Source of the DNA: Microbulbifer agarilyticus
GTDB lineage: Bacteria > Pseudomonadota > Gammaproteobacteria > Pseudomonadales > Cellvibrionaceae
DNA: 64,000 nucleotides
Assembly (NCBI RefSeq): GCF_001999945.1
Contig: NZ_CP019650.1
Coordinates: 372,001 to 436,000, forward strand
Reading direction: 5' to 3'
In this document: in pieces, positions 1 through 64,000 of the stretch
Numbering within the stretch: position 1 is the stretch's first letter
Layout: every line of letters starts with the position of its first letter
Notes under the pieces: model-generated
Databases searched by the model: none
What the model was told of the DNA's origin: nothing
Seen by the model: the letters and a program-made list of their open reading frames with translations, nothing else
Program-made: the position numbers and the translations under genes

Positions 1-87
1 CATGTAAACCCAGCGTCCGAAGTCATTGTTTTTGACTCAACGCTTAATCCAGTCACTCAACTCGTAGATGTTTCGGAGATTCTATAA
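1..87 (+). CDS. tssE: TssE C-terminal end (T6SS baseplate, gp25-like), partial
   Basis: An open frame runs from the first base to a TAA at 85-87 that overlaps the tssF ATG (TAATG). The last 28 residues include V-I-V-F-D-S-T-L-N, which resembles the end of gp25-like TssE proteins, and tssE commonly precedes tssF. The 5' part lies outside the window, so the identity rests on a short tail plus gene order. The overlap implies translational coupling with tssF. Confidence 0.65.
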   Translation, partial: HVNPASEVIVFDSTLNPVTQLVDVSEIL

Positions 88-1916
88 TGAGTGAAAAACT
101 GATTGATCTTTATGAGCGCGAGTTGGCCTTCGTACAGCAGAGCGCGGGCGAGTTCGCGCGCTTGCACCCAGCTGCCGCGTCCCGCCTGCAGCTCGATGCG
201 GAAACCGTAGATGATCCGCTAGTTGGTCGACTGTTGTCTGGCTTCGCGTATATGAATGCCCGGGTACAGCAGAAGTTAAGCGATGACTTTCCTGAACTCA
301 CCGACGCGATTTTGGAAACCTTATATCCACACTACCTGCGACCAATACCGTCTTGTGCGATTGTGCAATTTGAGCCTGAAGTGGACCTTGATGGGGTTGT
401 GCGACTCGAATCAAATCTTATGCTCGAGTCACAAAGCTTCCAGGGGCAGACGTGTCGTTTTCGCAGCTGCTATCCCGTCGATGTTGCTCCATTCAAAGTA
501 GAGTCTGCTAGCCTGATGGCACGGCCATTTATCGCACCCGCATGCAATGATATTCAAGGCGCCAATGGAGTTCTAAAGCTGTCCCTCAAGACTCTTAGCA
601 GTGAGGTGAACTTTTCCGATCTTTCCCTGAACAAATTGCGATTTTATCTGCGCGGTTTACCAAGCCATATTTGTGAGCTCTATGACCTTTTGCTGACCAA
701 GTGCGTAAAAGTGGTTGTTGCAACCAGTGAAGGTGACGCGGCGCCGGTTGTTTTGGATCCGGAGTGCGTTCAACAAGTCGGGCTTGGCAGCAATGAGGGC
801 ATACTTCCCTATCCGGATACCGCATTCTTGGGTTATCGGTTGTTGACTGAATATTTCTCCTTTCCCGAAAAATTTCAGTTTATCGATATCGCCGAGATTG
901 AGGAGGCCGTAGATGCCCGATATGGCGACACGTTGAATCTGTATTTCTATCTCTCAGAAACTCATGAAGAGCTTGAAAAGCAGATAAACCCGGATATGTT
1001 CGCACTCGGATGTACACCGGTGGTCAACCTGTTCTCCCAGAGTGCGGACCCAATTCCTGTGGACTATCGCCAATACCAGTATCACGTGGTGCCGGATGTT
1101 CGCCGCGGCGATGGGCTCGAGGTCTATTCAGTCGACCAGGTGAATGGCACAGACACGGGCGGTAATATGACACGCTATCGTCCCTTCTACGGTTTACAGC
1201 ATAGCCAATCAGGTAGTATGCAGAATGCATTCTGGTACGCACGTCGTCGCGAGATAACGGAAGGCGAGCACGGTAATGAACAGGCATCGGAAGTAGATAT
1301 CAGCCTGGTGGACCTAGGTTTCCAGCCGCTCGAGGCGACAGGTCAGACACTGGATCTCAAACTTACTTGTAGTAATCGCAACTTGCCAAAGAAACTGCCT
1401 ACCGGTAATGCACAGCCGTATCTATCGATTGTTGACGGCGATGCACCCGCGCAGCGTATTTGCTGTGTGGTTCCACCTACAGAAACGCTACGTCCTCCCC
1501 GCCGCGCCCGTGGTTACTGGCGCCTGGTTTCCCATCTCAATTTGAATCATCTCTCTCTCAGTGGTGAAGGTGGAACGGAAGCCTTTAAGGAAATCTTGCG
1601 TTTATACGACTTTCGTAATTCCGGAAGCACCCGGAACCTCATTGAGGCATTGCTCAAGCTTGAGACGCGCCCGATCACTGCGCCGATCCAGATCGATGGC
1701 AGTGTAGTACTTTGCCGAGGAACGGAAGTTACTGTTGTGTTGGATTCGATGATGATCAAAGGCACAAGTGCACTGTTACTCGCAAGCGTGATAGAGCGTT
1801 TTCTGGGATTGTACTGTTCGATTAATTCATTTACCCGGTTGATCGCAAAGTTGAGCGGCCGAGATGGAGAGCTGAAGCGATGGCCACCACGGGCAGGCGA
1901 CAAAGCGCTAGTGTAA
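87..1916 (+). CDS. tssF: Type VI secretion baseplate subunit TssF
   Basis: This 609-residue protein is a cytoplasmic baseplate wedge component that works with TssG, TssE and TssK. The N-terminus (YERELAFVQQSAGEFARLHP, then D-P-L-V-G-R-L-L-S-G-F-A and FPELTDAILETLYPHYLRP) is the conserved start of the TssF/VCA0110 family, and the length is typical. It begins on the tssE stop codon and its end overlaps tssG by 37 bases, so tssE-tssF-tssG form one coupled transcription unit. Base composition is lower in GC than in the core genes to the right. Identification is secure from the N-terminal block, length and order. Confidence 0.95.
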   Translation: MSEKLIDLYERELAFVQQSAGEFARLHPAAASRLQLDAETVDDPLVGRLLSGFAYMNARVQQKLSDDFPELTDAILETLYPHYLRPIPSCAIVQFEPEVDLDGVVRLESNLMLESQSFQGQTCRFRSCYPVDVAPFKVESASLMARPFIAPACNDIQGANGVLKLSLKTLSSEVNFSDLSLNKLRFYLRGLPSHICELYDLLLTKCVKVVVATSEGDAAPVVLDPECVQQVGLGSNEGILPYPDTAFLGYRLLTEYFSFPEKFQFIDIAEIEEAVDARYGDTLNLYFYLSETHEELEKQINPDMFALGCTPVVNLFSQSADPIPVDYRQYQYHVVPDVRRGDGLEVYSVDQVNGTDTGGNMTRYRPFYGLQHSQSGSMQNAFWYARRREITEGEHGNEQASEVDISLVDLGFQPLEATGQTLDLKLTCSNRNLPKKLPTGNAQPYLSIVDGDAPAQRICCVVPPTETLRPPRRARGYWRLVSHLNLNHLSLSGEGGTEAFKEILRLYDFRNSGSTRNLIEALLKLETRPITAPIQIDGSVVLCRGTEVTVVLDSMMIKGTSALLLASVIERFLGLYCSINSFTRLIAKLSGRDGELKRWPPRAGDKALV

Positions 1917-3019
1917 TCGCACAACTCCAGGCATCACCGTACCAGTTTGAATTCTTTCAGGCGGTACGTCTACTGGAGTCCACCATACTCACTCCTGGAG
2001 ACAGTTCGCCCTATGCGAATAGCCGCCTTGGCAGCGCGACCCAACCTTGCAACGAACTTGTTCGGTTTAAATCGCAAACCTCACTGGCTTTCGTTAGTGC
2101 AGATGTACTTAGCTTGCAGAAATCCGAAGATAACTGCACCGCTGATACGAGTGAGGGCGGCACCAATAGATGGGAAATGGAAGTCGGATTCTCCGGACTG
2201 GCCGGCAGTCAGGGTGTTCTCCCATATTTCATGACCGAAGTTGTACAACAGGAGTTAAAGGAAAAAAATTCTGCGCTAAAGGATTTTCTAGACCTATTTA
2301 ATCATCGGCATATCTCTCTGCTATATCGCGCATGGCAAAAATATCAGTTGCCGGTGAACTATGAACAATCACATTTACGCTTGGAAAAAGAGACAGATCT
2401 CTTTACACAAGTACTTGCTTCCATTGCTGGAATGGGAACCAGTGAGCTCCGTTACCGATTGCCGGTACCGGATGATGCAGTGTTTGGGCTTGCGGGACAC
2501 CTCGGCCGGCAACAGTGCTCTGCGACTGGTCTCGCACAGATGGTCAGGCAGTTTTTCGGGCTTACAGTTTCCATCGATCAATTTCAGGGGCAGTGGGATG
2601 AACTGCCCACAGATGTATTGACCCGTCTGCCTTGCACGGTAAAACCAAAGGGAGTGAACAACCGCCTGGGCATGGATACCATTATTGGGACTCACTGTTT
2701 CCAGGCACAAAACAAGTTCCGCGTGGTTATTGAGCCGATGGGCTATGACGATCACATGGCTATGGCGCCGGGTGGACGCAAATTGGAAGCATTGAAAGCA
2801 TTTGTACAGCTTTGCGCTGGTGTAGAAATGGACTTTGAGATATCGGCGACCCTGGTTACTGATCAAGTTGAACCGGTACAGCTTTGCCACCAGGGCGCGA
2901 CGAAGCCCCTACTCGGTTGGAATACACATATGTCTTGCGAGCAAAAATGTGGTGACCAGGTATATATCAGTTTGAGTGCGGATCAAATGTCACCAGATGA
3001 GGCGTTACCGTCGGCATAA
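1880..3019 (+). CDS. tssG: Type VI secretion baseplate subunit TssG
   Basis: TssG forms the baseplate wedge with TssF. The 379-residue product carries the family signature YQFEFFQAVRLLE near residue 20 and the LPYFMTEVV..E region of the middle part. The ATG at 1880 lies inside tssF, an overlap typical of this gene pair, and the frame has no earlier in-frame start that would improve the family match. A 101-base gap separates it from tssH. The protein ends with an ordinary acidic tail and no domain fusion is seen. Confidence 0.94.
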   Translation: MATTGRRQSASVIAQLQASPYQFEFFQAVRLLESTILTPGDSSPYANSRLGSATQPCNELVRFKSQTSLAFVSADVLSLQKSEDNCTADTSEGGTNRWEMEVGFSGLAGSQGVLPYFMTEVVQQELKEKNSALKDFLDLFNHRHISLLYRAWQKYQLPVNYEQSHLRLEKETDLFTQVLASIAGMGTSELRYRLPVPDDAVFGLAGHLGRQQCSATGLAQMVRQFFGLTVSIDQFQGQWDELPTDVLTRLPCTVKPKGVNNRLGMDTIIGTHCFQAQNKFRVVIEPMGYDDHMAMAPGGRKLEALKAFVQLCAGVEMDFEISATLVTDQVEPVQLCHQGATKPLLGWNTHMSCEQKCGDQVYISLSADQMSPDEALPSA

Positions 3020-3120
3020 GTCAAGTTGGGATAAGCAAGCGGACCAAATGCCCATCAACTACAACATGGAAGCCATCGAAATTTGTCTCGATGTGCAGCA
3101 TATAAAAGGGAATCTTTTCT

Positions 3121-5805
3121 ATGATCAATATCGATCTCAAGCGCCTCGTAGAAACCATGACACCGCATATGCGGGAGTCTCTGGAGGGCGCGGCAGGAAT
3201 TTGCCTGGCACAAAACCAATACAACGTGGAAATCGAGCATTGGCTACTGAAACTTTTGGATAAGTCTGATACAGACTTGTTTCACTTGCTAGAAAAGCAT
3301 GACATTAATCCGTCTCACTTTGCCAAGGAACTTGCGAGGTCTGTTGCCGCATTCAAAGCGGGTAGCAGTCGTCCACCAGCGCTTTCGCCCGGGATTGTGG
3401 AAGCCGGCAAGAATTGCTGGATGCTGGCTTCAATTGATTTCGGCCATCGTTTGGTTAGTTCTGGTCACTTGCTAGCGGCCTTGTTGTTGGACGAGACCTC
3501 TCGCCGCCAGATATTCGATAGTACGCCCGTTTTACGGACTATTGCTCCGGAGTCAATTCGCGAAACCGCACGTGTCATGTTTGGACAGACGGCGGAATCA
3601 CACCACTTGACGTCCAGCGAAGCGAGCGAAGGTTCAGCGGCTGCAGCGGTCGTGGCCAGTAACGCTCCCGCGTTGGACAAATACACGGTAAATCTGACAG
3701 AACGGGCGCGCAACGGGGAGATTGATCCGGTATTGGGGCGCGACGAGGAGATTCGCCAGTGCGTCGATATTCTTACTCGCCGTCGCCAGAATAACCCCAT
3801 TCTCACGGGAGAAGCGGGGGTCGGGAAAACGGCAGTTGTGGAAGGGTTTGCCCTGCGCATTGCTAACGGTGATGTTCCGGATCCTTTGCGGGATGTTACG
3901 GTGCGTACTCTCGATTTAGGGTTGTTACAGGCTGGAGCGAGCGTCAAAGGTGAGTTCGAAAATCGCCTGAAGTCTGTTATCGAGGAAGTACGGGGATCAG
4001 CCACCCCGATAATTTTATTTATTGATGAAGCCCACACCATGATTGGTGCCGGTGGCAAGGAAGGGCAGGGGGACGCGGCCAATCTGCTTAAACCTGCGCT
4101 CGCGCGTGGCGAGTTGCGGACAATTGCCGCAACAACCTGGGCTGAATACAAAAAATATTTCGAGCGTGATCCAGCGCTGACTCGCCGGTTTCAGGTCGTC
4201 AAGGTCGAAGAGCCGGATGAGGAAAAAGCAATCGACATGATGCGTGGAATATCCCCTAGCCTCGAATCACATCATCGTGTGCGCGTTCTCGATGAGGCCA
4301 TCGTCGCCTCCGTAAAGCTTTCCCACCGATACATACCCGGTCGCCAGCTACCGGATAAGTCCGTGAGTCTCCTGGATACTGCGTGTGCGCGTGTCGCACT
4401 GAGTCTGTCGGCCACGCCTGGTCCCATCGAAGATGTACAGCGAATTATTACTGGCCGCACACAGACGATGGAAAAACTGCGCCGTGAGAATGCCGCTACA
4501 GGCGCTCACGAAGATACGCTTGTTACGCTACAAGCCGAAAAAGAAGATGCAGAAATTCGTTTGGAGAAACTTCGCGCGCAGTATCAGCAGGAGACCGCGC
4601 TTATCGATCAGATTCGCGACTTGCGCGACCAGATTGATGAGCTATTCAGGGTTACGCAAAATGCCGAATCGGCTGACATTACAGAGGGGGCAGGTATCAA
4701 GGATAAGTCACAATTGGTTGACCTGAAGCAGCAACTTCTGGGCTTGAATGAAGAGCTGCAGCAGATCCAGGGTGATTCCCCTTTGATGCAACCGACTGTG
4801 GATGAGCAAGCAATTGCTGCGGTGGTCGCCAATTGGACCGGTATTCCCGTCGGCAAAATGGTATCGGATGAAATCCTCGCCGTTCAGGGCCTCGCTGGTT
4901 TACTCAATAAGCGGGTGATTGGTCAGCCGCACGCTCTGGAAGCCGTAGCTCAGGCAATTCGGATGTCCCGTGCCGGTCTCACCGATCCTCGCAAGCCTGT
5001 GGGTGTATTCTTATTTTGTGGTACCAGCGGTGTCGGTAAAACGGAAACGGCGCTTGCCTTGGCAGACACATTATTTGGTGGCGAGCAGAACATAACAACA
5101 ATTAACATGTCGGAGTTCAAGGAGGAGCACAAGGTATCAATGCTGCTCGGTTCGCCTCCGGGCTATGTGGGCTATGGCGAAGGGGGTGTGCTGACCGAAG
5201 CTGCTCGGCGTAAACCCTACTCCGTGATACTGCTGGATGAAATGGAGAAAGCGCATCCAGGGGTACAGGATATTTTCTATAACCTGTTTGACAAGGCCAC
5301 GATCAAAGACGGTGAAGGGCGGGATATCGATTTCAAGAATACCGTGATCATCATGACTTCAAATGCGGGCGAAGATGCGATTCGAGCTATCTTTGACCAG
5401 GTGGAGGATAAACCGGAACCTGAGGTACTACTTGATAATATTCGGCCGCAGTTATTGAAAAAATTTAAACCGGCATTTCTCGGGCGTACCAATGTCATTG
5501 CTTATTATCCACTCGATGATGAAGATCTGGTTGAGATTTGTAAAATCAACATGCACCGCATAAGCAAGCGGGTCAAAGAGCATTACGGCGCAGAGTTTAC
5601 TTATGAACCCGATGTACTAATTAACATTGTTGCACGCTGTCAGGAAGCAGACACTGGTGCGCGGAACATTGAAATCATTCTTAACCGGTCGATACTGCCG
5701 TCGTTGGCCAGTGAATGTCTCGATCGAATGGCCCGTGGTGAGGAAATCCACACGGTACATATTGGCGCGGGAGAGGGTGGCGGCTTTACCTACCAGTTAG
5801 GCTAG
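3121..5805 (+). CDS. tssH: Type VI secretion AAA+ ATPase TssH (ClpV)
   Basis: ClpV extracts and recycles the contracted TssB/TssC sheath after firing. The 894-residue chain has a Clp N-domain (about 1-160), a first AAA+ module with Walker A GEAGVGKTA at 230-238 and Walker B LFIDEAHTM, a coiled-coil middle region (about 410-530), and a second AAA+ module with Walker A GTSGVGKTE at 634-642 and Walker B ILLDEMEKA. The N-domain and its place after tssG separate it from housekeeping ClpB. A clear intrinsic terminator follows 8 bases after the stop, so this ends the plus-strand T6SS operon. Confidence 0.95.
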   Translation: MINIDLKRLVETMTPHMRESLEGAAGICLAQNQYNVEIEHWLLKLLDKSDTDLFHLLEKHDINPSHFAKELARSVAAFKAGSSRPPALSPGIVEAGKNCWMLASIDFGHRLVSSGHLLAALLLDETSRRQIFDSTPVLRTIAPESIRETARVMFGQTAESHHLTSSEASEGSAAAAVVASNAPALDKYTVNLTERARNGEIDPVLGRDEEIRQCVDILTRRRQNNPILTGEAGVGKTAVVEGFALRIANGDVPDPLRDVTVRTLDLGLLQAGASVKGEFENRLKSVIEEVRGSATPIILFIDEAHTMIGAGGKEGQGDAANLLKPALARGELRTIAATTWAEYKKYFERDPALTRRFQVVKVEEPDEEKAIDMMRGISPSLESHHRVRVLDEAIVASVKLSHRYIPGRQLPDKSVSLLDTACARVALSLSATPGPIEDVQRIITGRTQTMEKLRRENAATGAHEDTLVTLQAEKEDAEIRLEKLRAQYQQETALIDQIRDLRDQIDELFRVTQNAESADITEGAGIKDKSQLVDLKQQLLGLNEELQQIQGDSPLMQPTVDEQAIAAVVANWTGIPVGKMVSDEILAVQGLAGLLNKRVIGQPHALEAVAQAIRMSRAGLTDPRKPVGVFLFCGTSGVGKTETALALADTLFGGEQNITTINMSEFKEEHKVSMLLGSPPGYVGYGEGGVLTEAARRKPYSVILLDEMEKAHPGVQDIFYNLFDKATIKDGEGRDIDFKNTVIIMTSNAGEDAIRAIFDQVEDKPEPEVLLDNIRPQLLKKFKPAFLGRTNVIAYYPLDDEDLVEICKINMHRISKRVKEHYGAEFTYEPDVLINIVARCQEADTGARNIEIILNRSILPSLASECLDRMARGEEIHTVHIGAGEGGGFTYQLG

Positions 5806-5813
5806 TTGGCTAT

Positions 5814-5844
5814 AAAAAAGGCCGCGAATTTCGCGGCCTTTTTT
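5814..5844 (+). terminator. Intrinsic terminator after tssH
   Basis: A hairpin with arms GGCCGCGA/TCGCGGCC is flanked by an A-run and a T-run. It closes the tssH transcript. The A-run on the other side means it can also stop the convergent PAAR transcript. Confidence 0.9.
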
Positions 5845-5881
5845 CTGGCTTGGTTGTACCGATGTAGATCACCGGCCGCGG

Positions 5882-6175
5882 TTAGCCCCCAACCAGAACC
5901 GTCGGGTATCCGATAATTATTTTACCACCGTGGGCGGTACTGTCGCCCATTCGAGCGGCCGGCTTATTTGAAATCAATACGGTAGTGCTGCCCATTACGA
6001 TGGAATCAGGCGGACCGACACATGTACAGGTACTTCCGGCAGTTGCTGCAGGAATATTTCCAATTAATACGGTTGGCCCACCTGGTGACACTATAGGGCC
6101 ACCAACATGCGGCACTGTACCGGTTACCATTGGACACACGTGCATATCCGTGATGCGTGAGGCGGGTTTACCCAT
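5882..6175 (-). CDS. PAAR-domain T6SS spike-tip protein
   Basis: PAAR proteins form the sharp cone that caps the VgrG trimer. The 97-residue product is a minimal PAAR: it starts MGKPASRITDMHVCPMVTG and carries the characteristic P-x-V-L-I-G and A-R-x-G-D motifs with Cys and His residues suited to the tip metal site. There is no N- or C-terminal effector extension. It is the last gene of the hcp-vgrG-DUF6931-PAAR operon and lies 69 bases after the DUF6931 gene. Confidence 0.93.
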   Translation of the reverse strand: MGKPASRITDMHVCPMVTGTVPHVGGPIVSPGGPTVLIGNIPAATAGSTCTCVGPPDSIVMGSTTVLISNKPAARMGDSTAHGGKIIIGYPTVLVGG

Positions 6176-6244
6176 GAGTTACTCTTCTTATGACTTAGCT
6201 GGTAGTAAAATTTACCGCGTGTAGAGTTGGTTGATCATCACAAC

Positions 6245-6820
6245 TTACTCGGATTTACCACTGCCGCCACGTGCGAGGTTAAGGCCCTGGTGCAAAAATC
6301 GCTTAAATGCGCCGGAGGGTGTCACCGGGTCGCTGAGTACCGCGGCGAGGGAGACACTGCCGGCAACCGCATGTGCATAGAGGTGCGAGGGAGGTTCAAT
6401 TACCGGATCATTCGGCCCCGCAAGGCTACCGTGACACCAAGATGCTGCTGTAGCTGCCCAGCTTGCAGGACTTTTATGCTTCGTTACTTCACCCATCTGT
6501 TTGCAGATCAAGCGGCGCTCTTCAGATGGGCTTTTTACCCAGTTTTCAGCTGCAACTAGCGCCTTCACATTGTTTTCGTCTGTTTCAGGGCTGTGTATAT
6601 CGCGGGCACTCAAGCACGCCCACCAAACAGCTTCACGTTTGGGTAGACCCGCTGCAAGTAGCTTTACCGCGTCTCCAAAGCAGCATGCATCCATCAAGCG
6701 GAGAATACTCACCTCAGGGGCGGTATCTCCCACCAAATGCGGTTGCCCCTCTTCACTGATCTCTATATGCGCGAGTAGCTCGTCAGCGGTCGTTGCCTCA
6801 ACTTTCACAAGATCTGTCAT
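6245..6820 (-). CDS. T6SS-associated DUF6931-like protein
   Basis: The 191-residue product resembles the DUF6931 family found beside vgrG and PAAR genes; function is not established. Visible features are an acidic N-terminus, a Trp-rich middle (AVWWACLSARD, then a W-V-K-S-P-S-E-E-R-R stretch) and a small, mostly helical, soluble composition without signal peptide or membrane segments. It starts 11 bases after the vgrG stop and precedes the PAAR gene. That position suggests a cytoplasmic adaptor or chaperone for loading the spike (inference). It is unlikely to be a secreted toxin because no catalytic motif or neighbouring immunity gene is seen. Confidence 0.7.
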   Translation of the reverse strand: MTDLVKVEATTADELLAHIEISEEGQPHLVGDTAPEVSILRLMDACCFGDAVKLLAAGLPKREAVWWACLSARDIHSPETDENNVKALVAAENWVKSPSEERRLICKQMGEVTKHKSPASWAATAASWCHGSLAGPNDPVIEPPSHLYAHAVAGSVSLAAVLSDPVTPSGAFKRFLHQGLNLARGGSGKSE

Positions 6821-6831
6821 TGTGGTATCCG

Positions 6832-8736
6832 TCAGTTAATCTTGGTGATGCCACCGTTAAGAGTAAGCATGCCACTGGCTTTCAACTCAGCAGTAGCGTC
6901 GCCCTTACACGACAGCATTACGCCTTTGATTTCGATACCAGTCTGTTTGATTGAAATGCTATTGCCGCCGACTTTCAGGTCGATTGACGTATTTGAGGTT
7001 ATCTTGATTGCACCCATCACATCGATGGTTTGTTTCCCGGTCTTGACACTGAGGGACTGGTTTCCACTTTTAAGCGTAACCGATTGATTACCCTTAATAT
7101 CTACCGTCTGATTACCCTTGGAAAGCGTTATACTTTCGTTGCCCTCTGCAATGGTAACGGAACGGTTCTTCTTGATTTCTAGTGACTGATTGTTGTCGAT
7201 CATTCCGGTTTGGTCATTGTGGATCATATAGTTGTGATCCTTACCGGCTTCCATGTAGATTTCTTCGCTATTTTTCTTGTCGTCGAAGCGAAGTTCATTG
7301 AATTTGCTACCCGAAATCTGGGTTTTCCACCCACTTTGCGTTGCTGTGTACTGGGGCCCAGGGTTGTCTGTATTAAATACTGCGCCTGTCACCAGTGGAC
7401 GGTCTGGATTCCCATTTATGTAACTCACAACGACTTCCTGGCCGACGCGAGGAACAAAGCTCGCGCCCCAGTTTTTACCAGAGAACGACTGCATTACGCG
7501 GATCCAGCAACTATTCTGCTTGGAATTCCAGGGAAACTGCACTTTAAGCTGGGTATATCTATCTTCTGAGCCAGAGCTTTCCGTGGCCTTCACTTCCTGA
7601 ACCTTCGCTACCTGTGGATGGAGAATCTTGTGTGGCGAAGTTGGGCTCTGGGGACGTGGCATTACTTTGTCGGGAATACATTTGAAAGCGTTGTGAAAGG
7701 TGGATTCATCACTGTTACTGTCAGAAGCGGTTAGTCTAAGCGAGGTGACTAAATACGTACCTTTTTCTGTTTTGAGCGTGTGTGCCAGGTCAAATCGGCC
7801 ACCCGCAGCAAGCTCGCCGCAGTCGCTGGTCCCATGCGCTGAATCAAAACCTGCTTCTAACGATTCCACGGTTCGCTCGGTTATTGTCTTGTGATGGCTG
7901 TCCTGAAATAGGTGGGTCCCATCATTCTTGCCCTCGAAATGATTGCGGCCATATACACTCTGGGTGTATGTATCAACGCTATTAAGCTTGCTAGTGGTGC
8001 TTACATTCTGCACATTATCTTTGGCTGGGGTGTATTCGTTGTAATCTTTAAATTCGAAACCGCCCCCATGATAGTTAAATTCTCTACGCCAACTATGTAC
8101 CGAGTACTTGTTCGGTTGTGTCCCGCCACCGTCGTACTCGAGTGCTTCTCCACGGCAGTCATAGAAGTGCTTATGATCATCACAGATGACCATTTCATGA
8201 TTATTGCTGGTCTGAAGGAAGTAGTAGGCAATGCCTTCTTCCGCCATAAGGCGAGTGACGAACTGGTAATCGCTCTCATTAAACTGAACGCAGTATTCTC
8301 GCTTCAGGTAGTTTGAACTGAGATTCTCAGTAAATTTTACAACTCCTGAATATTCCTTTAGTACTTCCTCAATAATCGTAATGACCGATTTGTTTTCGAA
8401 AATTCTATTTTTTCCGGCCAGATGGGTAAACCATAGCCCTGGTTGAATTGTTGCCGTGTACTCACGAAGTCCTTCGCTGTTTACATCGTGCATCGAAAAG
8501 TTGGTAACAAATCCCTCTATATGTTTTTCTGCATCGCCATTATGTATTGATATAAAAAATGGCTTGCCAACAATCATATTTTGGGTGATGTCATGCTTGT
8601 CGGAAAGTAAGCGCAATTGATAGCAGTAGAGTGCGGATATGTGCTCTTCCCCTGAAATCGACGTTGCGATAAATATATCTTTTCCGATCGGACACTGTGT
8701 CCGAATCATTCGTTTATCTTGACTGAGTCCAGGCAT
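6832..8736 (-). CDS. vgrG: Type VI secretion spike protein VgrG (TssI)
   Basis: VgrG trimerises into the puncturing spike on top of the Hcp tube. The 634-residue chain has the gp27-like base (about 1-380), including Y-x-V-Q-F-N-E-S-D-Y-x-F and M-A-E-E-G-I-A-Y-Y-F, the gp5-like OB-fold (QVAKVQEV, then RVGQEVVVSYINGNPDRPLV), and a C-terminal needle of repeated G-N-Q-S-V-T/N-Q-S-L-type strands ending at NGGITKIN. There is no evolved effector domain after the needle. It is the second gene of the hcp operon, separated from hcp by 170 bases that hold a terminator-like hairpin. Confidence 0.95.
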   Translation of the reverse strand: MPGLSQDKRMIRTQCPIGKDIFIATSISGEEHISALYCYQLRLLSDKHDITQNMIVGKPFFISIHNGDAEKHIEGFVTNFSMHDVNSEGLREYTATIQPGLWFTHLAGKNRIFENKSVITIIEEVLKEYSGVVKFTENLSSNYLKREYCVQFNESDYQFVTRLMAEEGIAYYFLQTSNNHEMVICDDHKHFYDCRGEALEYDGGGTQPNKYSVHSWRREFNYHGGGFEFKDYNEYTPAKDNVQNVSTTSKLNSVDTYTQSVYGRNHFEGKNDGTHLFQDSHHKTITERTVESLEAGFDSAHGTSDCGELAAGGRFDLAHTLKTEKGTYLVTSLRLTASDSNSDESTFHNAFKCIPDKVMPRPQSPTSPHKILHPQVAKVQEVKATESSGSEDRYTQLKVQFPWNSKQNSCWIRVMQSFSGKNWGASFVPRVGQEVVVSYINGNPDRPLVTGAVFNTDNPGPQYTATQSGWKTQISGSKFNELRFDDKKNSEEIYMEAGKDHNYMIHNDQTGMIDNNQSLEIKKNRSVTIAEGNESITLSKGNQTVDIKGNQSVTLKSGNQSLSVKTGKQTIDVMGAIKITSNTSIDLKVGGNSISIKQTGIEIKGVMLSCKGDATAELKASGMLTLNGGITKIN

Positions 8737-8848
8737 GTAAGTACCAAATCCGTTTGGATTCCAGACTTCGGATCAAGTCCAGGATTTCCGTGTCCTACGC
8801 AGTGCGCACAAATTTACTAAAACCAATAAATATGAATCTAACATAGCG

Positions 8849-8887
8849 AAAAGCCGAGCCCCGCAGAGTCGCCTGCGAAGCCCGGCT
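8849..8887 (-). terminator. Attenuator-like hairpin between hcp and vgrG
   Basis: On the minus strand, arms of 15 bases (AGCCGGGCTTCGCAG and CTGCGGGGCTCGGCT, pairing with three G.U pairs) are followed by TTTT. The hairpin starts 20 bases after the hcp stop and precedes vgrG in the same direction. It fits partial termination that leaves hcp mRNA in excess over vgrG mRNA, matching the need for many Hcp copies per spike (inference). Confidence 0.75.
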
Positions 8888-8906
8888 AATATGCAGTGCG
8901 AGAGTT

Positions 8907-9395
8907 TTACAGCGGTGTGGCTGTAGTGAGATCGTAACCAACACGCATGTTTTTCGGATTCTTGTTGGTTTTATCTGCGTGGTTGAGGTCTGCCTCGATT
9001 TTGGCAAAACTCAGAGAAATAGATTCCATGGGTGCACCGCCGGCAGACGCGGCAATGCTGTATGAAGAAATGAGTACATCCTCAAGTGAATAAACTGCAA
9101 ACTTCTCAACCGAATTTGCACCAGTTTGGACAACGTGAATTTCGACCTTTACACCTTCATCCCCAGTAACGGAGGTTTTGAATAGGCCACCGGATGCTGC
9201 ATCAATACGCTTGGTAACGGTCACTTCACTGAGGCTTGGGCGGGTCGCTTCGCGGTTTGCCACAGCACCAGCTTCCATGGTGATTCCACGGCCTACGCCA
9301 AAGTTGAAACTGTCAACTTCAATCCAGTCTTCATAGCCTTTTGCGGTCACGTTACCGGCCGGGGTTTTGTTATTGAAGTTCATGTAGATAGCCAT
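8907..9395 (-). CDS. hcp: Type VI secretion tube protein Hcp (TssD)
   Basis: Hcp hexamers stack to form the T6SS inner tube. The 162-residue length and the sequence AIYMNFNNKTPAGNVTAKGY, the V-x-S-F-N-F-G-V-G-R-G-I block and the L-E-D-V-L-I-S-S-Y-S region are typical. It is the promoter-proximal gene of the minus-strand operon. A 580-base AT-rich region separates it from the divergent kinase gene. No effector extension is present. Confidence 0.95.
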   Translation of the reverse strand: MAIYMNFNNKTPAGNVTAKGYEDWIEVDSFNFGVGRGITMEAGAVANREATRPSLSEVTVTKRIDAASGGLFKTSVTGDEGVKVEIHVVQTGANSVEKFAVYSLEDVLISSYSIAASAGGAPMESISLSFAKIEADLNHADKTNKNPKNMRVGYDLTTATPL

Positions 9396-9981
9396 GCTAA
9401 ATCCTTTTGTTTGATTTCTATGGGTGGTTAATCCTTTGCCACCGCGACCGCGGAAGTTCAGGGTGCCATATTGGGGGGCGAGAAGAATTTAAGCAGACGA
9501 AATGGCGAAAAAAAACTGATTTTTATAATTATTAAATCGACTCTGGCACTAATTCTAAACTACAAGAATCCGGGTTAAGCATTTAAATACTGAATAGAAA
9601 AATGACTCTGGCACGAATTAATATCAACATATGCCCGGACAGCTCTTTTGTTCGGTCTTTTTCATTGTGGCGAAATTTTGGAACGATTGTACCAAGAGCT
9701 ATTTCTCTTGGCGCAAAAATGGTACGCAAGTATAAATTCGAAGAATAAATATTCAAAAAATAGTGCTGTAAGAAAATGTAATCCAATGGTTAGTGTGAAT
9801 TGGCGCTAATTAATTGTTGCCTAAGTTGGCGTTCGATATACTCCGCGACCTTCTAGTATGTTCTCACGGGGCAGTCAGCGAAGTCGTGTGTAACTGAATG
9901 TTTTAATTCTGGAAGCCTTACGCTCACTAGTACCTTCTCGGCGATTGGATGCGCCGGTAAAATTGCGCCAGGGAGATGGTT
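9396..9981. promoter_or_regulatory. Divergent control region between hcp and the PpkA-like kinase
   Basis: This 586-base AT-rich stretch has no convincing gene. It holds two 16-base direct repeats (GACTCTGGCACTAATT at 9539-9554 and GACTCTGGCACGAATT at 9604-9619) and a third related site TGGCGCTAATTAATT at 9801-9815. It also holds a hairpin CCAAGAG/CTCTTGG at 9692-9711. The repeats are candidate operators for T6SS regulation. The TGGCAC cores are not followed by a proper -12 GC, so sigma-54 promoters are not claimed. Confidence 0.5.
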
Positions 9982-12600
9982 GTGAATGACAAGACCCGCA
10001 TAGTAAAAAAGGCGGCAGAGAATCTTTCTGCTTGCGGTGATTCTGATGTGACTGTATTCGTTGGCAATGACAATACCGGTGCCAATGATCATCCCCAAGT
10101 GAACCATAATCCCGGGCTTGAGAGGGCTATCCCCGGGCAATCTTCCAGTGTGCAAACCAGCTCATCGTCGTTGGTTGAAAGTGCTGGCTCCAAAAGTTTT
10201 GATGCCACTCGTGTCGTAGATGGATTGGCCACTAGTGATGGTTTACCCCGTCCACATGAAGCGGTCCATTTCGAGCCCTCTAGTTCCCGCGAAGGCGCAG
10301 TCACCAAGACAGTAATCAAAGGCCGGTTTGAGCTTGATAAGTTGCTCGGAGTCGGTGGTATGGGCGCGGTCTACAAAGCTCTTGATCGCCGCAAACTTGA
10401 GGCGAGCGACAGCGACCCGTATGTGGCGATCAAGCTGCTGAACGAAGACTTTCAGCAGCACCCTGATGCATTTATTTCCTTGCAGCGTGAAGCGCGAAAG
10501 TCTCAAACCTTGGCACACCCGAATATTGTTACGGTGTATGACTTCGACAGGGAAGGTGACCGTGTCTTTATGACAATGGAGTTCCTTGAAGGGGCTCCTC
10601 TCGATCAGCTCTTGCGTAAAAGCGCTGGAGTCGGTGTGGGTAAAGAAAAGGCAGCATTGCTACTTAAGGATGTATCTAACGCCTTGATTTACGCACACTC
10701 TCATCGAATTGTGCATTCGGACTTTAAGCCTGGAAATATCTTTGTCACGGAGAAGAAGGGTGCAAAGGTTATTGATTTCGGCATTGCGCGTGCTGTCTCT
10801 GAAGGCGGTGTGGCGAGTAAGGCGGGAGAAAAAACCGTATTTGACGCGGGAACCCTGGGCGCGCTGACTCCGGCGTATGCAAGTCTGGAGATGCTCAAGG
10901 GTGGCGAGCCGCAGCCGAGTGATGATGTTTTCGCGCTCGGTTGTGTCGCTTATGAACTTTTTAGTGGGCGCCATCCATACGATAAGGTTCCCGCCGATAA
11001 AGCTTTTGAGAAGAAGCTCAAACCGAAGCGCATTAAAACACTTAGTCGGCGTCAATGGCGCGCTTTGGATTCGGCGCTTGCACTGCGTCGGCAAGAGCGT
11101 ACGGACTCGGTTGAGCGTTTTGTCCAAGGTTTTTTTGGGAAAACCGGTTGGAAGTGGGCTTTTGGTAGTTTGTTTGCAGCAACTCTAATTGCTGGTGGTA
11201 TGGGATATACACACCTCGAAAAAGAAAATGCGGAAGAGCAGCGGCGTGTAAAGGTAGAGCTGGAAGAAAAGCTTCAAAACGAATTAGTTCAGCGCCGCAT
11301 CGCTGACAAAAAAGAAACCATCGGTCGCCTTTTAGAGCTCAGTGTTCTAAATCAGGCCTGGGAGCGGGATCTACGTATAGAGCTTCAGGAATATTCCGCA
11401 CTTAATCCTAGCGATGCAGCTTTTGCAGAATCGACTAAGCGTAGTGTCTCGGACCTGTTTATCGCCGCGGCCACTGGTCAGCTTAACCTGGGTAATCTCG
11501 AGCCCGCTGAGCGGATGCTGTCACGTGCTGTCCAGTGGAATGAGGGGGTTCCGGGCGCTGAGGAAATTCGCAGTCAGCTTGAGACGGAGAGGGAGGCTTT
11601 GCGGGTGAGGTTGGAGCAGGAGCGGATAGCGGCTGAGCGCGAAGCTGAGCGGATGAGGCGCGAGGTCGCTCGTGCAGCGCAGTTGAGAGTTGCGCAAGAA
11701 AAGCAGAAAAAAATCAATCTTGTGATTGATGATCTTGAGTCAATGTTGAAGTGTGATTTCAACATTAGCGTAGACCGCATCGGCTACGCGCTCAGTGCTC
11801 TACAGCAAGTTGATGCGACGAAAGCGAAATTACTGCGTCCAGTAATTGGCGAAGAGCTTGCGGGCTGTTTTGACAAGCTGGCATTGCGAAATCCCACGAA
11901 TACACAACCCCTACTGGATAGCGCAAGGAACTTACTCCCGCAAGATGCATTGCTGGCTGATCTTGATATTGACTACTGTGCCCATCTAGCCCCCGGTAGC
12001 GGTGGTCGCGGAGATCGATATTCCTGTGCAGATTCACTTGTGTCGGGTGGCCTTGGACCCGAGATGGTCGTGGTGAATGGTGGAGCGGGCCGTCCGCTTG
12101 CGGTTGGTAAGTATGAAGTCAGTGCTGGTGAAATTTCGCAATTTTGTCGTGTTACTGGCGATTGTTCTTCTACCGAAGAAGAGAATGTCCCCTTACCCGC
12201 TCGGAATCTGAGTCTTGCGCAGGCGCAAGCCTACATCCATTGGCTGAATGGGGAGACTGGGCGTGAGTACCGTCTACCCAGTGAGCGTGAGTGGTTTGCG
12301 GCGGCGAGCGCGAACGGACAGCCAGAAGTCGCAGACAGAAACTGCTACTTACGCTATGGCGGAGTTGAGAAAGGGGTGGAACTTGTTGCCGTGCGATCAG
12401 GTAGTGCAAATCCATTCGGCATTGTCAATGCAGTAGGTAATGTTCAGGAGTGGGTCTTTGATGTGGACAACAATCTTCTGGCGGCCGGTGGTAGTCGGCA
12501 AGATCCAATGAGCCGTTGCTTGGCCACGTCGAAGATATTCCATGACGGATCCGCGGACGGATTGACTGGTTTTCGGCTCGTACGTGATTTAGTTCGTTAG
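9982..12600 (+). CDS. PpkA-like Ser/Thr protein kinase with C-terminal FGE-sulfatase (SUMF1) domain
   Basis: This is an inner-membrane kinase of the type that activates T6SS through FHA-protein phosphorylation (known for PpkA). Residues are counted from an in-frame ATG at 9976. They show a low-complexity N-terminus, a kinase domain with glycine loop GVGGMGAVY at 125, ATP lysine K153, catalytic loop HSDFKPGN with D249 and DFG at 267-269. A membrane segment lies at 392-414, then a charged coiled coil (about 415-590) and an FGE-sulfatase fold (about 690-874, ending G-F-R-L-V). GTG at 9982 is preferred because GGGAG at 9971-9975 lies 6 bases upstream; that SD abuts the ATG at 9976. The catalytic Asp follows Ser, not Arg, so it is a non-RD kinase. 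Confidence 0.9.
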   Translation: MNDKTRIVKKAAENLSACGDSDVTVFVGNDNTGANDHPQVNHNPGLERAIPGQSSSVQTSSSSLVESAGSKSFDATRVVDGLATSDGLPRPHEAVHFEPSSSREGAVTKTVIKGRFELDKLLGVGGMGAVYKALDRRKLEASDSDPYVAIKLLNEDFQQHPDAFISLQREARKSQTLAHPNIVTVYDFDREGDRVFMTMEFLEGAPLDQLLRKSAGVGVGKEKAALLLKDVSNALIYAHSHRIVHSDFKPGNIFVTEKKGAKVIDFGIARAVSEGGVASKAGEKTVFDAGTLGALTPAYASLEMLKGGEPQPSDDVFALGCVAYELFSGRHPYDKVPADKAFEKKLKPKRIKTLSRRQWRALDSALALRRQERTDSVERFVQGFFGKTGWKWAFGSLFAATLIAGGMGYTHLEKENAEEQRRVKVELEEKLQNELVQRRIADKKETIGRLLELSVLNQAWERDLRIELQEYSALNPSDAAFAESTKRSVSDLFIAAATGQLNLGNLEPAERMLSRAVQWNEGVPGAEEIRSQLETEREALRVRLEQERIAAEREAERMRREVARAAQLRVAQEKQKKINLVIDDLESMLKCDFNISVDRIGYALSALQQVDATKAKLLRPVIGEELAGCFDKLALRNPTNTQPLLDSARNLLPQDALLADLDIDYCAHLAPGSGGRGDRYSCADSLVSGGLGPEMVVVNGGAGRPLAVGKYEVSAGEISQFCRVTGDCSSTEEENVPLPARNLSLAQAQAYIHWLNGETGREYRLPSEREWFAAASANGQPEVADRNCYLRYGGVEKGVELVAVRSGSANPFGIVNAVGNVQEWVFDVDNNLLAAGGSRQDPMSRCLATSKIFHDGSADGLTGFRLVRDLVR

Positions 12601-12725
12601 GGTGCGTGCGTAGAGATCAGGTGAATAAGGTCTAGCGCCAACGACAGACTATTTGGCTCATGGAGTATGACCGCGAGGGATCCCGCGGAAGTAGAGCCGG
12701 TATCAAATGAAGGTGGAGGGAATCA

Positions 12726-14696
12726 GTGTCTTGTTTGGTTAAAAACTTTTTTTGCATCGTAATTGCGTGTGTGTTGGTCGCGGCATTGCCCGCTGAAGCG
12801 CAGCAATCCGATTCTGGATTTCGCAGTCGCGTGCAACAGGCCTTTGAACAGGACGTGCCTAACGTCAATGATGAGGATGTGGCCAGGGAGTTTGAGCGGC
12901 GGTCACGCGAAGCACGTTATCCAAACCTGGATGCTGATATCCCCGAGGTGTCTGGGCGCGACCTGGGGCCGCGTATTTCGGTAAAGGCATTTCGCTTTCA
13001 TCGTCTGCAGGAGTATCCGGAATATGGTATCGAGCGTTCGGTAATAGAGGAAAAGGCGGAAGCTCTGCGTGTGAAATACATGCAAGAGGACCAAATGGTG
13101 GCCGGTGGCTTTACCATAGATGAACTAAAAGAACTCGCGCTGTTACTCGAGGGGGTCGGGGCTCGGTTTGAACCACAAAATCTCGGGCCACGTGAACTAC
13201 GCCGCCTGGTCAGTGTTGTGGAGCGGCAAAACGCAGAGCGCGGTCTCACGTACGGTGACTTGGAAGATATTGCCGCTGAGCTCACCCGATTCTATCGCCA
13301 ACAGGGGCTGTTTCTCGCGCAGGTACAGATTCCTGCACAGGAAGTAAAGGATGGCGTGGTGGTGTTCAGTATCCAGGAGGGCGTGCTGGGCCAGGTTTCC
13401 GTGCACGATAACCGGCGCTATGGGAGCGAGCAACTTGCTGCTGCGTTTTCTAGTCATAAAGGCGCGCTGGTAAATCACAAAAATGTCGAGGAATCCCTTT
13501 ATCTATTGAATGACCTTCCCGCTCTTAATGTAACCGGCTATTTTACTGCGGGAGATAGCCCCGGAGAAACCCGCCTGAACCTGAAGGTGCGCGATGAGAG
13601 CGGTTGGCGCCTTGTAACACGCATGGATAACCATGGTTCTACATTTACTGGTGACAACCGGATATTCACTTCTGTCGACGTATTCAATCCCATCGGTATC
13701 GGGGATGAGCTTACCGTAGGTTATCTCCGCTCAGTGGGCAGTGGTAGTTTCGACTCGGAGTTCGGCTCTAACCTGGGGCAGCTCAAGTACAGTTTGCCTT
13801 TGTTTGGCCCGCGTACGCGACTGGAAATCTCCGCAGATTACAATGAGTTTGTTCTCCATGATGCGGAAGATCCGAGTAACTTTATCAATTTGTTAGACAT
13901 TAATGGTGTCAATGAAAGTTATGCATTAACCGTAGATCACAAATTCCGTCGCTCGCGCGATTTTAATCTCAGCGGATCTATAGCCGCTACAGAAAAGAAA
14001 TCGGATATCAGTGCCGTTATTGCGTTACCGGATGAGGGTGAACATGTAATTGGTGCCGAGGCAGGATTTTACATGGATACACTGTCCGGCGGACGTGTGC
14101 CCATGCTGAATGTAATCAATGCGAAAGCGCAGTTCGGAGAGTTTCAGACGCTTGTTGATCCCGCCCGCGGCAATGATTTTGTTAAGTTTGCAGCTGAAAC
14201 AAGCTCATTGTTGTTTTTACCCACACCATTTGCCGATGTTCAATCCCGCCTAATTTTAAAAAGCCGCTGGCAGTATAGTGAGACAGCGTTGCCGGCCTTC
14301 GAGCAATTTTCGCTGGGTGGCGCTAACGGCGTGCGGGCTTTCGATGTGCGTGATTTTTCTGCGGACCAAGCCGGTCTCTTGACGATGGAGTGGTATCCAG
14401 GGTTTCCCAACGCCATCAATCCCATTGTTTTCGGGAATCGGCTGAGCGATATGTTGCAGGTTGCGCTGATTGCTGATGGCGGCTACGGCGTGGTCGAGAA
14501 TTATGAACCATTCGTAAAAAACGACTGGGCAGGCTTATCCGGTGCCGGTGTGTTGGTCAAATTCAGTTGGAATGAAAATTGGGCGAGTCAATTCTCGCTT
14601 GCCTGGCCGACCATGTCGAGATCGTCCATTGACGGCACTGGCGATGATGCTGATGGGCCAAGACTCTACGCCGACTTCTCATACTTTCTTCAGTGA
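12726..14696 (+). CDS. Two-partner secretion transporter TpsB (ShlB/FhaC/HecB family)
   Basis: TpsB is an outer-membrane Omp85-family pore that exports its TpsA partner. The 656-residue product starts at GTG after GGAGGG and has a signal peptide (about 1-26, ending A-E-A-Q). A long charged linker to about residue 145 comes next, then POTRA regions (for example GLFLAQVQIP..V.DGVVVFSIQEGVLG) and a beta-barrel from about 300 with the conserved loop motif G-V-R-A-F-D-V-R-D-F at 535-544. It ends in FSYFLQ, close to the usual aromatic end. The partner gene starts 48 bases downstream. The N-terminal linker is longer than in classical FhaC. Confidence 0.92.
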   Translation: MSCLVKNFFCIVIACVLVAALPAEAQQSDSGFRSRVQQAFEQDVPNVNDEDVAREFERRSREARYPNLDADIPEVSGRDLGPRISVKAFRFHRLQEYPEYGIERSVIEEKAEALRVKYMQEDQMVAGGFTIDELKELALLLEGVGARFEPQNLGPRELRRLVSVVERQNAERGLTYGDLEDIAAELTRFYRQQGLFLAQVQIPAQEVKDGVVVFSIQEGVLGQVSVHDNRRYGSEQLAAAFSSHKGALVNHKNVEESLYLLNDLPALNVTGYFTAGDSPGETRLNLKVRDESGWRLVTRMDNHGSTFTGDNRIFTSVDVFNPIGIGDELTVGYLRSVGSGSFDSEFGSNLGQLKYSLPLFGPRTRLEISADYNEFVLHDAEDPSNFINLLDINGVNESYALTVDHKFRRSRDFNLSGSIAATEKKSDISAVIALPDEGEHVIGAEAGFYMDTLSGGRVPMLNVINAKAQFGEFQTLVDPARGNDFVKFAAETSSLLFLPTPFADVQSRLILKSRWQYSETALPAFEQFSLGGANGVRAFDVRDFSADQAGLLTMEWYPGFPNAINPIVFGNRLSDMLQVALIADGGYGVVENYEPFVKNDWAGLSGAGVLVKFSWNENWASQFSLAWPTMSRSSIDGTGDDADGPRLYADFSYFLQ

Positions 14697-14744
14697 ACAA
14701 TTGATAGCTGCTATCCGTCGAGTACGGAGGCTTTCCGCACCATA

Positions 14745-17700
14745 GTGAATGACATTATGAATACCAAGAAGAATATTCTTTCCAATGCCATAAAAATCGT
14801 CTGCCTGGGATTGTATGCTGGTCAGGGCGCTTATGCCGCTTCAGGTACGGCGGATGTTATTGCTCATACGGAATCGGTGACGGTCGAAGATAACGTCGAT
14901 CCATATGACACGAAGGTCACTATTTCAACTAGGTACGGCGAAATTGACTGGGATAATTTTGATATTGGTAATGGGGAGAGTATCCATTTCGATTTTTCAC
15001 AAGTGGGTGACGGCGAGTTCAGTAGTTCCCATCTAGTTATTAATCGTGTTTTGAATGCAGAAAGTTCGATTCTCGGGACAATGTCTTCTGATGGGCACGT
15101 GGTGCTTATAAATCCGCGCGGCGTGATGTTCTCTGAGTCATCCACTGTAGATGTAGCGGCGTTAACGGTCTCTGGCATCGCCAGTAGCGTGAGTTATGTT
15201 GATGGCGATGGTGTTCTACAGCAGTCCAGCGATGTTGATTATGGAACTGTGTCGGAGAATGGCTCCGTATCGAACCTGGGTAACATAACGGCTCAATCAG
15301 GGGGCGTAACGCTAATCGGAAATAGCGTGCACAATCTGAAAGATACGATAGACAATACGGAATATACCGGATCGATAACCGCCACAAGGGGGACGATCAA
15401 TATGATCGGAGCCGGTCAGGCGAGTATTTCTATCGGTCAGGACGGCTTGGTTTCTGTGGCGGTTGAATCTCAGGCGCTCGAGTCAGAGTTGGGGCTTGAT
15501 GCTGCTGTTCTCAATGACGGCATTCTTCAAGGTGCAAATGTAATCATAGAGGCGAGAGTTGCCGATGATCTGTTCACCCATGCAGTCAATAATACCGGTA
15601 CTATTACCGCCAGTGGTATTGATGTGGCGGGCGGCACAATCAAGCTTTCCGCTTCATCAGCCAGTGATGGCGTAAGCGGCAGTATTCTCAATGAGGGTCG
15701 TATCGAGTCGGCGACAGGCGCGGTATCGTCAGATCATATCAGTATTTCCGGTGATACTGTTACGCTCGGCGCGACCAGTGAACTGGTTGCCGACGCAACC
15801 CTGAACGAAGATGGCGGTACGGTATTTGTTTCAGCAACCAATGCTTTGAACCTGGGCGGGAGTATTAGTGCTATAGGCAATGGGACCGGTTTTTCCGGCG
15901 GTTCTGTTACCACGCGAGTGGACGGGCAGCTTGGTATCACGGACGGAGATTTTTCAGTTGCCACCACTGGCCAGGATACTACAGGTGGTGACTGGAGAAT
16001 TGGCGCCTCCGCTATCACGGTAGAAAATAATTCGGCAGATAACATAGATGGCGCTGTTGTTGAGGCTGCTCTGGGTAGTAACGCAGAGCTCATCCTGGAT
16101 GCGGAGAACGGCAGTGTTGTTATCGATGATGATGTTGTCTGGACCACAAATTCTGAATTGATACTTGAGGCCAGCGAGTCAGTATCAGTTGCTCAAAAGA
16201 GCAACGGACAACCCAGTCAATCCAACCATGTCATTGGCGGTGATGCGGCGGGCATTCTGAGCGTGTCGGCGGTCGACGGTTTCACTAATGCCGGCAGCGT
16301 TGATGTGACAGGATTCGAACTTTCGCTCGGTGTTACGAGTGATACGGGCGGAGCAGCGCCGCAAGATCTGGTGACTGCCGAGCTGGGTGAGATCACCTCT
16401 GAAAGTACGATAAAGGTTGAGGTGGTTAATGGCACTTATGGTATTGATGTCACCCAGATTCAGGGGTTAGCGCTTTTCGAAATCGATGACCAGGTTCCCG
16501 CCGATGATCCGGTAACCTTCATCGGCTCGGATGGGGTTGTCGTTAATGCGGTTGAGAGCGTCAGCATTCAGGGGGCGAGTAGAATTGTCGCAACGGATTT
16601 TTCGCTCCATGGTTCTGAGGGTGATGACGCATTTGCCTTGACCGGCGATGGCGTGGTTTACGAAAACGTCACTTTCGATGGTGTGACCGCTGTCGATGCC
16701 CTTGGCGGTACGGATGCCATGGTCGGCAGCGGTAGCGACTGGGCCATCCAGGATGCCAGTACCCTGACAAGCGATGGCATCAGTTTTACCGGATTAACTT
16801 CCCTGGACGCGAACGGTGCGGATCTGCTGGGAACGACGGGTAATGAAAGCTTTACTCTGAATGTCGATGGCAGTGTCGACTTTGCCGGAACCACGATTAG
16901 CGCACTCACGCGCGTGGATGGTAATGGTGGTACAGATAGCCTGACCGCGACGGCCTATGTGGATGGCCTTGCCTTATCCGACACGGCCGGTGAGCTGACC
17001 GCAGGCACCCTGACTTTCGCGAGTATTACCAACGCCGCAGTCGCAACACTCACAGGCACCAGCGGTGTTGAGCAGTTTGCACTGGATAATTCGGTCAACC
17101 TGACTCTGGATGGTACCAGCTTCGTTTTCACCGATGTTACCAGTCTGATCGGTGGCGGCGGTGCGGATACGTTTGCCAGTACTGCGAGTACCAGCTGGAC
17201 ACTTACTGACAGCGCCAGCATCGTGAATCACGGCGCCCTGGCCGTTCAGGATATTAATATTCTGTCTGGTGGCAACGGTACCCTCACAGGCCACAGTGAC
17301 GGTCATAGTTTTACCATTACCGGCGACAATGCACTGGATGTTGGGAGCCTGCAATTCTTCGGTATCAGTAGTGTCAACGCGGATACCGTAGCAGCGGACT
17401 CCATCACTGCGATTGCCGCAGTGACACTCGGCGACAGTGATGGAGCGCTCTCCACAAATGAAATTGCCTTTACCGGCATCGACAGCGCGAGTGCCACCAC
17501 ATTGAATGGCACAGACTCCGGGAACACCTACGCGCTTACCGGAAGTGGTGCGCTCGATGTGGCCGGTATCAGCTTTACCGGGCTGACTGCGGTCAATGCC
17601 GGCAGCGGCAGTGATATCGTCAACTCTCGCGCGAGCCAAAATTATGTGTTGAACGCTGGCGGTAGTATTCAACATGAAGATATTGCATTCAGTGGTGTCG

Positions 17701-20700
17701 AGTCGTTTGCAGGTACCAATGCAGATCTGGATGCAAGTAACCTGAGTGGCGATCTGCAGCTCACCGATAACGCTGGCGAAGCCAGTACGGGTAGCACCAC
17801 TTTTAGTGGTTTGGATTCTGCCACTGCGAGTAGTTTGCGTGGGGATCTTGGCAACAATGAGGTGGCTGTGATCAACAGCACTACCGTCAATGTTCTCTCT
17901 ATGTCAATTAACGGCGTTGCCGATGTCACGGCCACAAACGGTGGTACCGTCAATGGAGCCGATGGGCTCGCATGGCTTTTGGTAGACCCCGATTCGGCCA
18001 GCAACAACGGAATTGAATTCCATGGGTTTACCGATCTTGTTGGTGTAAACGCGGGGCTTGTTGGTACCACGGGCGACGATACGTTTAGCCTGAGTGGCGA
18101 TGTGGACAATATCGCCGTTGCCTCAAATTCAATGGTATTTACCGGCGTAACAGCAGTGGACGGCAATGGCGCGCTCAACGGTGATCAACTGGACGCCAGC
18201 AGTTTTACCGATGCGCTCACGCTTACCGGTATTGCCAATACCATACAGGCTGGAAACGGTTTCATCTTCAGCAATATCAATTCAGCTACCGCTGGTAGCC
18301 TGATCGGCAGCGGTAGCGACTGGGCCATCCAGGATGCCAGTACCCTGACAAGCGATGGCATCAGTTTTACCGGATTAACTTCCCTGGACGCTAATGGTGC
18401 GGGTTTACTCGGAACGACGGGTAATGAAAGCTTTACCCTGAATGTCGATGGCAGTGTCGACTTTGCCGGAACCACGATTAGCGCGCTCACGCGCGTGGAT
18501 GGTAATGGTGGTACAGATAGCCTGACCGCGACTGCCTATGTAGATGGCCTTGCCTTATCCGACACGGCCGGTGAGCTGACCGCAGGCACCCTGACTCTTG
18601 CGGGTATTACCAATGCCGCAGTCGCAACACTCACAGGCACCAGCGGTGTTGAGCAGTTTGCACTGGATAATTCGGGCAACCTGACTCTGGATGGTACCAG
18701 CTTCGTTTTCACCGATGTTACCAGTCTGATCGGTGGCGGCGGTGCGGATACGTTTGCCAGTACTGCGAGTACCAGCTGGGCACTTACTGACAGCGCCAGC
18801 ATCGTGAATCACGGCGCCCTGGCCGTTCAGGATATTAATATTCTGTCTGGTGGCAACGGTACCCTCACAGGCCACAGTGACGGTCATAGTTTTACCATTA
18901 CCGGCGACAATGCACTGGATGTTGGCAGCCTGCAATTCTCCGGTATCAGTAGTGTCAACGCGGATACCGTAGCAGCGGACTCCATCACTGCGATTGCCGC
19001 AGTGATACTCGGTGACAGTGATGGTGCACTTTCCACAAATGAAATTGCCTTTACGGGCATCGACAGCGCGAGTGCCACTACATTGAATGGTGCAGACTCC
19101 GGGAACACTTACGCGCTTGCCGGAAGTGGTGCGCTCGATGTGGCCGGTATCAGCTTTAACGGACTGACTGCGGTCAATGCCGGCAGCGGCAGTGACATCG
19201 TCAACTCTCGCGCAAACCAAAATTATGTGTTGAACGCTGGCGGTAGTATTCAACATGAAGATATTGCATTCAGCGGTGTCGAGTCGTTTGCAGGCACCAA
19301 TGCAGACCTGGATGCAAGTAACCTGAGTGGAGACCTGCAGCTTACCGGTAACGCCGGCGAGGTCAGCACGGGTAGTGCCACCTTTAGTGGCTTGGATTCC
19401 GCCACGGCGAGTAGTCTGCTCGGGGATGTCGATGGCAACACGGTAGCAGTGATCGACAGCGATACCGTCGATGTTCTCTCCATATTGATCAACGGCGTTG
19501 CCGATGTCACGGTTACTAACGGCGGAACTGTCAATGGCGCCGATGGGCTCGCCTGGCTGTTGGTCGATAACAATACGGCCACGAATAACGGGATTGCCTT
19601 CCACGGATTCACCAACCTGGTTGCCGAAAATGCTGGCCTTACCGGGACCACAGGTGATGACACCTTTGTTCTGACCGGTGATGCCGACAATCTTTCCGTT
19701 GGCTACAGCGCAATGACATTCACCGGGCTCAATGCTGTGGATGGCAATGGTGCTACCAGTGGTGATCACCTGAATGCCAGTGCCTTCGGCGATGCTCTCT
19801 CACTTACCGGTAGCGACAATACGCTACAAGTTGGAACGGATGTAATTCTGACGAATATCGATACCGCCTCAATTGCCAATTTGCTAGGTACTGCGGGGAA
19901 TGATGCGTTTGCCGTGACCGATGCCGGGGTCGTCTCTATTTATGGATTGAGCATAGATGGTTTGGATGGCGTCACTGGGGGCGGTGGCAGCGACAGTTTG
20001 AGTAGTACCAGTACCCTTGAGCTTATTGATAGCACCCAGGTTGCTCTCGTCGATAGTGATGAAAATCAACTGGTTGTGTTTGACGGCCTGTCCCAACTCA
20101 GCGCCCAGACATTGCTTGGTACAGACGCCACCGATAACCTCCAGTACAACCTCAATAACAATCTGGTTGTTAACGGGTATGAGTTGTTGTCCATTACTGC
20201 TGTCGACACCCGTGGTGGTGCGGATGCTATGGTCGGCAGCGGTAGCGACTGGGCCATCCAGGATGCCAGTACCCTGACAAGCGATGGCATCAGTTTTACC
20301 GGATTAACTTCCCTGGACGCTAATGGTGCGGATTTACTCGGAACGACGGGTAATGAAAGCTTTACCCTGAATATCGATGGCAGTGTCGACTTTGCCGGAA
20401 CCACGATTAGCGCGCTCACGCGCGTGGATGGTAATGGTGGTACAGATAGCCTGACCGCGACTGCCTATGTAGATGGCCTTGCCTTATCCGACACGGCCGG
20501 TGAGCTGACCGCAGGCACCCTGACTCTTGCGGGTATTACCAATGCCGCAGTCGCAACACTCACAGGCACCAGCGGTGTTGAGCAGTTTGCACTGGATAAT
20601 TCGGGCAACCTGACTCTGGATGGTACCAGCTTCGTTTTCACCGATGTTACCAGTCTGATCGGTGGCGGCGGTGCGGATACGTTTGCCAGTACTGCGACTA

Positions 20701-23700
20701 CCAGCTGGGCACTTACTGACAGCGCCAGCATCGTGAATCACGGCGCTCTGGCCGTTCAGGATATTAATATTCTGTCTGGTGGCAACGGTACCCTCACAGG
20801 CCACAGTGACGGTCATAGTTTTACCATTACCGGCGACAATGCACTGGATGTTGGCAGCCTGCAATTCTCCGGTATCAGTAGTGTCAACGCGGATACCGTA
20901 GCAGCGGACTCCATCACTGCGATTGCCGCAGTGATACTCGGTGACAGTGATGGTGCACTTTCCACAAATGAAATTGCCTTTACCGGCATCGACAGCGCGA
21001 GTGCCACCACATTGAATGGTGCAGACTCTGGGAACACTTACGCGCTTGCCGCAAGTGGTGCGCTCGATGTGGCCGGTATCAGCTTTACCGGACTGACTGC
21101 GGTCAATGCCGGCAGCGGCAGTGATATCGTCAACTCTCGCGCAAACCAAAATTATGTGTTGAACACTGGCGGCAGTATTCAACATGAAGATATTGCATTC
21201 AGCGGTGTCGAGTCGTTTGCAGGTACCAATGCAGATTTGGACGCAAGTAACTTGAGTGGGGACCTGCAGCTTACCGGTAACGCCGGCGAGGTCAGCACGG
21301 GTAGTGCCACCTTTAGTGGCTTGGATTCCGCCACGGCGAGTAGTTTGCTCGGGGATGTCGATGGCAACACGGTATCAGTGATCGACAACGATACCGTCGA
21401 TGCTCTCTCCATGTTGATTAACGGCGTTGCCGATGTCACGGTTACTAACGGCGGTACTGTCAATGGCGCCGATGGGCTCGCCTGGCTGTTGGTCGATAAC
21501 AATACGGCCACGAATAACGGGATTGCCTTCCACGGATTCACAAACCTTGTTGCCGAAAATGCTGGCCTTACCGGGACCACAGGTGACGACACCTTTGTCC
21601 TGACCGGTGATGCCGACAATCTTTCCGTTGGCTACAGCGCAATGACATTCACCGGGCTCAATGCTGTGGATGGCAATGGTGCTACCAGTGGTGATCACCT
21701 GGATGCCAGTGCCTTCGGCGATGCCCTCACACTTACCGGTAGCGACAATGCGCTACAGGCTGGAACAAATCTCACGCTAAGCGATATCGCGACCGCTTCT
21801 CTTGCCGAGCTTATCGGTCACGATGGTGACGATACGTTTACGGTAACAGGTAGTGGCACCATCACCACCGCAGGCATGTCCATCTCTGACATTGTCTCGG
21901 TTAGCGGTGCCGGCACAGATGTTAATGGCGTTAATACGCTGGTGGCGGATGGCACTGCTCAATTACTGGAAGAGGGTAACGGTGCAAACGCCGTCAGTTA
22001 TGCGCTCAATGGTGATATTCGGTTTTACGACATAGGAAGAATTCTCGCTGAACTAGTGGAGGCCACAGATGGCGATGACCTGTTGGCGTTTACTGATGCG
22101 GGTAATGTGACGGTCAACGGAGTGGAAGTTGGCTCTTCTACTTTTGTTGATGCACGGGCTGGCAACGATACTGTTACTGGCTTGAGTGGTCAGGACTGGT
22201 TATTGCAAGGCGAAAGCAGTGCCGTAAATAACGGGGTCACATTCGACAATGTCGAAATACTGCTGGCTCAGGATGCCAACCTGGTGGGGAGCGGCTCTGC
22301 GGATGCCTTCACTCTGAACAGTGATGGCAGTTTGAGTGTAGGCCTAATAACTGTCAGTGGCATGTTGCAGGTGCTGGGTGATACGGGTAGCGATACCCTT
22401 GATGCTACAGGATTTTCCAGCGGTCTCACGTTGACATCCACCGCAGATGTATTGAGTGCCGATGGTTTACGTTTCAGCGGCATAGAATCTGTCGAGGTAG
22501 CCAGTCTCACCGGTACCGACGGTGCTGAGCAATTTAGCCTTGAGAGTGACGGCACTGTGACTGCAGACACTGTGCGTTTTAGCGGTGTCACTTCACTGAA
22601 CGGTGCCGGGGGTGAAGACAGTTTCAACAGTACTGCGGCCGAGGACTGGTTGCTCACTTCCGATGTCGCCCAGGTTAATCATGGTGGTCTGTCACTAATA
22701 CGGGTAGAGAATCTGGCCGGGGGCAGTGGCCGGCTTCAAGGTGATGCTTCCGGCCATGTTTTCTCGGTAATGGCTGACAATGCTCTTAGCGTAGGTGATA
22801 TGAGCTTCGCCGGAGTCAGCAGTGTGGACGCGGCCTCGGGCGAGGATAGTGTTGAAGCGCTGGATGTAATTACCTTGACCGGTAATAGCGGGGCCTTTAA
22901 CACCAGCGAAATCGCATTTACCGGCATTGAGTCCGCAGTCGCCCAATCGCTTATCGGCAGTACCGGCGCTGACACCTTCGAGTTGTCCGGTAGTGGGGCT
23001 CTCTCTATTTTTGGTATCGCCTTCAGTGGGCTTTCCAGTGTTGATGCCAGTGGTGGCAATGATGAAGTCATCTCACGATCTGGTTTGGGTTATGCATTGG
23101 ACGGAGACAATCGTGTACAGCATGAAGGCATTGTTCTTACCGGCGCCGAACAATTCACCGGCACATCCGCTGCACTTGATATCACCGGCCAAGCCAGTGC
23201 GGAAATCGTCGGGGAAGGAGCGGTGTTTGCGGGAGGCGCGTCCTTTAGCGGTATAGACGCCCTGAGTCTGCAAGATCCCGATACCGACCTGCAAGTTTGG
23301 AATGGCGTTTCCCTGGTTGGAAACGGTTCTGTTGTTAGCGGTGGTGTTGATGTGTCCGGGGTAACGACGGTCTCAGGCACGGATGTGCTTACTGGAACCA
23401 GTGGCGATGATGTCTTCACCGTGCAGGCAAACAATTCTCTGTCTGCCAGCGGTATTCTTTTTAGTGATGTAAACACCATTAGTGCAGGTGTCGGTGAAGA
23501 TACGGTTGTTGGGCTCTCTGGTAGCGACTGGGAGTTGTTGGGAAGCTCTGGTTCCCTGTCCCACAGCTCAATGACATTTGATGCTGTCGAGCTGGCACAA
23601 AATGGTAGCGGGCATGTGATCGGCGCTGACTCCGGCAGTCTCTTCGCGGTAGCGGCTGATGGAACGCTGCGGGTCGACAGTATTGCGTTTAGTGGTGTTA

Positions 23701-25883
23701 ACAGTGTTGCTGCCGGAACTGGTGCCGACAGTGTGAGTAGCGCGTCCGCAGGCAACTGGGTATTGGGTGATGCCGATGGCAGCGCGGCGATTTCCGATAT
23801 CGCGTTTTCCGGGATCGAAGTGGTGACCACCGAATCTGCGCTGGTAGATGGTACCCAGAACAGCATTGTCGAAACTTATGAATTAAGTGCCGACGGTAAT
23901 ACGCTCAGTGTGCTGGATATCCTGTTTGAAAGTGTTTCTGAGGTTATATCTGGTAGCGAAGCGGGCGACCAGGTCGCCAGTGCCGCCAGCAATTGGCAGG
24001 TGGATGCTTCGGGCTCGGTAACAGCCAATGGCGTTCTCTTTGATGGTGTCGATCAGGTTGTGGCGCAAAACGCCGGCCTGGGTGGTACCAGCGGTGATGA
24101 AGAGTTTGTCCTGACCGGATTGGATGGCGGCGTGCAGGTTGGAGGTGTCGAATTTAGTGGTATTGAATCCGTCGCCGGAAGTGGCGGCAACGATACCCTT
24201 GTGGGCACCGACGGTAGTGAGACGCTTGTTCTGGATGCTTCCGGTGATATGACGGTGGCAGGAACCGTGTTTACCGGTATTGGTCGTGTGGACACCGCCG
24301 GAGGTGAGGACATCGTCACCGGTGGCAATGGACGTTGGACCTCCGCTACGCAGGATTCTGCTCTGATCGAAAATTCTGCGGTGGCGCAGCTCGATAGCAT
24401 CTCAGTAATTTTCGAAAATCTGGAGCAGGTTAGCGATACCGGTATCTATAGCGGTCCGGACTTCTCTGCGGATTATGCATTGTCCGGGCCCGCGCTCCTG
24501 ACCATGGGCGGAGTGAGCTTCACAGGTGTGGAGTCGATAGTCGCAGGCAGTGGCAGTGACACTCTTTACGGTATGGACGCAATACTCTCGTGGACGCTTG
24601 GTGATGGCGGCAACACGGTTTCTAACGAGCAGTTTGCTGTTGCATTCAGTGGCTTCGAACATGTTGTGGCTGGTGCCGCAGAAGATACTTTTTATCTTGA
24701 AGGTGGCGCCTTTACCTCGGTAAGTACCGGCGCGGGTAATGATGTTGTTTATATGAGCGGCACTTTGCTGGATAGCTTGGTACTGGGCGCCGGCGATGAT
24801 CTGGTACAGCTGCTCAGCGACAGCGAACCTACCGTGTTGTCCGCAGGTGCTGGCAGTGACCGCTTGGAAGTGTATCTCACCGAGCAAAGCTGGCAGATCA
24901 ATGGTGAATCCACTGCGCAAAATGCCGTTGGCAATTTCTCATTCAGCGGCTTTGAGCAGCTGGCAGATACCACCGGGGGCCTGAGCCTTGTGTCCAATCA
25001 GCAGTTGGATTTCACCGTAGCTGATTCGGGGGCAGGTATTAACTTTAGTGCCGCAGGTATGACGCTGGAGTATGACCCGGTAGGTGACCTGTCTCTGACC
25101 AGTGCAAGTCGCGAAACCATCGGCGGTTCGTTGCTGGCGGAGAATGTCGAATTTAACCTTGCGGGGGATCTGGACATCGAGGCCGATGTGCAGTCACTGT
25201 ACCTGAGCTCTAGCGACATCGATATCAATGTGTCTATCGTCGCCAATGAAGACCTGTTGATCGACCAGGTTGACGTCGGCCGCGGCAGCGTTTCGCTGAC
25301 CAGTGCAAACTTTGGCTCACTGACTGCGGAAACCTTCGGCGACACACATATTACAGCTGCGACCATTCAGCTGGGTAGCGATCTGCAGCGCTGGGGCAGC
25401 ATCGGTACCGAGATAAATCCTCTGCGTATGGATGCCAGCCAGTCGGTAGATATTGTTGCGCTGAGTTATTTTGAGCCGGCCTTTGTTGGGCGGCAGCCGG
25501 AGTTCACTGCCACCGGGGACCAGTTGGAATCTGTCGCTGGTGCGCAGACTGCCCAGGGGCTTAAATCGGTTATTCAAAACCCCGTGGATGATATTGCTCA
25601 GTTGGATCCGGGAATTTTCAGCGAGGTAACCCCCTACAGTCTTGGTATCGATGCATTGAACCTGCCGGAAGTGCGCTTGCATGGCGGTGAGCTTTTGCCA
25701 ATGGGTGACGCTGAAGAGGATGACGAGCAACGTGAGAAGCGTGAACAGCGTGAGAGGGGCGCGGCGTTAAATCGGGAAATTGGCGCTCCGAAAGCTGCGC
25801 AGCAGGAGAATGCCATGCTGCCACCTCCGTTGCTGGAGAGTGCAATGGCTACGGGTAGCGCCAGTGTGGTAGGTGGCCGCTAG
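14745..25883 (+). CDS. Giant TpsA exoprotein (filamentous haemagglutinin-type adhesin) with RTX-like repeats
   Basis: This 3,712-residue protein is probably a secreted or surface adhesin. It starts at GTG with GGAGG 14 bases upstream. The signal peptide ends near A-Y-A-A-S. The TPS secretion domain includes R-Y-G-E-I-D-W-D-N-F-D-I and INPRGVMF at 122-129. Most of the rest is short repeats of the form L-x-G-T-x-G-x-D-x-F/T-L with F-x-G-I/V-x-S-V, many with G-G-x-G-x-D cores like RTX nonapeptides; the clearest are G-A-G-N-D, G-A-G-D-D and G-A-G-S-D near 3,328-3,380. Three long near-identical segments begin at residues 661, 1188 and 1831. The C-terminus is Arg/Glu-rich, then Pro-containing. No cysteine-rich or toxin (CdiA-CT) end is visible and no small immunity gene follows. 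Confidence 0.92.
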   Translation: MNDIMNTKKNILSNAIKIVCLGLYAGQGAYAASGTADVIAHTESVTVEDNVDPYDTKVTISTRYGEIDWDNFDIGNGESIHFDFSQVGDGEFSSSHLVINRVLNAESSILGTMSSDGHVVLINPRGVMFSESSTVDVAALTVSGIASSVSYVDGDGVLQQSSDVDYGTVSENGSVSNLGNITAQSGGVTLIGNSVHNLKDTIDNTEYTGSITATRGTINMIGAGQASISIGQDGLVSVAVESQALESELGLDAAVLNDGILQGANVIIEARVADDLFTHAVNNTGTITASGIDVAGGTIKLSASSASDGVSGSILNEGRIESATGAVSSDHISISGDTVTLGATSELVADATLNEDGGTVFVSATNALNLGGSISAIGNGTGFSGGSVTTRVDGQLGITDGDFSVATTGQDTTGGDWRIGASAITVENNSADNIDGAVVEAALGSNAELILDAENGSVVIDDDVVWTTNSELILEASESVSVAQKSNGQPSQSNHVIGGDAAGILSVSAVDGFTNAGSVDVTGFELSLGVTSDTGGAAPQDLVTAELGEITSESTIKVEVVNGTYGIDVTQIQGLALFEIDDQVPADDPVTFIGSDGVVVNAVESVSIQGASRIVATDFSLHGSEGDDAFALTGDGVVYENVTFDGVTAVDALGGTDAMVGSGSDWAIQDASTLTSDGISFTGLTSLDANGADLLGTTGNESFTLNVDGSVDFAGTTISALTRVDGNGGTDSLTATAYVDGLALSDTAGELTAGTLTFASITNAAVATLTGTSGVEQFALDNSVNLTLDGTSFVFTDVTSLIGGGGADTFASTASTSWTLTDSASIVNHGALAVQDINILSGGNGTLTGHSDGHSFTITGDNALDVGSLQFFGISSVNADTVAADSITAIAAVTLGDSDGALSTNEIAFTGIDSASATTLNGTDSGNTYALTGSGALDVAGISFTGLTAVNAGSGSDIVNSRASQNYVLNAGGSIQHEDIAFSGVESFAGTNADLDASNLSGDLQLTDNAGEASTGSTTFSGLDSATASSLRGDLGNNEVAVINSTTVNVLSMSINGVADVTATNGGTVNGADGLAWLLVDPDSASNNGIEFHGFTDLVGVNAGLVGTTGDDTFSLSGDVDNIAVASNSMVFTGVTAVDGNGALNGDQLDASSFTDALTLTGIANTIQAGNGFIFSNINSATAGSLIGSGSDWAIQDASTLTSDGISFTGLTSLDANGAGLLGTTGNESFTLNVDGSVDFAGTTISALTRVDGNGGTDSLTATAYVDGLALSDTAGELTAGTLTLAGITNAAVATLTGTSGVEQFALDNSGNLTLDGTSFVFTDVTSLIGGGGADTFASTASTSWALTDSASIVNHGALAVQDINILSGGNGTLTGHSDGHSFTITGDNALDVGSLQFSGISSVNADTVAADSITAIAAVILGDSDGALSTNEIAFTGIDSASATTLNGADSGNTYALAGSGALDVAGISFNGLTAVNAGSGSDIVNSRANQNYVLNAGGSIQHEDIAFSGVESFAGTNADLDASNLSGDLQLTGNAGEVSTGSATFSGLDSATASSLLGDVDGNTVAVIDSDTVDVLSILINGVADVTVTNGGTVNGADGLAWLLVDNNTATNNGIAFHGFTNLVAENAGLTGTTGDDTFVLTGDADNLSVGYSAMTFTGLNAVDGNGATSGDHLNASAFGDALSLTGSDNTLQVGTDVILTNIDTASIANLLGTAGNDAFAVTDAGVVSIYGLSIDGLDGVTGGGGSDSLSSTSTLELIDSTQVALVDSDENQLVVFDGLSQLSAQTLLGTDATDNLQYNLNNNLVVNGYELLSITAVDTRGGADAMVGSGSDWAIQDASTLTSDGISFTGLTSLDANGADLLGTTGNESFTLNIDGSVDFAGTTISALTRVDGNGGTDSLTATAYVDGLALSDTAGELTAGTLTLAGITNAAVATLTGTSGVEQFALDNSGNLTLDGTSFVFTDVTSLIGGGGADTFASTATTSWALTDSASIVNHGALAVQDINILSGGNGTLTGHSDGHSFTITGDNALDVGSLQFSGISSVNADTVAADSITAIAAVILGDSDGALSTNEIAFTGIDSASATTLNGADSGNTYALAASGALDVAGISFTGLTAVNAGSGSDIVNSRANQNYVLNTGGSIQHEDIAFSGVESFAGTNADLDASNLSGDLQLTGNAGEVSTGSATFSGLDSATASSLLGDVDGNTVSVIDNDTVDALSMLINGVADVTVTNGGTVNGADGLAWLLVDNNTATNNGIAFHGFTNLVAENAGLTGTTGDDTFVLTGDADNLSVGYSAMTFTGLNAVDGNGATSGDHLDASAFGDALTLTGSDNALQAGTNLTLSDIATASLAELIGHDGDDTFTVTGSGTITTAGMSISDIVSVSGAGTDVNGVNTLVADGTAQLLEEGNGANAVSYALNGDIRFYDIGRILAELVEATDGDDLLAFTDAGNVTVNGVEVGSSTFVDARAGNDTVTGLSGQDWLLQGESSAVNNGVTFDNVEILLAQDANLVGSGSADAFTLNSDGSLSVGLITVSGMLQVLGDTGSDTLDATGFSSGLTLTSTADVLSADGLRFSGIESVEVASLTGTDGAEQFSLESDGTVTADTVRFSGVTSLNGAGGEDSFNSTAAEDWLLTSDVAQVNHGGLSLIRVENLAGGSGRLQGDASGHVFSVMADNALSVGDMSFAGVSSVDAASGEDSVEALDVITLTGNSGAFNTSEIAFTGIESAVAQSLIGSTGADTFELSGSGALSIFGIAFSGLSSVDASGGNDEVISRSGLGYALDGDNRVQHEGIVLTGAEQFTGTSAALDITGQASAEIVGEGAVFAGGASFSGIDALSLQDPDTDLQVWNGVSLVGNGSVVSGGVDVSGVTTVSGTDVLTGTSGDDVFTVQANNSLSASGILFSDVNTISAGVGEDTVVGLSGSDWELLGSSGSLSHSSMTFDAVELAQNGSGHVIGADSGSLFAVAADGTLRVDSIAFSGVNSVAAGTGADSVSSASAGNWVLGDADGSAAISDIAFSGIEVVTTESALVDGTQNSIVETYELSADGNTLSVLDILFESVSEVISGSEAGDQVASAASNWQVDASGSVTANGVLFDGVDQVVAQNAGLGGTSGDEEFVLTGLDGGVQVGGVEFSGIESVAGSGGNDTLVGTDGSETLVLDASGDMTVAGTVFTGIGRVDTAGGEDIVTGGNGRWTSATQDSALIENSAVAQLDSISVIFENLEQVSDTGIYSGPDFSADYALSGPALLTMGGVSFTGVESIVAGSGSDTLYGMDAILSWTLGDGGNTVSNEQFAVAFSGFEHVVAGAAEDTFYLEGGAFTSVSTGAGNDVVYMSGTLLDSLVLGAGDDLVQLLSDSEPTVLSAGAGSDRLEVYLTEQSWQINGESTAQNAVGNFSFSGFEQLADTTGGLSLVSNQQLDFTVADSGAGINFSAAGMTLEYDPVGDLSLTSASRETIGGSLLAENVEFNLAGDLDIEADVQSLYLSSSDIDINVSIVANEDLLIDQVDVGRGSVSLTSANFGSLTAETFGDTHITAATIQLGSDLQRWGSIGTEINPLRMDASQSVDIVALSYFEPAFVGRQPEFTATGDQLESVAGAQTAQGLKSVIQNPVDDIAQLDPGIFSEVTPYSLGIDALNLPEVRLHGGELLPMGDAEEDDEQREKREQRERGAALNREIGAPKAAQQENAMLPPPLLESAMATGSASVVGGR
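16725..17830 (+). repeat. TpsA segmental repeat, copy A
   Basis: It begins GGCAGCGGTAGCGACTGGGC and is nearly identical in DNA to the segments starting at 18306 and 20235 (offset to the next copy 1,581 bases, 527 codons). Homology to copy B fades after about 17830, where the sequence becomes S-L-R-G-D-L-G-N. Confidence 0.9.
18306..19830 (+). repeat. TpsA segmental repeat, copy B
   Basis: The start is identical to copy A. Copies B and C stay near identical for about 1.5 kb, longer than A with B, through the D-G-N-G-A-T-S-G-D-H-L block. The offset to copy C is 1,929 bases (643 codons), so all repeats stay in frame. Confidence 0.9.
20235..21760 (+). repeat. TpsA segmental repeat, copy C
   Basis: Copy C differs from copy B by scattered single-base changes only. 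A fourth, much more diverged copy with the same order of motifs can be followed from about 22285 to 23270, showing an older round of the same duplication. Confidence 0.88.
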
Positions 25884-25925
25884 TTGTTACCCGCTTCCCG
25901 AAGCGCAAAACAAGGAGCGAAAAAC

Positions 25926-25962
25926 AAAAAGGGGCCGACTCTTGCGAGTCGGCCCCTTTTTT
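25926..25962. terminator. Bidirectional terminator between tpsA and tRNA-Leu
   Basis: An 11-base stem GGGGCCGACTC/GAGTCGGCCCC with loop TTGC is flanked by A5 and T6. It can end the tpsA message and the opposing tRNA-Leu transcript. A near copy lies beside the second tRNA-Leu. Confidence 0.92.
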
Positions 25963-25967
25963 AAAGA

Positions 25968-26054
25968 TGGTGCCCAGGAGAAGACTTGAACTTCCACGAC
26001 CTTGCGGTCACTAGCACCTGAAGCTAGCGCGTCTACCAATTCCGCCACCTGGGC
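25968..26054 (-). tRNA. tRNA-Leu (anticodon CAG), copy 1
   Basis: This 87-base minus-strand gene encodes its CCA end. The acceptor stem is GCCCAGG/CCTGGGC, the D-arm contains GGTAGACGCG, the anticodon loop TTCAGGT gives CAG, and a long variable arm typical of class II tRNAs and a GTTCAAGTC T-loop are present. It reads CUG codons. It is identical to the copy at 29150-29236. Confidence 0.97.
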
Positions 26055-26084
26055 AAACAGCGCAATGCGCCGTTGAGGCTGCGC

Positions 26085-26112
26085 ACTATAGCCGTTTTTG
26101 GCAGGGTGTCAA
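26085..26112 (-). promoter_or_regulatory. Sigma-70 promoter of tRNA-Leu copy 1
   Basis: On the minus strand, TTGACA and TATAGT are separated by 16 bases, followed by a GC-rich discriminator (GCGCAGCC). This is the usual form of a growth-rate-controlled stable-RNA promoter. Confidence 0.8.
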
Positions 26113-26175
26113 TTGTCAGGTGTGACCGGTGAATCCCGTGATAGTTACCTGACGGCGGGGTTTGTTGTATTTTCT

Positions 26176-26190
26176 TGTAGTTAAATTACA
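26176..26190. promoter_or_regulatory. HexR-like operator upstream of ppc
   Basis: The 15-base palindrome TGTAGTTAAATTACA, inside longer arms TTCTTGTA/TACAAGAA, matches the published HexR form TGTARTWWWAYTACA. HexR is an RpiR-family repressor/activator of central carbon genes in gammaproteobacteria. The site lies 85 bases before the ppc ATG, which fits control of ppc by 2-keto-3-deoxy-6-phosphogluconate (inference). No hexR gene is in the window. Confidence 0.65.
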
Positions 26191-26274
26191 AGAATTTTGC
26201 CTGCAGCATCAAAATCTGGGCGGAAATATGTGAGAATACATTCCAGAAAGTAATTCGTCAGGGGGAGATATTCC

Positions 26275-28932
26275 ATGGACCAAGATCAAAATGCACCGTT
26301 GCGGGAAGATGTTCGCCTTCTCGGCGAAGAGCTGGGAAGCGTATTGCGCGGCCAGGCTGGCGAAGCATTGTTCGATACCGTGGAGACCATTCGCCAGGTC
26401 GCGGTGGAGAGCCGCGGCCAGGGTGAAATGCCTGTAGGTAAATTACGAGAGCTGCTCGATCCTCTGGATGATGAGACCCTGCTGGAAGTGGCTCGTGCCT
26501 TTAGCCAGTTCCTGAACCTCGCCAATATCGCCGAGTTGCGCCACCGCGAGCGCCTGCGTCGCCAGCACGAGCGTTTCCCTGGTGATCCGGATACCGACCG
26601 TGGCCTGCGTCAGGTGTTGGAAGAACTGAAGAAGTCCAACGTAGCCCCCGAGCAGGTTCGTCAGGTGCTGGCCGATTTGTCCGTGGAGCTGGTACTGACT
26701 GCACACCCGACCGAGGTGACGCGCCGCACCCTGATTCGCAAATACGACCAGATGGCGGATCTGTTGACCGGCCTCGATCGCCCGGATTGCACACCGGAAG
26801 AGGCCGAGCGCCTGCGCCGTCTGTTGCGCGAGCAGATGTTGTCGGCCTGGTGCACCGATGAAATCCGCCGCGAGCGCCCGACGCCGGTCGATGAGGCCAA
26901 GTGGGGCTTCGCCACCATCGAGCAGTCTCTATGGCAGGCAATCCCCCAGGGGATGCGCGAAATTGAAGACGAGCTGGCGCTCGCCGGTATTGAGCCGTTG
27001 CCCGCAGATTGGGTTCCTATTCGCTTTGCATCCTGGATGGGTGGTGACCGAGACGGTAACCCCAATGTCACCGCCAAGGTTACCCGTCGGGTCCTGAACC
27101 TGGCGCGCTGGATGGCGGCCGATCTATATCTGCGCGATGTGGAAAACCTCCTCGCAGACCTCTCCATGCACCGCGCCAGTGAAGAGTTGCTGGCGCACAC
27201 CGGGCCCAGCCACGAGCCCTACCGGTTGCTGTTGCGTGCGGTGCGCGATCGCCTGCGCAATACCCGTGAATTGATGGAAGCGCGCGTGAACGGTGCGGCG
27301 GAGCCTAAAGGGGAGGTGTATACCTCAAGTGACGAGTTGTATGAGCCTTTAAGCCTGATTGATCGCTCGCTGCGTGAAGTGGGGCTGGCGGCCATCGCTG
27401 GTGGGCAGTTGAAAGATACGCTGCGTCGCCTCAATGGTTTTGGCATCACTCTGTTGAAGCTGGATATTCGCCAGGAGTCCACCCGTCACGCCACGGCGAT
27501 CGACGCCGTCACCCGTTTCCTTGATCTCGGCAGTTATGCCGAATGGGGTGAGAAGGTAAAGCAGAAGTTTCTGCTGGAAGAATTGGAAAGTCGCCGCCCG
27601 CTGATCAACGGTGCCTTCTACCAGAGTGAGTTCTGTACTGACGAAGTGCGCGAGGTGCTCGATACCTGCAAGGTAATTGCGGAGCAGGGTTCAGAGGGTC
27701 TCGGTGCCTACGTCATTTCCATGGCTCGCACTTCCTCCGATGTGCTCGCAGTCATGCTGCTGCAAAAGATTGCTGGCGTGCGTGAGCCCATGCGCGTGGT
27801 GCCGCTGTTCGAGACGCTGGACGACTTGAACAATGCGTTCGACACCATGCATGCGCTGTTGGAAATCCCTTTCTACCGCGAGCGGGTTAAGGCGGGCCAG
27901 GAAGTGATGATCGGCTATTCCGATTCCGCCAAGGATGCCGGCTTCCTTGGTGCCGCTTGGGCGCAGTTCCGCGCGCAGGAAGCGCTCACTCGTATATTCA
28001 AGGAGCACGGGATTCCGTTGACCCTGTTCCACGGTCGCGGCGGTTCCATCTCCCGCGGTGGCTCTCCCACCCGCATGGCACTGATGTCGCAGCCGCCGGG
28101 CTCTGTAGCCGGGCGCATTCGCGTTACCGAGCAGGGAGAAATGATTCGCTTCAAATACGGGCGCCCATCGGTTGCCGCCTACAACCTGGAGCAATATATC
28201 GCTGCAACTCTGGAAGCGACGCTGCTGCCGCCGGCAGAGCCGCGCCCGGAATGGCGCGCGGAGATGGATCGATTGACTCAGGCCTCGGTGGGGGCGTATC
28301 GCGAAGTGGTGCGAGATGACCCGGCACTGGTGTCCTATCTGCGTACCGTTACTCCGGAAACCGAGCTCAGCCGCCTGGCGTTGGGCAGTCGCCCGGCGCG
28401 CCGCAAGCCCGGGGGTGGTGTGGAAACCCTGCGTGCAATTCCCTGGGTATTTGCCTGGACCCAGATGCGCCTGATGCTGCCGGCCTGGCTGGGTACTGGC
28501 GCGGCACTGGAAACCGGCCTGGAAAATGCGCCGGATACGCTGCGTACCATGAGCGAGCAGTGGCCCTTCTTTCAGACCGTGGTGGATATGCTGGAAATGG
28601 TACTGGCCAAGTCCGACACCCGCGTGGCCCTGTGGTACGAAGAGCGCCTTACCGACGACCCAGAGCTACAGCGCCTCGGCGTCGAGCTGCGCAGCCGCCT
28701 GGACCGCACCGTCGCGGCCCTGAGCGAATTAACTGGTCGCGAAAGTTTGCTGGATAACAACCCGGTGATGCGCTGGTCCATCCGCGTGCGCGACCCTTAT
28801 ACCGACCCGCTGCACTTGTTGCAGGCGGAATTGATGGCGCGTCTGCGTACCCGTGAGGAAGACCCGGTGCTGGAAAGTGCGCTGATGGTGACGATTGCGG
28901 GAATTGCGGCAGGTATGCGTAATACGGGTTAA
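26275..28932 (+). CDS. ppc: Phosphoenolpyruvate carboxylase
   Basis: It converts PEP and bicarbonate to oxaloacetate, replenishing the TCA cycle. The 885-residue length is close to the E. coli enzyme. Catalytic histidine H144 lies in VLTAHPTEVTRRT, the glycine-rich catalytic loop FHGRGGSISRGG is at about 585-596, and the invariant C-terminus M-R-N-T-G is intact. It starts at ATG after GGGGGAG and stands as a single gene between two tRNA-Leu genes. A HexR-like site lies upstream and a structured 3'-UTR element downstream. The loop has Ser where many homologues have Gly (S-I-S-R versus S-I-G-R), a conservative change. Confidence 0.97.
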   Translation: MDQDQNAPLREDVRLLGEELGSVLRGQAGEALFDTVETIRQVAVESRGQGEMPVGKLRELLDPLDDETLLEVARAFSQFLNLANIAELRHRERLRRQHERFPGDPDTDRGLRQVLEELKKSNVAPEQVRQVLADLSVELVLTAHPTEVTRRTLIRKYDQMADLLTGLDRPDCTPEEAERLRRLLREQMLSAWCTDEIRRERPTPVDEAKWGFATIEQSLWQAIPQGMREIEDELALAGIEPLPADWVPIRFASWMGGDRDGNPNVTAKVTRRVLNLARWMAADLYLRDVENLLADLSMHRASEELLAHTGPSHEPYRLLLRAVRDRLRNTRELMEARVNGAAEPKGEVYTSSDELYEPLSLIDRSLREVGLAAIAGGQLKDTLRRLNGFGITLLKLDIRQESTRHATAIDAVTRFLDLGSYAEWGEKVKQKFLLEELESRRPLINGAFYQSEFCTDEVREVLDTCKVIAEQGSEGLGAYVISMARTSSDVLAVMLLQKIAGVREPMRVVPLFETLDDLNNAFDTMHALLEIPFYRERVKAGQEVMIGYSDSAKDAGFLGAAWAQFRAQEALTRIFKEHGIPLTLFHGRGGSISRGGSPTRMALMSQPPGSVAGRIRVTEQGEMIRFKYGRPSVAAYNLEQYIAATLEATLLPPAEPRPEWRAEMDRLTQASVGAYREVVRDDPALVSYLRTVTPETELSRLALGSRPARRKPGGGVETLRAIPWVFAWTQMRLMLPAWLGTGAALETGLENAPDTLRTMSEQWPFFQTVVDMLEMVLAKSDTRVALWYEERLTDDPELQRLGVELRSRLDRTVAALSELTGRESLLDNNPVMRWSIRVRDPYTDPLHLLQAELMARLRTREEDPVLESALMVTIAGIAAGMRNTG

Positions 28933-28983
28933 GAGCTTGTTAGTAATTGTTTGAAGTTAAATGCTAGGGAATTGGCGCCGGCT

Positions 28984-29065
28984 ACAGCTTGGCGAGACCT
29001 TCTAAAACATGGATGTTTTAGAAGAGCCCTCAGGAGTGGGAATACGGCGTGTCTTGCCAAGCTGT
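28984..29065 (+). repeat. Structured 3'-UTR element, copy 1 (after ppc)
   Basis: Outer arms ACAGCTTGGCGAGAC (28984-28998) and GTCTTGCCAAGCTGT (29051-29065) pair with one G.U. Inside lie a 10-base-pair hairpin CTTCTAAAAC/GTTTTAGAAG with loop ATGGAT and an unpaired box CAGGAGTGGG followed by ACGGCG. The same plan recurs at 44108-44221 and, inverted, at 44266-44371. It starts 52 bases after the ppc stop. Confidence 0.8.
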
Positions 29066-29107
29066 GCCCGGTGGCAATGCCGCCACAGTCTTCGGCAAGT
29101 GCAAAAC

Positions 29108-29144
29108 AAAAAGGGACCAACTCTTGCGAGTTGGCCCCTTTTTT
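29108..29144. terminator. Bidirectional terminator beside tRNA-Leu copy 2
   Basis: A stem GGGACCAACTC/GAGTTGGCCCC with one A-C mismatch and loop TTGC is flanked by A5 and T6. It resembles the terminator at 25926 but has compensated base changes in the stem. Confidence 0.9.
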
Positions 29145-29149
29145 AAAGA

Positions 29150-29236
29150 TGGTGCCCAGGAGAAGACTTGAACTTCCACGACCTTGCGGTCACTAGCACC
29201 TGAAGCTAGCGCGTCTACCAATTCCGCCACCTGGGC
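29150..29236 (-). tRNA. tRNA-Leu (anticodon CAG), copy 2
   Basis: The 87 bases are identical to the gene at 25968-26054, including the encoded CCA. It has its own promoter and terminator. The flanks are similar but diverged, so this is an older duplication unit that includes promoter and terminator rather than a recent repeat. Confidence 0.97.
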
Positions 29237-29267
29237 AATTCAACGGTGTGCTCCGTTGAGGACGCGC

Positions 29268-29296
29268 ACTATAGTGATTTGCCTAAGGGGTGTCAA
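29268..29296 (-). promoter_or_regulatory. Sigma-70 promoter of tRNA-Leu copy 2
   Basis: TTGACA, a 17-base spacer and TATAGT lie on the minus strand with a GC-rich discriminator (GCGCGTCC), parallel to the promoter of copy 1. Confidence 0.82.
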
Positions 29297-29629
29297 CGCT
29301 TTTTGCGGCGCGGTTTGTGCCCTTTTTTGTCCACTCAGACCCTATCGCTTGTCGTATCCGCACCGATATTCCAAATCAACGGGGGAATTGGTCCGCAAAT
29401 CGCTTATAATCGCGGCAATGTGCAACGATTTCAGTGGCCCTGTGCCGCTTCCGGCATTCGCCACTCCAAATGCTCACCTTGGATTCTTGCCCGTGAACCT
29501 CATGCCTGGGAGTAAATCCCCGGCAGGCCTCCACCGAGACCTGGCAGTTGCACCCACTCACCTTCCTGCGCCGGATGATTCCGGGGCCGCGCAGAGCGCG
29601 TGCTTAAATGCAGAACATTGGAAGCAAAT
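29297..29629. other. Intergenic region upstream of rnr
   Basis: No convincing gene is seen in these 333 bases. A TATAAT at 29405-29410 could be a -10 box for rnr but lacks a good -35 at the right distance. Frames that cross the region lack ribosome sites and homology. Confidence 0.4.
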
Positions 29630-32542
29630 TTGAATCAAGATAAAACCAACCCCTCTGCGATCTCGGATGATCCTCATGCCGAGCGCGAGGCGGAGAAATA
29701 CGAAAAACCCGTTCCCAGCCGCGAGTTTCTTCTCGATGTGCTGGAGCAGCAGCCAGGCCCCGTAGCCTGGGAAGCGGTAGCGGACCTGCTCTCGATTGAC
29801 GATGAAGATCGCCGCGAGGGTGTGCGCCGTCGCTTGATTGCCATGAGCCGAGACGGACAGATCGCCAGCAACCGCGCTGGGGATTTCGGTGTGCTCGATA
29901 AAATGAGCCTGGTACGCGGTCGCGTAATCGGTCACCGCGACGGCTTCGGCTTTGTGTCCGCGGGCGACGGCGGCGACGACCTGTTCCTGTCTCACCGCCA
30001 GATGCGCAAAGTATTTGATGGCGACGAAGTGCTGGCTCGGGAAACTCCCGGCGGCTTCCGCGGCAAGCGCGAGGGCGCGGTGGTGCGGGTAATCAAGCAC
30101 AACACCCAGCAGCTGGCCGGACGCCTGTATCGCGAAGACGGCGTTTGCTTTGTGCGCCCGGATAACCCGCGTATGACCCTCGACGTATTGGTCGCGGAAG
30201 GCAAGTGTGCCGATGCACAAAGTGGCCAGTATGTGGTGGTGAATATCACCACCCAGCCGGGCCGCAATAATTTGCCGCAGGGTGAGGTTGCGGAAATTCT
30301 CGGCGACCACCTTGCCCCGGGGATGGAAATCGACGTTGCCATTCGCAACTACGGTATTCCCCATAGCTGGCCCGCCGCGGTACAGACGCAAACCGACACA
30401 ATCGCCGATGAGGTGCTGGAAGAAGACAAGGCGGCGCGCATTGATCTGCGCCAGCTGCCGCTGGTCACCATCGACGGTGAAGATGCGCGGGATTTTGACG
30501 ATGCCGTCTACTGTGAAGTGCTGCCGGATGGCAATTGGAAACTGCTGGTCGCCATTGCCGATGTATCTCATTACGTGCAGATCAATACTGCGCTGGACCA
30601 GGAAGCCCACCAGCGTGGCAACTCGGTGTATTTCCCTGACTTTGTTGTGCCGATGCTGCCGGAGAAACTCTCCAACGGTTTGTGCTCACTGAATCCGCAT
30701 GTGGATCGCCTGTGTATGGTGTGTGAAATGCACATCGATCCGTCCGGCAATATCCTCAACTTCCAGTTCTTTGAAGGCCTGATGCGCAGCCACGCGCGCT
30801 TTACCTATACCCAGGTTGGGGAAATGGTTGAGGAGCGGGATAACCGCGATAGTGGTGTTCGCAAGCAGTTTGCCGCACTTGCGCCACACATCGACAACCT
30901 GCACGACCTTTACGGTGCGCTGCGCGGTGCGCGCGATCGCCGCGGTGCCATCGATTTCGAAACCACAGAAACGCGGATCATGTTCGACGCTGCGCGGAAG
31001 ATCGAGCGCATCGTGCCGGTGCAGCGCAACGACGCGCACAAGATGATCGAAGAGTGCATGCTTGCCGCCAATGTGTGTGCGGCTGAGCTGATGGAGCTGG
31101 CGGAGTTGCCAGCGCTGTACCGCGTGCACGACATTCCCAAGCAGGAGCGGCTGGAAAACCTGCGCGAATACCTTGGCGAGCTGGGCTTGCGTCTGGAAGG
31201 GGGTAGTGAGCCCCAGCCCAGCCACTACCAGGAATTGCTTTCGCAAGCAGACGGTCGCCCGGATTTCCATATTATCCAGACTATGTTGCTGCGCTCGATG
31301 AACCAAGCGGTGTATCAGCCGGAGAATCGCGGTCATTTCGGGCTCGATTATCGCGCTTATGCACACTTCACCTCGCCGATTCGTCGTTACCCGGATCTGC
31401 TGCTGCACCGCGGGCTGCGCTGGCTGGTGCGCAATGGCAGCGCCAATCCGGCAGCGGTGGCAAAGAAAGTGCGCCAGGCACCCGGTGCCCAGGTAATGGA
31501 GCGCGAGCAGATTTTGCCGTACACCGCCGTTGCCATGGTGGAGTTGGGAGAGCACTGCTCGATGACCGAGCGCCGTGCCGACGACGCAACCCGCGACGTG
31601 GTCAGCTGGCTCAAGTGTGAATACTTGCAGGACCATGTGGGTGAGGTGTACCGCGGTGTTATCAGCGCGGTAACCGGCTTTGGCTTGTTTGTGGAACTGG
31701 AAGATCTCTATGTGGAGGGTCTGATCCATGTCACTGCCTTGCCAAAGGACTACTACCACTTCGAACAGGCGCAACAGCGCCTTGTCGGAGAGCGCAGCGG
31801 TACGCGTTTTCATCTAGGTGATGGAGTGACCGTGCAGGTGGCACGTGTGGATCTTGAGGAGCGTAAAGTCGATTTCACATTTGTCGAATTGCATCCGCGC
31901 CCCAGCTACCAGACACCCAAGTATCGCAAGCCTAAAGCCGATAAAAAGGCTGATAAAAAGTCAGACAAAGAATCCCGTAAGCAAGATGACAGCAAGGTTA
32001 GTAAACAAGCCGTGAAGAACAGTGTTACCGGTGAGCCGACATCGGCGCCAGATGTGGAAAACAAGGCGAAGAAAGCGGCGAAAAAATCCCGTTCCGGAGA
32101 GGAATCAACTCAGGTCAGTGGCCGCGCGATGGAAATGGCAGTGGAGTTTCAGGCCGAGCGCCAACGTCGTGGCAAGCACGACTTTAGCAAAGAGGCGGAA
32201 AAGGCCAGCCCCTGGGGTGGTGGACTGAAAACCAAGCGCACCGACAAGGTTGAAGATGAGCCGCGTCCGATTCGTAAGCGCAAGGTGGGCAGCGATGACG
32301 CTGAGGTAGTGCCGCCATCAGAAGAGATCGTTTCCGAAACGGAAGCCGGCGAAGAGTCTCCACCGAAAAAGCGTCGCCCGAAGAAAACACCACCGCGCAA
32401 AGGTGGCAAGCGTCCGGCAGTAGCCGCGCGCAAAGCTGCGCAGAAAGCAGAAAAGGCCGAAGCAGAGCAGCGTGCAGCCAAGAAAGCAGCGAAGAAAAAG
32501 CTGAAGAAAAAACTGGCGAAGAAATCAGGTGGGAAGAAATAA
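29630..32542 (+). CDS. rnr: Ribonuclease R
   Basis: A processive 3'-5' exoribonuclease that degrades structured RNA. It has an N-terminal winged-helix/cold-shock region (about 20-240), an RNB catalytic domain with the metal-binding cluster DGEDARDFDDAVY near residue 282, an S1 domain (about 665-752) and a very long Lys-rich tail (about 760-970). TTG at 29630 is preferred: GGAAG lies 5 bases upstream, whereas an in-frame GTG at 29600 has a weaker site and would add 10 residues. rlmB follows after 3 bases, as in other gammaproteobacteria. The roughly 200-residue basic tail is longer than the E. coli one. Confidence 0.95.
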   Translation: MNQDKTNPSAISDDPHAEREAEKYEKPVPSREFLLDVLEQQPGPVAWEAVADLLSIDDEDRREGVRRRLIAMSRDGQIASNRAGDFGVLDKMSLVRGRVIGHRDGFGFVSAGDGGDDLFLSHRQMRKVFDGDEVLARETPGGFRGKREGAVVRVIKHNTQQLAGRLYREDGVCFVRPDNPRMTLDVLVAEGKCADAQSGQYVVVNITTQPGRNNLPQGEVAEILGDHLAPGMEIDVAIRNYGIPHSWPAAVQTQTDTIADEVLEEDKAARIDLRQLPLVTIDGEDARDFDDAVYCEVLPDGNWKLLVAIADVSHYVQINTALDQEAHQRGNSVYFPDFVVPMLPEKLSNGLCSLNPHVDRLCMVCEMHIDPSGNILNFQFFEGLMRSHARFTYTQVGEMVEERDNRDSGVRKQFAALAPHIDNLHDLYGALRGARDRRGAIDFETTETRIMFDAARKIERIVPVQRNDAHKMIEECMLAANVCAAELMELAELPALYRVHDIPKQERLENLREYLGELGLRLEGGSEPQPSHYQELLSQADGRPDFHIIQTMLLRSMNQAVYQPENRGHFGLDYRAYAHFTSPIRRYPDLLLHRGLRWLVRNGSANPAAVAKKVRQAPGAQVMEREQILPYTAVAMVELGEHCSMTERRADDATRDVVSWLKCEYLQDHVGEVYRGVISAVTGFGLFVELEDLYVEGLIHVTALPKDYYHFEQAQQRLVGERSGTRFHLGDGVTVQVARVDLEERKVDFTFVELHPRPSYQTPKYRKPKADKKADKKSDKESRKQDDSKVSKQAVKNSVTGEPTSAPDVENKAKKAAKKSRSGEESTQVSGRAMEMAVEFQAERQRRGKHDFSKEAEKASPWGGGLKTKRTDKVEDEPRPIRKRKVGSDDAEVVPPSEEIVSETEAGEESPPKKRRPKKTPPRKGGKRPAVAARKAAQKAEKAEAEQRAAKKAAKKKLKKKLAKKSGGKK

Positions 32543-32545
32543 ATC

Positions 32546-33304
32546 GTGGCTCAGCAATTGGTTTATGGCTTGCACGCGGTGCAGGCCCTGTTAAAAAGTT
32601 CGCCCCAACAGGTGCAGGAGCTACTGCTGTTGCGCGGCCGCCGCGATCAAAAACTGCAGAAAATTATTCGTCAGGCGGAACAGAACGAAATCGTGATTCG
32701 CTTCGTGGATCGCCGTGCGCTGGATGAAAAAGTTGCCGATGAGGGTAACCACCAGGGCGCGGTGGCCATCTGTGTGGGTGATACCAAGATTTATGATGAG
32801 CAGTTCCTGAAGTCCTTGCTGAAAGACCTGGATACTAATGGCGAAGCGCCTTTCCTGTTGATCCTCGATGGGGTTACCGACCCGCACAACCTGGGCGCCT
32901 GTCTGCGCTCCGCGGATGCGGCCGGCGTGCATGCAGTCATTGCGCCCAAGGATAAAGCCGCGGGTCTCACGCCGACGGCGCGCAAGGTGGCCTGCGGGGC
33001 CGCCGAAGTGTTGCCGTTTATTACTGTCACCAATCTGGCGCGTACGCTGCAAATGTTGCAGCAAGCCGGTGTGTGGATATACGGCGCTGCCGGTGAGGCA
33101 GAACAGGATGTGTACCAGTCTTCTCTGACCGGGCCGCTAGCGCTGGTGATGGGTGCCGAAGGTCCTGGCTTGCGTCGTCTGACGCGGGAAAACTGCGATC
33201 ACCTGATCAAAATCCCCATGGCGGGTGAGGTTAGCAGCCTGAACGTTTCTGTTGCCACAGGTGTTTGCCTGTTTGAGGCTGTGCGACAGCGTCGGAACGG
33301 TTAA
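32546..33304 (+). CDS. rlmB: 23S rRNA (guanosine-2'-O-)-methyltransferase RlmB
   Basis: It methylates the ribose of G2251 in 23S rRNA. The 252-residue SPOUT protein has an N-terminal substrate-binding domain (Y-G-L-H-A-V-Q-A-L-L) and the three SPOUT motifs: DGVTDPHNLGACLRSADAAG, VMGAEGPGLRRL and the knot segment I-P-M-A-G-E-V-S-S-L-N-V-S-V-A. The start is GTG, 3 bases after rnr, so the two are co-transcribed. Confidence 0.96.
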   Translation: MAQQLVYGLHAVQALLKSSPQQVQELLLLRGRRDQKLQKIIRQAEQNEIVIRFVDRRALDEKVADEGNHQGAVAICVGDTKIYDEQFLKSLLKDLDTNGEAPFLLILDGVTDPHNLGACLRSADAAGVHAVIAPKDKAAGLTPTARKVACGAAEVLPFITVTNLARTLQMLQQAGVWIYGAAGEAEQDVYQSSLTGPLALVMGAEGPGLRRLTRENCDHLIKIPMAGEVSSLNVSVATGVCLFEAVRQRRNG

Positions 33305-33313
33305 TCTGCCGAA

Positions 33314-33353
33314 AACGGCGCCTCTTTCGTGATATATCACGCAAAGCGCCGTT
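33314..33353. repeat. Nested palindrome after rlmB
   Basis: Outer arms AACGGCGC/GCGCCGTT enclose a perfect 14-base palindrome CGTGATATATCACG. No T-run follows, so it may be a 3' mRNA stabiliser, a weak terminator or an operator. Confidence 0.5.
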
Positions 33354-33520
33354 GATGCCATCTTCTTAATATTCCCCCACAACGCCTTTCTATCAAATCC
33401 CTCCTCACTTCCGTAGCTTGCGTATGGCCGCAGGTTCACTGCTGCGCTGCACAAGTGGTGCTCGCCTGAATGCGGCAATAAAAATACTCAAAACGATAAA
33501 AACGATGTGAGGAAGACGCG

Positions 33521-34651
33521 ATGAACAAAAGGAAGTTACGCGGTTGTCTCGCCCTGGTGGCGGCAACCTTTTTACTGGTCGGCCTGAAAGCGCAGGCTCA
33601 GTCTTGCCCAGCTAGTCACCCGCTCGCTTGTGGCGGCGCCTGCTATGTGGATGCGGCGCAAGCGGCATCTGGTGGTTGTACCGTCGACGGCGGCGGTTCC
33701 GGTAGCAGTTCCAGCAGCTCAAGTAGTTCCAGTAGCAGTTCCAGTGGCGGTGGCAGCTCTAGTGGCGGGAGTTCTGGCGGGAGCAGTTCAAGCAGTAGCT
33801 CCAGCAGCGGCGGCAATGCGCTGAGCTGCCACAGCGATGAAAACCCGTCCCACGTCGAATCCGGTCGCCGCACCGAGTTCACTCAGGAGTGGTGTGACAC
33901 CATATGTGTAACCTACGTGGGTAACGGCACCGGCTGTTTGAATGCTGCTGGTACCTTTGTGAGCAATGCCAGTATTTGTAGTGATCCGGCCAACGCACGC
34001 GAAGCGATTATTGATATCGAATACAACCTGGGCATCGAAGTCGATGACGAATTCCAGGCGCTGGCGGGGTATCAGGGGCCGGTTCCATCGATCAACCCGA
34101 CAATTTCCGTGGCCGATGCGGAGACCTATTTCAGCGCTTTGATCGGAGTGGAGCGGGGTGTCGAATTGGTGCGCCTGTTAAACACCAATGGCGATAGCAT
34201 TGTGACCCGCAACGAAGCGAGTCAGGCCAAAGGCTCCGACCCGCTGCAATTGCTGAATACCGATTTTGGTTGTGGTTTGTCTACCGATGACATCATGGCT
34301 TATGTCGGCCTGTATATGGGTGACGGTGCCATCGATAAATATGCCGGCGACCTGGATGAATCCGTGAAGGCGGCGATGCTGGAGTTCACCCGCAGCTGGC
34401 AGCCCGGTGTTTCTGCACAGGATTGTGAGTATCGCGGTGGTTGTGACGGCAGTGCGCAGCCCGAACCTCAGCCTGAGCCCCAGCCGGAACCAGAGCCTCA
34501 GCCGGAACCAGAGCCTCAGCCTCAACCGGAGCCAGAACCTGAACCGCAACCCGCGAACAGTTGCCCGGCTTCACATCCTTTGTTTTCTGCTGCCTGTAAC
34601 CAGTGCTTTACCGACGAAGCCCAGGCCGCCTCGGCGCAGTGCGTAATCTAA
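33521..34651 (+). CDS. Secreted cysteine-rich protein with duplicated end module and low-complexity linkers
   Basis: Function is not recognised. The 376-residue product has a signal peptide (about 1-27, ending A-Q-A-Q) and a Cys module starting SCPASHPL and ending Y-V-D-A-A-Q-A-A-S-G-G-C. A Ser/Gly linker (about 56-98) follows, then a central Cys-containing domain with N-T-N-G-D-S-I-V-T-R-N-E, which resembles an EF-hand loop. A Pro-Glu-Gln linker (about 314-347) and a second copy of the Cys module ending T-D-E-A-Q-A-A-S-A-Q-C complete the chain. Such linkers are typical of secreted modular proteins of Cellvibrionales. It starts at ATG after GAGGAAG and overlaps the next gene, so it may be translationally coupled to it. 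Confidence 0.75.
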   Translation: MNKRKLRGCLALVAATFLLVGLKAQAQSCPASHPLACGGACYVDAAQAASGGCTVDGGGSGSSSSSSSSSSSSSSGGGSSSGGSSGGSSSSSSSSSGGNALSCHSDENPSHVESGRRTEFTQEWCDTICVTYVGNGTGCLNAAGTFVSNASICSDPANAREAIIDIEYNLGIEVDDEFQALAGYQGPVPSINPTISVADAETYFSALIGVERGVELVRLLNTNGDSIVTRNEASQAKGSDPLQLLNTDFGCGLSTDDIMAYVGLYMGDGAIDKYAGDLDESVKAAMLEFTRSWQPGVSAQDCEYRGGCDGSAQPEPQPEPQPEPEPQPEPEPQPQPEPEPEPQPANSCPASHPLFSAACNQCFTDEAQAASAQCVI

Positions 34652-35271
34652 GACTGCCATTGCTGGCGATCACCATCGCACTTTCCGGTGCGGGGGTGAT
34701 CGCCCATTGGCTAATGCCATCATCACTGGTGTTATTGCCTCGCGCGGGCTCCGCGCAGGGTGAGCGAAGTGCGGTGGCGGCATCGCCCCGCTCGGCTGAT
34801 CTTCAGCAGGTTATCTCTGTCAGCTCCCTATCAAACTCTTCACCAAGTGCGCCTTCGGTGCACCCGGCAGTCCCGGCAATCAGCGCGGGCGAGTTTATTG
34901 GTCGCAAACACGGCGCAGTTATTCAGGACGACTTTGGAAATTTTCGCGTGGATCTTTCTACTCGAGGATTTGCCTCGCGAGAGTATCTGGTGTCAGCGCG
35001 CCCGATTTATTACCCGCAGGAAGTTATGTTGGATAGTCCGGCACAAATTCAGGGGTGTCCACTGGTCGGTTATTACATTGAGGGCGGTTCGCACGGCAGT
35101 CTGCTAGTAGTTTCTGCAGGCGGCTTCCGCGTATTTCATTATCGCTGTCAATTTGATGTCGCGCGTAGCGTATTTCACCTGCAAAAGCTTGCCGATAACC
35201 CAGTACTGGACGGTAGCCTGAATCAACTATTAGCTGCAGCGGCAACGCTGCCGGCAAAAAAATCACAATGA
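34639..35271 (+). CDS. Exported protein of unknown function
   Basis: No family is recognised. The likely start is GTG at 34639 inside the end of the upstream gene, giving 210 residues that open with V-R-N-L-R-L-P-L-L-A-I-T-I-A and a hydrophobic export segment or membrane anchor. A Ser/Pro-rich linker leads to a compact domain (about 95-185) with two Cys residues, in Q-G-C-P-L-V and Y-R-C-Q-F-D. An upstream in-frame ATG at 34603 would place charged residues before the hydrophobic segment. The stop overlaps the next start (ATGA), so genes 33521-36737 form one unit. Confidence 0.6.
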   Translation: MRNLRLPLLAITIALSGAGVIAHWLMPSSLVLLPRAGSAQGERSAVAASPRSADLQQVISVSSLSNSSPSAPSVHPAVPAISAGEFIGRKHGAVIQDDFGNFRVDLSTRGFASREYLVSARPIYYPQEVMLDSPAQIQGCPLVGYYIEGGSHGSLLVVSAGGFRVFHYRCQFDVARSVFHLQKLADNPVLDGSLNQLLAAAATLPAKKSQ

Positions 35272-36737
35272 CTAATCAAGCAATATCAATTTCTTCAGCG
35301 CTCAGGGCAGTCGTCCGCGGATGGCACGTTTTGATTGTGGCGTGTGTATCCCTGGGCTTTTCGAGCGCGGTACCGGCGAGTGAGCACACTGTGCCCCTCA
35401 CGGCATCCGGAGGGGTAAAAGTGGGGAGTATTATCTGCCCCGCGGAGCCTCATGACACGATTGTGCCGGTAGTTATCCCGAGCGATGTACATGATGCTGC
35501 GTCCGCGCCAGAGATGACTATTGCAGGATTGTGGGGCTTGATTCAGCAGCAGGGCCTTACATCAATTGATCAGCTGTTACCTTACCTGCCCGATCACTTT
35601 CGTACGAACTTCTCTCTTGTGGAGCACACGCGTGCGACCGGGCAATCCAACCTGGAGTTTCCGCGTGTTGTGCTGTTTGGATCCGATGGACACTTGTTGT
35701 TGAACATCGGCACCAAGCCGGATGATCCGAAATATAACCTGCTGGACGTTGCCCAATTACATGAGGGCAGTGGGCGCTGGGAGTTTTCCGTATTTGATTT
35801 TTCCAGTGAGAGGCCCCGCTTAATGCGCAATGACGCTAGCTGTATTGAATGCCACGGCGCCGACAACAGTCGCCCGGTGTGGGGTACCAACCTGGATTGG
35901 CCAGGTGTGTTTGGTGACAACATTGCCGCTGGCCCGCAGGGGGAGGCGCTGGATTCGCGGCACCTTGAACAGATACACGCAATCATGGCGGGTGATGGCA
36001 AGTCTTCGCGCTTTGATTTCCTCGAGTGGCGCCACGAGCCGCTGCGTCGCGGTGGCAAGCGACGAATAGCCCGGCATGCGTTCGGTGCCGAATTGATTCT
36101 TTCCAATATCGCCATGGGGAGTGCGACCGCGCGCGGTGTATTCCAGCGCCTACGTAGTGAAAATCTCCAGCATTTTCGCCAGCAGCGTATGGCATTGTTG
36201 TACAGCTACTTTGCCCGCAAGGGACACCTTCCCTGGGGAGAGGGGAACGCACGCTTACTTGGGTTAACGCCAGACACCAGTGCTGAGCAGGCGATGGATA
36301 AGTTATTGGCGCATTTGGGGGTGGATACCTCTGAGGCGTTCTCAGTGGCGACCCTGCATCTTTTGGAGCCCGCGCAAACCCATTGGAGTATGGGGCGCGG
36401 GGATTTGTACGACCTCGTCGCACTGCAAGTGCTCGATGATCTAAAGCGGGAGGATGCGGAAGTGGCGGCTATTCTTGCCGGTCGCAAGGTAGCTGAGGGT
36501 GTGCTCGGTTGTCCGGTTACTGCGGGTAGTGTTGCCGAGGTCGTGGATTTTAAAATGCTGCATCTTTTTTATTTGCGTGGTCATGCGCGTTTCCTCGTGC
36601 ACGAACAGTTTTATCCACTCGACTTGGAAGATGTGTATTCCCGCGTTTTTCTACCGGTAGCCCACCCGTTGCTGAGTTACCTTGGCGAGTCTTTGCAGAT
36701 ACAAGCTTCGGTTCCTGATGGTCGCGGCGCGGGGTAA
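35268..36737 (+). CDS. Exported mono-haem cytochrome c-like protein
   Basis: The 489-residue product has an N-terminal hydrophobic segment (about 17-37) ending A-S-A-V-P-A-S, consistent with Sec export. A single haem attachment motif C-I-E-C-H at 192-196 is followed by G-A-D-N-S-R-P-V-W-G. The rest is Trp- and His-rich and predicted globular; a distal haem ligand cannot be assigned. It overlaps the upstream gene by ATGA. No enzyme family is recognised; peroxidase-like and electron-carrier roles are both possible. The haem motif is seen directly; covalent haem binding is inferred. Confidence 0.65.
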   Translation: MTNQAISISSALRAVVRGWHVLIVACVSLGFSSAVPASEHTVPLTASGGVKVGSIICPAEPHDTIVPVVIPSDVHDAASAPEMTIAGLWGLIQQQGLTSIDQLLPYLPDHFRTNFSLVEHTRATGQSNLEFPRVVLFGSDGHLLLNIGTKPDDPKYNLLDVAQLHEGSGRWEFSVFDFSSERPRLMRNDASCIECHGADNSRPVWGTNLDWPGVFGDNIAAGPQGEALDSRHLEQIHAIMAGDGKSSRFDFLEWRHEPLRRGGKRRIARHAFGAELILSNIAMGSATARGVFQRLRSENLQHFRQQRMALLYSYFARKGHLPWGEGNARLLGLTPDTSAEQAMDKLLAHLGVDTSEAFSVATLHLLEPAQTHWSMGRGDLYDLVALQVLDDLKREDAEVAAILAGRKVAEGVLGCPVTAGSVAEVVDFKMLHLFYLRGHARFLVHEQFYPLDLEDVYSRVFLPVAHPLLSYLGESLQIQASVPDGRGAG

Positions 36738-36882
36738 CACCCGTTGTCGCTGTTCTGCGCATTGCCCTGAGGTTTTGAGACCTGCTTTGCGCAGTTTTCC
36801 CGCTCCTTGCGCAAATAGCCTGCTTTAATTTCCTTGTCTTTCCGCTCCATTGATTGCTTTTGATGACGCGAGGTAAAGGATT

Positions 36883-37593
36883 ATGTCAGCAAAACAAGCA
36901 CACCGTTTTTTCCAAATCATCCCTTCTGTATGTACACGCCATGTCGTTTCTGCCGGCTTGGTTGGCTTGGCTGTAGGCGCACTATCGTTGTCTAACGTTA
37001 CCGTTGCACAGCAAGAGGTGGCCTTGCCTGATGAGGGTCCGGCACTTGATGTGCAGGCTGACGTGGTCGACCCGGATGTGACCCTGCAAGTGGTTGAAGA
37101 TGCGCAAAGCGTCGAAGACCTGCTCAACAGCATTGAATTGCCAGAGGAGGTGCGAGCGCTCGCGGAACAGCGGCTCGCTGCGGCGCTTGCAGCGATTAAG
37201 GCTGCGCGCGAGGCGTCTCCATCCAATGCGGACGAGGTCCCTAGTTCTGGCGAGGTCTCCAGTGAGGTTGCCGAGCGTAGGGAAGCCATGCTGGCCGAGA
37301 TGGCCGAACGGCGCGGTGAAATGATGGCAAACGCGCAGAATGCCGCGCTCGCCGCAAATGAACAGGCACAGCAGGCGGTGGAGTCTGCCCGTGAGGCGGT
37401 CGAGGAGGCATTGAAAAATGGCCTCACCAGTGACGAGATGCAGGGCATGATCGAGCAGATGGTGCAGGACATTCTTGGCAGTCTGCCCGCCGATGCGGGT
37501 GCAGATATGAGTGAAGTGGATACTCTGCTCGAATCCTTGCGTGGGGATGTGGCGGCCGAGCCGGTTGATGTGAGTGACGCTACCGGTAGCTGA
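36883..37593 (+). CDS. Secreted Ala/Glu-rich coiled-coil protein
   Basis: This 236-residue protein has a long signal peptide (cleavage near T-V-A-Q-Q). It is then acidic, with helical coiled-coil character from about 85 to 195 (many A-x-x-R/E-E-A-x-x-A heptads) and three Met-rich turns (E-A-M-L-A-E-M, G-E-M-M-A-N, M-Q-G-M-I-E-Q-M). There is no cysteine after export and no recognised family. It starts at ATG after AAAGGA. The next gene, an outer-membrane barrel, starts 46 bases later, so a periplasmic partner of that barrel is plausible (inference). Confidence 0.65.
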   Translation: MSAKQAHRFFQIIPSVCTRHVVSAGLVGLAVGALSLSNVTVAQQEVALPDEGPALDVQADVVDPDVTLQVVEDAQSVEDLLNSIELPEEVRALAEQRLAAALAAIKAAREASPSNADEVPSSGEVSSEVAERREAMLAEMAERRGEMMANAQNAALAANEQAQQAVESAREAVEEALKNGLTSDEMQGMIEQMVQDILGSLPADAGADMSEVDTLLESLRGDVAAEPVDVSDATGS

Positions 37594-37639
37594 GTCCACA
37601 GTTCCTTCGAGCGAAACCCGCAGTGTCACGAGGCAAGGA

Positions 37640-38953
37640 ATGCGCGAGTTTATCAAGTTGTTTGTGCTGATCACCATGTTGGTGCTGGTGTCGGTGTTTG
37701 GTCCCGCGCGGCTGGCTGCGGCGGAGTTGTCCAGCGCCGCAGGCGCGTTTAAGAGTGGTGATTATCCTCGTGCGCTGGCCCTGTTCCAGCAAATGGAGCA
37801 GGCCGGCGATCAAACTGCGCGGCTGAAGTTCAATCTCGGGGTCACTCTCTACAAATTGGGCCGCTACGCCGAGGCGTCCGAATATTTTTGGTTATTGGTG
37901 CCAGAGCCCAAGTGGCGTGATTTGGCAGAATATAACCTTGGGCTGATGGCGAGCAGGCAGGGCGATCCAGCGCTTGCTGCGCGCTACTTTCGCCGGGTGA
38001 GTGAGCACGCAGATTCGCCCAAGCTGCAACGCCTTGCGGCGCTCCAGCTGGGAGCCAGTACGGAGCGTGCATCAGCGCCGCGTCCCTGGCTTGCCATGGC
38101 CAGTGTCAACGGCGGCTTCGACAACAACCCTTACGCGGTGAAGACCGAGTTACTGGGCGAAGATGCGGTCGGCGATGACAACTTCCTCGAGCTATTTGCC
38201 TGGGGGCAGTACCGCCTTGCCGGTAGCGACATCGATGGCTGGCGATTGCAGGGCTACGGTTTTACCCGGCGCTACAGTGAGCTGGACAGCCTGAATCTGG
38301 GAAGCCTCAGTGCTTCGCTAATTCGCGATAGCCGCTGGCGAGGATGGCAGCTGGAGACCGGCGGTGGCGGCGAGCAGGTTTCCCTCGGCGGTGAGCAGGT
38401 GAGCCGGCAGTTGCAGCTGACCGCGCGGGCCGCGCGGGCGTTCGGCGCAGTGCGGGTACAGCTGTCTTATATCCCCGCCTACTACTCCGGTGGTGAGCGT
38501 TACGGCTATCTCGATGGCTGGCGGCAGCGCTTCTCGGCGCGCGCGCGCCGCAATACGCTCGGCGCGGACCTCGGTATCTATTACCTGTATGACAGCAATG
38601 ATCGCGAGGATTTACAGCAGGCGGCGGGGGACTATTACAGTTACTCACCCGCGCGCCACGCTTTCGGCAGCGATGTGCGCTGGCGCTTTCTCAGCCGCTG
38701 GGAGTTGCGCGCTGGCCTGGAGTATCGCTATAGCGTGTATGACGGAACCAATCGGGTCAGTGACAGCAGCGGCGAGTTGCTCGAATACGAACGCGAGTCG
38801 GATAGAGTGAAATCCTGGGTGTCGACCCGCTATCGGCTGACACCGCGGTTGAGCCTCGATGGCAAGCTACTGCGCATCGACAATCGGGAGAATCGTGAGA
38901 TTTACGACTACGACAAGACGGAGCTGAGCCTTGGTGTCAGTTACGTGTTCTGA
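37640..38953 (+). CDS. TPR-containing outer-membrane beta-barrel protein
   Basis: Start at ATG 37640 (GAGG 6 bases upstream) gives 437 residues with a signal peptide ending L-A-A-A. About three TPR motifs (G-A-F-K-S-G-D-Y-P-R-A-L and L-G-R-Y-A-E-A-S) occupy 30-135. A barrel of alternating aromatic strands runs from about 150 and ends in Y-V-F, the usual outer-membrane assembly signal. The plan recalls surface-lipoprotein assembly modifiers (Slam) and other TPR-barrel proteins, but no Slam signature can be confirmed. Longer upstream frames overlap the previous gene and lack an export signal. Confidence 0.7.
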   Translation: MREFIKLFVLITMLVLVSVFGPARLAAAELSSAAGAFKSGDYPRALALFQQMEQAGDQTARLKFNLGVTLYKLGRYAEASEYFWLLVPEPKWRDLAEYNLGLMASRQGDPALAARYFRRVSEHADSPKLQRLAALQLGASTERASAPRPWLAMASVNGGFDNNPYAVKTELLGEDAVGDDNFLELFAWGQYRLAGSDIDGWRLQGYGFTRRYSELDSLNLGSLSASLIRDSRWRGWQLETGGGGEQVSLGGEQVSRQLQLTARAARAFGAVRVQLSYIPAYYSGGERYGYLDGWRQRFSARARRNTLGADLGIYYLYDSNDREDLQQAAGDYYSYSPARHAFGSDVRWRFLSRWELRAGLEYRYSVYDGTNRVSDSSGELLEYERESDRVKSWVSTRYRLTPRLSLDGKLLRIDNRENREIYDYDKTELSLGVSYVF

Positions 38954-38979
38954 GGGGGCAGAAAGGGGTAAAAAATGAA

Positions 38980-38995
38980 GGGGCACAAGTGCCCC
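38980..38995 (+). terminator. Hairpin after the TPR-barrel gene
   Basis: A GGGGCAC/GTGCCCC stem with a two-base loop starts 26 bases after the stop. There is no strong T-run, so termination is possible rather than certain. Confidence 0.4.
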
Positions 38996-39069
38996 CCTAC
39001 GGTGTTGTCCCGCTTGTTATTCTTCGGTCCTTGCTCGTTATTGTTATTGTTTAGAATTATTTTCGCGAC

Positions 39070-39948
39070 CTATGCCTGTATGACGTCTGGCGCGCTATCC
39101 CCCTCAATCCATTGTTCAATTATTTCTACTACCGGTTCCGGGTTCTTGATCCAGCTCAGGTGTGGGTTGCCATGCGGGAAGGTGGGGGCGACTTCGCGGA
39201 CTTCCCCTTGAACCAGGGCCGCTAGCCGGCGCGTGGCGCCAACCGGGGCGAAGGGGTCGCCTTTTATGCACAGGTGCAGGGGCCGGTGGGCTAGCGTAGC
39301 CTGCTTGGGGATGCGTGCCTCTGGGGCAAAGCGGCCGCGCAGTATGCCGTTGCCCCAGTCGCGCATCAGTGTCGCCGCTTCGCGGCCACCAAAGCGCATC
39401 TGCCGTCCGGGGAAATAGCCGAGCAGGCGGGTACTGGTGTGCGCAGCCAGTGCCGCGCCCATAATCGCCAGACGGGTAGGTCCGCGCCAACTGCGGCAAT
39501 CCAGGTGGCCCGCCGCCACGCTCACCACCCGCGCATCCCCGGTTAACCCGGCCCGGGCGGCCAAGGTCATGGTCTGCCCGCCGATGCTGTGGCCCAGCAT
39601 TAGTGCTGGGCCGTGGCCGAGAGTGCTTTTCAGTGCCTGCAAAACCTCGGGGATCAGCTCGAAAACCAGATCGCTGTAGCCGTAGTCGTTGCCCCGTCTG
39701 GGGTGCGGTGTACTTTTGCCGGTGCCCGGCATCTCGTAGATCGCGGTCTGGTACCCGCGCTCACCCAGTGTGGTGAGCAGTTGCTGGTACTTGATCGCCG
39801 GCACGCCGAGTGCCGGCGCCACCAGTACCAGAGGTCGGGCGTGTGACTGATTGGGCGGACTACATAGTGTCAGCGGCACATTGAACCCGTGAAAGGGCAG
39901 GTTGATGGTATGGGGCTGCACCGACAAAGATACCTCCGGTATATACAT
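39070..39948 (-). CDS. Alpha/beta-hydrolase fold protein
   Basis: The 292-residue cytosolic protein has a nucleophile elbow G-H-S-I-G-G-Q with Ser121, an oxyanion region A-P-A-L-G-V-P and a probable catalytic His near the C-terminus in F-P-H-G-N-P-H-L-S-W. It resembles serine aminopeptidase/lysophospholipase-like hydrolases; the substrate is unknown. It is encoded alone on the minus strand, divergent from rpsF. Confidence 0.8.
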   Translation of the reverse strand: MYIPEVSLSVQPHTINLPFHGFNVPLTLCSPPNQSHARPLVLVAPALGVPAIKYQQLLTTLGERGYQTAIYEMPGTGKSTPHPRRGNDYGYSDLVFELIPEVLQALKSTLGHGPALMLGHSIGGQTMTLAARAGLTGDARVVSVAAGHLDCRSWRGPTRLAIMGAALAAHTSTRLLGYFPGRQMRFGGREAATLMRDWGNGILRGRFAPEARIPKQATLAHRPLHLCIKGDPFAPVGATRRLAALVQGEVREVAPTFPHGNPHLSWIKNPEPVVEIIEQWIEGDSAPDVIQA

Positions 39949-40130
39949 GGAAAGCTGGAACCAAGAGTCAAACTATAGTCACGTTTTCTCCTGCTCCCCT
40001 TGACCGAACCACCCCACTTGCTGGGCTATTTTTCTGTCGCCAGTGGCGCCTGCAGGGTGGTCGCCACGTAGTAAGTGAGTACTCGCAAATGTATGTGTCC
40101 CGATTTGCGGCGGCCGCCGCATTGTTCAAC

Positions 40131-40159
40131 TTGCAACCACTCCGGTAGAGGCATAGAAT
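40131..40159 (+). promoter_or_regulatory. Sigma-70 promoter of the rpsF operon
   Basis: TTGCAA, 17 bases and TAGAAT are followed by a GC-rich discriminator (ACGCCGCCCG), a form expected for a ribosomal-protein promoter. The rest of 39949-40130 shows no gene. Confidence 0.65.
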
Positions 40160-40292
40160 ACGCCGCCCGCAATAGCGCCATCCCGGGTGTTGTTGCGTAC
40201 TCCTTGCCTCACTGGGCGGTTGCTGCACTTTTCTACTTATTAGACAGGGCGGCGGCAAGCCGGGAGGCTGTGTTAACCCGTAAGGAGCGAAA
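40160..40292 (+). promoter_or_regulatory. rpsF leader, possible S6:S18 autoregulatory RNA
   Basis: About 130 untranslated bases precede rpsF. CTTGCC at 40203-40208 can pair with GGCAAG at 40254-40259, closing a GC-rich structure just before the ribosome site AAGGAG. Many bacteria control rpsF-rpsR through an S6:S18-binding leader; whether this leader is one is inferred, not shown. Confidence 0.35.
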
Positions 40293-40742
40293 ATGCGTCA
40301 TTACGAAATTGTATTCCTGGTTCACCCGGACCAGAGCGAGCAGGTACCCGGCATGGTCGAGCGTTACACTGCGACCATCAAAGAGAGCGGTGGCAGCGTT
40401 CACCGTCTGGAAGACTGGGGCCGCCGTCGTCTGGCTTACCCGATCAACAAGATCCACAAGGCTCACTACATTCTGATGAATGTTGAGTGTACTGAAGAAG
40501 CGCTGGGCGAACTGACCACCAACTTCAAGTACAACGACGCCGTGCTGCGCAACCTGGTGATCCGCGAAGATGAAGCGGTTACCGAAGAAAGCCCGATCAT
40601 GAAGGCTGAAAAAGAGTCCCGCGAGCGCAAAGCTGCGCGCGCAGAACGCTCTGAGCGTCGCGAGCGCGCCGAACGTGAAGAATCTTCTTCCGAAGGCGCC
40701 CAGGAAGCTAAGTCTTCCGACACCACTGAAGACGAAGAGTAA
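40293..40742 (+). CDS. rpsF: 30S ribosomal protein S6
   Basis: S6 binds 16S rRNA with S18. The 149-residue product starts [20 protein letters not shown] and contains [13 protein letters not shown]. After residue 100 it has a long acidic/basic tail ([10 protein letters not shown]) as in many gammaproteobacteria. The ribosome site AAGGAG is well placed. Confidence 0.97.
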
Positions 40743-40754
40743 GGGGATAGTCAG

Positions 40755-40985
40755 ATGGCACGTTTTTTCCGTCGTCGTAAGTTCTGCCGTTTCACCGCTG
40801 AAGGCGTAAAGCGTATCGACTACAAAGATCTCGATACCCTGAAAGCCTACGTTTCTGAAACTGGCAAAATCGTACCGAGCCGTATCACTGGCACCAAAGC
40901 CAAGTATCAGCGTCAGCTGGCCACCGCGGTCAAGCGCGCGCGTTACATTGCGCTGCTGCCGTACACGGACAGCCACGAAGCCTAA
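40755..40985 (+). CDS. rpsR: 30S ribosomal protein S18
   Basis: The 76-residue S18 starts [13 protein letters not shown] and includes I-D-Y-K-D-L-D-T-L and the basic end [11 protein letters not shown]. It lies 12 bases after rpsF. The single Cys in KFCRF is as in zinc-free S18 proteins. Confidence 0.97.
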
Positions 40986-41028
40986 GCATCGCTTTGCTTC
41001 GTATTGATTGTTATAGAGAAGCTATCTA

Positions 41029-41877
41029 GTGCGCGCTATCGCTGAATTTGCCATGCGATCGCGCGTGCGCGCGGTGATCCTCACCATGGTGGGAATCCCG
41101 CTGATCAGCCCCGCGGTGCTTGCACTGGTGGGGTTACGCCGCGGCAGTGGCGACGGCCTGTTTGTACTGGTCTGGGGTCTACTGCCGATTGTTGCCGCAG
41201 CCGGCGCGGGCTATATGTCCCCGCTGATGGCTGGTATGGCGATCACGCACTTTGTGGCGGTGTTGGTCAGTGCTCTGGTCCTGCGCGAAACTAGCGCTTG
41301 GAGCTGGACACTGGTGACCCTGACCACGGTGACCGCCGCGGGTATTCTGGTGACCTCACAGGTGACTGGCGGTGTACTGGGCAATCTGCTCGAGGCGGTC
41401 AATGAGGCCGCGGGCGGCGCCAGCACACCGGAAGCGCAGCAGCTGGGTAAAGCATTTACCAGCGAAGCGCAGGCTACCGGTTACCTGGCCTGGGTCTCGG
41501 TAATCAGTGCCATGTTGGCTCTGTTATTGGGGCGCTGGTGGCAGGCCCTGTTGTACAACCCCGGTGGTTTGCAGCAGGAAATGCACAACCTGCGTATGCC
41601 GTTGCCGCTCGCAGCTGCCGGTATGCTGTTGTGGATTTACTGCCTAGTCAGTGAACACTTTGTGTTCTGGGGCGCGGTTGCCGCTTTCCCGATCATGGTG
41701 GCAGGCATTTGCCTGATTCACTGGCTGGTAGCCCAGAGGGGCTGGGGACGCGGTCCGCTGATTGCCCTGTATGTGATGCTGGTAATTGCGGCACTGCCGC
41801 TGGCAGGTTTCCTGTGCGGACTGGCACTGATCGATAGCTGGATTGATATTCGCGCACGCGCAAGCGACAAACGCTGA
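41029..41877 (+). CDS. DUF2232-like integral membrane protein
   Basis: The 282-residue protein has seven or eight hydrophobic segments and begins at GTG 43 bases after rpsR. A membrane protein of this type sits between rpsR and rplI in Pseudomonas and relatives. The role is unknown; the place inside a ribosomal-protein operon suggests shared expression with the translation machinery rather than a translation function. Confidence 0.8.
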
Positions 41878-41911
41878 GCGGCGCACAAGAACTGAAACTG
41901 AGGGTTCCGAG

Positions 41912-42358
41912 ATGGAAGTTATTCTGCTCGACAAAGTAGGCAAACTGGGCAACGTGGGCGACCGCGTTGAAGTAAAAGCCGGTTACGGCCGCAACTTCCT
42001 GCTGCCTACCGGTAAAGCCGTACTGGCCAACGCAGCAAACGTTGCTGAGTTCGAAGCCAAGCGCGCTGAACTGGAAGCAGCTGCTGCTGCAAAAGTAAGC
42101 GAAGCTGAAGGCCGCGCTGCCCAGCTGGTTGAACTGGCTGTGACCATCGCCGCTAACGCTGGCGACGAAGGCAAGCTGTTCGGCTCCATCGGCACTCGCG
42201 ATATCGCGGAAGCGATCACCGCTGCCGGTGTTGCAGTAAGCAAGGCTGAAGTGAAGCTGCCGGAAGGCGCTCTGCGTGAACTGGGCGAGTACGACGTAGA
42301 CGTACAGCTGCACGCCGACGTAATCAGCAGCGTGAAGGTTGTTGTAGAAGCCGAATAA
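41912..42358 (+). CDS. rplI: 50S ribosomal protein L9
   Basis: The 148-residue L9 starts [20 protein letters not shown], the standard N-terminus that binds 23S rRNA. A long connecting helix ([14 protein letters not shown]) and a C-terminal domain follow. The ATG at 41912 is chosen over longer in-frame starts because it reproduces the family N-terminus exactly and has GAGGG upstream. Confidence 0.97.
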
Positions 42359-42436
42359 GGCTCTGCAGTTACCGAATCGCCATAGCGAGGCCTGCGGGGA
42401 ACGGAATTGCCCGTTCTCCGTCTAGCCGCGCTACAA

Positions 42437-42494
42437 TCAGGCGCTGGATTCTCCCAGCCGGTTTTTTGCCGGTGATGGAGGGTACAGCGCCTGA
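42437..42494. repeat. Inverted repeat between rplI and dnaB
   Basis: TCAGGCGCTG and CAGCGCCTGA enclose a 38-base loop that contains CCAGCCGG and a T6 run. It may act as a partial terminator between the ribosomal genes and dnaB. Confidence 0.45.
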
Positions 42495-42515
42495 CTTGTT
42501 TGTGAGTCCGGCAAA

Positions 42516-42574
42516 TGGTTTCAGCCCCCGGCGCACTTGGCCTGTGAGCCCGTGGTGGGGCAGGCCTGAAACCA
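42516..42574 (+). promoter_or_regulatory. Inverted repeat abutting the dnaB start codon
   Basis: TGGTTTCAG (42516-42524) and CTGAAACCA (42566-42574) pair perfectly, and the right arm touches the ATG at 42575. Folding would hide the dnaB initiation region, a possible translational control. Confidence 0.4.
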
Positions 42575-44068
42575 ATGACCGCAACGACCGGTAGTAACAC
42601 AGAGCAGCGAACAGCAGCGAACATGAACGAATACGCTCCGCAAGAAGAAGAGGCTCAGCAAGCCACCGCCAGCTCCCCGCTGCCACACTCGGTCGAGGCC
42701 GAGCAGTCGGTGTTGGGTGGACTGATGCTCGACGCCAGCCGCCTCGATGCGGTTGCCGAGCAGCTGAGTGCGGAAGATTTCTTCGTCGCCAGCCACCGGA
42801 TTATTTTCGGTGTCATGCTCGAGTTGTCCGGTGGCGAGCAGCCGCTGGATATCGTTACCCTCGCGGAAGGACTCGCCAATCGCGACCTGCTGGCCGACAT
42901 TGGCGGCCCGGCATACCTGGCCGAACTTGCAGAAAACACCCCTTCTGCCGCCAACATCGTCGCCTACGCGAAAATCGTGCGCGAGCGCTCTATGTTGCGT
43001 CAGCTGATTGCCGCCGCCGGTGAAATCAGCCGTACCAGTTTCAACCCTGGCGGTCTTGGCTCCGTCGACCTGCTGCAGATGGCCGAGCGCCGCGTGGCAG
43101 AGATTGCCGAAGGTCGCGCCAAAGAGGGCGGCTTTGTCGGTGTCGACTCGCTGCTGAAGAAAACCGTCGAGCGTATCGACGAACTGTTCAAATCCGAGGG
43201 TGACCTCACTGGTCTCAGTTCTGGTCTCACCGAACTCGACGAGCGCACCTCTGGCTGGCAGCCCGGTGAACTCATTATCCTCGCCGCCCGTCCTTCCATG
43301 GGTAAGACTGCACTGGCACTGAACTTCGTTGAAGCCGCCATGCTCAGCCAGGAAAAACCGACCCTGGTGTTCAGTATGGAGATGCCGTCGGACAGCCTGG
43401 TCATGCGTATGTTGTCTTCCATCGGCAAGATCGACCAGGGGCGTATCCGGAACGGCAAGCTGCAGGAAGAGGATTGGCCCAAGCTCTCCAGTGCCGTGCA
43501 GAAGATGAAGGGCAAGGGGCTCTATATCGACGATACCCCGGGCCTGTCGCCGTCTGAGGTGCGGGCGCGCGTGAAGCGCACGGTGCGCGACCACACCAAC
43601 AAGCTGATGCAGGCGGACCCCAAACTGAGCCGCGAAGACGCGGAACAGCGCGCGCTGCCGGCGATGGTGATGGTGGATTACCTGCAGCTGATGCAGGTGA
43701 AGGGCAGCACCGAAGGGCGTACTCAGGAGATCTCGGAAATTTCCCGCTCCTTGAAGGCGCTGGCCAAAGAATACGAATGCCCGGTGATTGCCCTGTCGCA
43801 GTTGAACCGGGGGGTGGAACAGCGTCCGAACAAGCGCCCGATGAACTCGGACCTGCGGGAATCCGGTGCGATCGAGCAGGATGCTGACGTAATCCTGTTT
43901 ATTTACCGCGATGAGTATTACAACGAAGACAGCCCGGATAAGGGCCTGGCGGAGTTGATTATCGGTAAGCAGCGTAACGGTGAGATCGGTACCTGCCGCG
44001 CGGCGTTTGTGGGTAAATTCACCCGCTTTGATGATCTGGCGCCTGAGTACTATCAGGAAGAGCACTAG
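42575..44068 (+). CDS. dnaB: Replicative DNA helicase DnaB
   Basis: The hexameric 5'-3' helicase of the replisome. The 497-residue chain has a DnaB N-terminal domain (P-H-S-V-E-A-E-Q-S-V-L-G-G) and a RecA-like motor with Walker A A-R-P-S-M-G-K-T at about 237-245, plus later DnaB motifs (MVDYLQLM and LSQLNRGVEQRPNKRP). A start at 42575 or at 42623 (MNEYAPQEE) is possible; the upstream one is kept but its ribosome site is weak. A structured 3'-UTR element starts 40 bases after the stop. Confidence 0.96.
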   Translation: MTATTGSNTEQRTAANMNEYAPQEEEAQQATASSPLPHSVEAEQSVLGGLMLDASRLDAVAEQLSAEDFFVASHRIIFGVMLELSGGEQPLDIVTLAEGLANRDLLADIGGPAYLAELAENTPSAANIVAYAKIVRERSMLRQLIAAAGEISRTSFNPGGLGSVDLLQMAERRVAEIAEGRAKEGGFVGVDSLLKKTVERIDELFKSEGDLTGLSSGLTELDERTSGWQPGELIILAARPSMGKTALALNFVEAAMLSQEKPTLVFSMEMPSDSLVMRMLSSIGKIDQGRIRNGKLQEEDWPKLSSAVQKMKGKGLYIDDTPGLSPSEVRARVKRTVRDHTNKLMQADPKLSREDAEQRALPAMVMVDYLQLMQVKGSTEGRTQEISEISRSLKALAKEYECPVIALSQLNRGVEQRPNKRPMNSDLRESGAIEQDADVILFIYRDEYYNEDSPDKGLAELIIGKQRNGEIGTCRAAFVGKFTRFDDLAPEYYQEEH

Positions 44069-44107
44069 CCCCCGGATGTTGAATCGGGTTGAGAAGCTTA
44101 GAGATAA

Positions 44108-44221
44108 GGTGACGATGCCAGGTAAAGGTTTGTGAGACCTTCTAAAACAGGGATGTTTTAGAAGAGCCCCCAGGGATGGGTTCACGGCGTGTCTCACAAA
44201 CCTTTACCTGGTGGCGTCACC
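44108..44221 (+). repeat. Structured 3'-UTR element, copy 2 (after dnaB)
   Basis: The outer arms include CCAGGTAAAGGTTTGTGAGA and its perfect complement TCTCACAAACCTTTACCTGG, extended with two mismatches to 44108 and 44221. Inside are the hairpin CTTCTAAAAC/GTTTTAGAAG with loop AGGGAT and the box CAGGGATGGGTT followed by CACGGCG. The outer stem sequence is unrelated to that of copy 1 but pairs equally well. Confidence 0.85.
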
Positions 44222-44265
44222 GCCACGGCTCTGGGTTTGGAGCTTTGTTATAGCTTGGTGGTGGC

Positions 44266-44371
44266 CAAGCGCCGGCTGCGGGTTTTCAGGACCGCTGTTA
44301 ACCCATCCCTGGGCGCTGCGGCGGCGACGTCCATGTCGCCGACGCTCCTGAAAACCCGCAGCCGGCACTTG
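44266..44371 (-). repeat. Structured 3'-UTR element, copy 3 (after the L,D-transpeptidase gene)
   Basis: On the minus strand the outer arms are 26 bases long (one mismatch), closing on TTTTCAGGA/TCCTGAAAA. The inner hairpin is GGCGAC/GTCGCC with loop ATGGAC, followed by the box CAGGGATGGGTT and AACAGCG. The orientation matches the minus-strand gene that ends 40 bases away. Confidence 0.82.
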
Positions 44372-44411
44372 TCCTTCGATTCGAGCTTTGAGCGCTGCTA
44401 TCTATTCGCGA

Positions 44412-44903
44412 TCAGGGGAAAATCTCAATCGGCGTACCGGTATCCACCATCGCCCAGATCTCGTCCATCTCCGGGTTGGTTACCGCGATACAGCCGTCGG
44501 TCCAGTTCATGCGGGTCAGGTACTGTTCAATACCTTTCCAGTGCGGTTTCTGGCCGTGGATCATGATGGCGCCACCTGGGCTGCGGCCCATTTTTTTCGC
44601 CCGTGCGCGGTCCGCCGAATTGGGGTAGGAAACCTGGATAGCGCGATAGTAGGTGCTGTTTTTCTTTTTCCAGTTCAGGGTATAGCGGCCTTCCGGCGTA
44701 CGGGAGTCGCCCTCGTACTGCTTGTGCCCAATTGGGTTTTTACCAAATACCACCTTGTAGCTTTTAACAACCCTACCGTTGCGTTTCAGCTGCATCAGGT
44801 GCTTGGATTTGTATACGACCACCTCATCTACGGTTTTGATCTTGGCCATAGCCAGGGTGGGGATTATTAACAGGGCAATCAGACTCAGTTTCAGGTATCG
44901 CAT
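44412..44903 (-). CDS. L,D-transpeptidase (YkuD/ErfK family), exported
   Basis: It probably cross-links or modifies peptidoglycan in the periplasm. The start at 44903 (M-R-Y-L-K-L-S-L-I-A-L-L) gives 163 residues with a signal peptide ending L-A-M-A. The YkuD domain shows I-M-I-H-G-Q and the catalytic T-D-G-C-I-A-V with Cys138. A longer in-frame start at 44954 would put 17 residues before the signal peptide and is rejected. The usual Ser-x-Gly-Cys is Thr-Asp-Gly-Cys, seen in other family members. Confidence 0.9.
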   Translation of the reverse strand: MRYLKLSLIALLIIPTLAMAKIKTVDEVVVYKSKHLMQLKRNGRVVKSYKVVFGKNPIGHKQYEGDSRTPEGRYTLNWKKKNSTYYRAIQVSYPNSADRARAKKMGRSPGGAIMIHGQKPHWKGIEQYLTRMNWTDGCIAVTNPEMDEIWAMVDTGTPIEIFP

Positions 44904-45267
44904 GGCTCTCGTCGGTAGTAATGGCATTGTCGGTGTCATTCCGGGGCTGAACAATCAGCTTCCGTGCTCTCGCACTTCCACGTCCCTGACTTATGCGGGG
45001 AGTCTCTGCGGGTTGGCAGAATCGGGCTGCCAGGCGGAGAAATGTGGTTGCGCGGTGCGACTTAGTGACGCAATAGCGTTATGACAGCGCTGTCCCTGAC
45101 TGTCACCCCAGACCAGGTCCGGGAACTTTTTTAGGCAATTATCCTAACCCGGGCCTCGATTGGCGAAATGGGTTGTATGAATACCGCTCTAAGTGATTAA
45201 TTTATCAGCAAGTAGATCACGTTTAAAGAGCCGTCAAACAAAAAAACCAAAGAATGAGGAAGAATTT
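44904..45267. other. Intergenic region between the L,D-transpeptidase gene and bioD
   Basis: No gene is supported in these 364 bases. They contain a perfect 12-base palindrome GACAGCGCTGTC at 45083-45094. No BirA-type biotin operator (TTGTAAACC) is seen upstream of bioD. Confidence 0.4.
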
Positions 45268-45969
45268 GTGACCGAAACTTTGTTTGTGACCGGAACGAAT
45301 ACAGAGGTCGGTAAAACCTATGCCACTGCGGCGTTATTGCACGCGGCAGGCGAGCAGGGCCTGAAAACCGCGGCGGTAAAACCGATAGCGTCTGGCTGTG
45401 AGCAGACCGCCGAAGGCCTGCGTAACAGCGATGCGCTGACCCTGATTGAGGCGATGAACCAGGACATGCCCTACGAGCAGGTCAACCCGGTGGCGCTGGA
45501 GCCCGCCATCGCCCCGCATATCGCGGCGATGGAGGCAGGGCGTAGACTCGACGTTTCCCGTCTTGAGGGCATCTGCCGCGGCGTCATGAGTAGTGGCGCG
45601 GATCTGGTACTGATCGAGGGCGCCGGTGGCTGGCGGGTGCCCCTGGCCCCTCGTCAGTTCCTGTCGGATCTGCCGCGCGCGCTGGAATTGCCGGTCATTC
45701 TGGTGGTGAGTATCGAATTGGGCTGCATTAATCACGCATTGCTGACCGCTGAGGCCATTCGCCGCGACGGCCTGCCGCTGGCGGGCTGGGTGGCAAACTT
45801 TGTGCGCGGCCCACAGGAAGATATGGCCCGCGCCGAGGAAAACCTGATGACCCTGCGGGCAATTCTGCCCGCGCCATGTCTCGGTACCCTGCCGCACGAC
45901 GAATCTGGCGACTACCGCAATGGCGCCGCCCACCTCGACCTCTCCCCGCTGCTATCTTCTTCCAACTGA
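45268..45969 (+). CDS. bioD: ATP-dependent dethiobiotin synthetase
   Basis: BioD closes the ureido ring of dethiobiotin from diaminopelargonic acid, CO2 and ATP. The 233-residue protein starts at GTG 45268 (GAGGAAG 5 bases upstream). It has P-loop F-V-T-G-T-N-T-E-V-G-K-T, substrate Lys in K-P-I-A-S-G and the E-G-A-G-G-W-R-V-P-L motif. Typical BioD has G-T-D-T-E-V-G-K-T; Asn replaces the first Asp here. It is not in a bio operon and is the only biotin gene seen. Confidence 0.94.
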   Translation: MTETLFVTGTNTEVGKTYATAALLHAAGEQGLKTAAVKPIASGCEQTAEGLRNSDALTLIEAMNQDMPYEQVNPVALEPAIAPHIAAMEAGRRLDVSRLEGICRGVMSSGADLVLIEGAGGWRVPLAPRQFLSDLPRALELPVILVVSIELGCINHALLTAEAIRRDGLPLAGWVANFVRGPQEDMARAEENLMTLRAILPAPCLGTLPHDESGDYRNGAAHLDLSPLLSSSN

Positions 45970-45989
45970 CCAAATTTGTTTGATTCTCC

Positions 45990-46012
45990 AAGCCGGACCG
46001 TGGGTCCGGCTT
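45990..46012. terminator. Hairpin after bioD
   Basis: A perfect 10-base-pair stem AAGCCGGACC/GGTCCGGCTT with loop GTG starts 20 bases after the bioD stop. It has no T-run beyond the arm, so it is a probable but weak terminator. Confidence 0.55.
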
Positions 46013-46040
46013 GACTTGGGAGGCCCTTCGGCCTAGATTT

Positions 46041-46054
46041 CAAACATGCGTTTG
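46041..46054. promoter_or_regulatory. PsrA-like operator upstream of the acyl-CoA dehydrogenase
   Basis: CAAACATGCGTTTG, extended to arms TTTCAAAC/GTTTGAAA (46038-46057), matches the PsrA form G/CAAAC(N2-4)GTTTG/C. PsrA is a TetR-family long-chain fatty-acid sensor that represses beta-oxidation genes in Pseudomonas. The site lies 84 bases before the acyl-CoA dehydrogenase ATG, which fits that role. Confidence 0.65.
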
Positions 46055-46138
46055 AAACAAACGATTGAGTGACTCCGGCTTGCACATCGCAGAGCCACCT
46101 CCAGACACACCAAAAAATCGATTCTAAGAGGCGACACC

Positions 46139-47914
46139 ATGGCCGATTACAAGGCGCCACTGCGCGAGATGAACTTCCTGCTGCACGAAGTATTCGAGGC
46201 AGACAAACTGTGGGCGCGCCTGCCCGCGCTGGCGGAAACCGCGGACCGCGAGACCGCCGACGCCATTCTGGAAGAGATGGGCAAGCTGGCCGCAAACACC
46301 CTCGACCCGATTAACCGCAGCGGCGACGAAGAGGGCTGCTCCTGGAATGACGGTGTGGTGACCACGCCAAAAGGTTTCCCCGAAGCCTACGCCACCTTCT
46401 GTGAGGGCGGCTGGGGCGCGCTGGTGGGTAACCCGGAATTTGGCGGCATGGGTATGCCCAAGATGTTGGGTGCCCAGGTCGAAGAAATGCTGAACGCGTC
46501 GAATATCTCCTTCGCCCTGTACCCGGTACTGACCAACGGTGCCTGCCTGGCGATCGATGCCCACGGCAGCCAGGAGCTGAAAGAAAAATACCTGCCCAAC
46601 ATGTACGCCGGCACCTGGTCCGGTGCCATGGACCTCACCGAGCCACACGCAGGTACCGACCTCGGGATTATCCGCACCAAGGCGGAACCGCAGGAAGACG
46701 GCAGCTACTCCATTACCGGTAGCAAGATCTTTATTACCGGCGGCGACCAGGACCTGTCCGAAAACGTAATTCACCTGGTTCTGGCCAAGCTGCCGGACGC
46801 GCCGAAAGGGCCCAAGGGCATCTCCCTGTTCCTGGTGCCAAAAATTCTGGTGAACGAAGACGGCAGCCTGGGCGAGCGCAACGCGGTCAATTGTGGCTCC
46901 ATCGAACACAAGATGGGCATCAAGGCCTCCTCCACCTGTGCGATGAACTTTGACGGTGCCAAGGGCTGGCTGGTTGGTGAGCTGAACAAGGGCCTCGCGG
47001 CTATGTTCACTATGATGAACTACGAGCGCCTGGGTGTAGGTATCCAGGGGTTAGGTGCTTCCGAGCGCTCCTACCAAAATGCGATTGAATACGCCCGTGA
47101 CCGCGTGCAGAGCCGTTCCCCGTCCGGCGCCAAGCAGCCAGAAAAGGCTGCTGACCCGATCATCGTGCACCCGGACGTGCGCCGCATGCTGCTTACGCAG
47201 AAAGCCTACATCGGTGGCGCGCGCGCGCTGTCTACCTATGTCGCCAAATGGCTGGACCTGGCCAAGTACAGCGAGGGTGAGGAAAAGCAGCAGGCGGAAG
47301 CTATGGTTGCGCTGCTCACCCCGGTAGCCAAAGCCTTCTTTACCGACCGCGGTCTCGACTGCACCGTAATTGGCCAGCAGGTATTTGGTGGTCACGGCTA
47401 TATCCGCGAGTGGGGTCAGGAGCAACTGGTGCGCGATGTGCGCATTACCCAGATCTACGAAGGCACCAACGGTATCCAGGCGCTCGACCTCATCGGCCGC
47501 AAGACCGTTGCCAACGGTGGCGCGCTGTTTGAGCTGTTTGCCGCCGACGTGCAGCAGTTTATCGATGCCAATGCCGGCAACGCCGACCTGGCCGAGTTCA
47601 TTCAGCCGCTGACCGTAGAATTGCAGCGTTTGAAAGACGCGACCGCAGCGGTCATCGAGGCCACCAAAACCGATCCGAATGCACCGGGCGCAGCCTCCGT
47701 GGATTATCTGGATCTGTTTGGTTACGTGGCTTACGCCTATATGTGGGCCAAGGTCGCCAGCGTTGCCAACGGCAAAGACGAAGACTTCTACCGTTCGCAG
47801 ATCAAGACCGCGCGCTTCTACTTCGCGCGTCTGCTGCCGAAGTCTCAGGCCCTGGCCGCCAGTGTCGTGGCCGGCAGCGGCACCCTGATGGACCTGGAAG
47901 AAGAGTTGTTCTGA
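46139..47914 (+). CDS. Acyl-CoA dehydrogenase (large, C-terminal-extended type)
   Basis: It catalyses FAD-dependent alpha,beta-dehydrogenation of acyl-CoA in beta-oxidation. The 591-residue protein has the family N-terminal segment (MADYKAPLREMNFLLHEV), acyl-CoA dehydrogenase domains with M-D-L-T-E-P-H-A-G-T-D-L-G and the probable catalytic Glu in I-Y-E-G-T-N-G-I-Q-A-L-D-L, and a C-terminal four-helix extension seen in the long bacterial enzymes. It is monocistronic, with a PsrA-like operator upstream and a strong terminator downstream. Chain-length specificity cannot be read from sequence. Confidence 0.94.
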   Translation: MADYKAPLREMNFLLHEVFEADKLWARLPALAETADRETADAILEEMGKLAANTLDPINRSGDEEGCSWNDGVVTTPKGFPEAYATFCEGGWGALVGNPEFGGMGMPKMLGAQVEEMLNASNISFALYPVLTNGACLAIDAHGSQELKEKYLPNMYAGTWSGAMDLTEPHAGTDLGIIRTKAEPQEDGSYSITGSKIFITGGDQDLSENVIHLVLAKLPDAPKGPKGISLFLVPKILVNEDGSLGERNAVNCGSIEHKMGIKASSTCAMNFDGAKGWLVGELNKGLAAMFTMMNYERLGVGIQGLGASERSYQNAIEYARDRVQSRSPSGAKQPEKAADPIIVHPDVRRMLLTQKAYIGGARALSTYVAKWLDLAKYSEGEEKQQAEAMVALLTPVAKAFFTDRGLDCTVIGQQVFGGHGYIREWGQEQLVRDVRITQIYEGTNGIQALDLIGRKTVANGGALFELFAADVQQFIDANAGNADLAEFIQPLTVELQRLKDATAAVIEATKTDPNAPGAASVDYLDLFGYVAYAYMWAKVASVANGKDEDFYRSQIKTARFYFARLLPKSQALAASVVAGSGTLMDLEEELF

Positions 47915-47931
47915 TCTTCCGTCCCCGGTTC

Positions 47932-47962
47932 AAAAAAAGCCCCGCACTCGCGGGGCTTTTTT
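47932..47962 (+). terminator. Intrinsic terminator after the acyl-CoA dehydrogenase
   Basis: A GCCCCGC/GCGGGGC stem with loop ACTC is flanked by A7 and T6, 17 bases after the stop. Confidence 0.92.
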
Positions 47963-48017
47963 CATGGCGGCGAATCTCCTACACTCGGGGCATCACAATA
48001 AAAATACCGGGTTGCTT

Positions 48018-48245
48018 ATGTCTAAATTTGAGTCCAATCCAGAACAGGATGCGGACCTCTCGGTTCCGCCGAAAAAACTCTCCGACGAAGACCAGGCAAA
48101 GGTCGACCGCTACCTGGCCCGCGGCTACAACCGGGTCGAGCGCAAGCCATTCCGTCCACTTCTGTTGCTCGGCATTATTCTGATTGTGTTGACCCTGCTG
48201 TCCCTGCTCAGCCTGTTTATCGCGGGCACTAAAGGCGTTGTGTAA
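48018..48245 (+). CDS. DUF3094 family small membrane protein
   Basis: The 75-residue product starts at ATG 48018 (M-S-K-F-E-S) and has a soluble acidic N-terminus with L-S-D-E-D-Q-A-K-V-D-R-Y-L. A conserved V-E-R-K-P-F-R-P segment leads into one transmembrane helix (about 48-68) and a short tail. This plan matches DUF3094 proteins of pseudomonads and relatives; function unknown. A longer in-frame start at 47964 would overlap the terminator and is rejected. Confidence 0.8.
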   Translation: MSKFESNPEQDADLSVPPKKLSDEDQAKVDRYLARGYNRVERKPFRPLLLLGIILIVLTLLSLLSLFIAGTKGVV

Positions 48246-48310
48246 CGTGGGCATTGTGTAAAGCGGGTTTTGTGCAACAAGCGCCGGATTCGAAATAGGA
48301 ATTGACTGTC

Positions 48311-48979
48311 ATGGCTGAAGCCGAAGAATTTATCCCGCTGCAATTTGAGCAGCTTGATGATGCGACCAAGGCCGCGCGGGCCAAAGCGTTTTATGAGCAG
48401 ATGAAGCAGCGACGCTCGGTGCGCGATTTTTCCAAGACACCAGTGCCGCGCGCGGTGATTGAAGACGCGGTGCGTACCGCCGGCAGCGCACCCAGCGGGG
48501 CCAATATGCAGCCCTGGCACTTCTGCGTGGTGGAGTCAGAAGCGGTAAAAAAAGAAATCCGCATTGCTGCTGAAGCGGAAGAACGCGAGTTTTACGAACG
48601 ACGCGCGTCGGAAGAGTGGCTCGATGCGCTGGCCCCGTTGGGGACCGACGCACACAAGCCGTTTCTGGAAACAGCACCCTACCTGATCGTGATCTTCCTG
48701 AAGAAGTTTTCCCAGAGTGAGGCGGGCGAGCAGCTCAAGAATTACTACACCTCGGAGTCCGTGGGTATCGCCACCGGTATGCTGCTGGCGGCATTGCACA
48801 ACGCCGGTGTCGCCACTTTGACCCATACCCCGAGCCCGATGAAGTTTCTCAACCAGATCCTCGGCCGCCCCAGCGATGAGCGCCCCTATATGATCGTGGT
48901 GGCAGGACTGCCGGAAGAGGGCGCGGAAGTACCGGCGATTCAGAAGAAGCCGCTTGAGGAAATCGCCGAATTTATCTAG
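48311..48979 (+). CDS. Iodotyrosine-deiodinase-like nitroreductase-superfamily flavoprotein
   Basis: The 222-residue FMN protein shows R-R-S-V-R-D-F-S (phosphate binding), [13 protein letters not shown] and [15 protein letters not shown], then T-L-T-H-T-P-S-P-M and the terminal K-K-P-L-E-E-I. These match the iodotyrosine deiodinase (IYD) subgroup rather than NfsB types. Residues E91, Y95 and K116 have the same spacing as the substrate-clamping Glu157, Tyr161 and Lys182 of human IYD. ATG 48311 (AGGA 10 bases upstream) is preferred over TTG 48302. It may act on halogenated tyrosines or related phenols (inference). Confidence 0.85.
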
Positions 48980-49040
48980 CGCACCGCTATTGCGCTTCTA
49001 GTGTGTCTCTAATGCAACTTAGCGGGCCGGCTCGATAGCA

Positions 49041-49505
49041 TTAGCCGGTCTCTCCCAGTTTCTTGATGAGACGCCACTCCGTCGCTTTTACCGGCTGAAT
49101 GGAAAGCCGCCCCTGCTTGACCAGCACCATCTCCTCCAATGCCGGGTTCTGCTTGATGTCTTTTAGCGGCACCGTTTGGGCAAATGCGCTTTGCCAGCGG
49201 ATATCCACGCAGTACCAGCGCGGCTGCTCTGCGGTCGCCTTGGGGTCGAAGTATTTGCTCTCCGGATCGAACTGGGCCGGGTCCGGGTAGGCACCGCGCA
49301 CCACACTGGCGGTACCGACAATCGCGGGGACCTTGCAGGCGCTATGGTAGAAGAGCACGCCGTCGCCCTCCTGCACCGAGTCGCGCAGGAAGTTGCGCGC
49401 CTGGTAGTTACGGATGCCATCCCAGCGGCCTGTATGACCAGGCTCCCTCTTCAGGTCATCTAGGCTATATTCATCCGGTTCCGACTTAAACAGCCAGTAA
49501 TTCAT
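49041..49505 (-). CDS. EVE-domain protein
   Basis: The 154-residue protein starts M-N-Y-W-L-F-K-S-E-P-D-E-Y-S and contains G-R-W-D-G-I-R-N-Y-Q-A-R-N and G-D-G-V-L-F-Y-H-S, the conserved EVE fold blocks (PUA-like superfamily, binding modified bases or RNA). The cellular role is not established. It is divergent from the histidine kinase gene with 134 bases between the starts. Confidence 0.92.
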   Translation of the reverse strand: MNYWLFKSEPDEYSLDDLKREPGHTGRWDGIRNYQARNFLRDSVQEGDGVLFYHSACKVPAIVGTASVVRGAYPDPAQFDPESKYFDPKATAEQPRWYCVDIRWQSAFAQTVPLKDIKQNPALEEMVLVKQGRLSIQPVKATEWRLIKKLGETG

Positions 49506-49639
49506 CGCTATCCCCCAAATCTGCGCGATTTCTGCGGCAACCTGTCAGATTGCTGCGGTTGGTGGTATTTCGTTCACCCCGTTCCTCATTTAGGCTATTT
49601 TCCCAGATTGGCGCAATGCGTGCGCACTTATGGAGAAAT

Positions 49640-50728
49640 ATGGGTACTTTTGTTTTTAACTGGCTTTCCGACAGACTGGCAACTGAGCGTCACCAGTACT
49701 GGGCGCTGCAGTGCAGCGGCTGGGCGGGCTATACGCTGCTGACGTTTATCGGTGGCTTCTTCTGGGTGGAGAACCACCTGCTGTACTGTGGCTACCTCGC
49801 CGTAGCCACAGCATCGGGGATCGCCCTATCGGAAGGCATGCGCCGTGGTTTCCAGCGCCTGTGGGACAAACCGCCGGTTACGCGTCTCATCGGTTCCCTG
49901 GGAGTCATCATCGTGGCGGCGGCACTGTGGGCCGCGATCAAGTTTGGTGGCAACCTGTGGCTGTACGGCAAGGAGAGTGACGAACACCCACTGGTGATGT
50001 CGGTCTACTGGTTCTCCTACTCGTTCCTGATCTACATGACCTGGACCGCGCTCTACTACGGCATCAAGTACTACCAGACATCCCAGCAGCAGCAGGAGAA
50101 GGCGCTTAAGGCGGAGTCCATCGCGCACCAGTCACAGCTCAAGATGCTGCGCTACCAGCTGAACCCGCACTTCCTGTTCAATACCCTGAATGCGATTTCC
50201 ACTCTGATCCTGGATCAGGACGGCAAGACCGCCAACAGCATGGTTACCCGTCTGTCGCAGTTTTTGCGTCACTCACTGGATAACGACCCCATGCAAAAGG
50301 TGACGCTAGCGAAGGAAGTCGAGGCGCTGATGCTATATCTCGACATTGAAAAGGTGCGCTTTGCCGATCGCCTGCAGATCAATATCGATCTGGAGGGCGA
50401 TGCCCCCCGCGCACTGGTGCCGAGCCTGCTGTTGCAACCGATTGTGGAAAACGCGATTAAATACGGTATTTCCCAGCGCGAGTGGGGCGGGGAGATCACC
50501 ATCAAAGCGCGGGTATTTGCCGGCGAGCTGCTGATTGAGGTCAGCGACAATGGCCCCGGTGTGCCCGAGAAAGAGCTGGTAGGTTTGGGACAGGGTAGCG
50601 GTGTTGGTATTCGCAATACCTGTGAGCGCTTGCGCGCGCTCTATGGTGACGAGCAGAAGACCCGCTTCTGCAACCGCCCGGAAGGCGGGCTGAGTGTGCA
50701 TCTGCGCATTCCATTTGAACAGGAATAA
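49640..50728 (+). CDS. LytS/YehU-type sensor histidine kinase
   Basis: An inner-membrane kinase for the adjacent LytTR regulator. Start at ATG 49640 (GGAG 4 bases upstream) gives 362 residues. There are four hydrophobic segments up to about residue 140, a coiled coil, the phospho-acceptor box L-R-Y-Q-L-N-P-H-F-L-F-N (His-kinase PF06580 type) and an ATPase domain with P-I-V-E-N-A-I-K-Y-G and S-D-N-G-P-G-V. Longer upstream starts add an unconserved basic segment. No extracytoplasmic sensor domain is visible; ligands are unknown. Confidence 0.9.
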   Translation: MGTFVFNWLSDRLATERHQYWALQCSGWAGYTLLTFIGGFFWVENHLLYCGYLAVATASGIALSEGMRRGFQRLWDKPPVTRLIGSLGVIIVAAALWAAIKFGGNLWLYGKESDEHPLVMSVYWFSYSFLIYMTWTALYYGIKYYQTSQQQQEKALKAESIAHQSQLKMLRYQLNPHFLFNTLNAISTLILDQDGKTANSMVTRLSQFLRHSLDNDPMQKVTLAKEVEALMLYLDIEKVRFADRLQINIDLEGDAPRALVPSLLLQPIVENAIKYGISQREWGGEITIKARVFAGELLIEVSDNGPGVPEKELVGLGQGSGVGIRNTCERLRALYGDEQKTRFCNRPEGGLSVHLRIPFEQE

Positions 50729-50754
50729 CAGGATTATCTGGAGAGGGCGTACTG

Positions 50755-51567
50755 GTGAGTAGTGATATTCTGAAAGTCATCATTGTGGACGATGAACCCC
50801 TGGCCCGGCGCGGTTTGCGCCTGCGTTTGGAAAACCTCGGTGGTATAGAAGTGGTGGCCGAGTGCGGTAATGGCCGCGAGGCGCGTGAACAAATTCTGGC
50901 ATTAAAGCCGGATGTCGCCTTCCTGGATATTCAGATGCCTGGGGTCAGTGGTCTCGACCTGGTGCAGCTGCTTCCCGCTGATGACATGCCGCAAATCGTA
51001 TTCGTTACGGCCTACGATCAGTACGCGGTAGAAGCGTTTGAAGTCAATGCGGTCGACTACGTATTGAAGCCAATCGAAGAAGATCGCCTGGCGATGGCGT
51101 TGCAGCGGGTGCGGGAAAAACGCGGAAGTGAAAGCCTTGTGGCCCAGCGCGAGCAATTGCTGGAGGCGGTCGCCGACCTGACCCACGAATCCCCGGAGGC
51201 GCTGGAAGAAAAACTGGCGGCGGGCGAGTTGGGTGGCAGTCGCTACCCTGAGAAAATTGCCATCAAAGATTCCGGGAAGATTTCTCTGGTACCGGCGCGG
51301 GATATCGACTGGATCGATGCCGCCGGAGATTACATGTGTGTGCACGCCAACGGCGAAACACACGTTATGCGCATCACCATGAAAGAGCTGGAGCAGCAGC
51401 TGGACCCCAAAGTATTCCAGCGTATTCACCGCTCAACCATCGTCAACCTGAAACGAGTGCGCGAGATCTGCGCGCATATCAATGGTGAGTATCACCTGGT
51501 GCTGAACAACGGTGAGCGTCTCAAGATGAGCCGCAGCTATAAGAACAAGGTGCAGCACTTTATTTAA
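50755..51567 (+). CDS. LytTR-family response regulator
   Basis: The 270-residue protein starts at GTG after GGAGAGGG and has a receiver domain (acidic pocket D12/D13, phospho-acceptor D58 in F-L-D-I-Q-M-P-G, Lys in L-K-P-I). A linker of about 40 residues and a C-terminal LytTR DNA-binding domain (I-D-W-I-D-A-A-G-D-Y and R-I-H-R-S-T-I-V-N) follow. It is 27 bases after the kinase gene, so they form one operon. The pair resembles AlgZ/AlgR and LytS/LytR types; target genes are not identified. Confidence 0.93.
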   Translation: MSSDILKVIIVDDEPLARRGLRLRLENLGGIEVVAECGNGREAREQILALKPDVAFLDIQMPGVSGLDLVQLLPADDMPQIVFVTAYDQYAVEAFEVNAVDYVLKPIEEDRLAMALQRVREKRGSESLVAQREQLLEAVADLTHESPEALEEKLAAGELGGSRYPEKIAIKDSGKISLVPARDIDWIDAAGDYMCVHANGETHVMRITMKELEQQLDPKVFQRIHRSTIVNLKRVREICAHINGEYHLVLNNGERLKMSRSYKNKVQHFI

Positions 51568-51735
51568 TCCGCTATCCAAGGCGGCGATACAACCGCGCCG
51601 CCAGGCCGCACCTATGTGACGGTGTGACGGTGTGGTCTCTAAGTTGCCCCTGCCGGAAGGGAAAATAATCTCGTTTTCTGTGGCAGGGGAGACTAAAACT
51701 TCGCTCTGAAGCTAAACCTTTGCTTTGGAGATCCC

Positions 51736-52356
51736 ATGGCTACAGAAAACAGTCCTCAACACGGGGCCCAGGGCGGCTCACAAATCTCAATGGCCCATCG
51801 CCCACTGCTGCGGGCAATGGCAGAAAACTGGTGGATAGCACTGGTGCGCGGGTTGCTCGCCATATTGTTTGGTGTGCTCACCTTTGTGTGGCCGGGTATA
51901 TCCCTTCTCAGCCTCGTCCTCCTGTTCGGTGCCTACACTCTGGTGGACGGCGTCGTTGCCTTGTACGGGGCTATAAAGGGCCGCGGTTCCGCAGAGCGCT
52001 CATCCCTGTGGTGGCTGCTGTTTGTCGGTATCACCGGTATTGCCGCCGGTATCATCACGTTTGTATATCCGCAGGTGACCGCATTGGTGTTGGTGATTTT
52101 TATCGGCGCCTGGGCACTGGTGCGCGGTATCTTTGAGATCATCGGCGCGATCCGTCTGCGCAAGGAAATCGACCACGAGTGGCTGCTGATACTGGCCGGT
52201 ATCCTGTCGGTTATTGTTGGATTGTTTTTGCTGATCAAACCCGGAGCCGGTGCACTCGCATTGCTGTGGTTGATCGGTGGCTATGCAATTGCATTCGGTA
52301 TTATTCTGGTGTGGTTGGCCTTCCGCCTGAAGAAGGTTGGCACGCAATCCGCATGA
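51736..52356 (+). CDS. HdeD-like membrane protein
   Basis: The 206-residue protein has six hydrophobic helices and typical HdeD motifs (N-W-W-I-A-L-V-R-G-L-L-A-I, F-G-A-Y-T-L-V-D-G and the second-half repeat W-A-L-V-R-G-I-F-E-I-I-G-A-I-R-L-R-K). HdeD is linked to acid resistance in E. coli; the role here is unknown. A strong hairpin follows. Confidence 0.88.
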   Translation: MATENSPQHGAQGGSQISMAHRPLLRAMAENWWIALVRGLLAILFGVLTFVWPGISLLSLVLLFGAYTLVDGVVALYGAIKGRGSAERSSLWWLLFVGITGIAAGIITFVYPQVTALVLVIFIGAWALVRGIFEIIGAIRLRKEIDHEWLLILAGILSVIVGLFLLIKPGAGALALLWLIGGYAIAFGIILVWLAFRLKKVGTQSA

Positions 52357-52399
52357 AATTAACCGGGCCTCCAATCGCTGGGGGCTGGCAATAACCCTT

Positions 52400-52429
52400 G
52401 GGGCCCGCGCTTGAAACTGCGCGGGCCCC
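52400..52429. terminator. GC-rich hairpin after hdeD
   Basis: A perfect 11-base-pair stem GGGGCCCGCGC/GCGCGGGCCCC with an eight-base loop lies 44 bases after the stop. It lacks a T-run, so it may act as a pause or stabilising stem. Confidence 0.5.
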
Positions 52430-52516
52430 CATGCACACTGTGGATGACACTCGTGGCTGTCATGCCTAAGTCGTTTGCGGTGTGTATCAGGCCAGAACAA
52501 ATATAACGAGCCGAAC

Positions 52517-54316
52517 ATGAGCGAAGCGCTGATCATTCTCGATCCTGCGGCAGAAAAAAGTCTGCAGCAGCAAATTCGTGAAAAGCTAATCCAGGGTATT
52601 TTGTCCGGGAGCATCCCCGCCAGTCATAAAATGCCTTCCTCGCGGCGGATGGCCGAGCAGCTGGGGGTGGCACGCAATACCGTGGTGCTTGCCTACCAGC
52701 AGTTGGTGGATGACGGCTTTCTGGTAACCCGCGAGCGCAGCGGCTTTTATGTCAGCGATACCGTTTCCCAGCAGGGCGTAATCAGCCATAGCGCCGGCGA
52801 ACCCCAGCGGGATGAAGATGATCGCAGCTTCTGGCGCACGCACTGCAACGCGGTTTCGGTTAATCGCCGTGCGCTACAGGCGCGCCCAGCCAACTGGTTG
52901 CAATACCCTTTTCCCTTTGTCAGTAATGAATACGACCCGCGCTTGTATCCGGGGGCCGAATGGCGAGAGTGCACGCGGGATATTTTTACCGCGCGGGAAG
53001 TTGCACAGTGGGCGACCCTGGGCAGCAACGAAGACGATCGCCACTTGGTGGAACAAATCTGTACCCGGTTACTGCCCCGTCGCGGTATCTACGTAGAGCC
53101 GGGGCAAATTTTGCTTACCTGTGGTGTGGAGCAGGCCTGCCATTTACTTGGCGAGCTATTGCTGGGCGATCAGCGCAAACTTGCACTCGTGCAACCGGCT
53201 GCGGGTGAGACCGGCGAGATTTTCCGCCGCACCGGTGCGCAGATGTTGCCGTTAGCGCAGGATGCAGACGGCCCATTGCTGGACCAGAATCTCCAACAGG
53301 CAGACTGTATTTATCTGCAGCCCAATGTGCACAATCCCACGGCGGTTACTTGCAGTCTTGAACGCCGACGCTTGCTGCTGAAGCAGGCGCGCGAACAGGG
53401 CGCGGTGATTATCGAGAACGACTGCGACCACGATTTCTGTTATCACGGCAACCCGTTGCCGCCGCTGAAAGGTATGGACGGCGGCGGTTCGGTCATCTAC
53501 CTCTATCAGTTTCCTAAAATTATCGACCCCGGCATGCAGCTGGCATTTGTGGTCGCCCCCAAACCGGTGATTCAGCGTTTGCGCGCGCTGCGTTATACCC
53601 TGCGTGAGCGCGTGCCGGCGCTTAATCAGCGCTTGCTGGCAAAGTTTGTCGCTGCCGGTCATCTTGACGCGGCTCTGTTTAAAATTACCCAGCAGCTGAA
53701 AGAGCGCTGGACGGCGCTGGGTGAAGCGCTGATGTACCATTTGCCGAAATTGAATGTCCGACGGGCAAGCTGTGGCACCGCCTGTTGGTTAGAACTACCG
53801 CAGCATATGGACGGTGCGCAGCTGCAAATTAGTGCTGAGAAAAACGGTTTGCTACTGGAAGCGGTCAGTGATGGCAGTGCGGTGCGTCTGGGTTTTTCTG
53901 CAATCGATGCGGATAAAATTGAAGGCGGCGTGCGCGTATTGGCACAGCTCATTAATGGTGAATTGCAGGCGGAAGAAGAGTCGCTAACGAACATGGCAGG
54001 TAGACGCCTGAGCGCCCAGGATCTGCAGAAGGAAATGCCCGGAGCCGTTTTCCTTGGCACCAATACTCTGGGCGAATCGTATCGTATCGAATTGAAACCC
54101 GACGGCACCATGTTGGGCTATTCGCGTAACGATGTGGAAATGGATGAGACGGATACCGGGCGCTGGTGGCTCGATGGCGACCAGTGGGTGCGCCAGTGGC
54201 GCACATGGTCATACGGCCGCAAGGCCAGTTTTCACGTGGTAACCGATGGCCACCGTATTAAATGGTTTAACGAGAGCGGAAAACTGATTGATACGGCAGT
54301 TGTTGCCAACGAGTAG
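52517..54316 (+). CDS. MocR/GntR-family regulator with PLP aminotransferase-like domain and extra C-terminal domain
   Basis: The start at 52517 gives 599 residues. A GntR winged helix-turn-helix (about 1-80; K-M-P-S-S-R-R-M-A-E-Q-L-G-V-A-R-N-T-V) is followed by a fold-type I aminotransferase domain (about 110-475) with N-P-T-A-V-T, the E-N-D-C-D-H-D-F-C-Y segment and probable PLP lysine K334 in F-P-K-I-I-D-P-G-M. An unusual C-terminal extension of about 110 residues (490-599; G-R-W-W-L-D-G-D-Q-W-V-R-Q-W core) follows. MocR proteins usually stop after the aminotransferase domain. The MFS and nitrilase genes lie next to it, and matched direct repeats at three promoters suggest they are its targets. 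Confidence 0.9.
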   Translation: MSEALIILDPAAEKSLQQQIREKLIQGILSGSIPASHKMPSSRRMAEQLGVARNTVVLAYQQLVDDGFLVTRERSGFYVSDTVSQQGVISHSAGEPQRDEDDRSFWRTHCNAVSVNRRALQARPANWLQYPFPFVSNEYDPRLYPGAEWRECTRDIFTAREVAQWATLGSNEDDRHLVEQICTRLLPRRGIYVEPGQILLTCGVEQACHLLGELLLGDQRKLALVQPAAGETGEIFRRTGAQMLPLAQDADGPLLDQNLQQADCIYLQPNVHNPTAVTCSLERRRLLLKQAREQGAVIIENDCDHDFCYHGNPLPPLKGMDGGGSVIYLYQFPKIIDPGMQLAFVVAPKPVIQRLRALRYTLRERVPALNQRLLAKFVAAGHLDAALFKITQQLKERWTALGEALMYHLPKLNVRRASCGTACWLELPQHMDGAQLQISAEKNGLLLEAVSDGSAVRLGFSAIDADKIEGGVRVLAQLINGELQAEEESLTNMAGRRLSAQDLQKEMPGAVFLGTNTLGESYRIELKPDGTMLGYSRNDVEMDETDTGRWWLDGDQWVRQWRTWSYGRKASFHVVTDGHRIKWFNESGKLIDTAVVANE

Positions 54317-54364
54317 CCAAGTCGAGATTGGCCAGGTCGAGAGCAACCAAGTCGATTAATACGG

Positions 54365-55648
54365 TTAGCCCTGCTGGTTTGAGTGATCCAGCCGGTTCGC
54401 CGCTGGAATGGCAATCAAACAGATACCAAGAATCACCGTGGCCAGGATGATCAGTTGCGCATAGCTGCCGCCACCGGTGATGAAGTACCCCGCAAATAAT
54501 GGCCCACAGGCCAAGCCCAGCTTGGATGCAAACCCCGCAAAGGCGCCCATCTGGCCCGCACTATCAAAACGCGAGGCGATGGTCAGGAAATAGGGTACGC
54601 AGAATGCCCAGGTAATACCCGTTACCACATTAGCCACAATAAACATCGCGCGCACATCGCTTAGTAAGAAAAGCAGCAACCCAGCCAGCGTAATCACCAA
54701 TGCCGCAGCAAGCGGTTTCGCCAGCGGATATTTCTGCCCGGTCACTGCCGCCAGCATGGCGCCACTGATGGCAATCAGGTTTGCCCAGAACAGTGTCTGG
54801 CTGATAAACCCGAGCGGCAGTGCATAGGTTTTCCCCAGGTCAAAAATAAACGCGAATAGGGCCATATTGGCAAACTGAAAACAGAATAGCGCGAACAGTG
54901 TAATTGCAATTGGCAGGAGAGAGCGCGGTGCCTTTGTCTGTTCGTGAGCGGCACTCGGTGATTGGGTGGGTGATTCGGACGTCGGTTCGCTCGGCAAAGG
55001 ATAGTCCGCGACCAACGGAAGCATCACCAGGGTAATTACGCTAAAGGTAATCAGGGCATAGAAAGGTACGTAGGTGCCATGCTCAACCACCAGGGCTGGC
55101 AGTAATCCCATACCGATAGCGCCACCGGTGTATTGCACCAACAGCACCATGCTGTAGCTGCGCCCAGCGATGCCACTGCGGGCAATCACCGCAAACCCCA
55201 AACCAACCAGTGCGCCGCCGAGAATGCCGTGCACCAGGCGTAACGGAATCAACAGATCGAGATTGGCCAGCTGAATGGTCAATACATCCATGCCGATCGA
55301 GCAGCACAGCAGAATCGCGGCCGCGCGTTTCCAGCGCGGGATATGGCGAATCAACCAGGAAACACCAAAGGCACCGATCACCGCGCCGATGGTATTGGCA
55401 AAGGTGATTTGCCCAGCCTGTTCGGCGCTCAGCCCGGCGCCGGCCATCAAGGCATCCACAATGACCGGAAAGATATTGACGTAATAGAGACCCGCCGAAG
55501 AGAGAAACGCGAGGAATATGCTCGCGGCCCAGCCGTTACTCGCAAACCGGCCACTGGCCATCGGCAGTTGCGCTGAACCGCTATCGGGCAGTACGCCGCC
55601 GCCACTATTGGAGGCGTCAGTCGCTGCGCTGTTTACTGGATCTTGCAT
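54365..55648 (-). CDS. MFS transporter
   Basis: The 427-residue protein has about twelve hydrophobic helices after a Ser/Gly-rich cytosolic N-terminus of about 36 residues. A central charged Ser/Pro loop (about 208-228) divides the two halves. Substrate specificity cannot be read from sequence; the neighbourhood (MocR regulator, nitrilase, TonB receptor) suggests uptake of an organic nitrogen compound. It converges with the MocR gene and diverges from the nitrilase gene. Confidence 0.88.
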   Translation of the reverse strand: MQDPVNSAATDASNSGGGVLPDSGSAQLPMASGRFASNGWAASIFLAFLSSAGLYYVNIFPVIVDALMAGAGLSAEQAGQITFANTIGAVIGAFGVSWLIRHIPRWKRAAAILLCCSIGMDVLTIQLANLDLLIPLRLVHGILGGALVGLGFAVIARSGIAGRSYSMVLLVQYTGGAIGMGLLPALVVEHGTYVPFYALITFSVITLVMLPLVADYPLPSEPTSESPTQSPSAAHEQTKAPRSLLPIAITLFALFCFQFANMALFAFIFDLGKTYALPLGFISQTLFWANLIAISGAMLAAVTGQKYPLAKPLAAALVITLAGLLLFLLSDVRAMFIVANVVTGITWAFCVPYFLTIASRFDSAGQMGAFAGFASKLGLACGPLFAGYFITGGGSYAQLIILATVILGICLIAIPAANRLDHSNQQG

Positions 55649-55752
55649 GGCTGCTCCGGTGCATCGTTGTTGTTATGGCTGTTTTCGTATCTGTCTGCCC
55701 TGCCGTAGTGGCCTGGCCCCGGATCAAAACTAACTTATTACATCATCATCCA

Positions 55753-55784
55753 TAGTGCCAGATTGGCCCTGTCGTTGGAGCCAA
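55753..55784 (-). promoter_or_regulatory. Putative MocR operator, MFS promoter
   Basis: On the minus strand TTGGCTCCA and CTGGCACTA are direct repeats with a 23-base start-to-start offset, 105 bases before the MFS ATG. The same offset occurs at 55812 and 56838. Confidence 0.55.
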
Positions 55785-55811
55785 AAGTCCGTTTTCGTTG
55801 GGAAACGGGGG

Positions 55812-55843
55812 TTGGACTCATGTTATGCGGTCATCTGGCCCTA
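55812..55843 (+). promoter_or_regulatory. Putative MocR operator, nitrilase promoter
   Basis: TTGGACTCA and CTGGCCCTA form a direct repeat with a 23-base offset, 73 bases before the nitrilase ATG. MocR proteins of the TauR type bind CTGGAC-like direct repeats, which supports the assignment. Confidence 0.6.
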
Positions 55844-55916
55844 TAGCGGTGCTTTCACTTGGGCCAGTATGGTCCCAGCCAATATGAACAAGACTGCACA
55901 ATCAGGAACCGGTGTA

Positions 55917-56771
55917 ATGAGTAGCAAACCCAATACGTTCGGGATAGCCGCGCTGCAACTGAAGCTTGAGGAGGCGGACAATCTGGAGCTACTGCTGCAG
56001 AAAATCCAGCGTACCAAGCTGCGTTACCCCTGGGTGAAAATGATTGTGTTGAGTGAGCTTGCGCTACGCGGTGTTGGTGCGCAGCACGCCCGTGAGCTGC
56101 CCTCCGCCGAAGAGGAAGCCTTTTGCCGTGCCGCTCGTGAGCTGGGCATCTGGCTGATCCCGGGCTCCATGTATGAAAAGTGCGGCAGTGCTGTCTTCAA
56201 CACCACACCGGTAATCACCCCGGCGGGTGAAGTGATTGCCCGCTACCGCAAAATGTATCCCTTCCTTCCCTATGAAAAAGGCGTGACCGCTGGCGACCAG
56301 TTTGTTGTATTCGACGTGCCGGAAGTGGGCTGTTTCGGCGTGTCTATCTGCTACGACATGTGGTTCCCGGAAACCACGCGCGCCATGGTGTGGCTGGGTG
56401 CAGAGGTGATTATCCACCCCACTAAAACCGACACCATTGACCGCCAGGACGAACTCTCCATCGTGCGCGCCAGCGCCACCATGAACCAGTGCTATATCGT
56501 CGATGTAAATTCCGCGGGTACCCAGGGGGTGGGCCGCTCCATCATCGTCGGGCCGGAAGGTGAGACGCTGCATGAGGCCTCGGTGGAGGAAGAAGTTATC
56601 GCTTTTGAGATTAATCTGGACAAAGTGACTCAGGTCCGTGAACGCGGCATGAAAGGCCTGGGACAGACATTGAAGAGCTTTCGCGATGGTCGGGTGCACT
56701 ACCCCCAATATGAGGCAGGTGCAGTTTCTCCGGCCTTGCAGCGCCTCGGCGAGCTAAAAGTACCGGATTGA
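55917..56771 (+). CDS. Nitrilase-superfamily carbon-nitrogen hydrolase
   Basis: The 284-residue protein starts at ATG 55917 with AGGAA 8 bases upstream. It has the catalytic triad Glu47 (V-L-S-E-L-A), Lys112 (Y-R-K-M-Y-P-F) and Cys145 (S-I-C-Y-D-M-W-F-P-E). It hydrolyses an amide or nitrile; the exact substrate is unknown. Longer in-frame starts upstream run through the operator region and lack ribosome sites. The gene is divergent from the MFS gene and shares its putative operator type. Confidence 0.93.
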   Translation: MSSKPNTFGIAALQLKLEEADNLELLLQKIQRTKLRYPWVKMIVLSELALRGVGAQHARELPSAEEEAFCRAARELGIWLIPGSMYEKCGSAVFNTTPVITPAGEVIARYRKMYPFLPYEKGVTAGDQFVVFDVPEVGCFGVSICYDMWFPETTRAMVWLGAEVIIHPTKTDTIDRQDELSIVRASATMNQCYIVDVNSAGTQGVGRSIIVGPEGETLHEASVEEEVIAFEINLDKVTQVRERGMKGLGQTLKSFRDGRVHYPQYEAGAVSPALQRLGELKVPD

Positions 56772-56837
56772 GTACCGGATTGAGCACCGAAGCGAGCATC
56801 GCAGTAACCGAACCCATTCTCACAGGATGAGTAAAAA

Positions 56838-56869
56838 CTGGACCAGTCGTTATAGACTAACTGGCCCTA
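56838..56869 (+). promoter_or_regulatory. Putative MocR operator, TonB-receptor promoter
   Basis: CTGGACCAG and CTGGCCCTA are direct repeats with the same 23-base offset as the nitrilase operator; the second half-site is identical. They lie 105 bases before the receptor start. Confidence 0.6.
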
Positions 56870-56974
56870 GGTTGGGGTCAGGGTCCGGATACAAGAAATA
56901 ACCACAACAATAGCCGGCGCTGTTTGGCCAGCAAAGACAATTCAAAGAGAGTTCCAAACCTAGCAGAGGGCACC

Positions 56975-59425
56975 ATGAAACAAGTAAACAAGCAGAGGTT
57001 TACCAAATCCACACTGGCCAGTGCGGTCGCGGCAGTATCTGCGGGTACGTTATTTGCGGTTCCGCAAATCTCCGCGGCGCAAGGTGCTGACGCGGTTGAA
57101 GAAATCATCGTTACCGCTACCCGTCGCGCACAGAGCGTACAGGACATTCCCTACAATATTTCTGCGGTTTCCGGTGATGAACTGGAAGCAAGCCAGATTA
57201 CCGATGCCGCAGAAATGATGCGTAGCGTTCCCGGCTTGACCGTTGTGGATCGCGGCTACCGCAACTCCGGCACGGTTAACGGTGTAATGATTCGTGGTGT
57301 GAACGTCGATAGCGGCTCCAATGGTGATGTGCCGCTCTCCGCCGTACCTACCGTAGCGACCTACGTAGACGACACACCGCTGTACGCCAACTTCGTGCTG
57401 AAAGACATCGAGCGCGTGGAAGTATTGCGCGGCCCGCAGGGCACTCTGTACGGCTCCGGCTCCCTGGCGGGCACCGTGCGCTACATTATGAATAAGCCGA
57501 AGCTCGGCGAGTATGAAGCGACTGTAGGCAGCAGTTTCAGTCAGACAGAAGGTTCCGACGGCTTTAACATGAACAGCGATGTGCTGGTCAATGTACCGCT
57601 CGGTGACATGGTGGCACTGCGTGCAAATGTGGGCATGATTGATAATGACGGTATTGTCGATTACACCAACGTGTATGAGCTCGATGCCCAGGGTGCCCCC
57701 GTGGCAGCCGGCGGTGATATCGCCAATGGTGCACCGGTATTCCGCAGCGTGGAAGACGCAGACACAGTGGAAATCAGCTACGCGCGCGCCGCACTGCTGA
57801 TCGAACCCAATGACCAGTTGAGTGCGCAGCTGTCGCATCAGATGCAGAGCGACGAAATTGGTGGGCGCCGTCAGGTCACCCGCGGCACCAACTGGGTCAG
57901 CGGCGAAGAAGAGTTCTACGATGACTATGAAAACGGTGCGGTAACCCTGGAACCCTCCGAGCGCGACGTCTCCCTGACCTCGCTGGAAATTTCCCTGGAT
58001 ATGGGCTTCGCAACCTTCACGTCCAGCACTTCCAGCTACTCCCACGATGGCATTGCTATTAGTGATAACTCCGGCTTCTACGCACAGAATGGCTGGTTCG
58101 CGAACTACTACGGTGGTTCCCCCCGTCCGCTGGCACAGGCCGAGCGCTTCTACGATGACAGCGCGCTGGTGCAGGAAATTCGCTTGGTTTCCAATGGGGA
58201 CAATGCGGTCGACTGGGTGGCTGGTTTCTTCTATATGGATCAGGAGAGCAAGGCCGGGCAAAACAGCTATATGCCGGGCTGGGCTGAGTGGGCAGCGGCT
58301 GCACCAGCTGTATGGACCCCGGGTATTTCGTTTGCCGAGGAGTTCACCGGTTGGGGTGCCAATGTTCAGGATCAGGACTTCTACTTCCGCCGTAATCAGA
58401 AATTTACTGACGTGGCTGTTTTCGGCGAAACCACATTTAACTTCTCCGATACCCTGCGCATGACCCTGGGCCTGCGCCACTTCGACAACAAGCTAACCAA
58501 CGATTCGGTACTGCAGCTGCCGATCTGGCCGGAGCCGGAAGCGGATACTCGCGCAAGTTTTACCACCGAGGATGACGATACGTTGCTGAAGGCGAATGTA
58601 TCCTGGGATATGAGCGAGAGCACCATGCTCTACGCGACCATCTCCGAGGGTTATCGTCGCGGTGGTGCCAACGCGGTACCGTTGATGGGTGGCTTCGCGG
58701 AAAGTCCGGAATACCTGCAGTACGGCGCCGACCAGGTGCTGAACTACGAGCTTGGCGTTAAGGGCACGACAGACGCAATGCGCTACACCGTGTCCCTGTT
58801 CCGCATGGATTGGACCGATCCCCAGTTGAACACTGCCACCACTAACTGGGGCTTCTTCGCCGCAGTTAACGGCGATGAAGCGCGTACCCAGGGTCTCGAA
58901 GTCGAGCTGAATGGCGACCTGAGCGAAAACATCAGCTACAACTTCGGTTATGCCTTTGTCGATGCCGAACTGACCAAGGATTTCTACCAGCCCAGTGGCA
59001 ACTGGCAGGGTAGCGGTGTCTTGGGCGAGTTTATGGTTGCCGAGTCCGGCACCACTCTGCCCGGTACTGCCGAGCACACCATGTCACTCTCTCTGGATCA
59101 CACCACCACGGTTGCGACAGATCTGACGCTGGTATCGCGCTTGAGTGGTTACTATCAATCTGAAACCACCAACGCGATCGGCAGCGGTAGAACCTTTACC
59201 GAGTTCGACGGCTTCCAGCTGTGGAATGCGAGTAGCACGCTGGTGGCAGAAGATTGGGATGTCACGCTGTTTGCGAAGAATCTCTTCAATGAAGATGGTG
59301 TAACGGGTGCCCTGACCGAAGCGCACATGGGTACCGATCCGGCCGAAAACTTCTATGGCAATGCGTCAAAAGACTACATCAGTCTGCCGCGCACCCTGGG
59401 TGTTTCCGGACGCTACCACTTCTAA
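56975..59425 (+). CDS. TonB-dependent outer-membrane receptor
   Basis: This energy-coupled outer-membrane transporter of 816 residues starts at ATG 56975 with AGAGGG 4 bases upstream. The long signal peptide ends near I-S-A-A-Q. A TonB box (E-E-I-I-V-T-A-T-R-R) leads into a plug domain (I-E-R-V-E-V-L-R-G-P-Q-G-T-L-Y-G) and a barrel ending in Y-H-F. The transported compound is unknown; the nearby nitrilase and MocR gene suggest a nitrogen-containing organic substrate. A strong terminator follows, then a sulfotransferase gene. Confidence 0.95.
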   Translation: MKQVNKQRFTKSTLASAVAAVSAGTLFAVPQISAAQGADAVEEIIVTATRRAQSVQDIPYNISAVSGDELEASQITDAAEMMRSVPGLTVVDRGYRNSGTVNGVMIRGVNVDSGSNGDVPLSAVPTVATYVDDTPLYANFVLKDIERVEVLRGPQGTLYGSGSLAGTVRYIMNKPKLGEYEATVGSSFSQTEGSDGFNMNSDVLVNVPLGDMVALRANVGMIDNDGIVDYTNVYELDAQGAPVAAGGDIANGAPVFRSVEDADTVEISYARAALLIEPNDQLSAQLSHQMQSDEIGGRRQVTRGTNWVSGEEEFYDDYENGAVTLEPSERDVSLTSLEISLDMGFATFTSSTSSYSHDGIAISDNSGFYAQNGWFANYYGGSPRPLAQAERFYDDSALVQEIRLVSNGDNAVDWVAGFFYMDQESKAGQNSYMPGWAEWAAAAPAVWTPGISFAEEFTGWGANVQDQDFYFRRNQKFTDVAVFGETTFNFSDTLRMTLGLRHFDNKLTNDSVLQLPIWPEPEADTRASFTTEDDDTLLKANVSWDMSESTMLYATISEGYRRGGANAVPLMGGFAESPEYLQYGADQVLNYELGVKGTTDAMRYTVSLFRMDWTDPQLNTATTNWGFFAAVNGDEARTQGLEVELNGDLSENISYNFGYAFVDAELTKDFYQPSGNWQGSGVLGEFMVAESGTTLPGTAEHTMSLSLDHTTTVATDLTLVSRLSGYYQSETTNAIGSGRTFTEFDGFQLWNASSTLVAEDWDVTLFAKNLFNEDGVTGALTEAHMGTDPAENFYGNASKDYISLPRTLGVSGRYHF

Positions 59426-59456
59426 GACTCATCGTTGTCTCACCGTGTGACAGCTT

Positions 59457-59482
59457 AGCCGGCCCTCGAGGCCGGCTTTTTT
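59457..59482 (+). terminator. Intrinsic terminator after the TonB receptor
   Basis: The stem AGCCGGCC/GGCCGGCT is followed by T6, 32 bases after the stop. Confidence 0.92.
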
Positions 59483-59537
59483 ATGGCGCAAAAGCGGGTA
59501 CACTGGGTAGATAAGGTTAAAAATACAATCCAAAACT

Positions 59538-61169
59538 ATGCAGACAGTGGTTGAACCCAACAGCGAAGCCAAGCAAGCGTATATCCGCGCTCGCCAGTAT
59601 TTTCGTTCTGGTAACCTGAGTGCAGCGCAGAGCGCGGCTGAAGAGGTGATCCGTCATTCCCCCGGGTTTGCCAGTGGCCGCCGCTTATATGCGGACATAT
59701 TAATGGGGTGTAATCAATTTGTGGCCGCGCGCGATCAGCTCGACAGTGCACTAAAGCTGTTTCCCGATCAGGTTGAGCGCCGGCGCCCCATCCTGCTGCA
59801 CAAAGCGACCAGTTTTGTACGCGAGGGTGATCTGGCCGGTGCGTTCGGCGTCGCCACATCTGCCGACCTGAAGCCGGTGGAAGCCTTGGATGCCGCCATG
59901 CTCTCCCAGCTCGGTTATCTGCTGACCCTGTGTGAGTCTCATGAGGCCGCACTGCGGGTATTTGAACATGCGCTGATCAAGCAACCCGGCGATCCGCTGT
60001 TCTTATTCAACTGCGCTGCGGCAAACCGCGCTATGGGTAACCTTGAACGTGCGGAGGAGCTCTACGATCGCGTATTGGTGTTAAACCCGCAAGACTGGGA
60101 GGCCTACAAGAACCGCTCCGATCTGCGCAAACAGAACGCGCAGCGCAACCACATTCCGGAATTGCAGCAGCAACTTGCCCAGCGCGATTTGCCTGAAGTG
60201 GCCAAGGTGCAACTGCAATTTGCCCTGGCCAAAGAATATGAAGATCTGGACTGTTACACGGACAGTTTCGCGGCACTGCAACAGGGCTGCGAGGTAAGAA
60301 GGAAATCGATGGATTACCAGATTGATGGTGATCTATCGGTTATTTCGGATATCGCCGCGCGCTTTTCTTCCGAGTTTCTGGCCGGTTGTGATATCCCATC
60401 GGATTTCGGTAAAGAAATTATTTTTGTGCTCGGTATGCCGCGTACCGGATCCACGCTGCTGGATCGGATACTGTGTGCATCGGGCGATGTGGTTTCTGCC
60501 GGTGAACCGGATACCTTTGCGCGATTGTTGCTGAACGAGGCCGCGAAAGTACAAGAAACTGAAAACGGAAGTGATCGGAACATCATTTTACAGGCCGGTG
60601 AAGCTCTCGATGTAACTGCGGTGGGCAAAGCATATGTCCAGCAGCTGTATGCGCGTGCTCAGCTTGCTGGGGGCAAGCGGATTGTTGATAAGAATCCAAT
60701 GAACTTTCTCTACCTTGGCTGGATTGCACGTGCACTGCCGGGCGCCAAAATTGTCCACTTGTGCCGAAACCCCATGGACACCTGCTATGCGGTTTACAAG
60801 ACGCTGTTTAAAACCGCGTATCCGTTTTCCTACAGCCAGTCGGAGATGGCGCAGTACTACGGCGCCTACCATCGATTAATGCAGCACTGGCGCGCTGTGT
60901 TTGCCGATCGGGTGATCGATGTGGATTACGAGAGCCTGGTGATGGATTTGCCAAATACCGGGCAGGAACTTTATCGTCATTGTGAGCTGCCCTGGGATGA
61001 CGCTGTTGCGACCGGCTACTATAAATCGAATAAAGGCACCGCAACTGCGAGTGCAGCGCAGGTGTATCAGCCGGTATACCAGACGTCACTTAATAAGTGG
61101 CGTAATTACGCGGAGCAGCTGCAGCCCATGCAGGATATTCTCGTGCGCGAGGGCATAGAGTTCGCCTGA
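59538..61169 (+). CDS. TPR-containing sulfotransferase-domain protein
   Basis: The 543-residue protein has an N-terminal TPR region (about 1-230) and a C-terminal sulfotransferase-like domain. The 5'-phosphosulfate loop is F-V-L-G-M-P-R-T-G-S-T-L-L-D-R (G299 in G-M-P-R) and a probable 3'-phosphate motif is H-L-C-R-N-P-M-D-T-C-Y. Such proteins commonly sit beside TonB receptors in marine gammaproteobacteria and sphingomonads; their acceptor is not known. There is no signal peptide, so it is cytosolic. It lies behind its own short promoter region after the receptor terminator. Confidence 0.9.
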   Translation: MQTVVEPNSEAKQAYIRARQYFRSGNLSAAQSAAEEVIRHSPGFASGRRLYADILMGCNQFVAARDQLDSALKLFPDQVERRRPILLHKATSFVREGDLAGAFGVATSADLKPVEALDAAMLSQLGYLLTLCESHEAALRVFEHALIKQPGDPLFLFNCAAANRAMGNLERAEELYDRVLVLNPQDWEAYKNRSDLRKQNAQRNHIPELQQQLAQRDLPEVAKVQLQFALAKEYEDLDCYTDSFAALQQGCEVRRKSMDYQIDGDLSVISDIAARFSSEFLAGCDIPSDFGKEIIFVLGMPRTGSTLLDRILCASGDVVSAGEPDTFARLLLNEAAKVQETENGSDRNIILQAGEALDVTAVGKAYVQQLYARAQLAGGKRIVDKNPMNFLYLGWIARALPGAKIVHLCRNPMDTCYAVYKTLFKTAYPFSYSQSEMAQYYGAYHRLMQHWRAVFADRVIDVDYESLVMDLPNTGQELYRHCELPWDDAVATGYYKSNKGTATASAAQVYQPVYQTSLNKWRNYAEQLQPMQDILVREGIEFA

Positions 61170-61172
61170 TAC

Positions 61173-61210
61173 CAAATAGAAATGGCAGCCGAGGCTGCCA
61201 TTTCTATTTG
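61173..61210. terminator. Bidirectional terminator between the sulfotransferase and M1 peptidase genes
   Basis: A perfect 18-base inverted repeat whose inner part is GGCAGCC/GGCTGCC and whose outer part is AT-rich, with loop GA. It serves both convergent genes. Confidence 0.85.
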
Positions 61211-61215
61211 CTTGT

Positions 61216-64000
61216 TTATCTAAGGCTGTCGACCATCGCGGTACCCTTATCCTTCAAGGCGATACACAATTGTATGCTCTCCTCGGTCTGTGCCAGGGCG
61301 CGCTCGAAGCCGGGTATGATCTCGTGGTGATCGGCGAACAAGATTTTCACCTCACGCAACTCCTGCGGGTCACAGAATTTGGTTGAAAAACGCGGTGTGT
61401 TACGTCGCCACTGCCCGGGAATCTTTTCTACTATGGCGGCAAGGTTTTCTTGCAGCCATAGCCAGTTGAGTGCCTGAACTTCAGAACTGCCCATGGAATT
61501 CATAACCAGCCCGAAAGCTTCCCGTGGACCCAGGTCATCGCTCAGTGCAAGGTCGTGAATAATATGCAGCTGTGATGGGTCTGTAACACGGCCCATGGCG
61601 TTGGCGCTGGCGTTTTCGAATAGCGGATCGTCGATTTGTTTGCGTACTTGGATCAGGTGCTCGAGGAAGTTCTTGTCCGAGTCTTGTATAGCAACGGTCA
61701 GGGCGCTTTCGTAGAGATCAGAATCCAGCGCCTTGGGATCCCGCGCTACGCCAAAGCCGGTGAATCGCTCGGCCTTTTCTTGCAGCTGCTTGCGTACTTC
61801 TTTGTCTTTTGCCTCCAGCGCCAGGAAACCGAGCAGGCGGCTATTCAACAATTTGCTTTCCGCATCATCCTTGCCCGACAGTTCATTTACTTTTTCACTG
61901 TACAGTTTTCTCAGGAACGCGTGCCAGCTGTCCGCATGATTGCGATCAACATAATGGTCGCTGTATTTGCTGAGGTATGCCAGCGGGGCTTCCACTACCT
62001 GGCGCTTATCGGAGATGGCAGACAGGCGCACCACTTCAAACAGAGTGGCGGGTGTTAGTTGCCCCGCTTCGAATGCGGCAAATGCGCTATCGATCAGTGA
62101 CAAGCGTTCGGTTGCGTTGAGGGAGTCATACGCACCGAGTAATTTCTCCCATTGTTTTTCATCCATGTTGAAGCGGTAGTAACCACTACCGTTGGCATTC
62201 GGCATGACCCATTTTGGGCAGGCGCCACCGGAAAGTGCGAGTGTCTGTTTGCTATCTGTGAGGAATTCGCACTGTGCGACGCCAGAGCTGCCGCGCATAC
62301 AGAGCGGAATACTCCACTGTTGTCCTGCGTCGGCAATGGGGGAACCGAGTGGCTTGTAGCGCTCCTGGGTAATATGCACCTGCGCATTGCCCTCTGTATT
62401 GCAATCCACGGTGACCGACAGCAACGGCACACCTTTCTGCTCGACAAAGGTGCGGAAGGTTTCGGTCAGCTGTGGGCTGTCGGTTTCATCCCCGATGACC
62501 CGGTAGAAGTCTGGCGAGTCAGCGACGCCGTCGGCAAACTTTTCCACATAGCGGCCCAGTGCGGGACGGAAGACATCGGCACCGAAGTACTCATCCACCA
62601 TGTGGATAACCCCGAGGCTCTTTAAATAGGTAATCGCATCGTAGGCGTTGCGAATATTGTTGTTGTCGGTAATGGGTTCACGGATGGCGCGGGTGCTGGC
62701 GAGCGAATCCATCTTCATCGCGCTGATTGCGCGTGCCGCGGCGTTCAGGTCGTGGCCTCCGTCCGGTTCCATGATGGTCAGTGCCAACGGAGTGCCCCAG
62801 GTAGCGAAACCCTCTTTCAGCCACAGGTCATCCCACCAGGGCGGCGTAACCAGGTTACCGAACCACATGTGTGCAATTTCATGGGCATGAATCCCCAGCA
62901 GCGCCAGGCGCTGACCCGGTGCCGGCTCGTCGCCATCGACCAGAATACGCTGCTCCCGGTAGGTGATCGCCGCGGAAAGTTCGGTGGCGCCGCTGGGCCA
63001 TTGGGGCGCGGCAATGATGTCGAGTTTGCGGAAGGGGTAGGGGCGTCGGATCTGCTCTTCAAACACACGCAGCATTTGCGGGGTGATATCGAGTACGTAT
63101 TGCAGGTCTTTGCCGCGGCCCTTGCGCGCAAAGCCGCGCAGTGGCAAAGGCTCTTTGCGGTACTGGTTGGCGGGGATGGCCGGGCGCTCCACTACATCGA
63201 AGGGACCTACCGCAAGGGAGAGCAGGTAAGTGGGCATGGGCGGAGACTGGGCGAAGGTAACTTTCTGCATCCCGTTGCCGGCGTCGTTGCGCGCGGTTTC
63301 CGGTTCATTGCTGATGGCCTCGTATCCCTCGGGCACGGTCAGGCTGATGTCATAGGTTGCCTTGAGGCCGGGCTCGTCGAAGCCCGGCAGGAAGCGGCGA
63401 GCCTGGATGGATTCGGATTTTGCCAGGGCGTAGGCATCGCCCTTTTCCTCGACCTTGAACAGGCCGGCGAGGTTTTTGTCGAATGGTGCGCTGTATTGAA
63501 TACGCAGGGTGATTTTGCCGGCGGGTATCTCTTCGCCAAAGTCGACACGGACGACGCCACTGTCGAGCACCTGTTTGTATTCCGCCGGTACAACCTTTTC
63601 GCCTTCGGCATTGGCCGCTGCGTTTTCATTTACGGCGTGTACCACGGCATTGATATCGGAAACATTAATGTTGTTGCCGTGTATCCAGATATGGTCGGAC
63701 GCCTTATCCAGCTCGATGTCGATATCCACCTGACCGTGGAAGGTATCTTGGCGCGGGTCGAGGGTAAGGTCGAGCCGGTAAGCGGTTGGGCGCACGTCGT
63801 CGGGCAGCCGGCCCGCGGGCGCCTGCTCGCGTGGATTTGTGCTGGCCTGGGGCTGGCTGGCGGACTTTTCTGATGCCTCGGGCGCAGCGCCTTGTTCACT
63901 CTTGGCTGCAGGCTCCGTTGGTGGAGTGTCTTCGGTGTTCTTTTTGTCGGATCCGCATGCGGTAAGCAGGATCAGCCCGGCCAACAGGGCGGGTAAGGCA
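61216..64000 (-). CDS. M1-family zinc metallopeptidase, probable lipoprotein (5' end outside window)
   Basis: At least 922 residues. The visible N-terminus is a hydrophobic segment running off the window and ending L-L-T-A-C-G-S, a lipobox; so the TTG at 63984 is not a real start and the gene extends beyond 64000. The zinc site H-E-I-A-H...E is intact (HEIAHMWFGN, then L-W-L-K-E-G-F-A-T-W). The usual G-A-M-E-N exopeptidase motif reads G-A-T-E-L. A Gln/Glu/Pro-rich spacer precedes the catalytic part. It is probably a periplasmic or surface aminopeptidase-like enzyme. Confidence 0.92.
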   Translation of the reverse strand, partial: ALPALLAGLILLTACGSDKKNTEDTPPTEPAAKSEQGAAPEASEKSASQPQASTNPREQAPAGRLPDDVRPTAYRLDLTLDPRQDTFHGQVDIDIELDKASDHIWIHGNNINVSDINAVVHAVNENAAANAEGEKVVPAEYKQVLDSGVVRVDFGEEIPAGKITLRIQYSAPFDKNLAGLFKVEEKGDAYALAKSESIQARRFLPGFDEPGLKATYDISLTVPEGYEAISNEPETARNDAGNGMQKVTFAQSPPMPTYLLSLAVGPFDVVERPAIPANQYRKEPLPLRGFARKGRGKDLQYVLDITPQMLRVFEEQIRRPYPFRKLDIIAAPQWPSGATELSAAITYREQRILVDGDEPAPGQRLALLGIHAHEIAHMWFGNLVTPPWWDDLWLKEGFATWGTPLALTIMEPDGGHDLNAAARAISAMKMDSLASTRAIREPITDNNNIRNAYDAITYLKSLGVIHMVDEYFGADVFRPALGRYVEKFADGVADSPDFYRVIGDETDSPQLTETFRTFVEQKGVPLLSVTVDCNTEGNAQVHITQERYKPLGSPIADAGQQWSIPLCMRGSSGVAQCEFLTDSKQTLALSGGACPKWVMPNANGSGYYRFNMDEKQWEKLLGAYDSLNATERLSLIDSAFAAFEAGQLTPATLFEVVRLSAISDKRQVVEAPLAYLSKYSDHYVDRNHADSWHAFLRKLYSEKVNELSGKDDAESKLLNSRLLGFLALEAKDKEVRKQLQEKAERFTGFGVARDPKALDSDLYESALTVAIQDSDKNFLEHLIQVRKQIDDPLFENASANAMGRVTDPSQLHIIHDLALSDDLGPREAFGLVMNSMGSSEVQALNWLWLQENLAAIVEKIPGQWRRNTPRFSTKFCDPQELREVKILFADHHEIIPGFERALAQTEESIQLCIALKDKGTAMVDSLR

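Follow-up and report, generated by a model that had tools for sequence, protein, structure and literature searches.

Three copies of a folded element of about 130 nt lie in the window, which is the whole 64,000-nucleotide stretch of Microbulbifer agarilyticus DNA analysed here, and the genome carries at least 73 of them. Selection acts on the sense strand of this element and keeps its fold there. The fold consists of an outer stem of about 29 bp, whose sequence is private to each copy, and a junction bearing two hairpins, which usually show ANGGAY in both loops, with AGGAN as a variant. Judged from these sequence features, we tentatively favour the reading that the element is a two-site CsrA/RsmA-binding RNA and a high-copy relative of the Rfam family TwoAYGGAY.

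Fold and conserved core

Copies were located by a profile search of the chromosome with model R1. Scoring covered 150 of the 1287 candidates from the first look, so that all copy counts are lower bounds. The earlier note had seen the element three times, a number that the genome count replaces; the three copies themselves were found again at their places. Window coordinates are contig coordinates minus 372000.

28963..29092, + strand: copy 1, whole element (model R1, 115.7 bits; contig 400963-401092)
28969..28997, + strand: copy 1, outer stem 5' arm, from arm pairing
28999..29024, + strand: copy 1, hairpin 1, loop CATGGATG, from the fold
29026..29048, + strand: copy 1, hairpin 2, loop changed to AGGAGT with GGA retained, from the fold
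29052..29080, + strand: copy 1, outer stem 3' arm, from arm pairing
44103..44232, + strand: copy 2, whole element (model R1, 136.2 bits; contig 416103-416232)
44109..44137, + strand: copy 2, outer stem 5' arm, from arm pairing
44139..44164, + strand: copy 2, hairpin 1, loop CAGGGATG, from the fold
44166..44188, + strand: copy 2, hairpin 2, CCC-AGGGAT-GGG inside GCC/GGC, formerly read as an unpaired box, from the fold
44192..44220, + strand: copy 2, outer stem 3' arm, from arm pairing
44252..44379, - strand: copy 3, whole element (model R1, 103.7 bits; contig 416252-416379)
44346..44374, - strand: copy 3, outer stem 5' arm, from arm pairing
44318..44345, - strand: copy 3, hairpin 1, loop CATGGACG, from the fold
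44294..44316, - strand: copy 3, hairpin 2, CCC-AGGGAT-GGG, from the fold
44263..44291, - strand: copy 3, outer stem 3' arm, from arm pairing

Copies 1, 2 and 3 lie 3' of the genes that the earlier note called ppc, dnaB and L,D-transpeptidase, respectively, at about 30-35 nt from the stop codon by the model spans. Most of the architecture described there is retained. The outer stems of the three copies are unrelated in sequence yet paired in each, the inner stem reads CTTCTAAAAC/GTTTTAGAAG in copies 1 and 2 and GGCGAC/GTCGCC in copy 3, and GGA is present in the inner-hairpin loops of all three. The supposedly unpaired box CAGGGATGGGTT has to be redrawn: it folds into the second hairpin, CCC-AGGGAT-GGG, whose loop is of the type seen in hairpin 1.

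With one partial copy omitted, GGA is found in loop 1 of 68 of 72 copies in the genome and in loop 2 of 71, alike across all gene contexts, and a script search finds loop 2 as exactly CANGGAYG in 53 of the 72. The two GGA motifs are spaced by 24 nt in 47 of 69 copies. Among matches in relatives, the stem of hairpin 2 alternates between CCC/GGG and UAC/GUA, with the closing C-G pair kept in 21 of 21. Conservation of the three-way junction GAGCC..ACGGCG exceeds what the loops need. In the 58 regular copies the outer stem has a constant length of about 29 bp; the column table omits 14 others with odd cores.

Covariation and constraint on one strand

Covariation beyond chance, as the earlier note had proposed, is borne out. 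Across the 72 aligned copies, 646 cells show a double change; shuffling gives a mean of 180.5, and none of 500 shuffles reaches the observed value. Covariation is also seen among 21 matches from 14 relatives; as both alignments had been fitted to the model, they are tilted towards the structure. Orthologous comparison points the same way, with 10 compensatory doubles among 1015 orthologous arm pairs (35 orthologous copies), where about one double of any kind is expected. Copies are thus constrained in place.

The constraint is specific for one strand. Wobbles in the arms are G·U on the sense strand in 128 cases and of the opposite kind in 9, and this holds in every gene context. Excluding the two conserved wobble columns, the ratio is 58:2 in the 58 regular copies. 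In distant copies it is 48:9 for the 38 of 59 that remain after dropping 21 with weak arms; a ratio of 93:12 in distant copies is biased, as arm ends were chosen there with sense wobbles allowed. Given that G.T is favoured over A.C in single-stranded DNA too, the asymmetry is no proof of RNA. The earlier note had suggested a structured RNA or an element recognised as single-stranded DNA. The folded single strand with genuine covariation stands, and the molecule is divided between two readings, a tentatively preferred RNA and a less likely DNA. A protein-binding site, also suggested there, is plausible alongside a folded single strand. Counting G.U against A.C in paired arms is a cheap test for the folded strand that is applicable to other palindromic repeats.

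Gene context and spread

With genes called by our own codon-usage caller rather than taken from annotation, at least 29 copies between codirectional genes are sense and at least 24 antisense; at least 16 lie between convergent and at least 4 between divergent genes. Distant taxa contribute 9 sense and 26 antisense copies. Most copies lie closely downstream of a stop codon, in either orientation. An element that is always sense, as claimed earlier, therefore describes the three copies in the window only, and an always-sense 3'-UTR element is ruled out by the antisense copies here and in distant taxa. The earlier note had made its reading depend jointly on orientation and covariation: orientation proves independent of the upstream gene, but covariation lies far above chance. 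A replication-oriented element is unsupported as well, both signs occurring on each replichore (GC skew of the loci, by eye). Upstream of antisense copies, a sigma-70-like promoter signal is not enriched over shuffles under a simple matrix. Because orientation is free of the gene and this signal is lacking, transcription of about half of the copies is at most putative, a point against the RNA reading. Within the 40 nt downstream, a T-rich stretch (5 or more T among 7) follows 10 of 72 copies, on which basis an intrinsic terminator was rejected.

R1 matches occur in at least 63 of the 96 related genomes searched, and exact core matches were found across gammaproteobacteria. No close core match was found among the phages, plasmids and viral contigs searched. 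The family is dispensable, since congeners with very few copies exist (G030 with 0, G010 and G018 with 2 each, as lower bounds). Of the 30 congener loci listed for the dnaB site, 16 have a readable interval to the next gene; by eye, these hold two elements in six cases, one in seven, none in two and a remnant in one, with locus L249 read off-site.

Candidate roles and known systems

According to excerpts of PMC7366521 and PMC11882435, CsrA/RsmA binds ANGGA within hairpin loops, with two sites per dimer, and excerpts of PMC4333381 propose TwoAYGGAY RNA as a CsrA binder. The element generally exposes ANGGA in the loops of both its hairpins, and csrA is present in the genome. The sense strand of a copy would then act as RNA and fold, in such a way that a helix of about 29 bp and arbitrary sequence presents two short hairpins exposing ANGGAY (or AGGAN), the two loops serving as docking sites for one CsrA/RsmA dimer. 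Sense copies would be carried in the 3' UTR of the gene upstream, and antisense copies may depend on transcription entering from the opposite side, such as from a divergent promoter belonging to the following gene. Jointly, the copies could form a distributed pool of CsrA sites that titrates or parks CsrA.

Genomes rich in csrA are mostly low in element copies, contrary to the naive expectation for a sponge; over 24 genomes csrA number and element number are not significantly correlated (Spearman -0.32, p 0.13). Part of the genus shows a csrA expansion of up to 27 matches per genome, and no R1 match was found in 20 loci around csrA paralogs. A broader proposal is more doubtful, namely that many gammaproteobacteria carry tens to more than 100 dispersed two-site CsrA-docking RNA units with private stems as a copy-number-tuned buffer of free CsrA, with csrA expansion as the balancing arm. 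If the element is a CsrA sink, it would be dozens of repeats, and not a handful of sRNAs, that buffer the activity of a global regulator, and the number of copies in a genome would itself become a regulatory trait.

As the main alternative, it is possible, though we consider it rather unlikely, that the element is a strand-specific single-stranded DNA palindrome, long-stemmed and REP/REPIN-like, whose folded sense strand is recognised by an enzyme that moves or rearranges it. Gene orientation would be irrelevant to such an element, in line with the orientation found here. The at least 73 copies include 10 inverted pairs spaced 20-71 bp, and in 7 of these pairs the GAAGG ends point inward and the CCGCCAC ends outward; inverted pairs occur in other genera too, and G058 holds tandem arrays of them. 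By our own cut-off, 30 of 65 shared sites hold different elements in relatives, but orientation is kept at 24 of these 30, and the constraint in place speaks against mobility. Read on the opposite strand, the outer end gives GTGG, which resembles a REP foot. RAYT linkage is missing: 40 loci around Y1-transposase (PF01797) genes gave a single R1 match of 32.8 bits, and the congeners G011, G035 and G021 have no PF01797 match yet at least 50, 20 and 33 copies, respectively. That the phages, plasmids and viral contigs searched yielded no close match to the core also counts against a mobile palindrome. Four presence/absence sites against G032, judged by eye, comprise one extra element in G032, two deletion-like cases and one pair-fusion-like case, with no target duplication and no clean empty site among them. 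Insertion of a mobile palindrome into ready-made terminator hairpins, another earlier suggestion, is unsupported given the constant stem length of the 58 regular copies and the lack of a pre-formed palindrome of that size at the four aligned sites and, in 16 congeners, at the dnaB site. Were the element such DNA, it would be a long-stemmed repeat class with arms free in sequence yet kept in pairing by one strand, and the view of TwoAYGGAY may have to be reconsidered too.

A sense-strand structured RNA with another role, such as a part in RNA processing or stability or as the site of a protein different from CsrA, with the ANGGAY loops read by something else, is unlikely. The strand and fold evidence is neutral on the binding partner and the junction is conserved beyond the need of the loops, but both loops share one motif, which is the signal of a known dimer. 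A symmetric double-stranded palindrome (bidirectional terminator or cruciform) with arms kept alike by replication template switching would suit the long paired arms near gene ends in both orientations, but is highly improbable, as it predicts equal wobble kinds where 128:9 is observed and leaves the conserved core unexplained, and as a T-rich stretch follows few copies.

REP arms are conserved in sequence, unlike those of the element. It shares with REPs and REPINs (BIMEs) the intergenic location, high copy number, both orientations and inverted pairs, and differs in its sequence-free arms, its stem of about 29 bp, its two-hairpin core and the lack of RAYT linkage. Integron attC sites are imperfect palindromes of variable stem with conserved landmarks, folded on one strand. 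The element resembles them in these respects; in contrast, its copies are mostly single and intergenic, and inspection of its alignments by eye did not bring out the attC core motif.

For the proposed CsrA/RsmA-binding RNA, the closest relative is TwoAYGGAY (RF01731). Its long outer stem enclosing two (A)NGGAY-loop hairpins, a layout found in our own copies and in other genera, aligns end to end with the element over model positions 1-168 on the correct strand. All six matches in the genome coincide with R1 copies on the same strand; among 14 control genomes, one contains a match, below threshold. The best score is 37.0 bits against a gathering threshold of 43, so the element is not filed as a member. 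No match reaches gathering in the window or in 18 distant loci, and a set of 8 distant loci gave none at E<=1. Among other Rfam families, tRNAs alone reach threshold in the window and the 18 loci, the remaining matches being weak chance families. The element differs from TwoAYGGAY in its broader loops (ANGGAY instead of AYGGAY), its shorter hairpin 2 and its unrelated arms; it is dispersed and high-copy, with copy number counted for R1 only. The CsrA/RsmA-sequestering sRNAs CsrB, CsrC and RsmX/Y/Z likewise have hairpins exposing ANGGA, according to excerpts of PMC7366521. Features of a stand-alone gene were not found at the element with the simple sigma-70 matrix and the T-rich count, and in contrast to these RNAs it has two sites each in tens of dispersed copies.

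A strand-specific structured element and its copies

The three copies of a structured element described in the earlier note are present in the window at their positions. The gene names are those of the first reading, and two identical tRNA-Leu(CAG) genes flank ppc and copy 1.

28963-29092, plus strand: copy 1, behind the gene called ppc
44103-44232, plus strand: copy 2, behind the gene called dnaB
44252-44379, minus strand: copy 3, behind the gene called L,D-transpeptidase
25971-26054, minus strand: tRNA-Leu(CAG)
29153-29236, minus strand: tRNA-Leu(CAG), identical gene

The element is real and forms a large, widely distributed, structured family that is constrained in a strand-specific manner. 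By blastn, the 62-nt core of copy 2 finds 50 matches in the Microbulbifer agarilyticus genome. The covariance model R1, for which four odd-core loci among the first 30 were set aside and the other 26 used, gives 91 matches in its 4,255,625 bases. These represent at least 73 distinct copies (72 full-length, one partial), a lower bound with 150 of 1287 first-look candidates scored; the remaining 18 matches are the same palindromes imaged on the reverse strand.

On the sense strand, the element's own folded strand, an outer stem of ~29 bp is followed by hairpin 1, hairpin 2 and the returning arm. This bears out the structure first described, except that the supposed unpaired box is hairpin 2, a paired stem-loop (CCC-AGGGAT-GGG, with a UAC/GUA stem in other lineages). 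Of the 72 copies, 68 carry GGA in loop 1 and 71 carry it in loop 2; in 47 of the 69 copies in which both were found, the two are 24 nt apart. Arm sequences vary between copies while pairing is kept, hairpin 1 sequences fall into discrete types, and unrelated arms flank near-identical cores in some copies. Some copies (L007, L008, L014) have ~14 additional nt of the GGGGGCGCCTAGTT type in the junction's 3' strand, and these are missing from the orthologous copies of relative G040 at two sites (L090/L229, L071/L134).

Covariation clearly exceeds chance, in alignments that were fitted to the model and are thus biased towards structure. For the 72 aligned copies, 92.5% of cells are paired against a shuffled mean of 68.0%, and 646 cells are changed on both sides against 180.5; none of 500 shuffles matches either value, and both collapse when the partner is shifted by one to three columns. 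For 21 matches in 14 relatives, the corresponding values are 94.6% against 57.0% and 261 against 74.4.

Arm wobbles reveal which strand is folded. In the 72 copies, 128 are G.U on the sense strand and 9 on the other, a bias that indicates selection on one folded strand; duplex symmetry or template-switching homogenisation of the arms would give equal counts. The same bias is found in each gene context (43:3, 45:5, 32:1 and 8:0). It amounts to 101:2 in 58 regular copies, 58:2 after removal of two conserved wobble columns, and 48:9 in 38 of 59 distant copies.

Orientation, constraint and exchange at fixed sites

Most copies lie close behind a stop codon, whichever their orientation. Outside the window, the constant sense orientation claimed earlier does not hold. 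With gene positions from our own gene-calling script, 29 of the 73 copies are sense and 24 antisense within codirectional gene pairs (p 0.58); the rest are flanked by convergent (16) or divergent (4) genes. In distant taxa, 61 of 80 listed loci were entered (19 from the own genus, one Cellvibrionaceae record or contig edges were excluded); the 50 classed comprise 26 antisense, 9 sense, 11 convergent and 4 divergent.

Upstream of the 72 copies, TACGNAGTR (at most 1 mismatch) has 20 matches within 60 nt, all at a distance of 19-21 nt from the element's 5' end. The 7-mer ACGAAGT precedes 12 copies; any 7-mer reaches at most 5 in 20 shuffles.

Relative G032 has 72 copies (E<=1e-8), with flanks mostly 90-97% identical to the own genome. 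The own-genome flanks compared bracket 66 of these but not the other 6; one of the 66 sites lacks a copy in the own genome. The other 65 carry the same element at 35 sites and a different one at 30, as judged by a cut-off of 85% coverage and 88% identity that about six of the 30 narrowly miss. In the 35 same-element pairs, 33 of 1896 core sites and 62 of 2030 arm sites are changed. Among 1015 arm pairs, 52 are changed. Of these changes, 23 are Watson-Crick/G.U and 4 Watson-Crick/A.C, 10 are compensatory doubles, 12 lead to other mismatches and 3 are of other kinds. From the arm rate itself, only about one both-sides change is expected. G040 agrees, with 31 of 434 arm pairs changed in 15 element pairs (12 Watson-Crick/G.U, 6 compensatory). 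From this substitution pattern, the copies are kept under constraint at their sites.

At the 30 different-element sites, orientation is retained at 24 and opposite at 6 (p 0.0014), a pattern that would fit exchange of whole elements at a fixed site by recombination or conversion better than by new insertions.

At the dnaB site, the two intervals that lack the element, in relatives G045 (L250) and G038 (L248), contain a short hairpin (GGCCCATCCCTGGGCC or GGCCCGTCCCTGGGCC). Read as its reverse complement, this is a stem-loop of the hairpin-2 type with the loop AGGGAY, perhaps a remnant or a minimal form. Loci L447-L452 of G058 are arrays of alternating-orientation elements, in units of ~0.5 kb that are tandem inverted pairs.

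Distribution and csrA

R1 matches occur in 63 of 96 genomes and 18 of 49 genera (E<=1e-4; 35 candidates scored per genome). The exact core 24-mer is found in at least 116 stretches of GTDB genomes; the 80 matches listed include Microbulbifer, Cellvibrio, Marinimicrobium, Marinobacter, Halopseudomonas, Rheinheimera, Oceanisphaera, Alteromonas, Stenotrophomonas and Xanthomonas, and the listed Bacillus subtilis and Klebsiella records are probably contaminated assemblies. Blastn with a 30-nt core found nothing at E<=0.01 among phages and plasmids, and two exact patterns were not found in viral contigs. With the wider model R2, 26 congeners have from 0 to at least 132 copies.

Eleven congeners (G003, G004, G006, G008, G009, G013, G029, G036, G042, G043, G044) have 5-27 csrA (PF02599) matches per genome; other genus members searched have 0-2. 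By R2, ten of the eleven have 1-15 elements and G006 has 78. The relation between csrA and element counts is not significant, and the R1 element is absent from the 20 csrA-paralog loci examined (L453-L472).

Nature of the element and its nearest known family

The folded sense strand is more naturally read as RNA than as DNA, although single-stranded DNA likewise prefers G.T to A.C. A REPIN-like strand-specific DNA palindrome is the main, less likely alternative. Against it, linkage to a RAYT is missing, close matches are absent from mobile replicons, and copies are constrained at their sites. The idea of a palindrome inserting into terminators finds no support. The only PF01797 (Y1-transposase) match in the own genome (G000:C1:353909-354238, locus L173) lies ~18 kb before the window, in an ORF of ~280 aa whose neighbours are PP2C-like and FHA-like genes and which may belong to a type VI secretion cluster; L173 contains no R1 element. 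Many congeners have similar ORFs of ~250-320 aa.

Against an RNA count the missing promoter signal at antisense copies, the 0-2 copies (R2) in some congeners, and the few copies in most csrA-rich genomes. The nearest family is Rfam TwoAYGGAY, which six own-genome copies match on the correct strand with up to 37.0 bits, below its gathering score of 43; eight distant loci have no match at E<=1. TwoAYGGAY is listed as a probable RNA in a table of PMC2864571, and PMC4333381 proposes that it binds CsrA. Given this resemblance, the proposed CsrA binding and the csrA gene present in the own genome, we tentatively favour the reading that the element, like TwoAYGGAY, may be bound by CsrA, as a two-site CsrA/RsmA-binding RNA.
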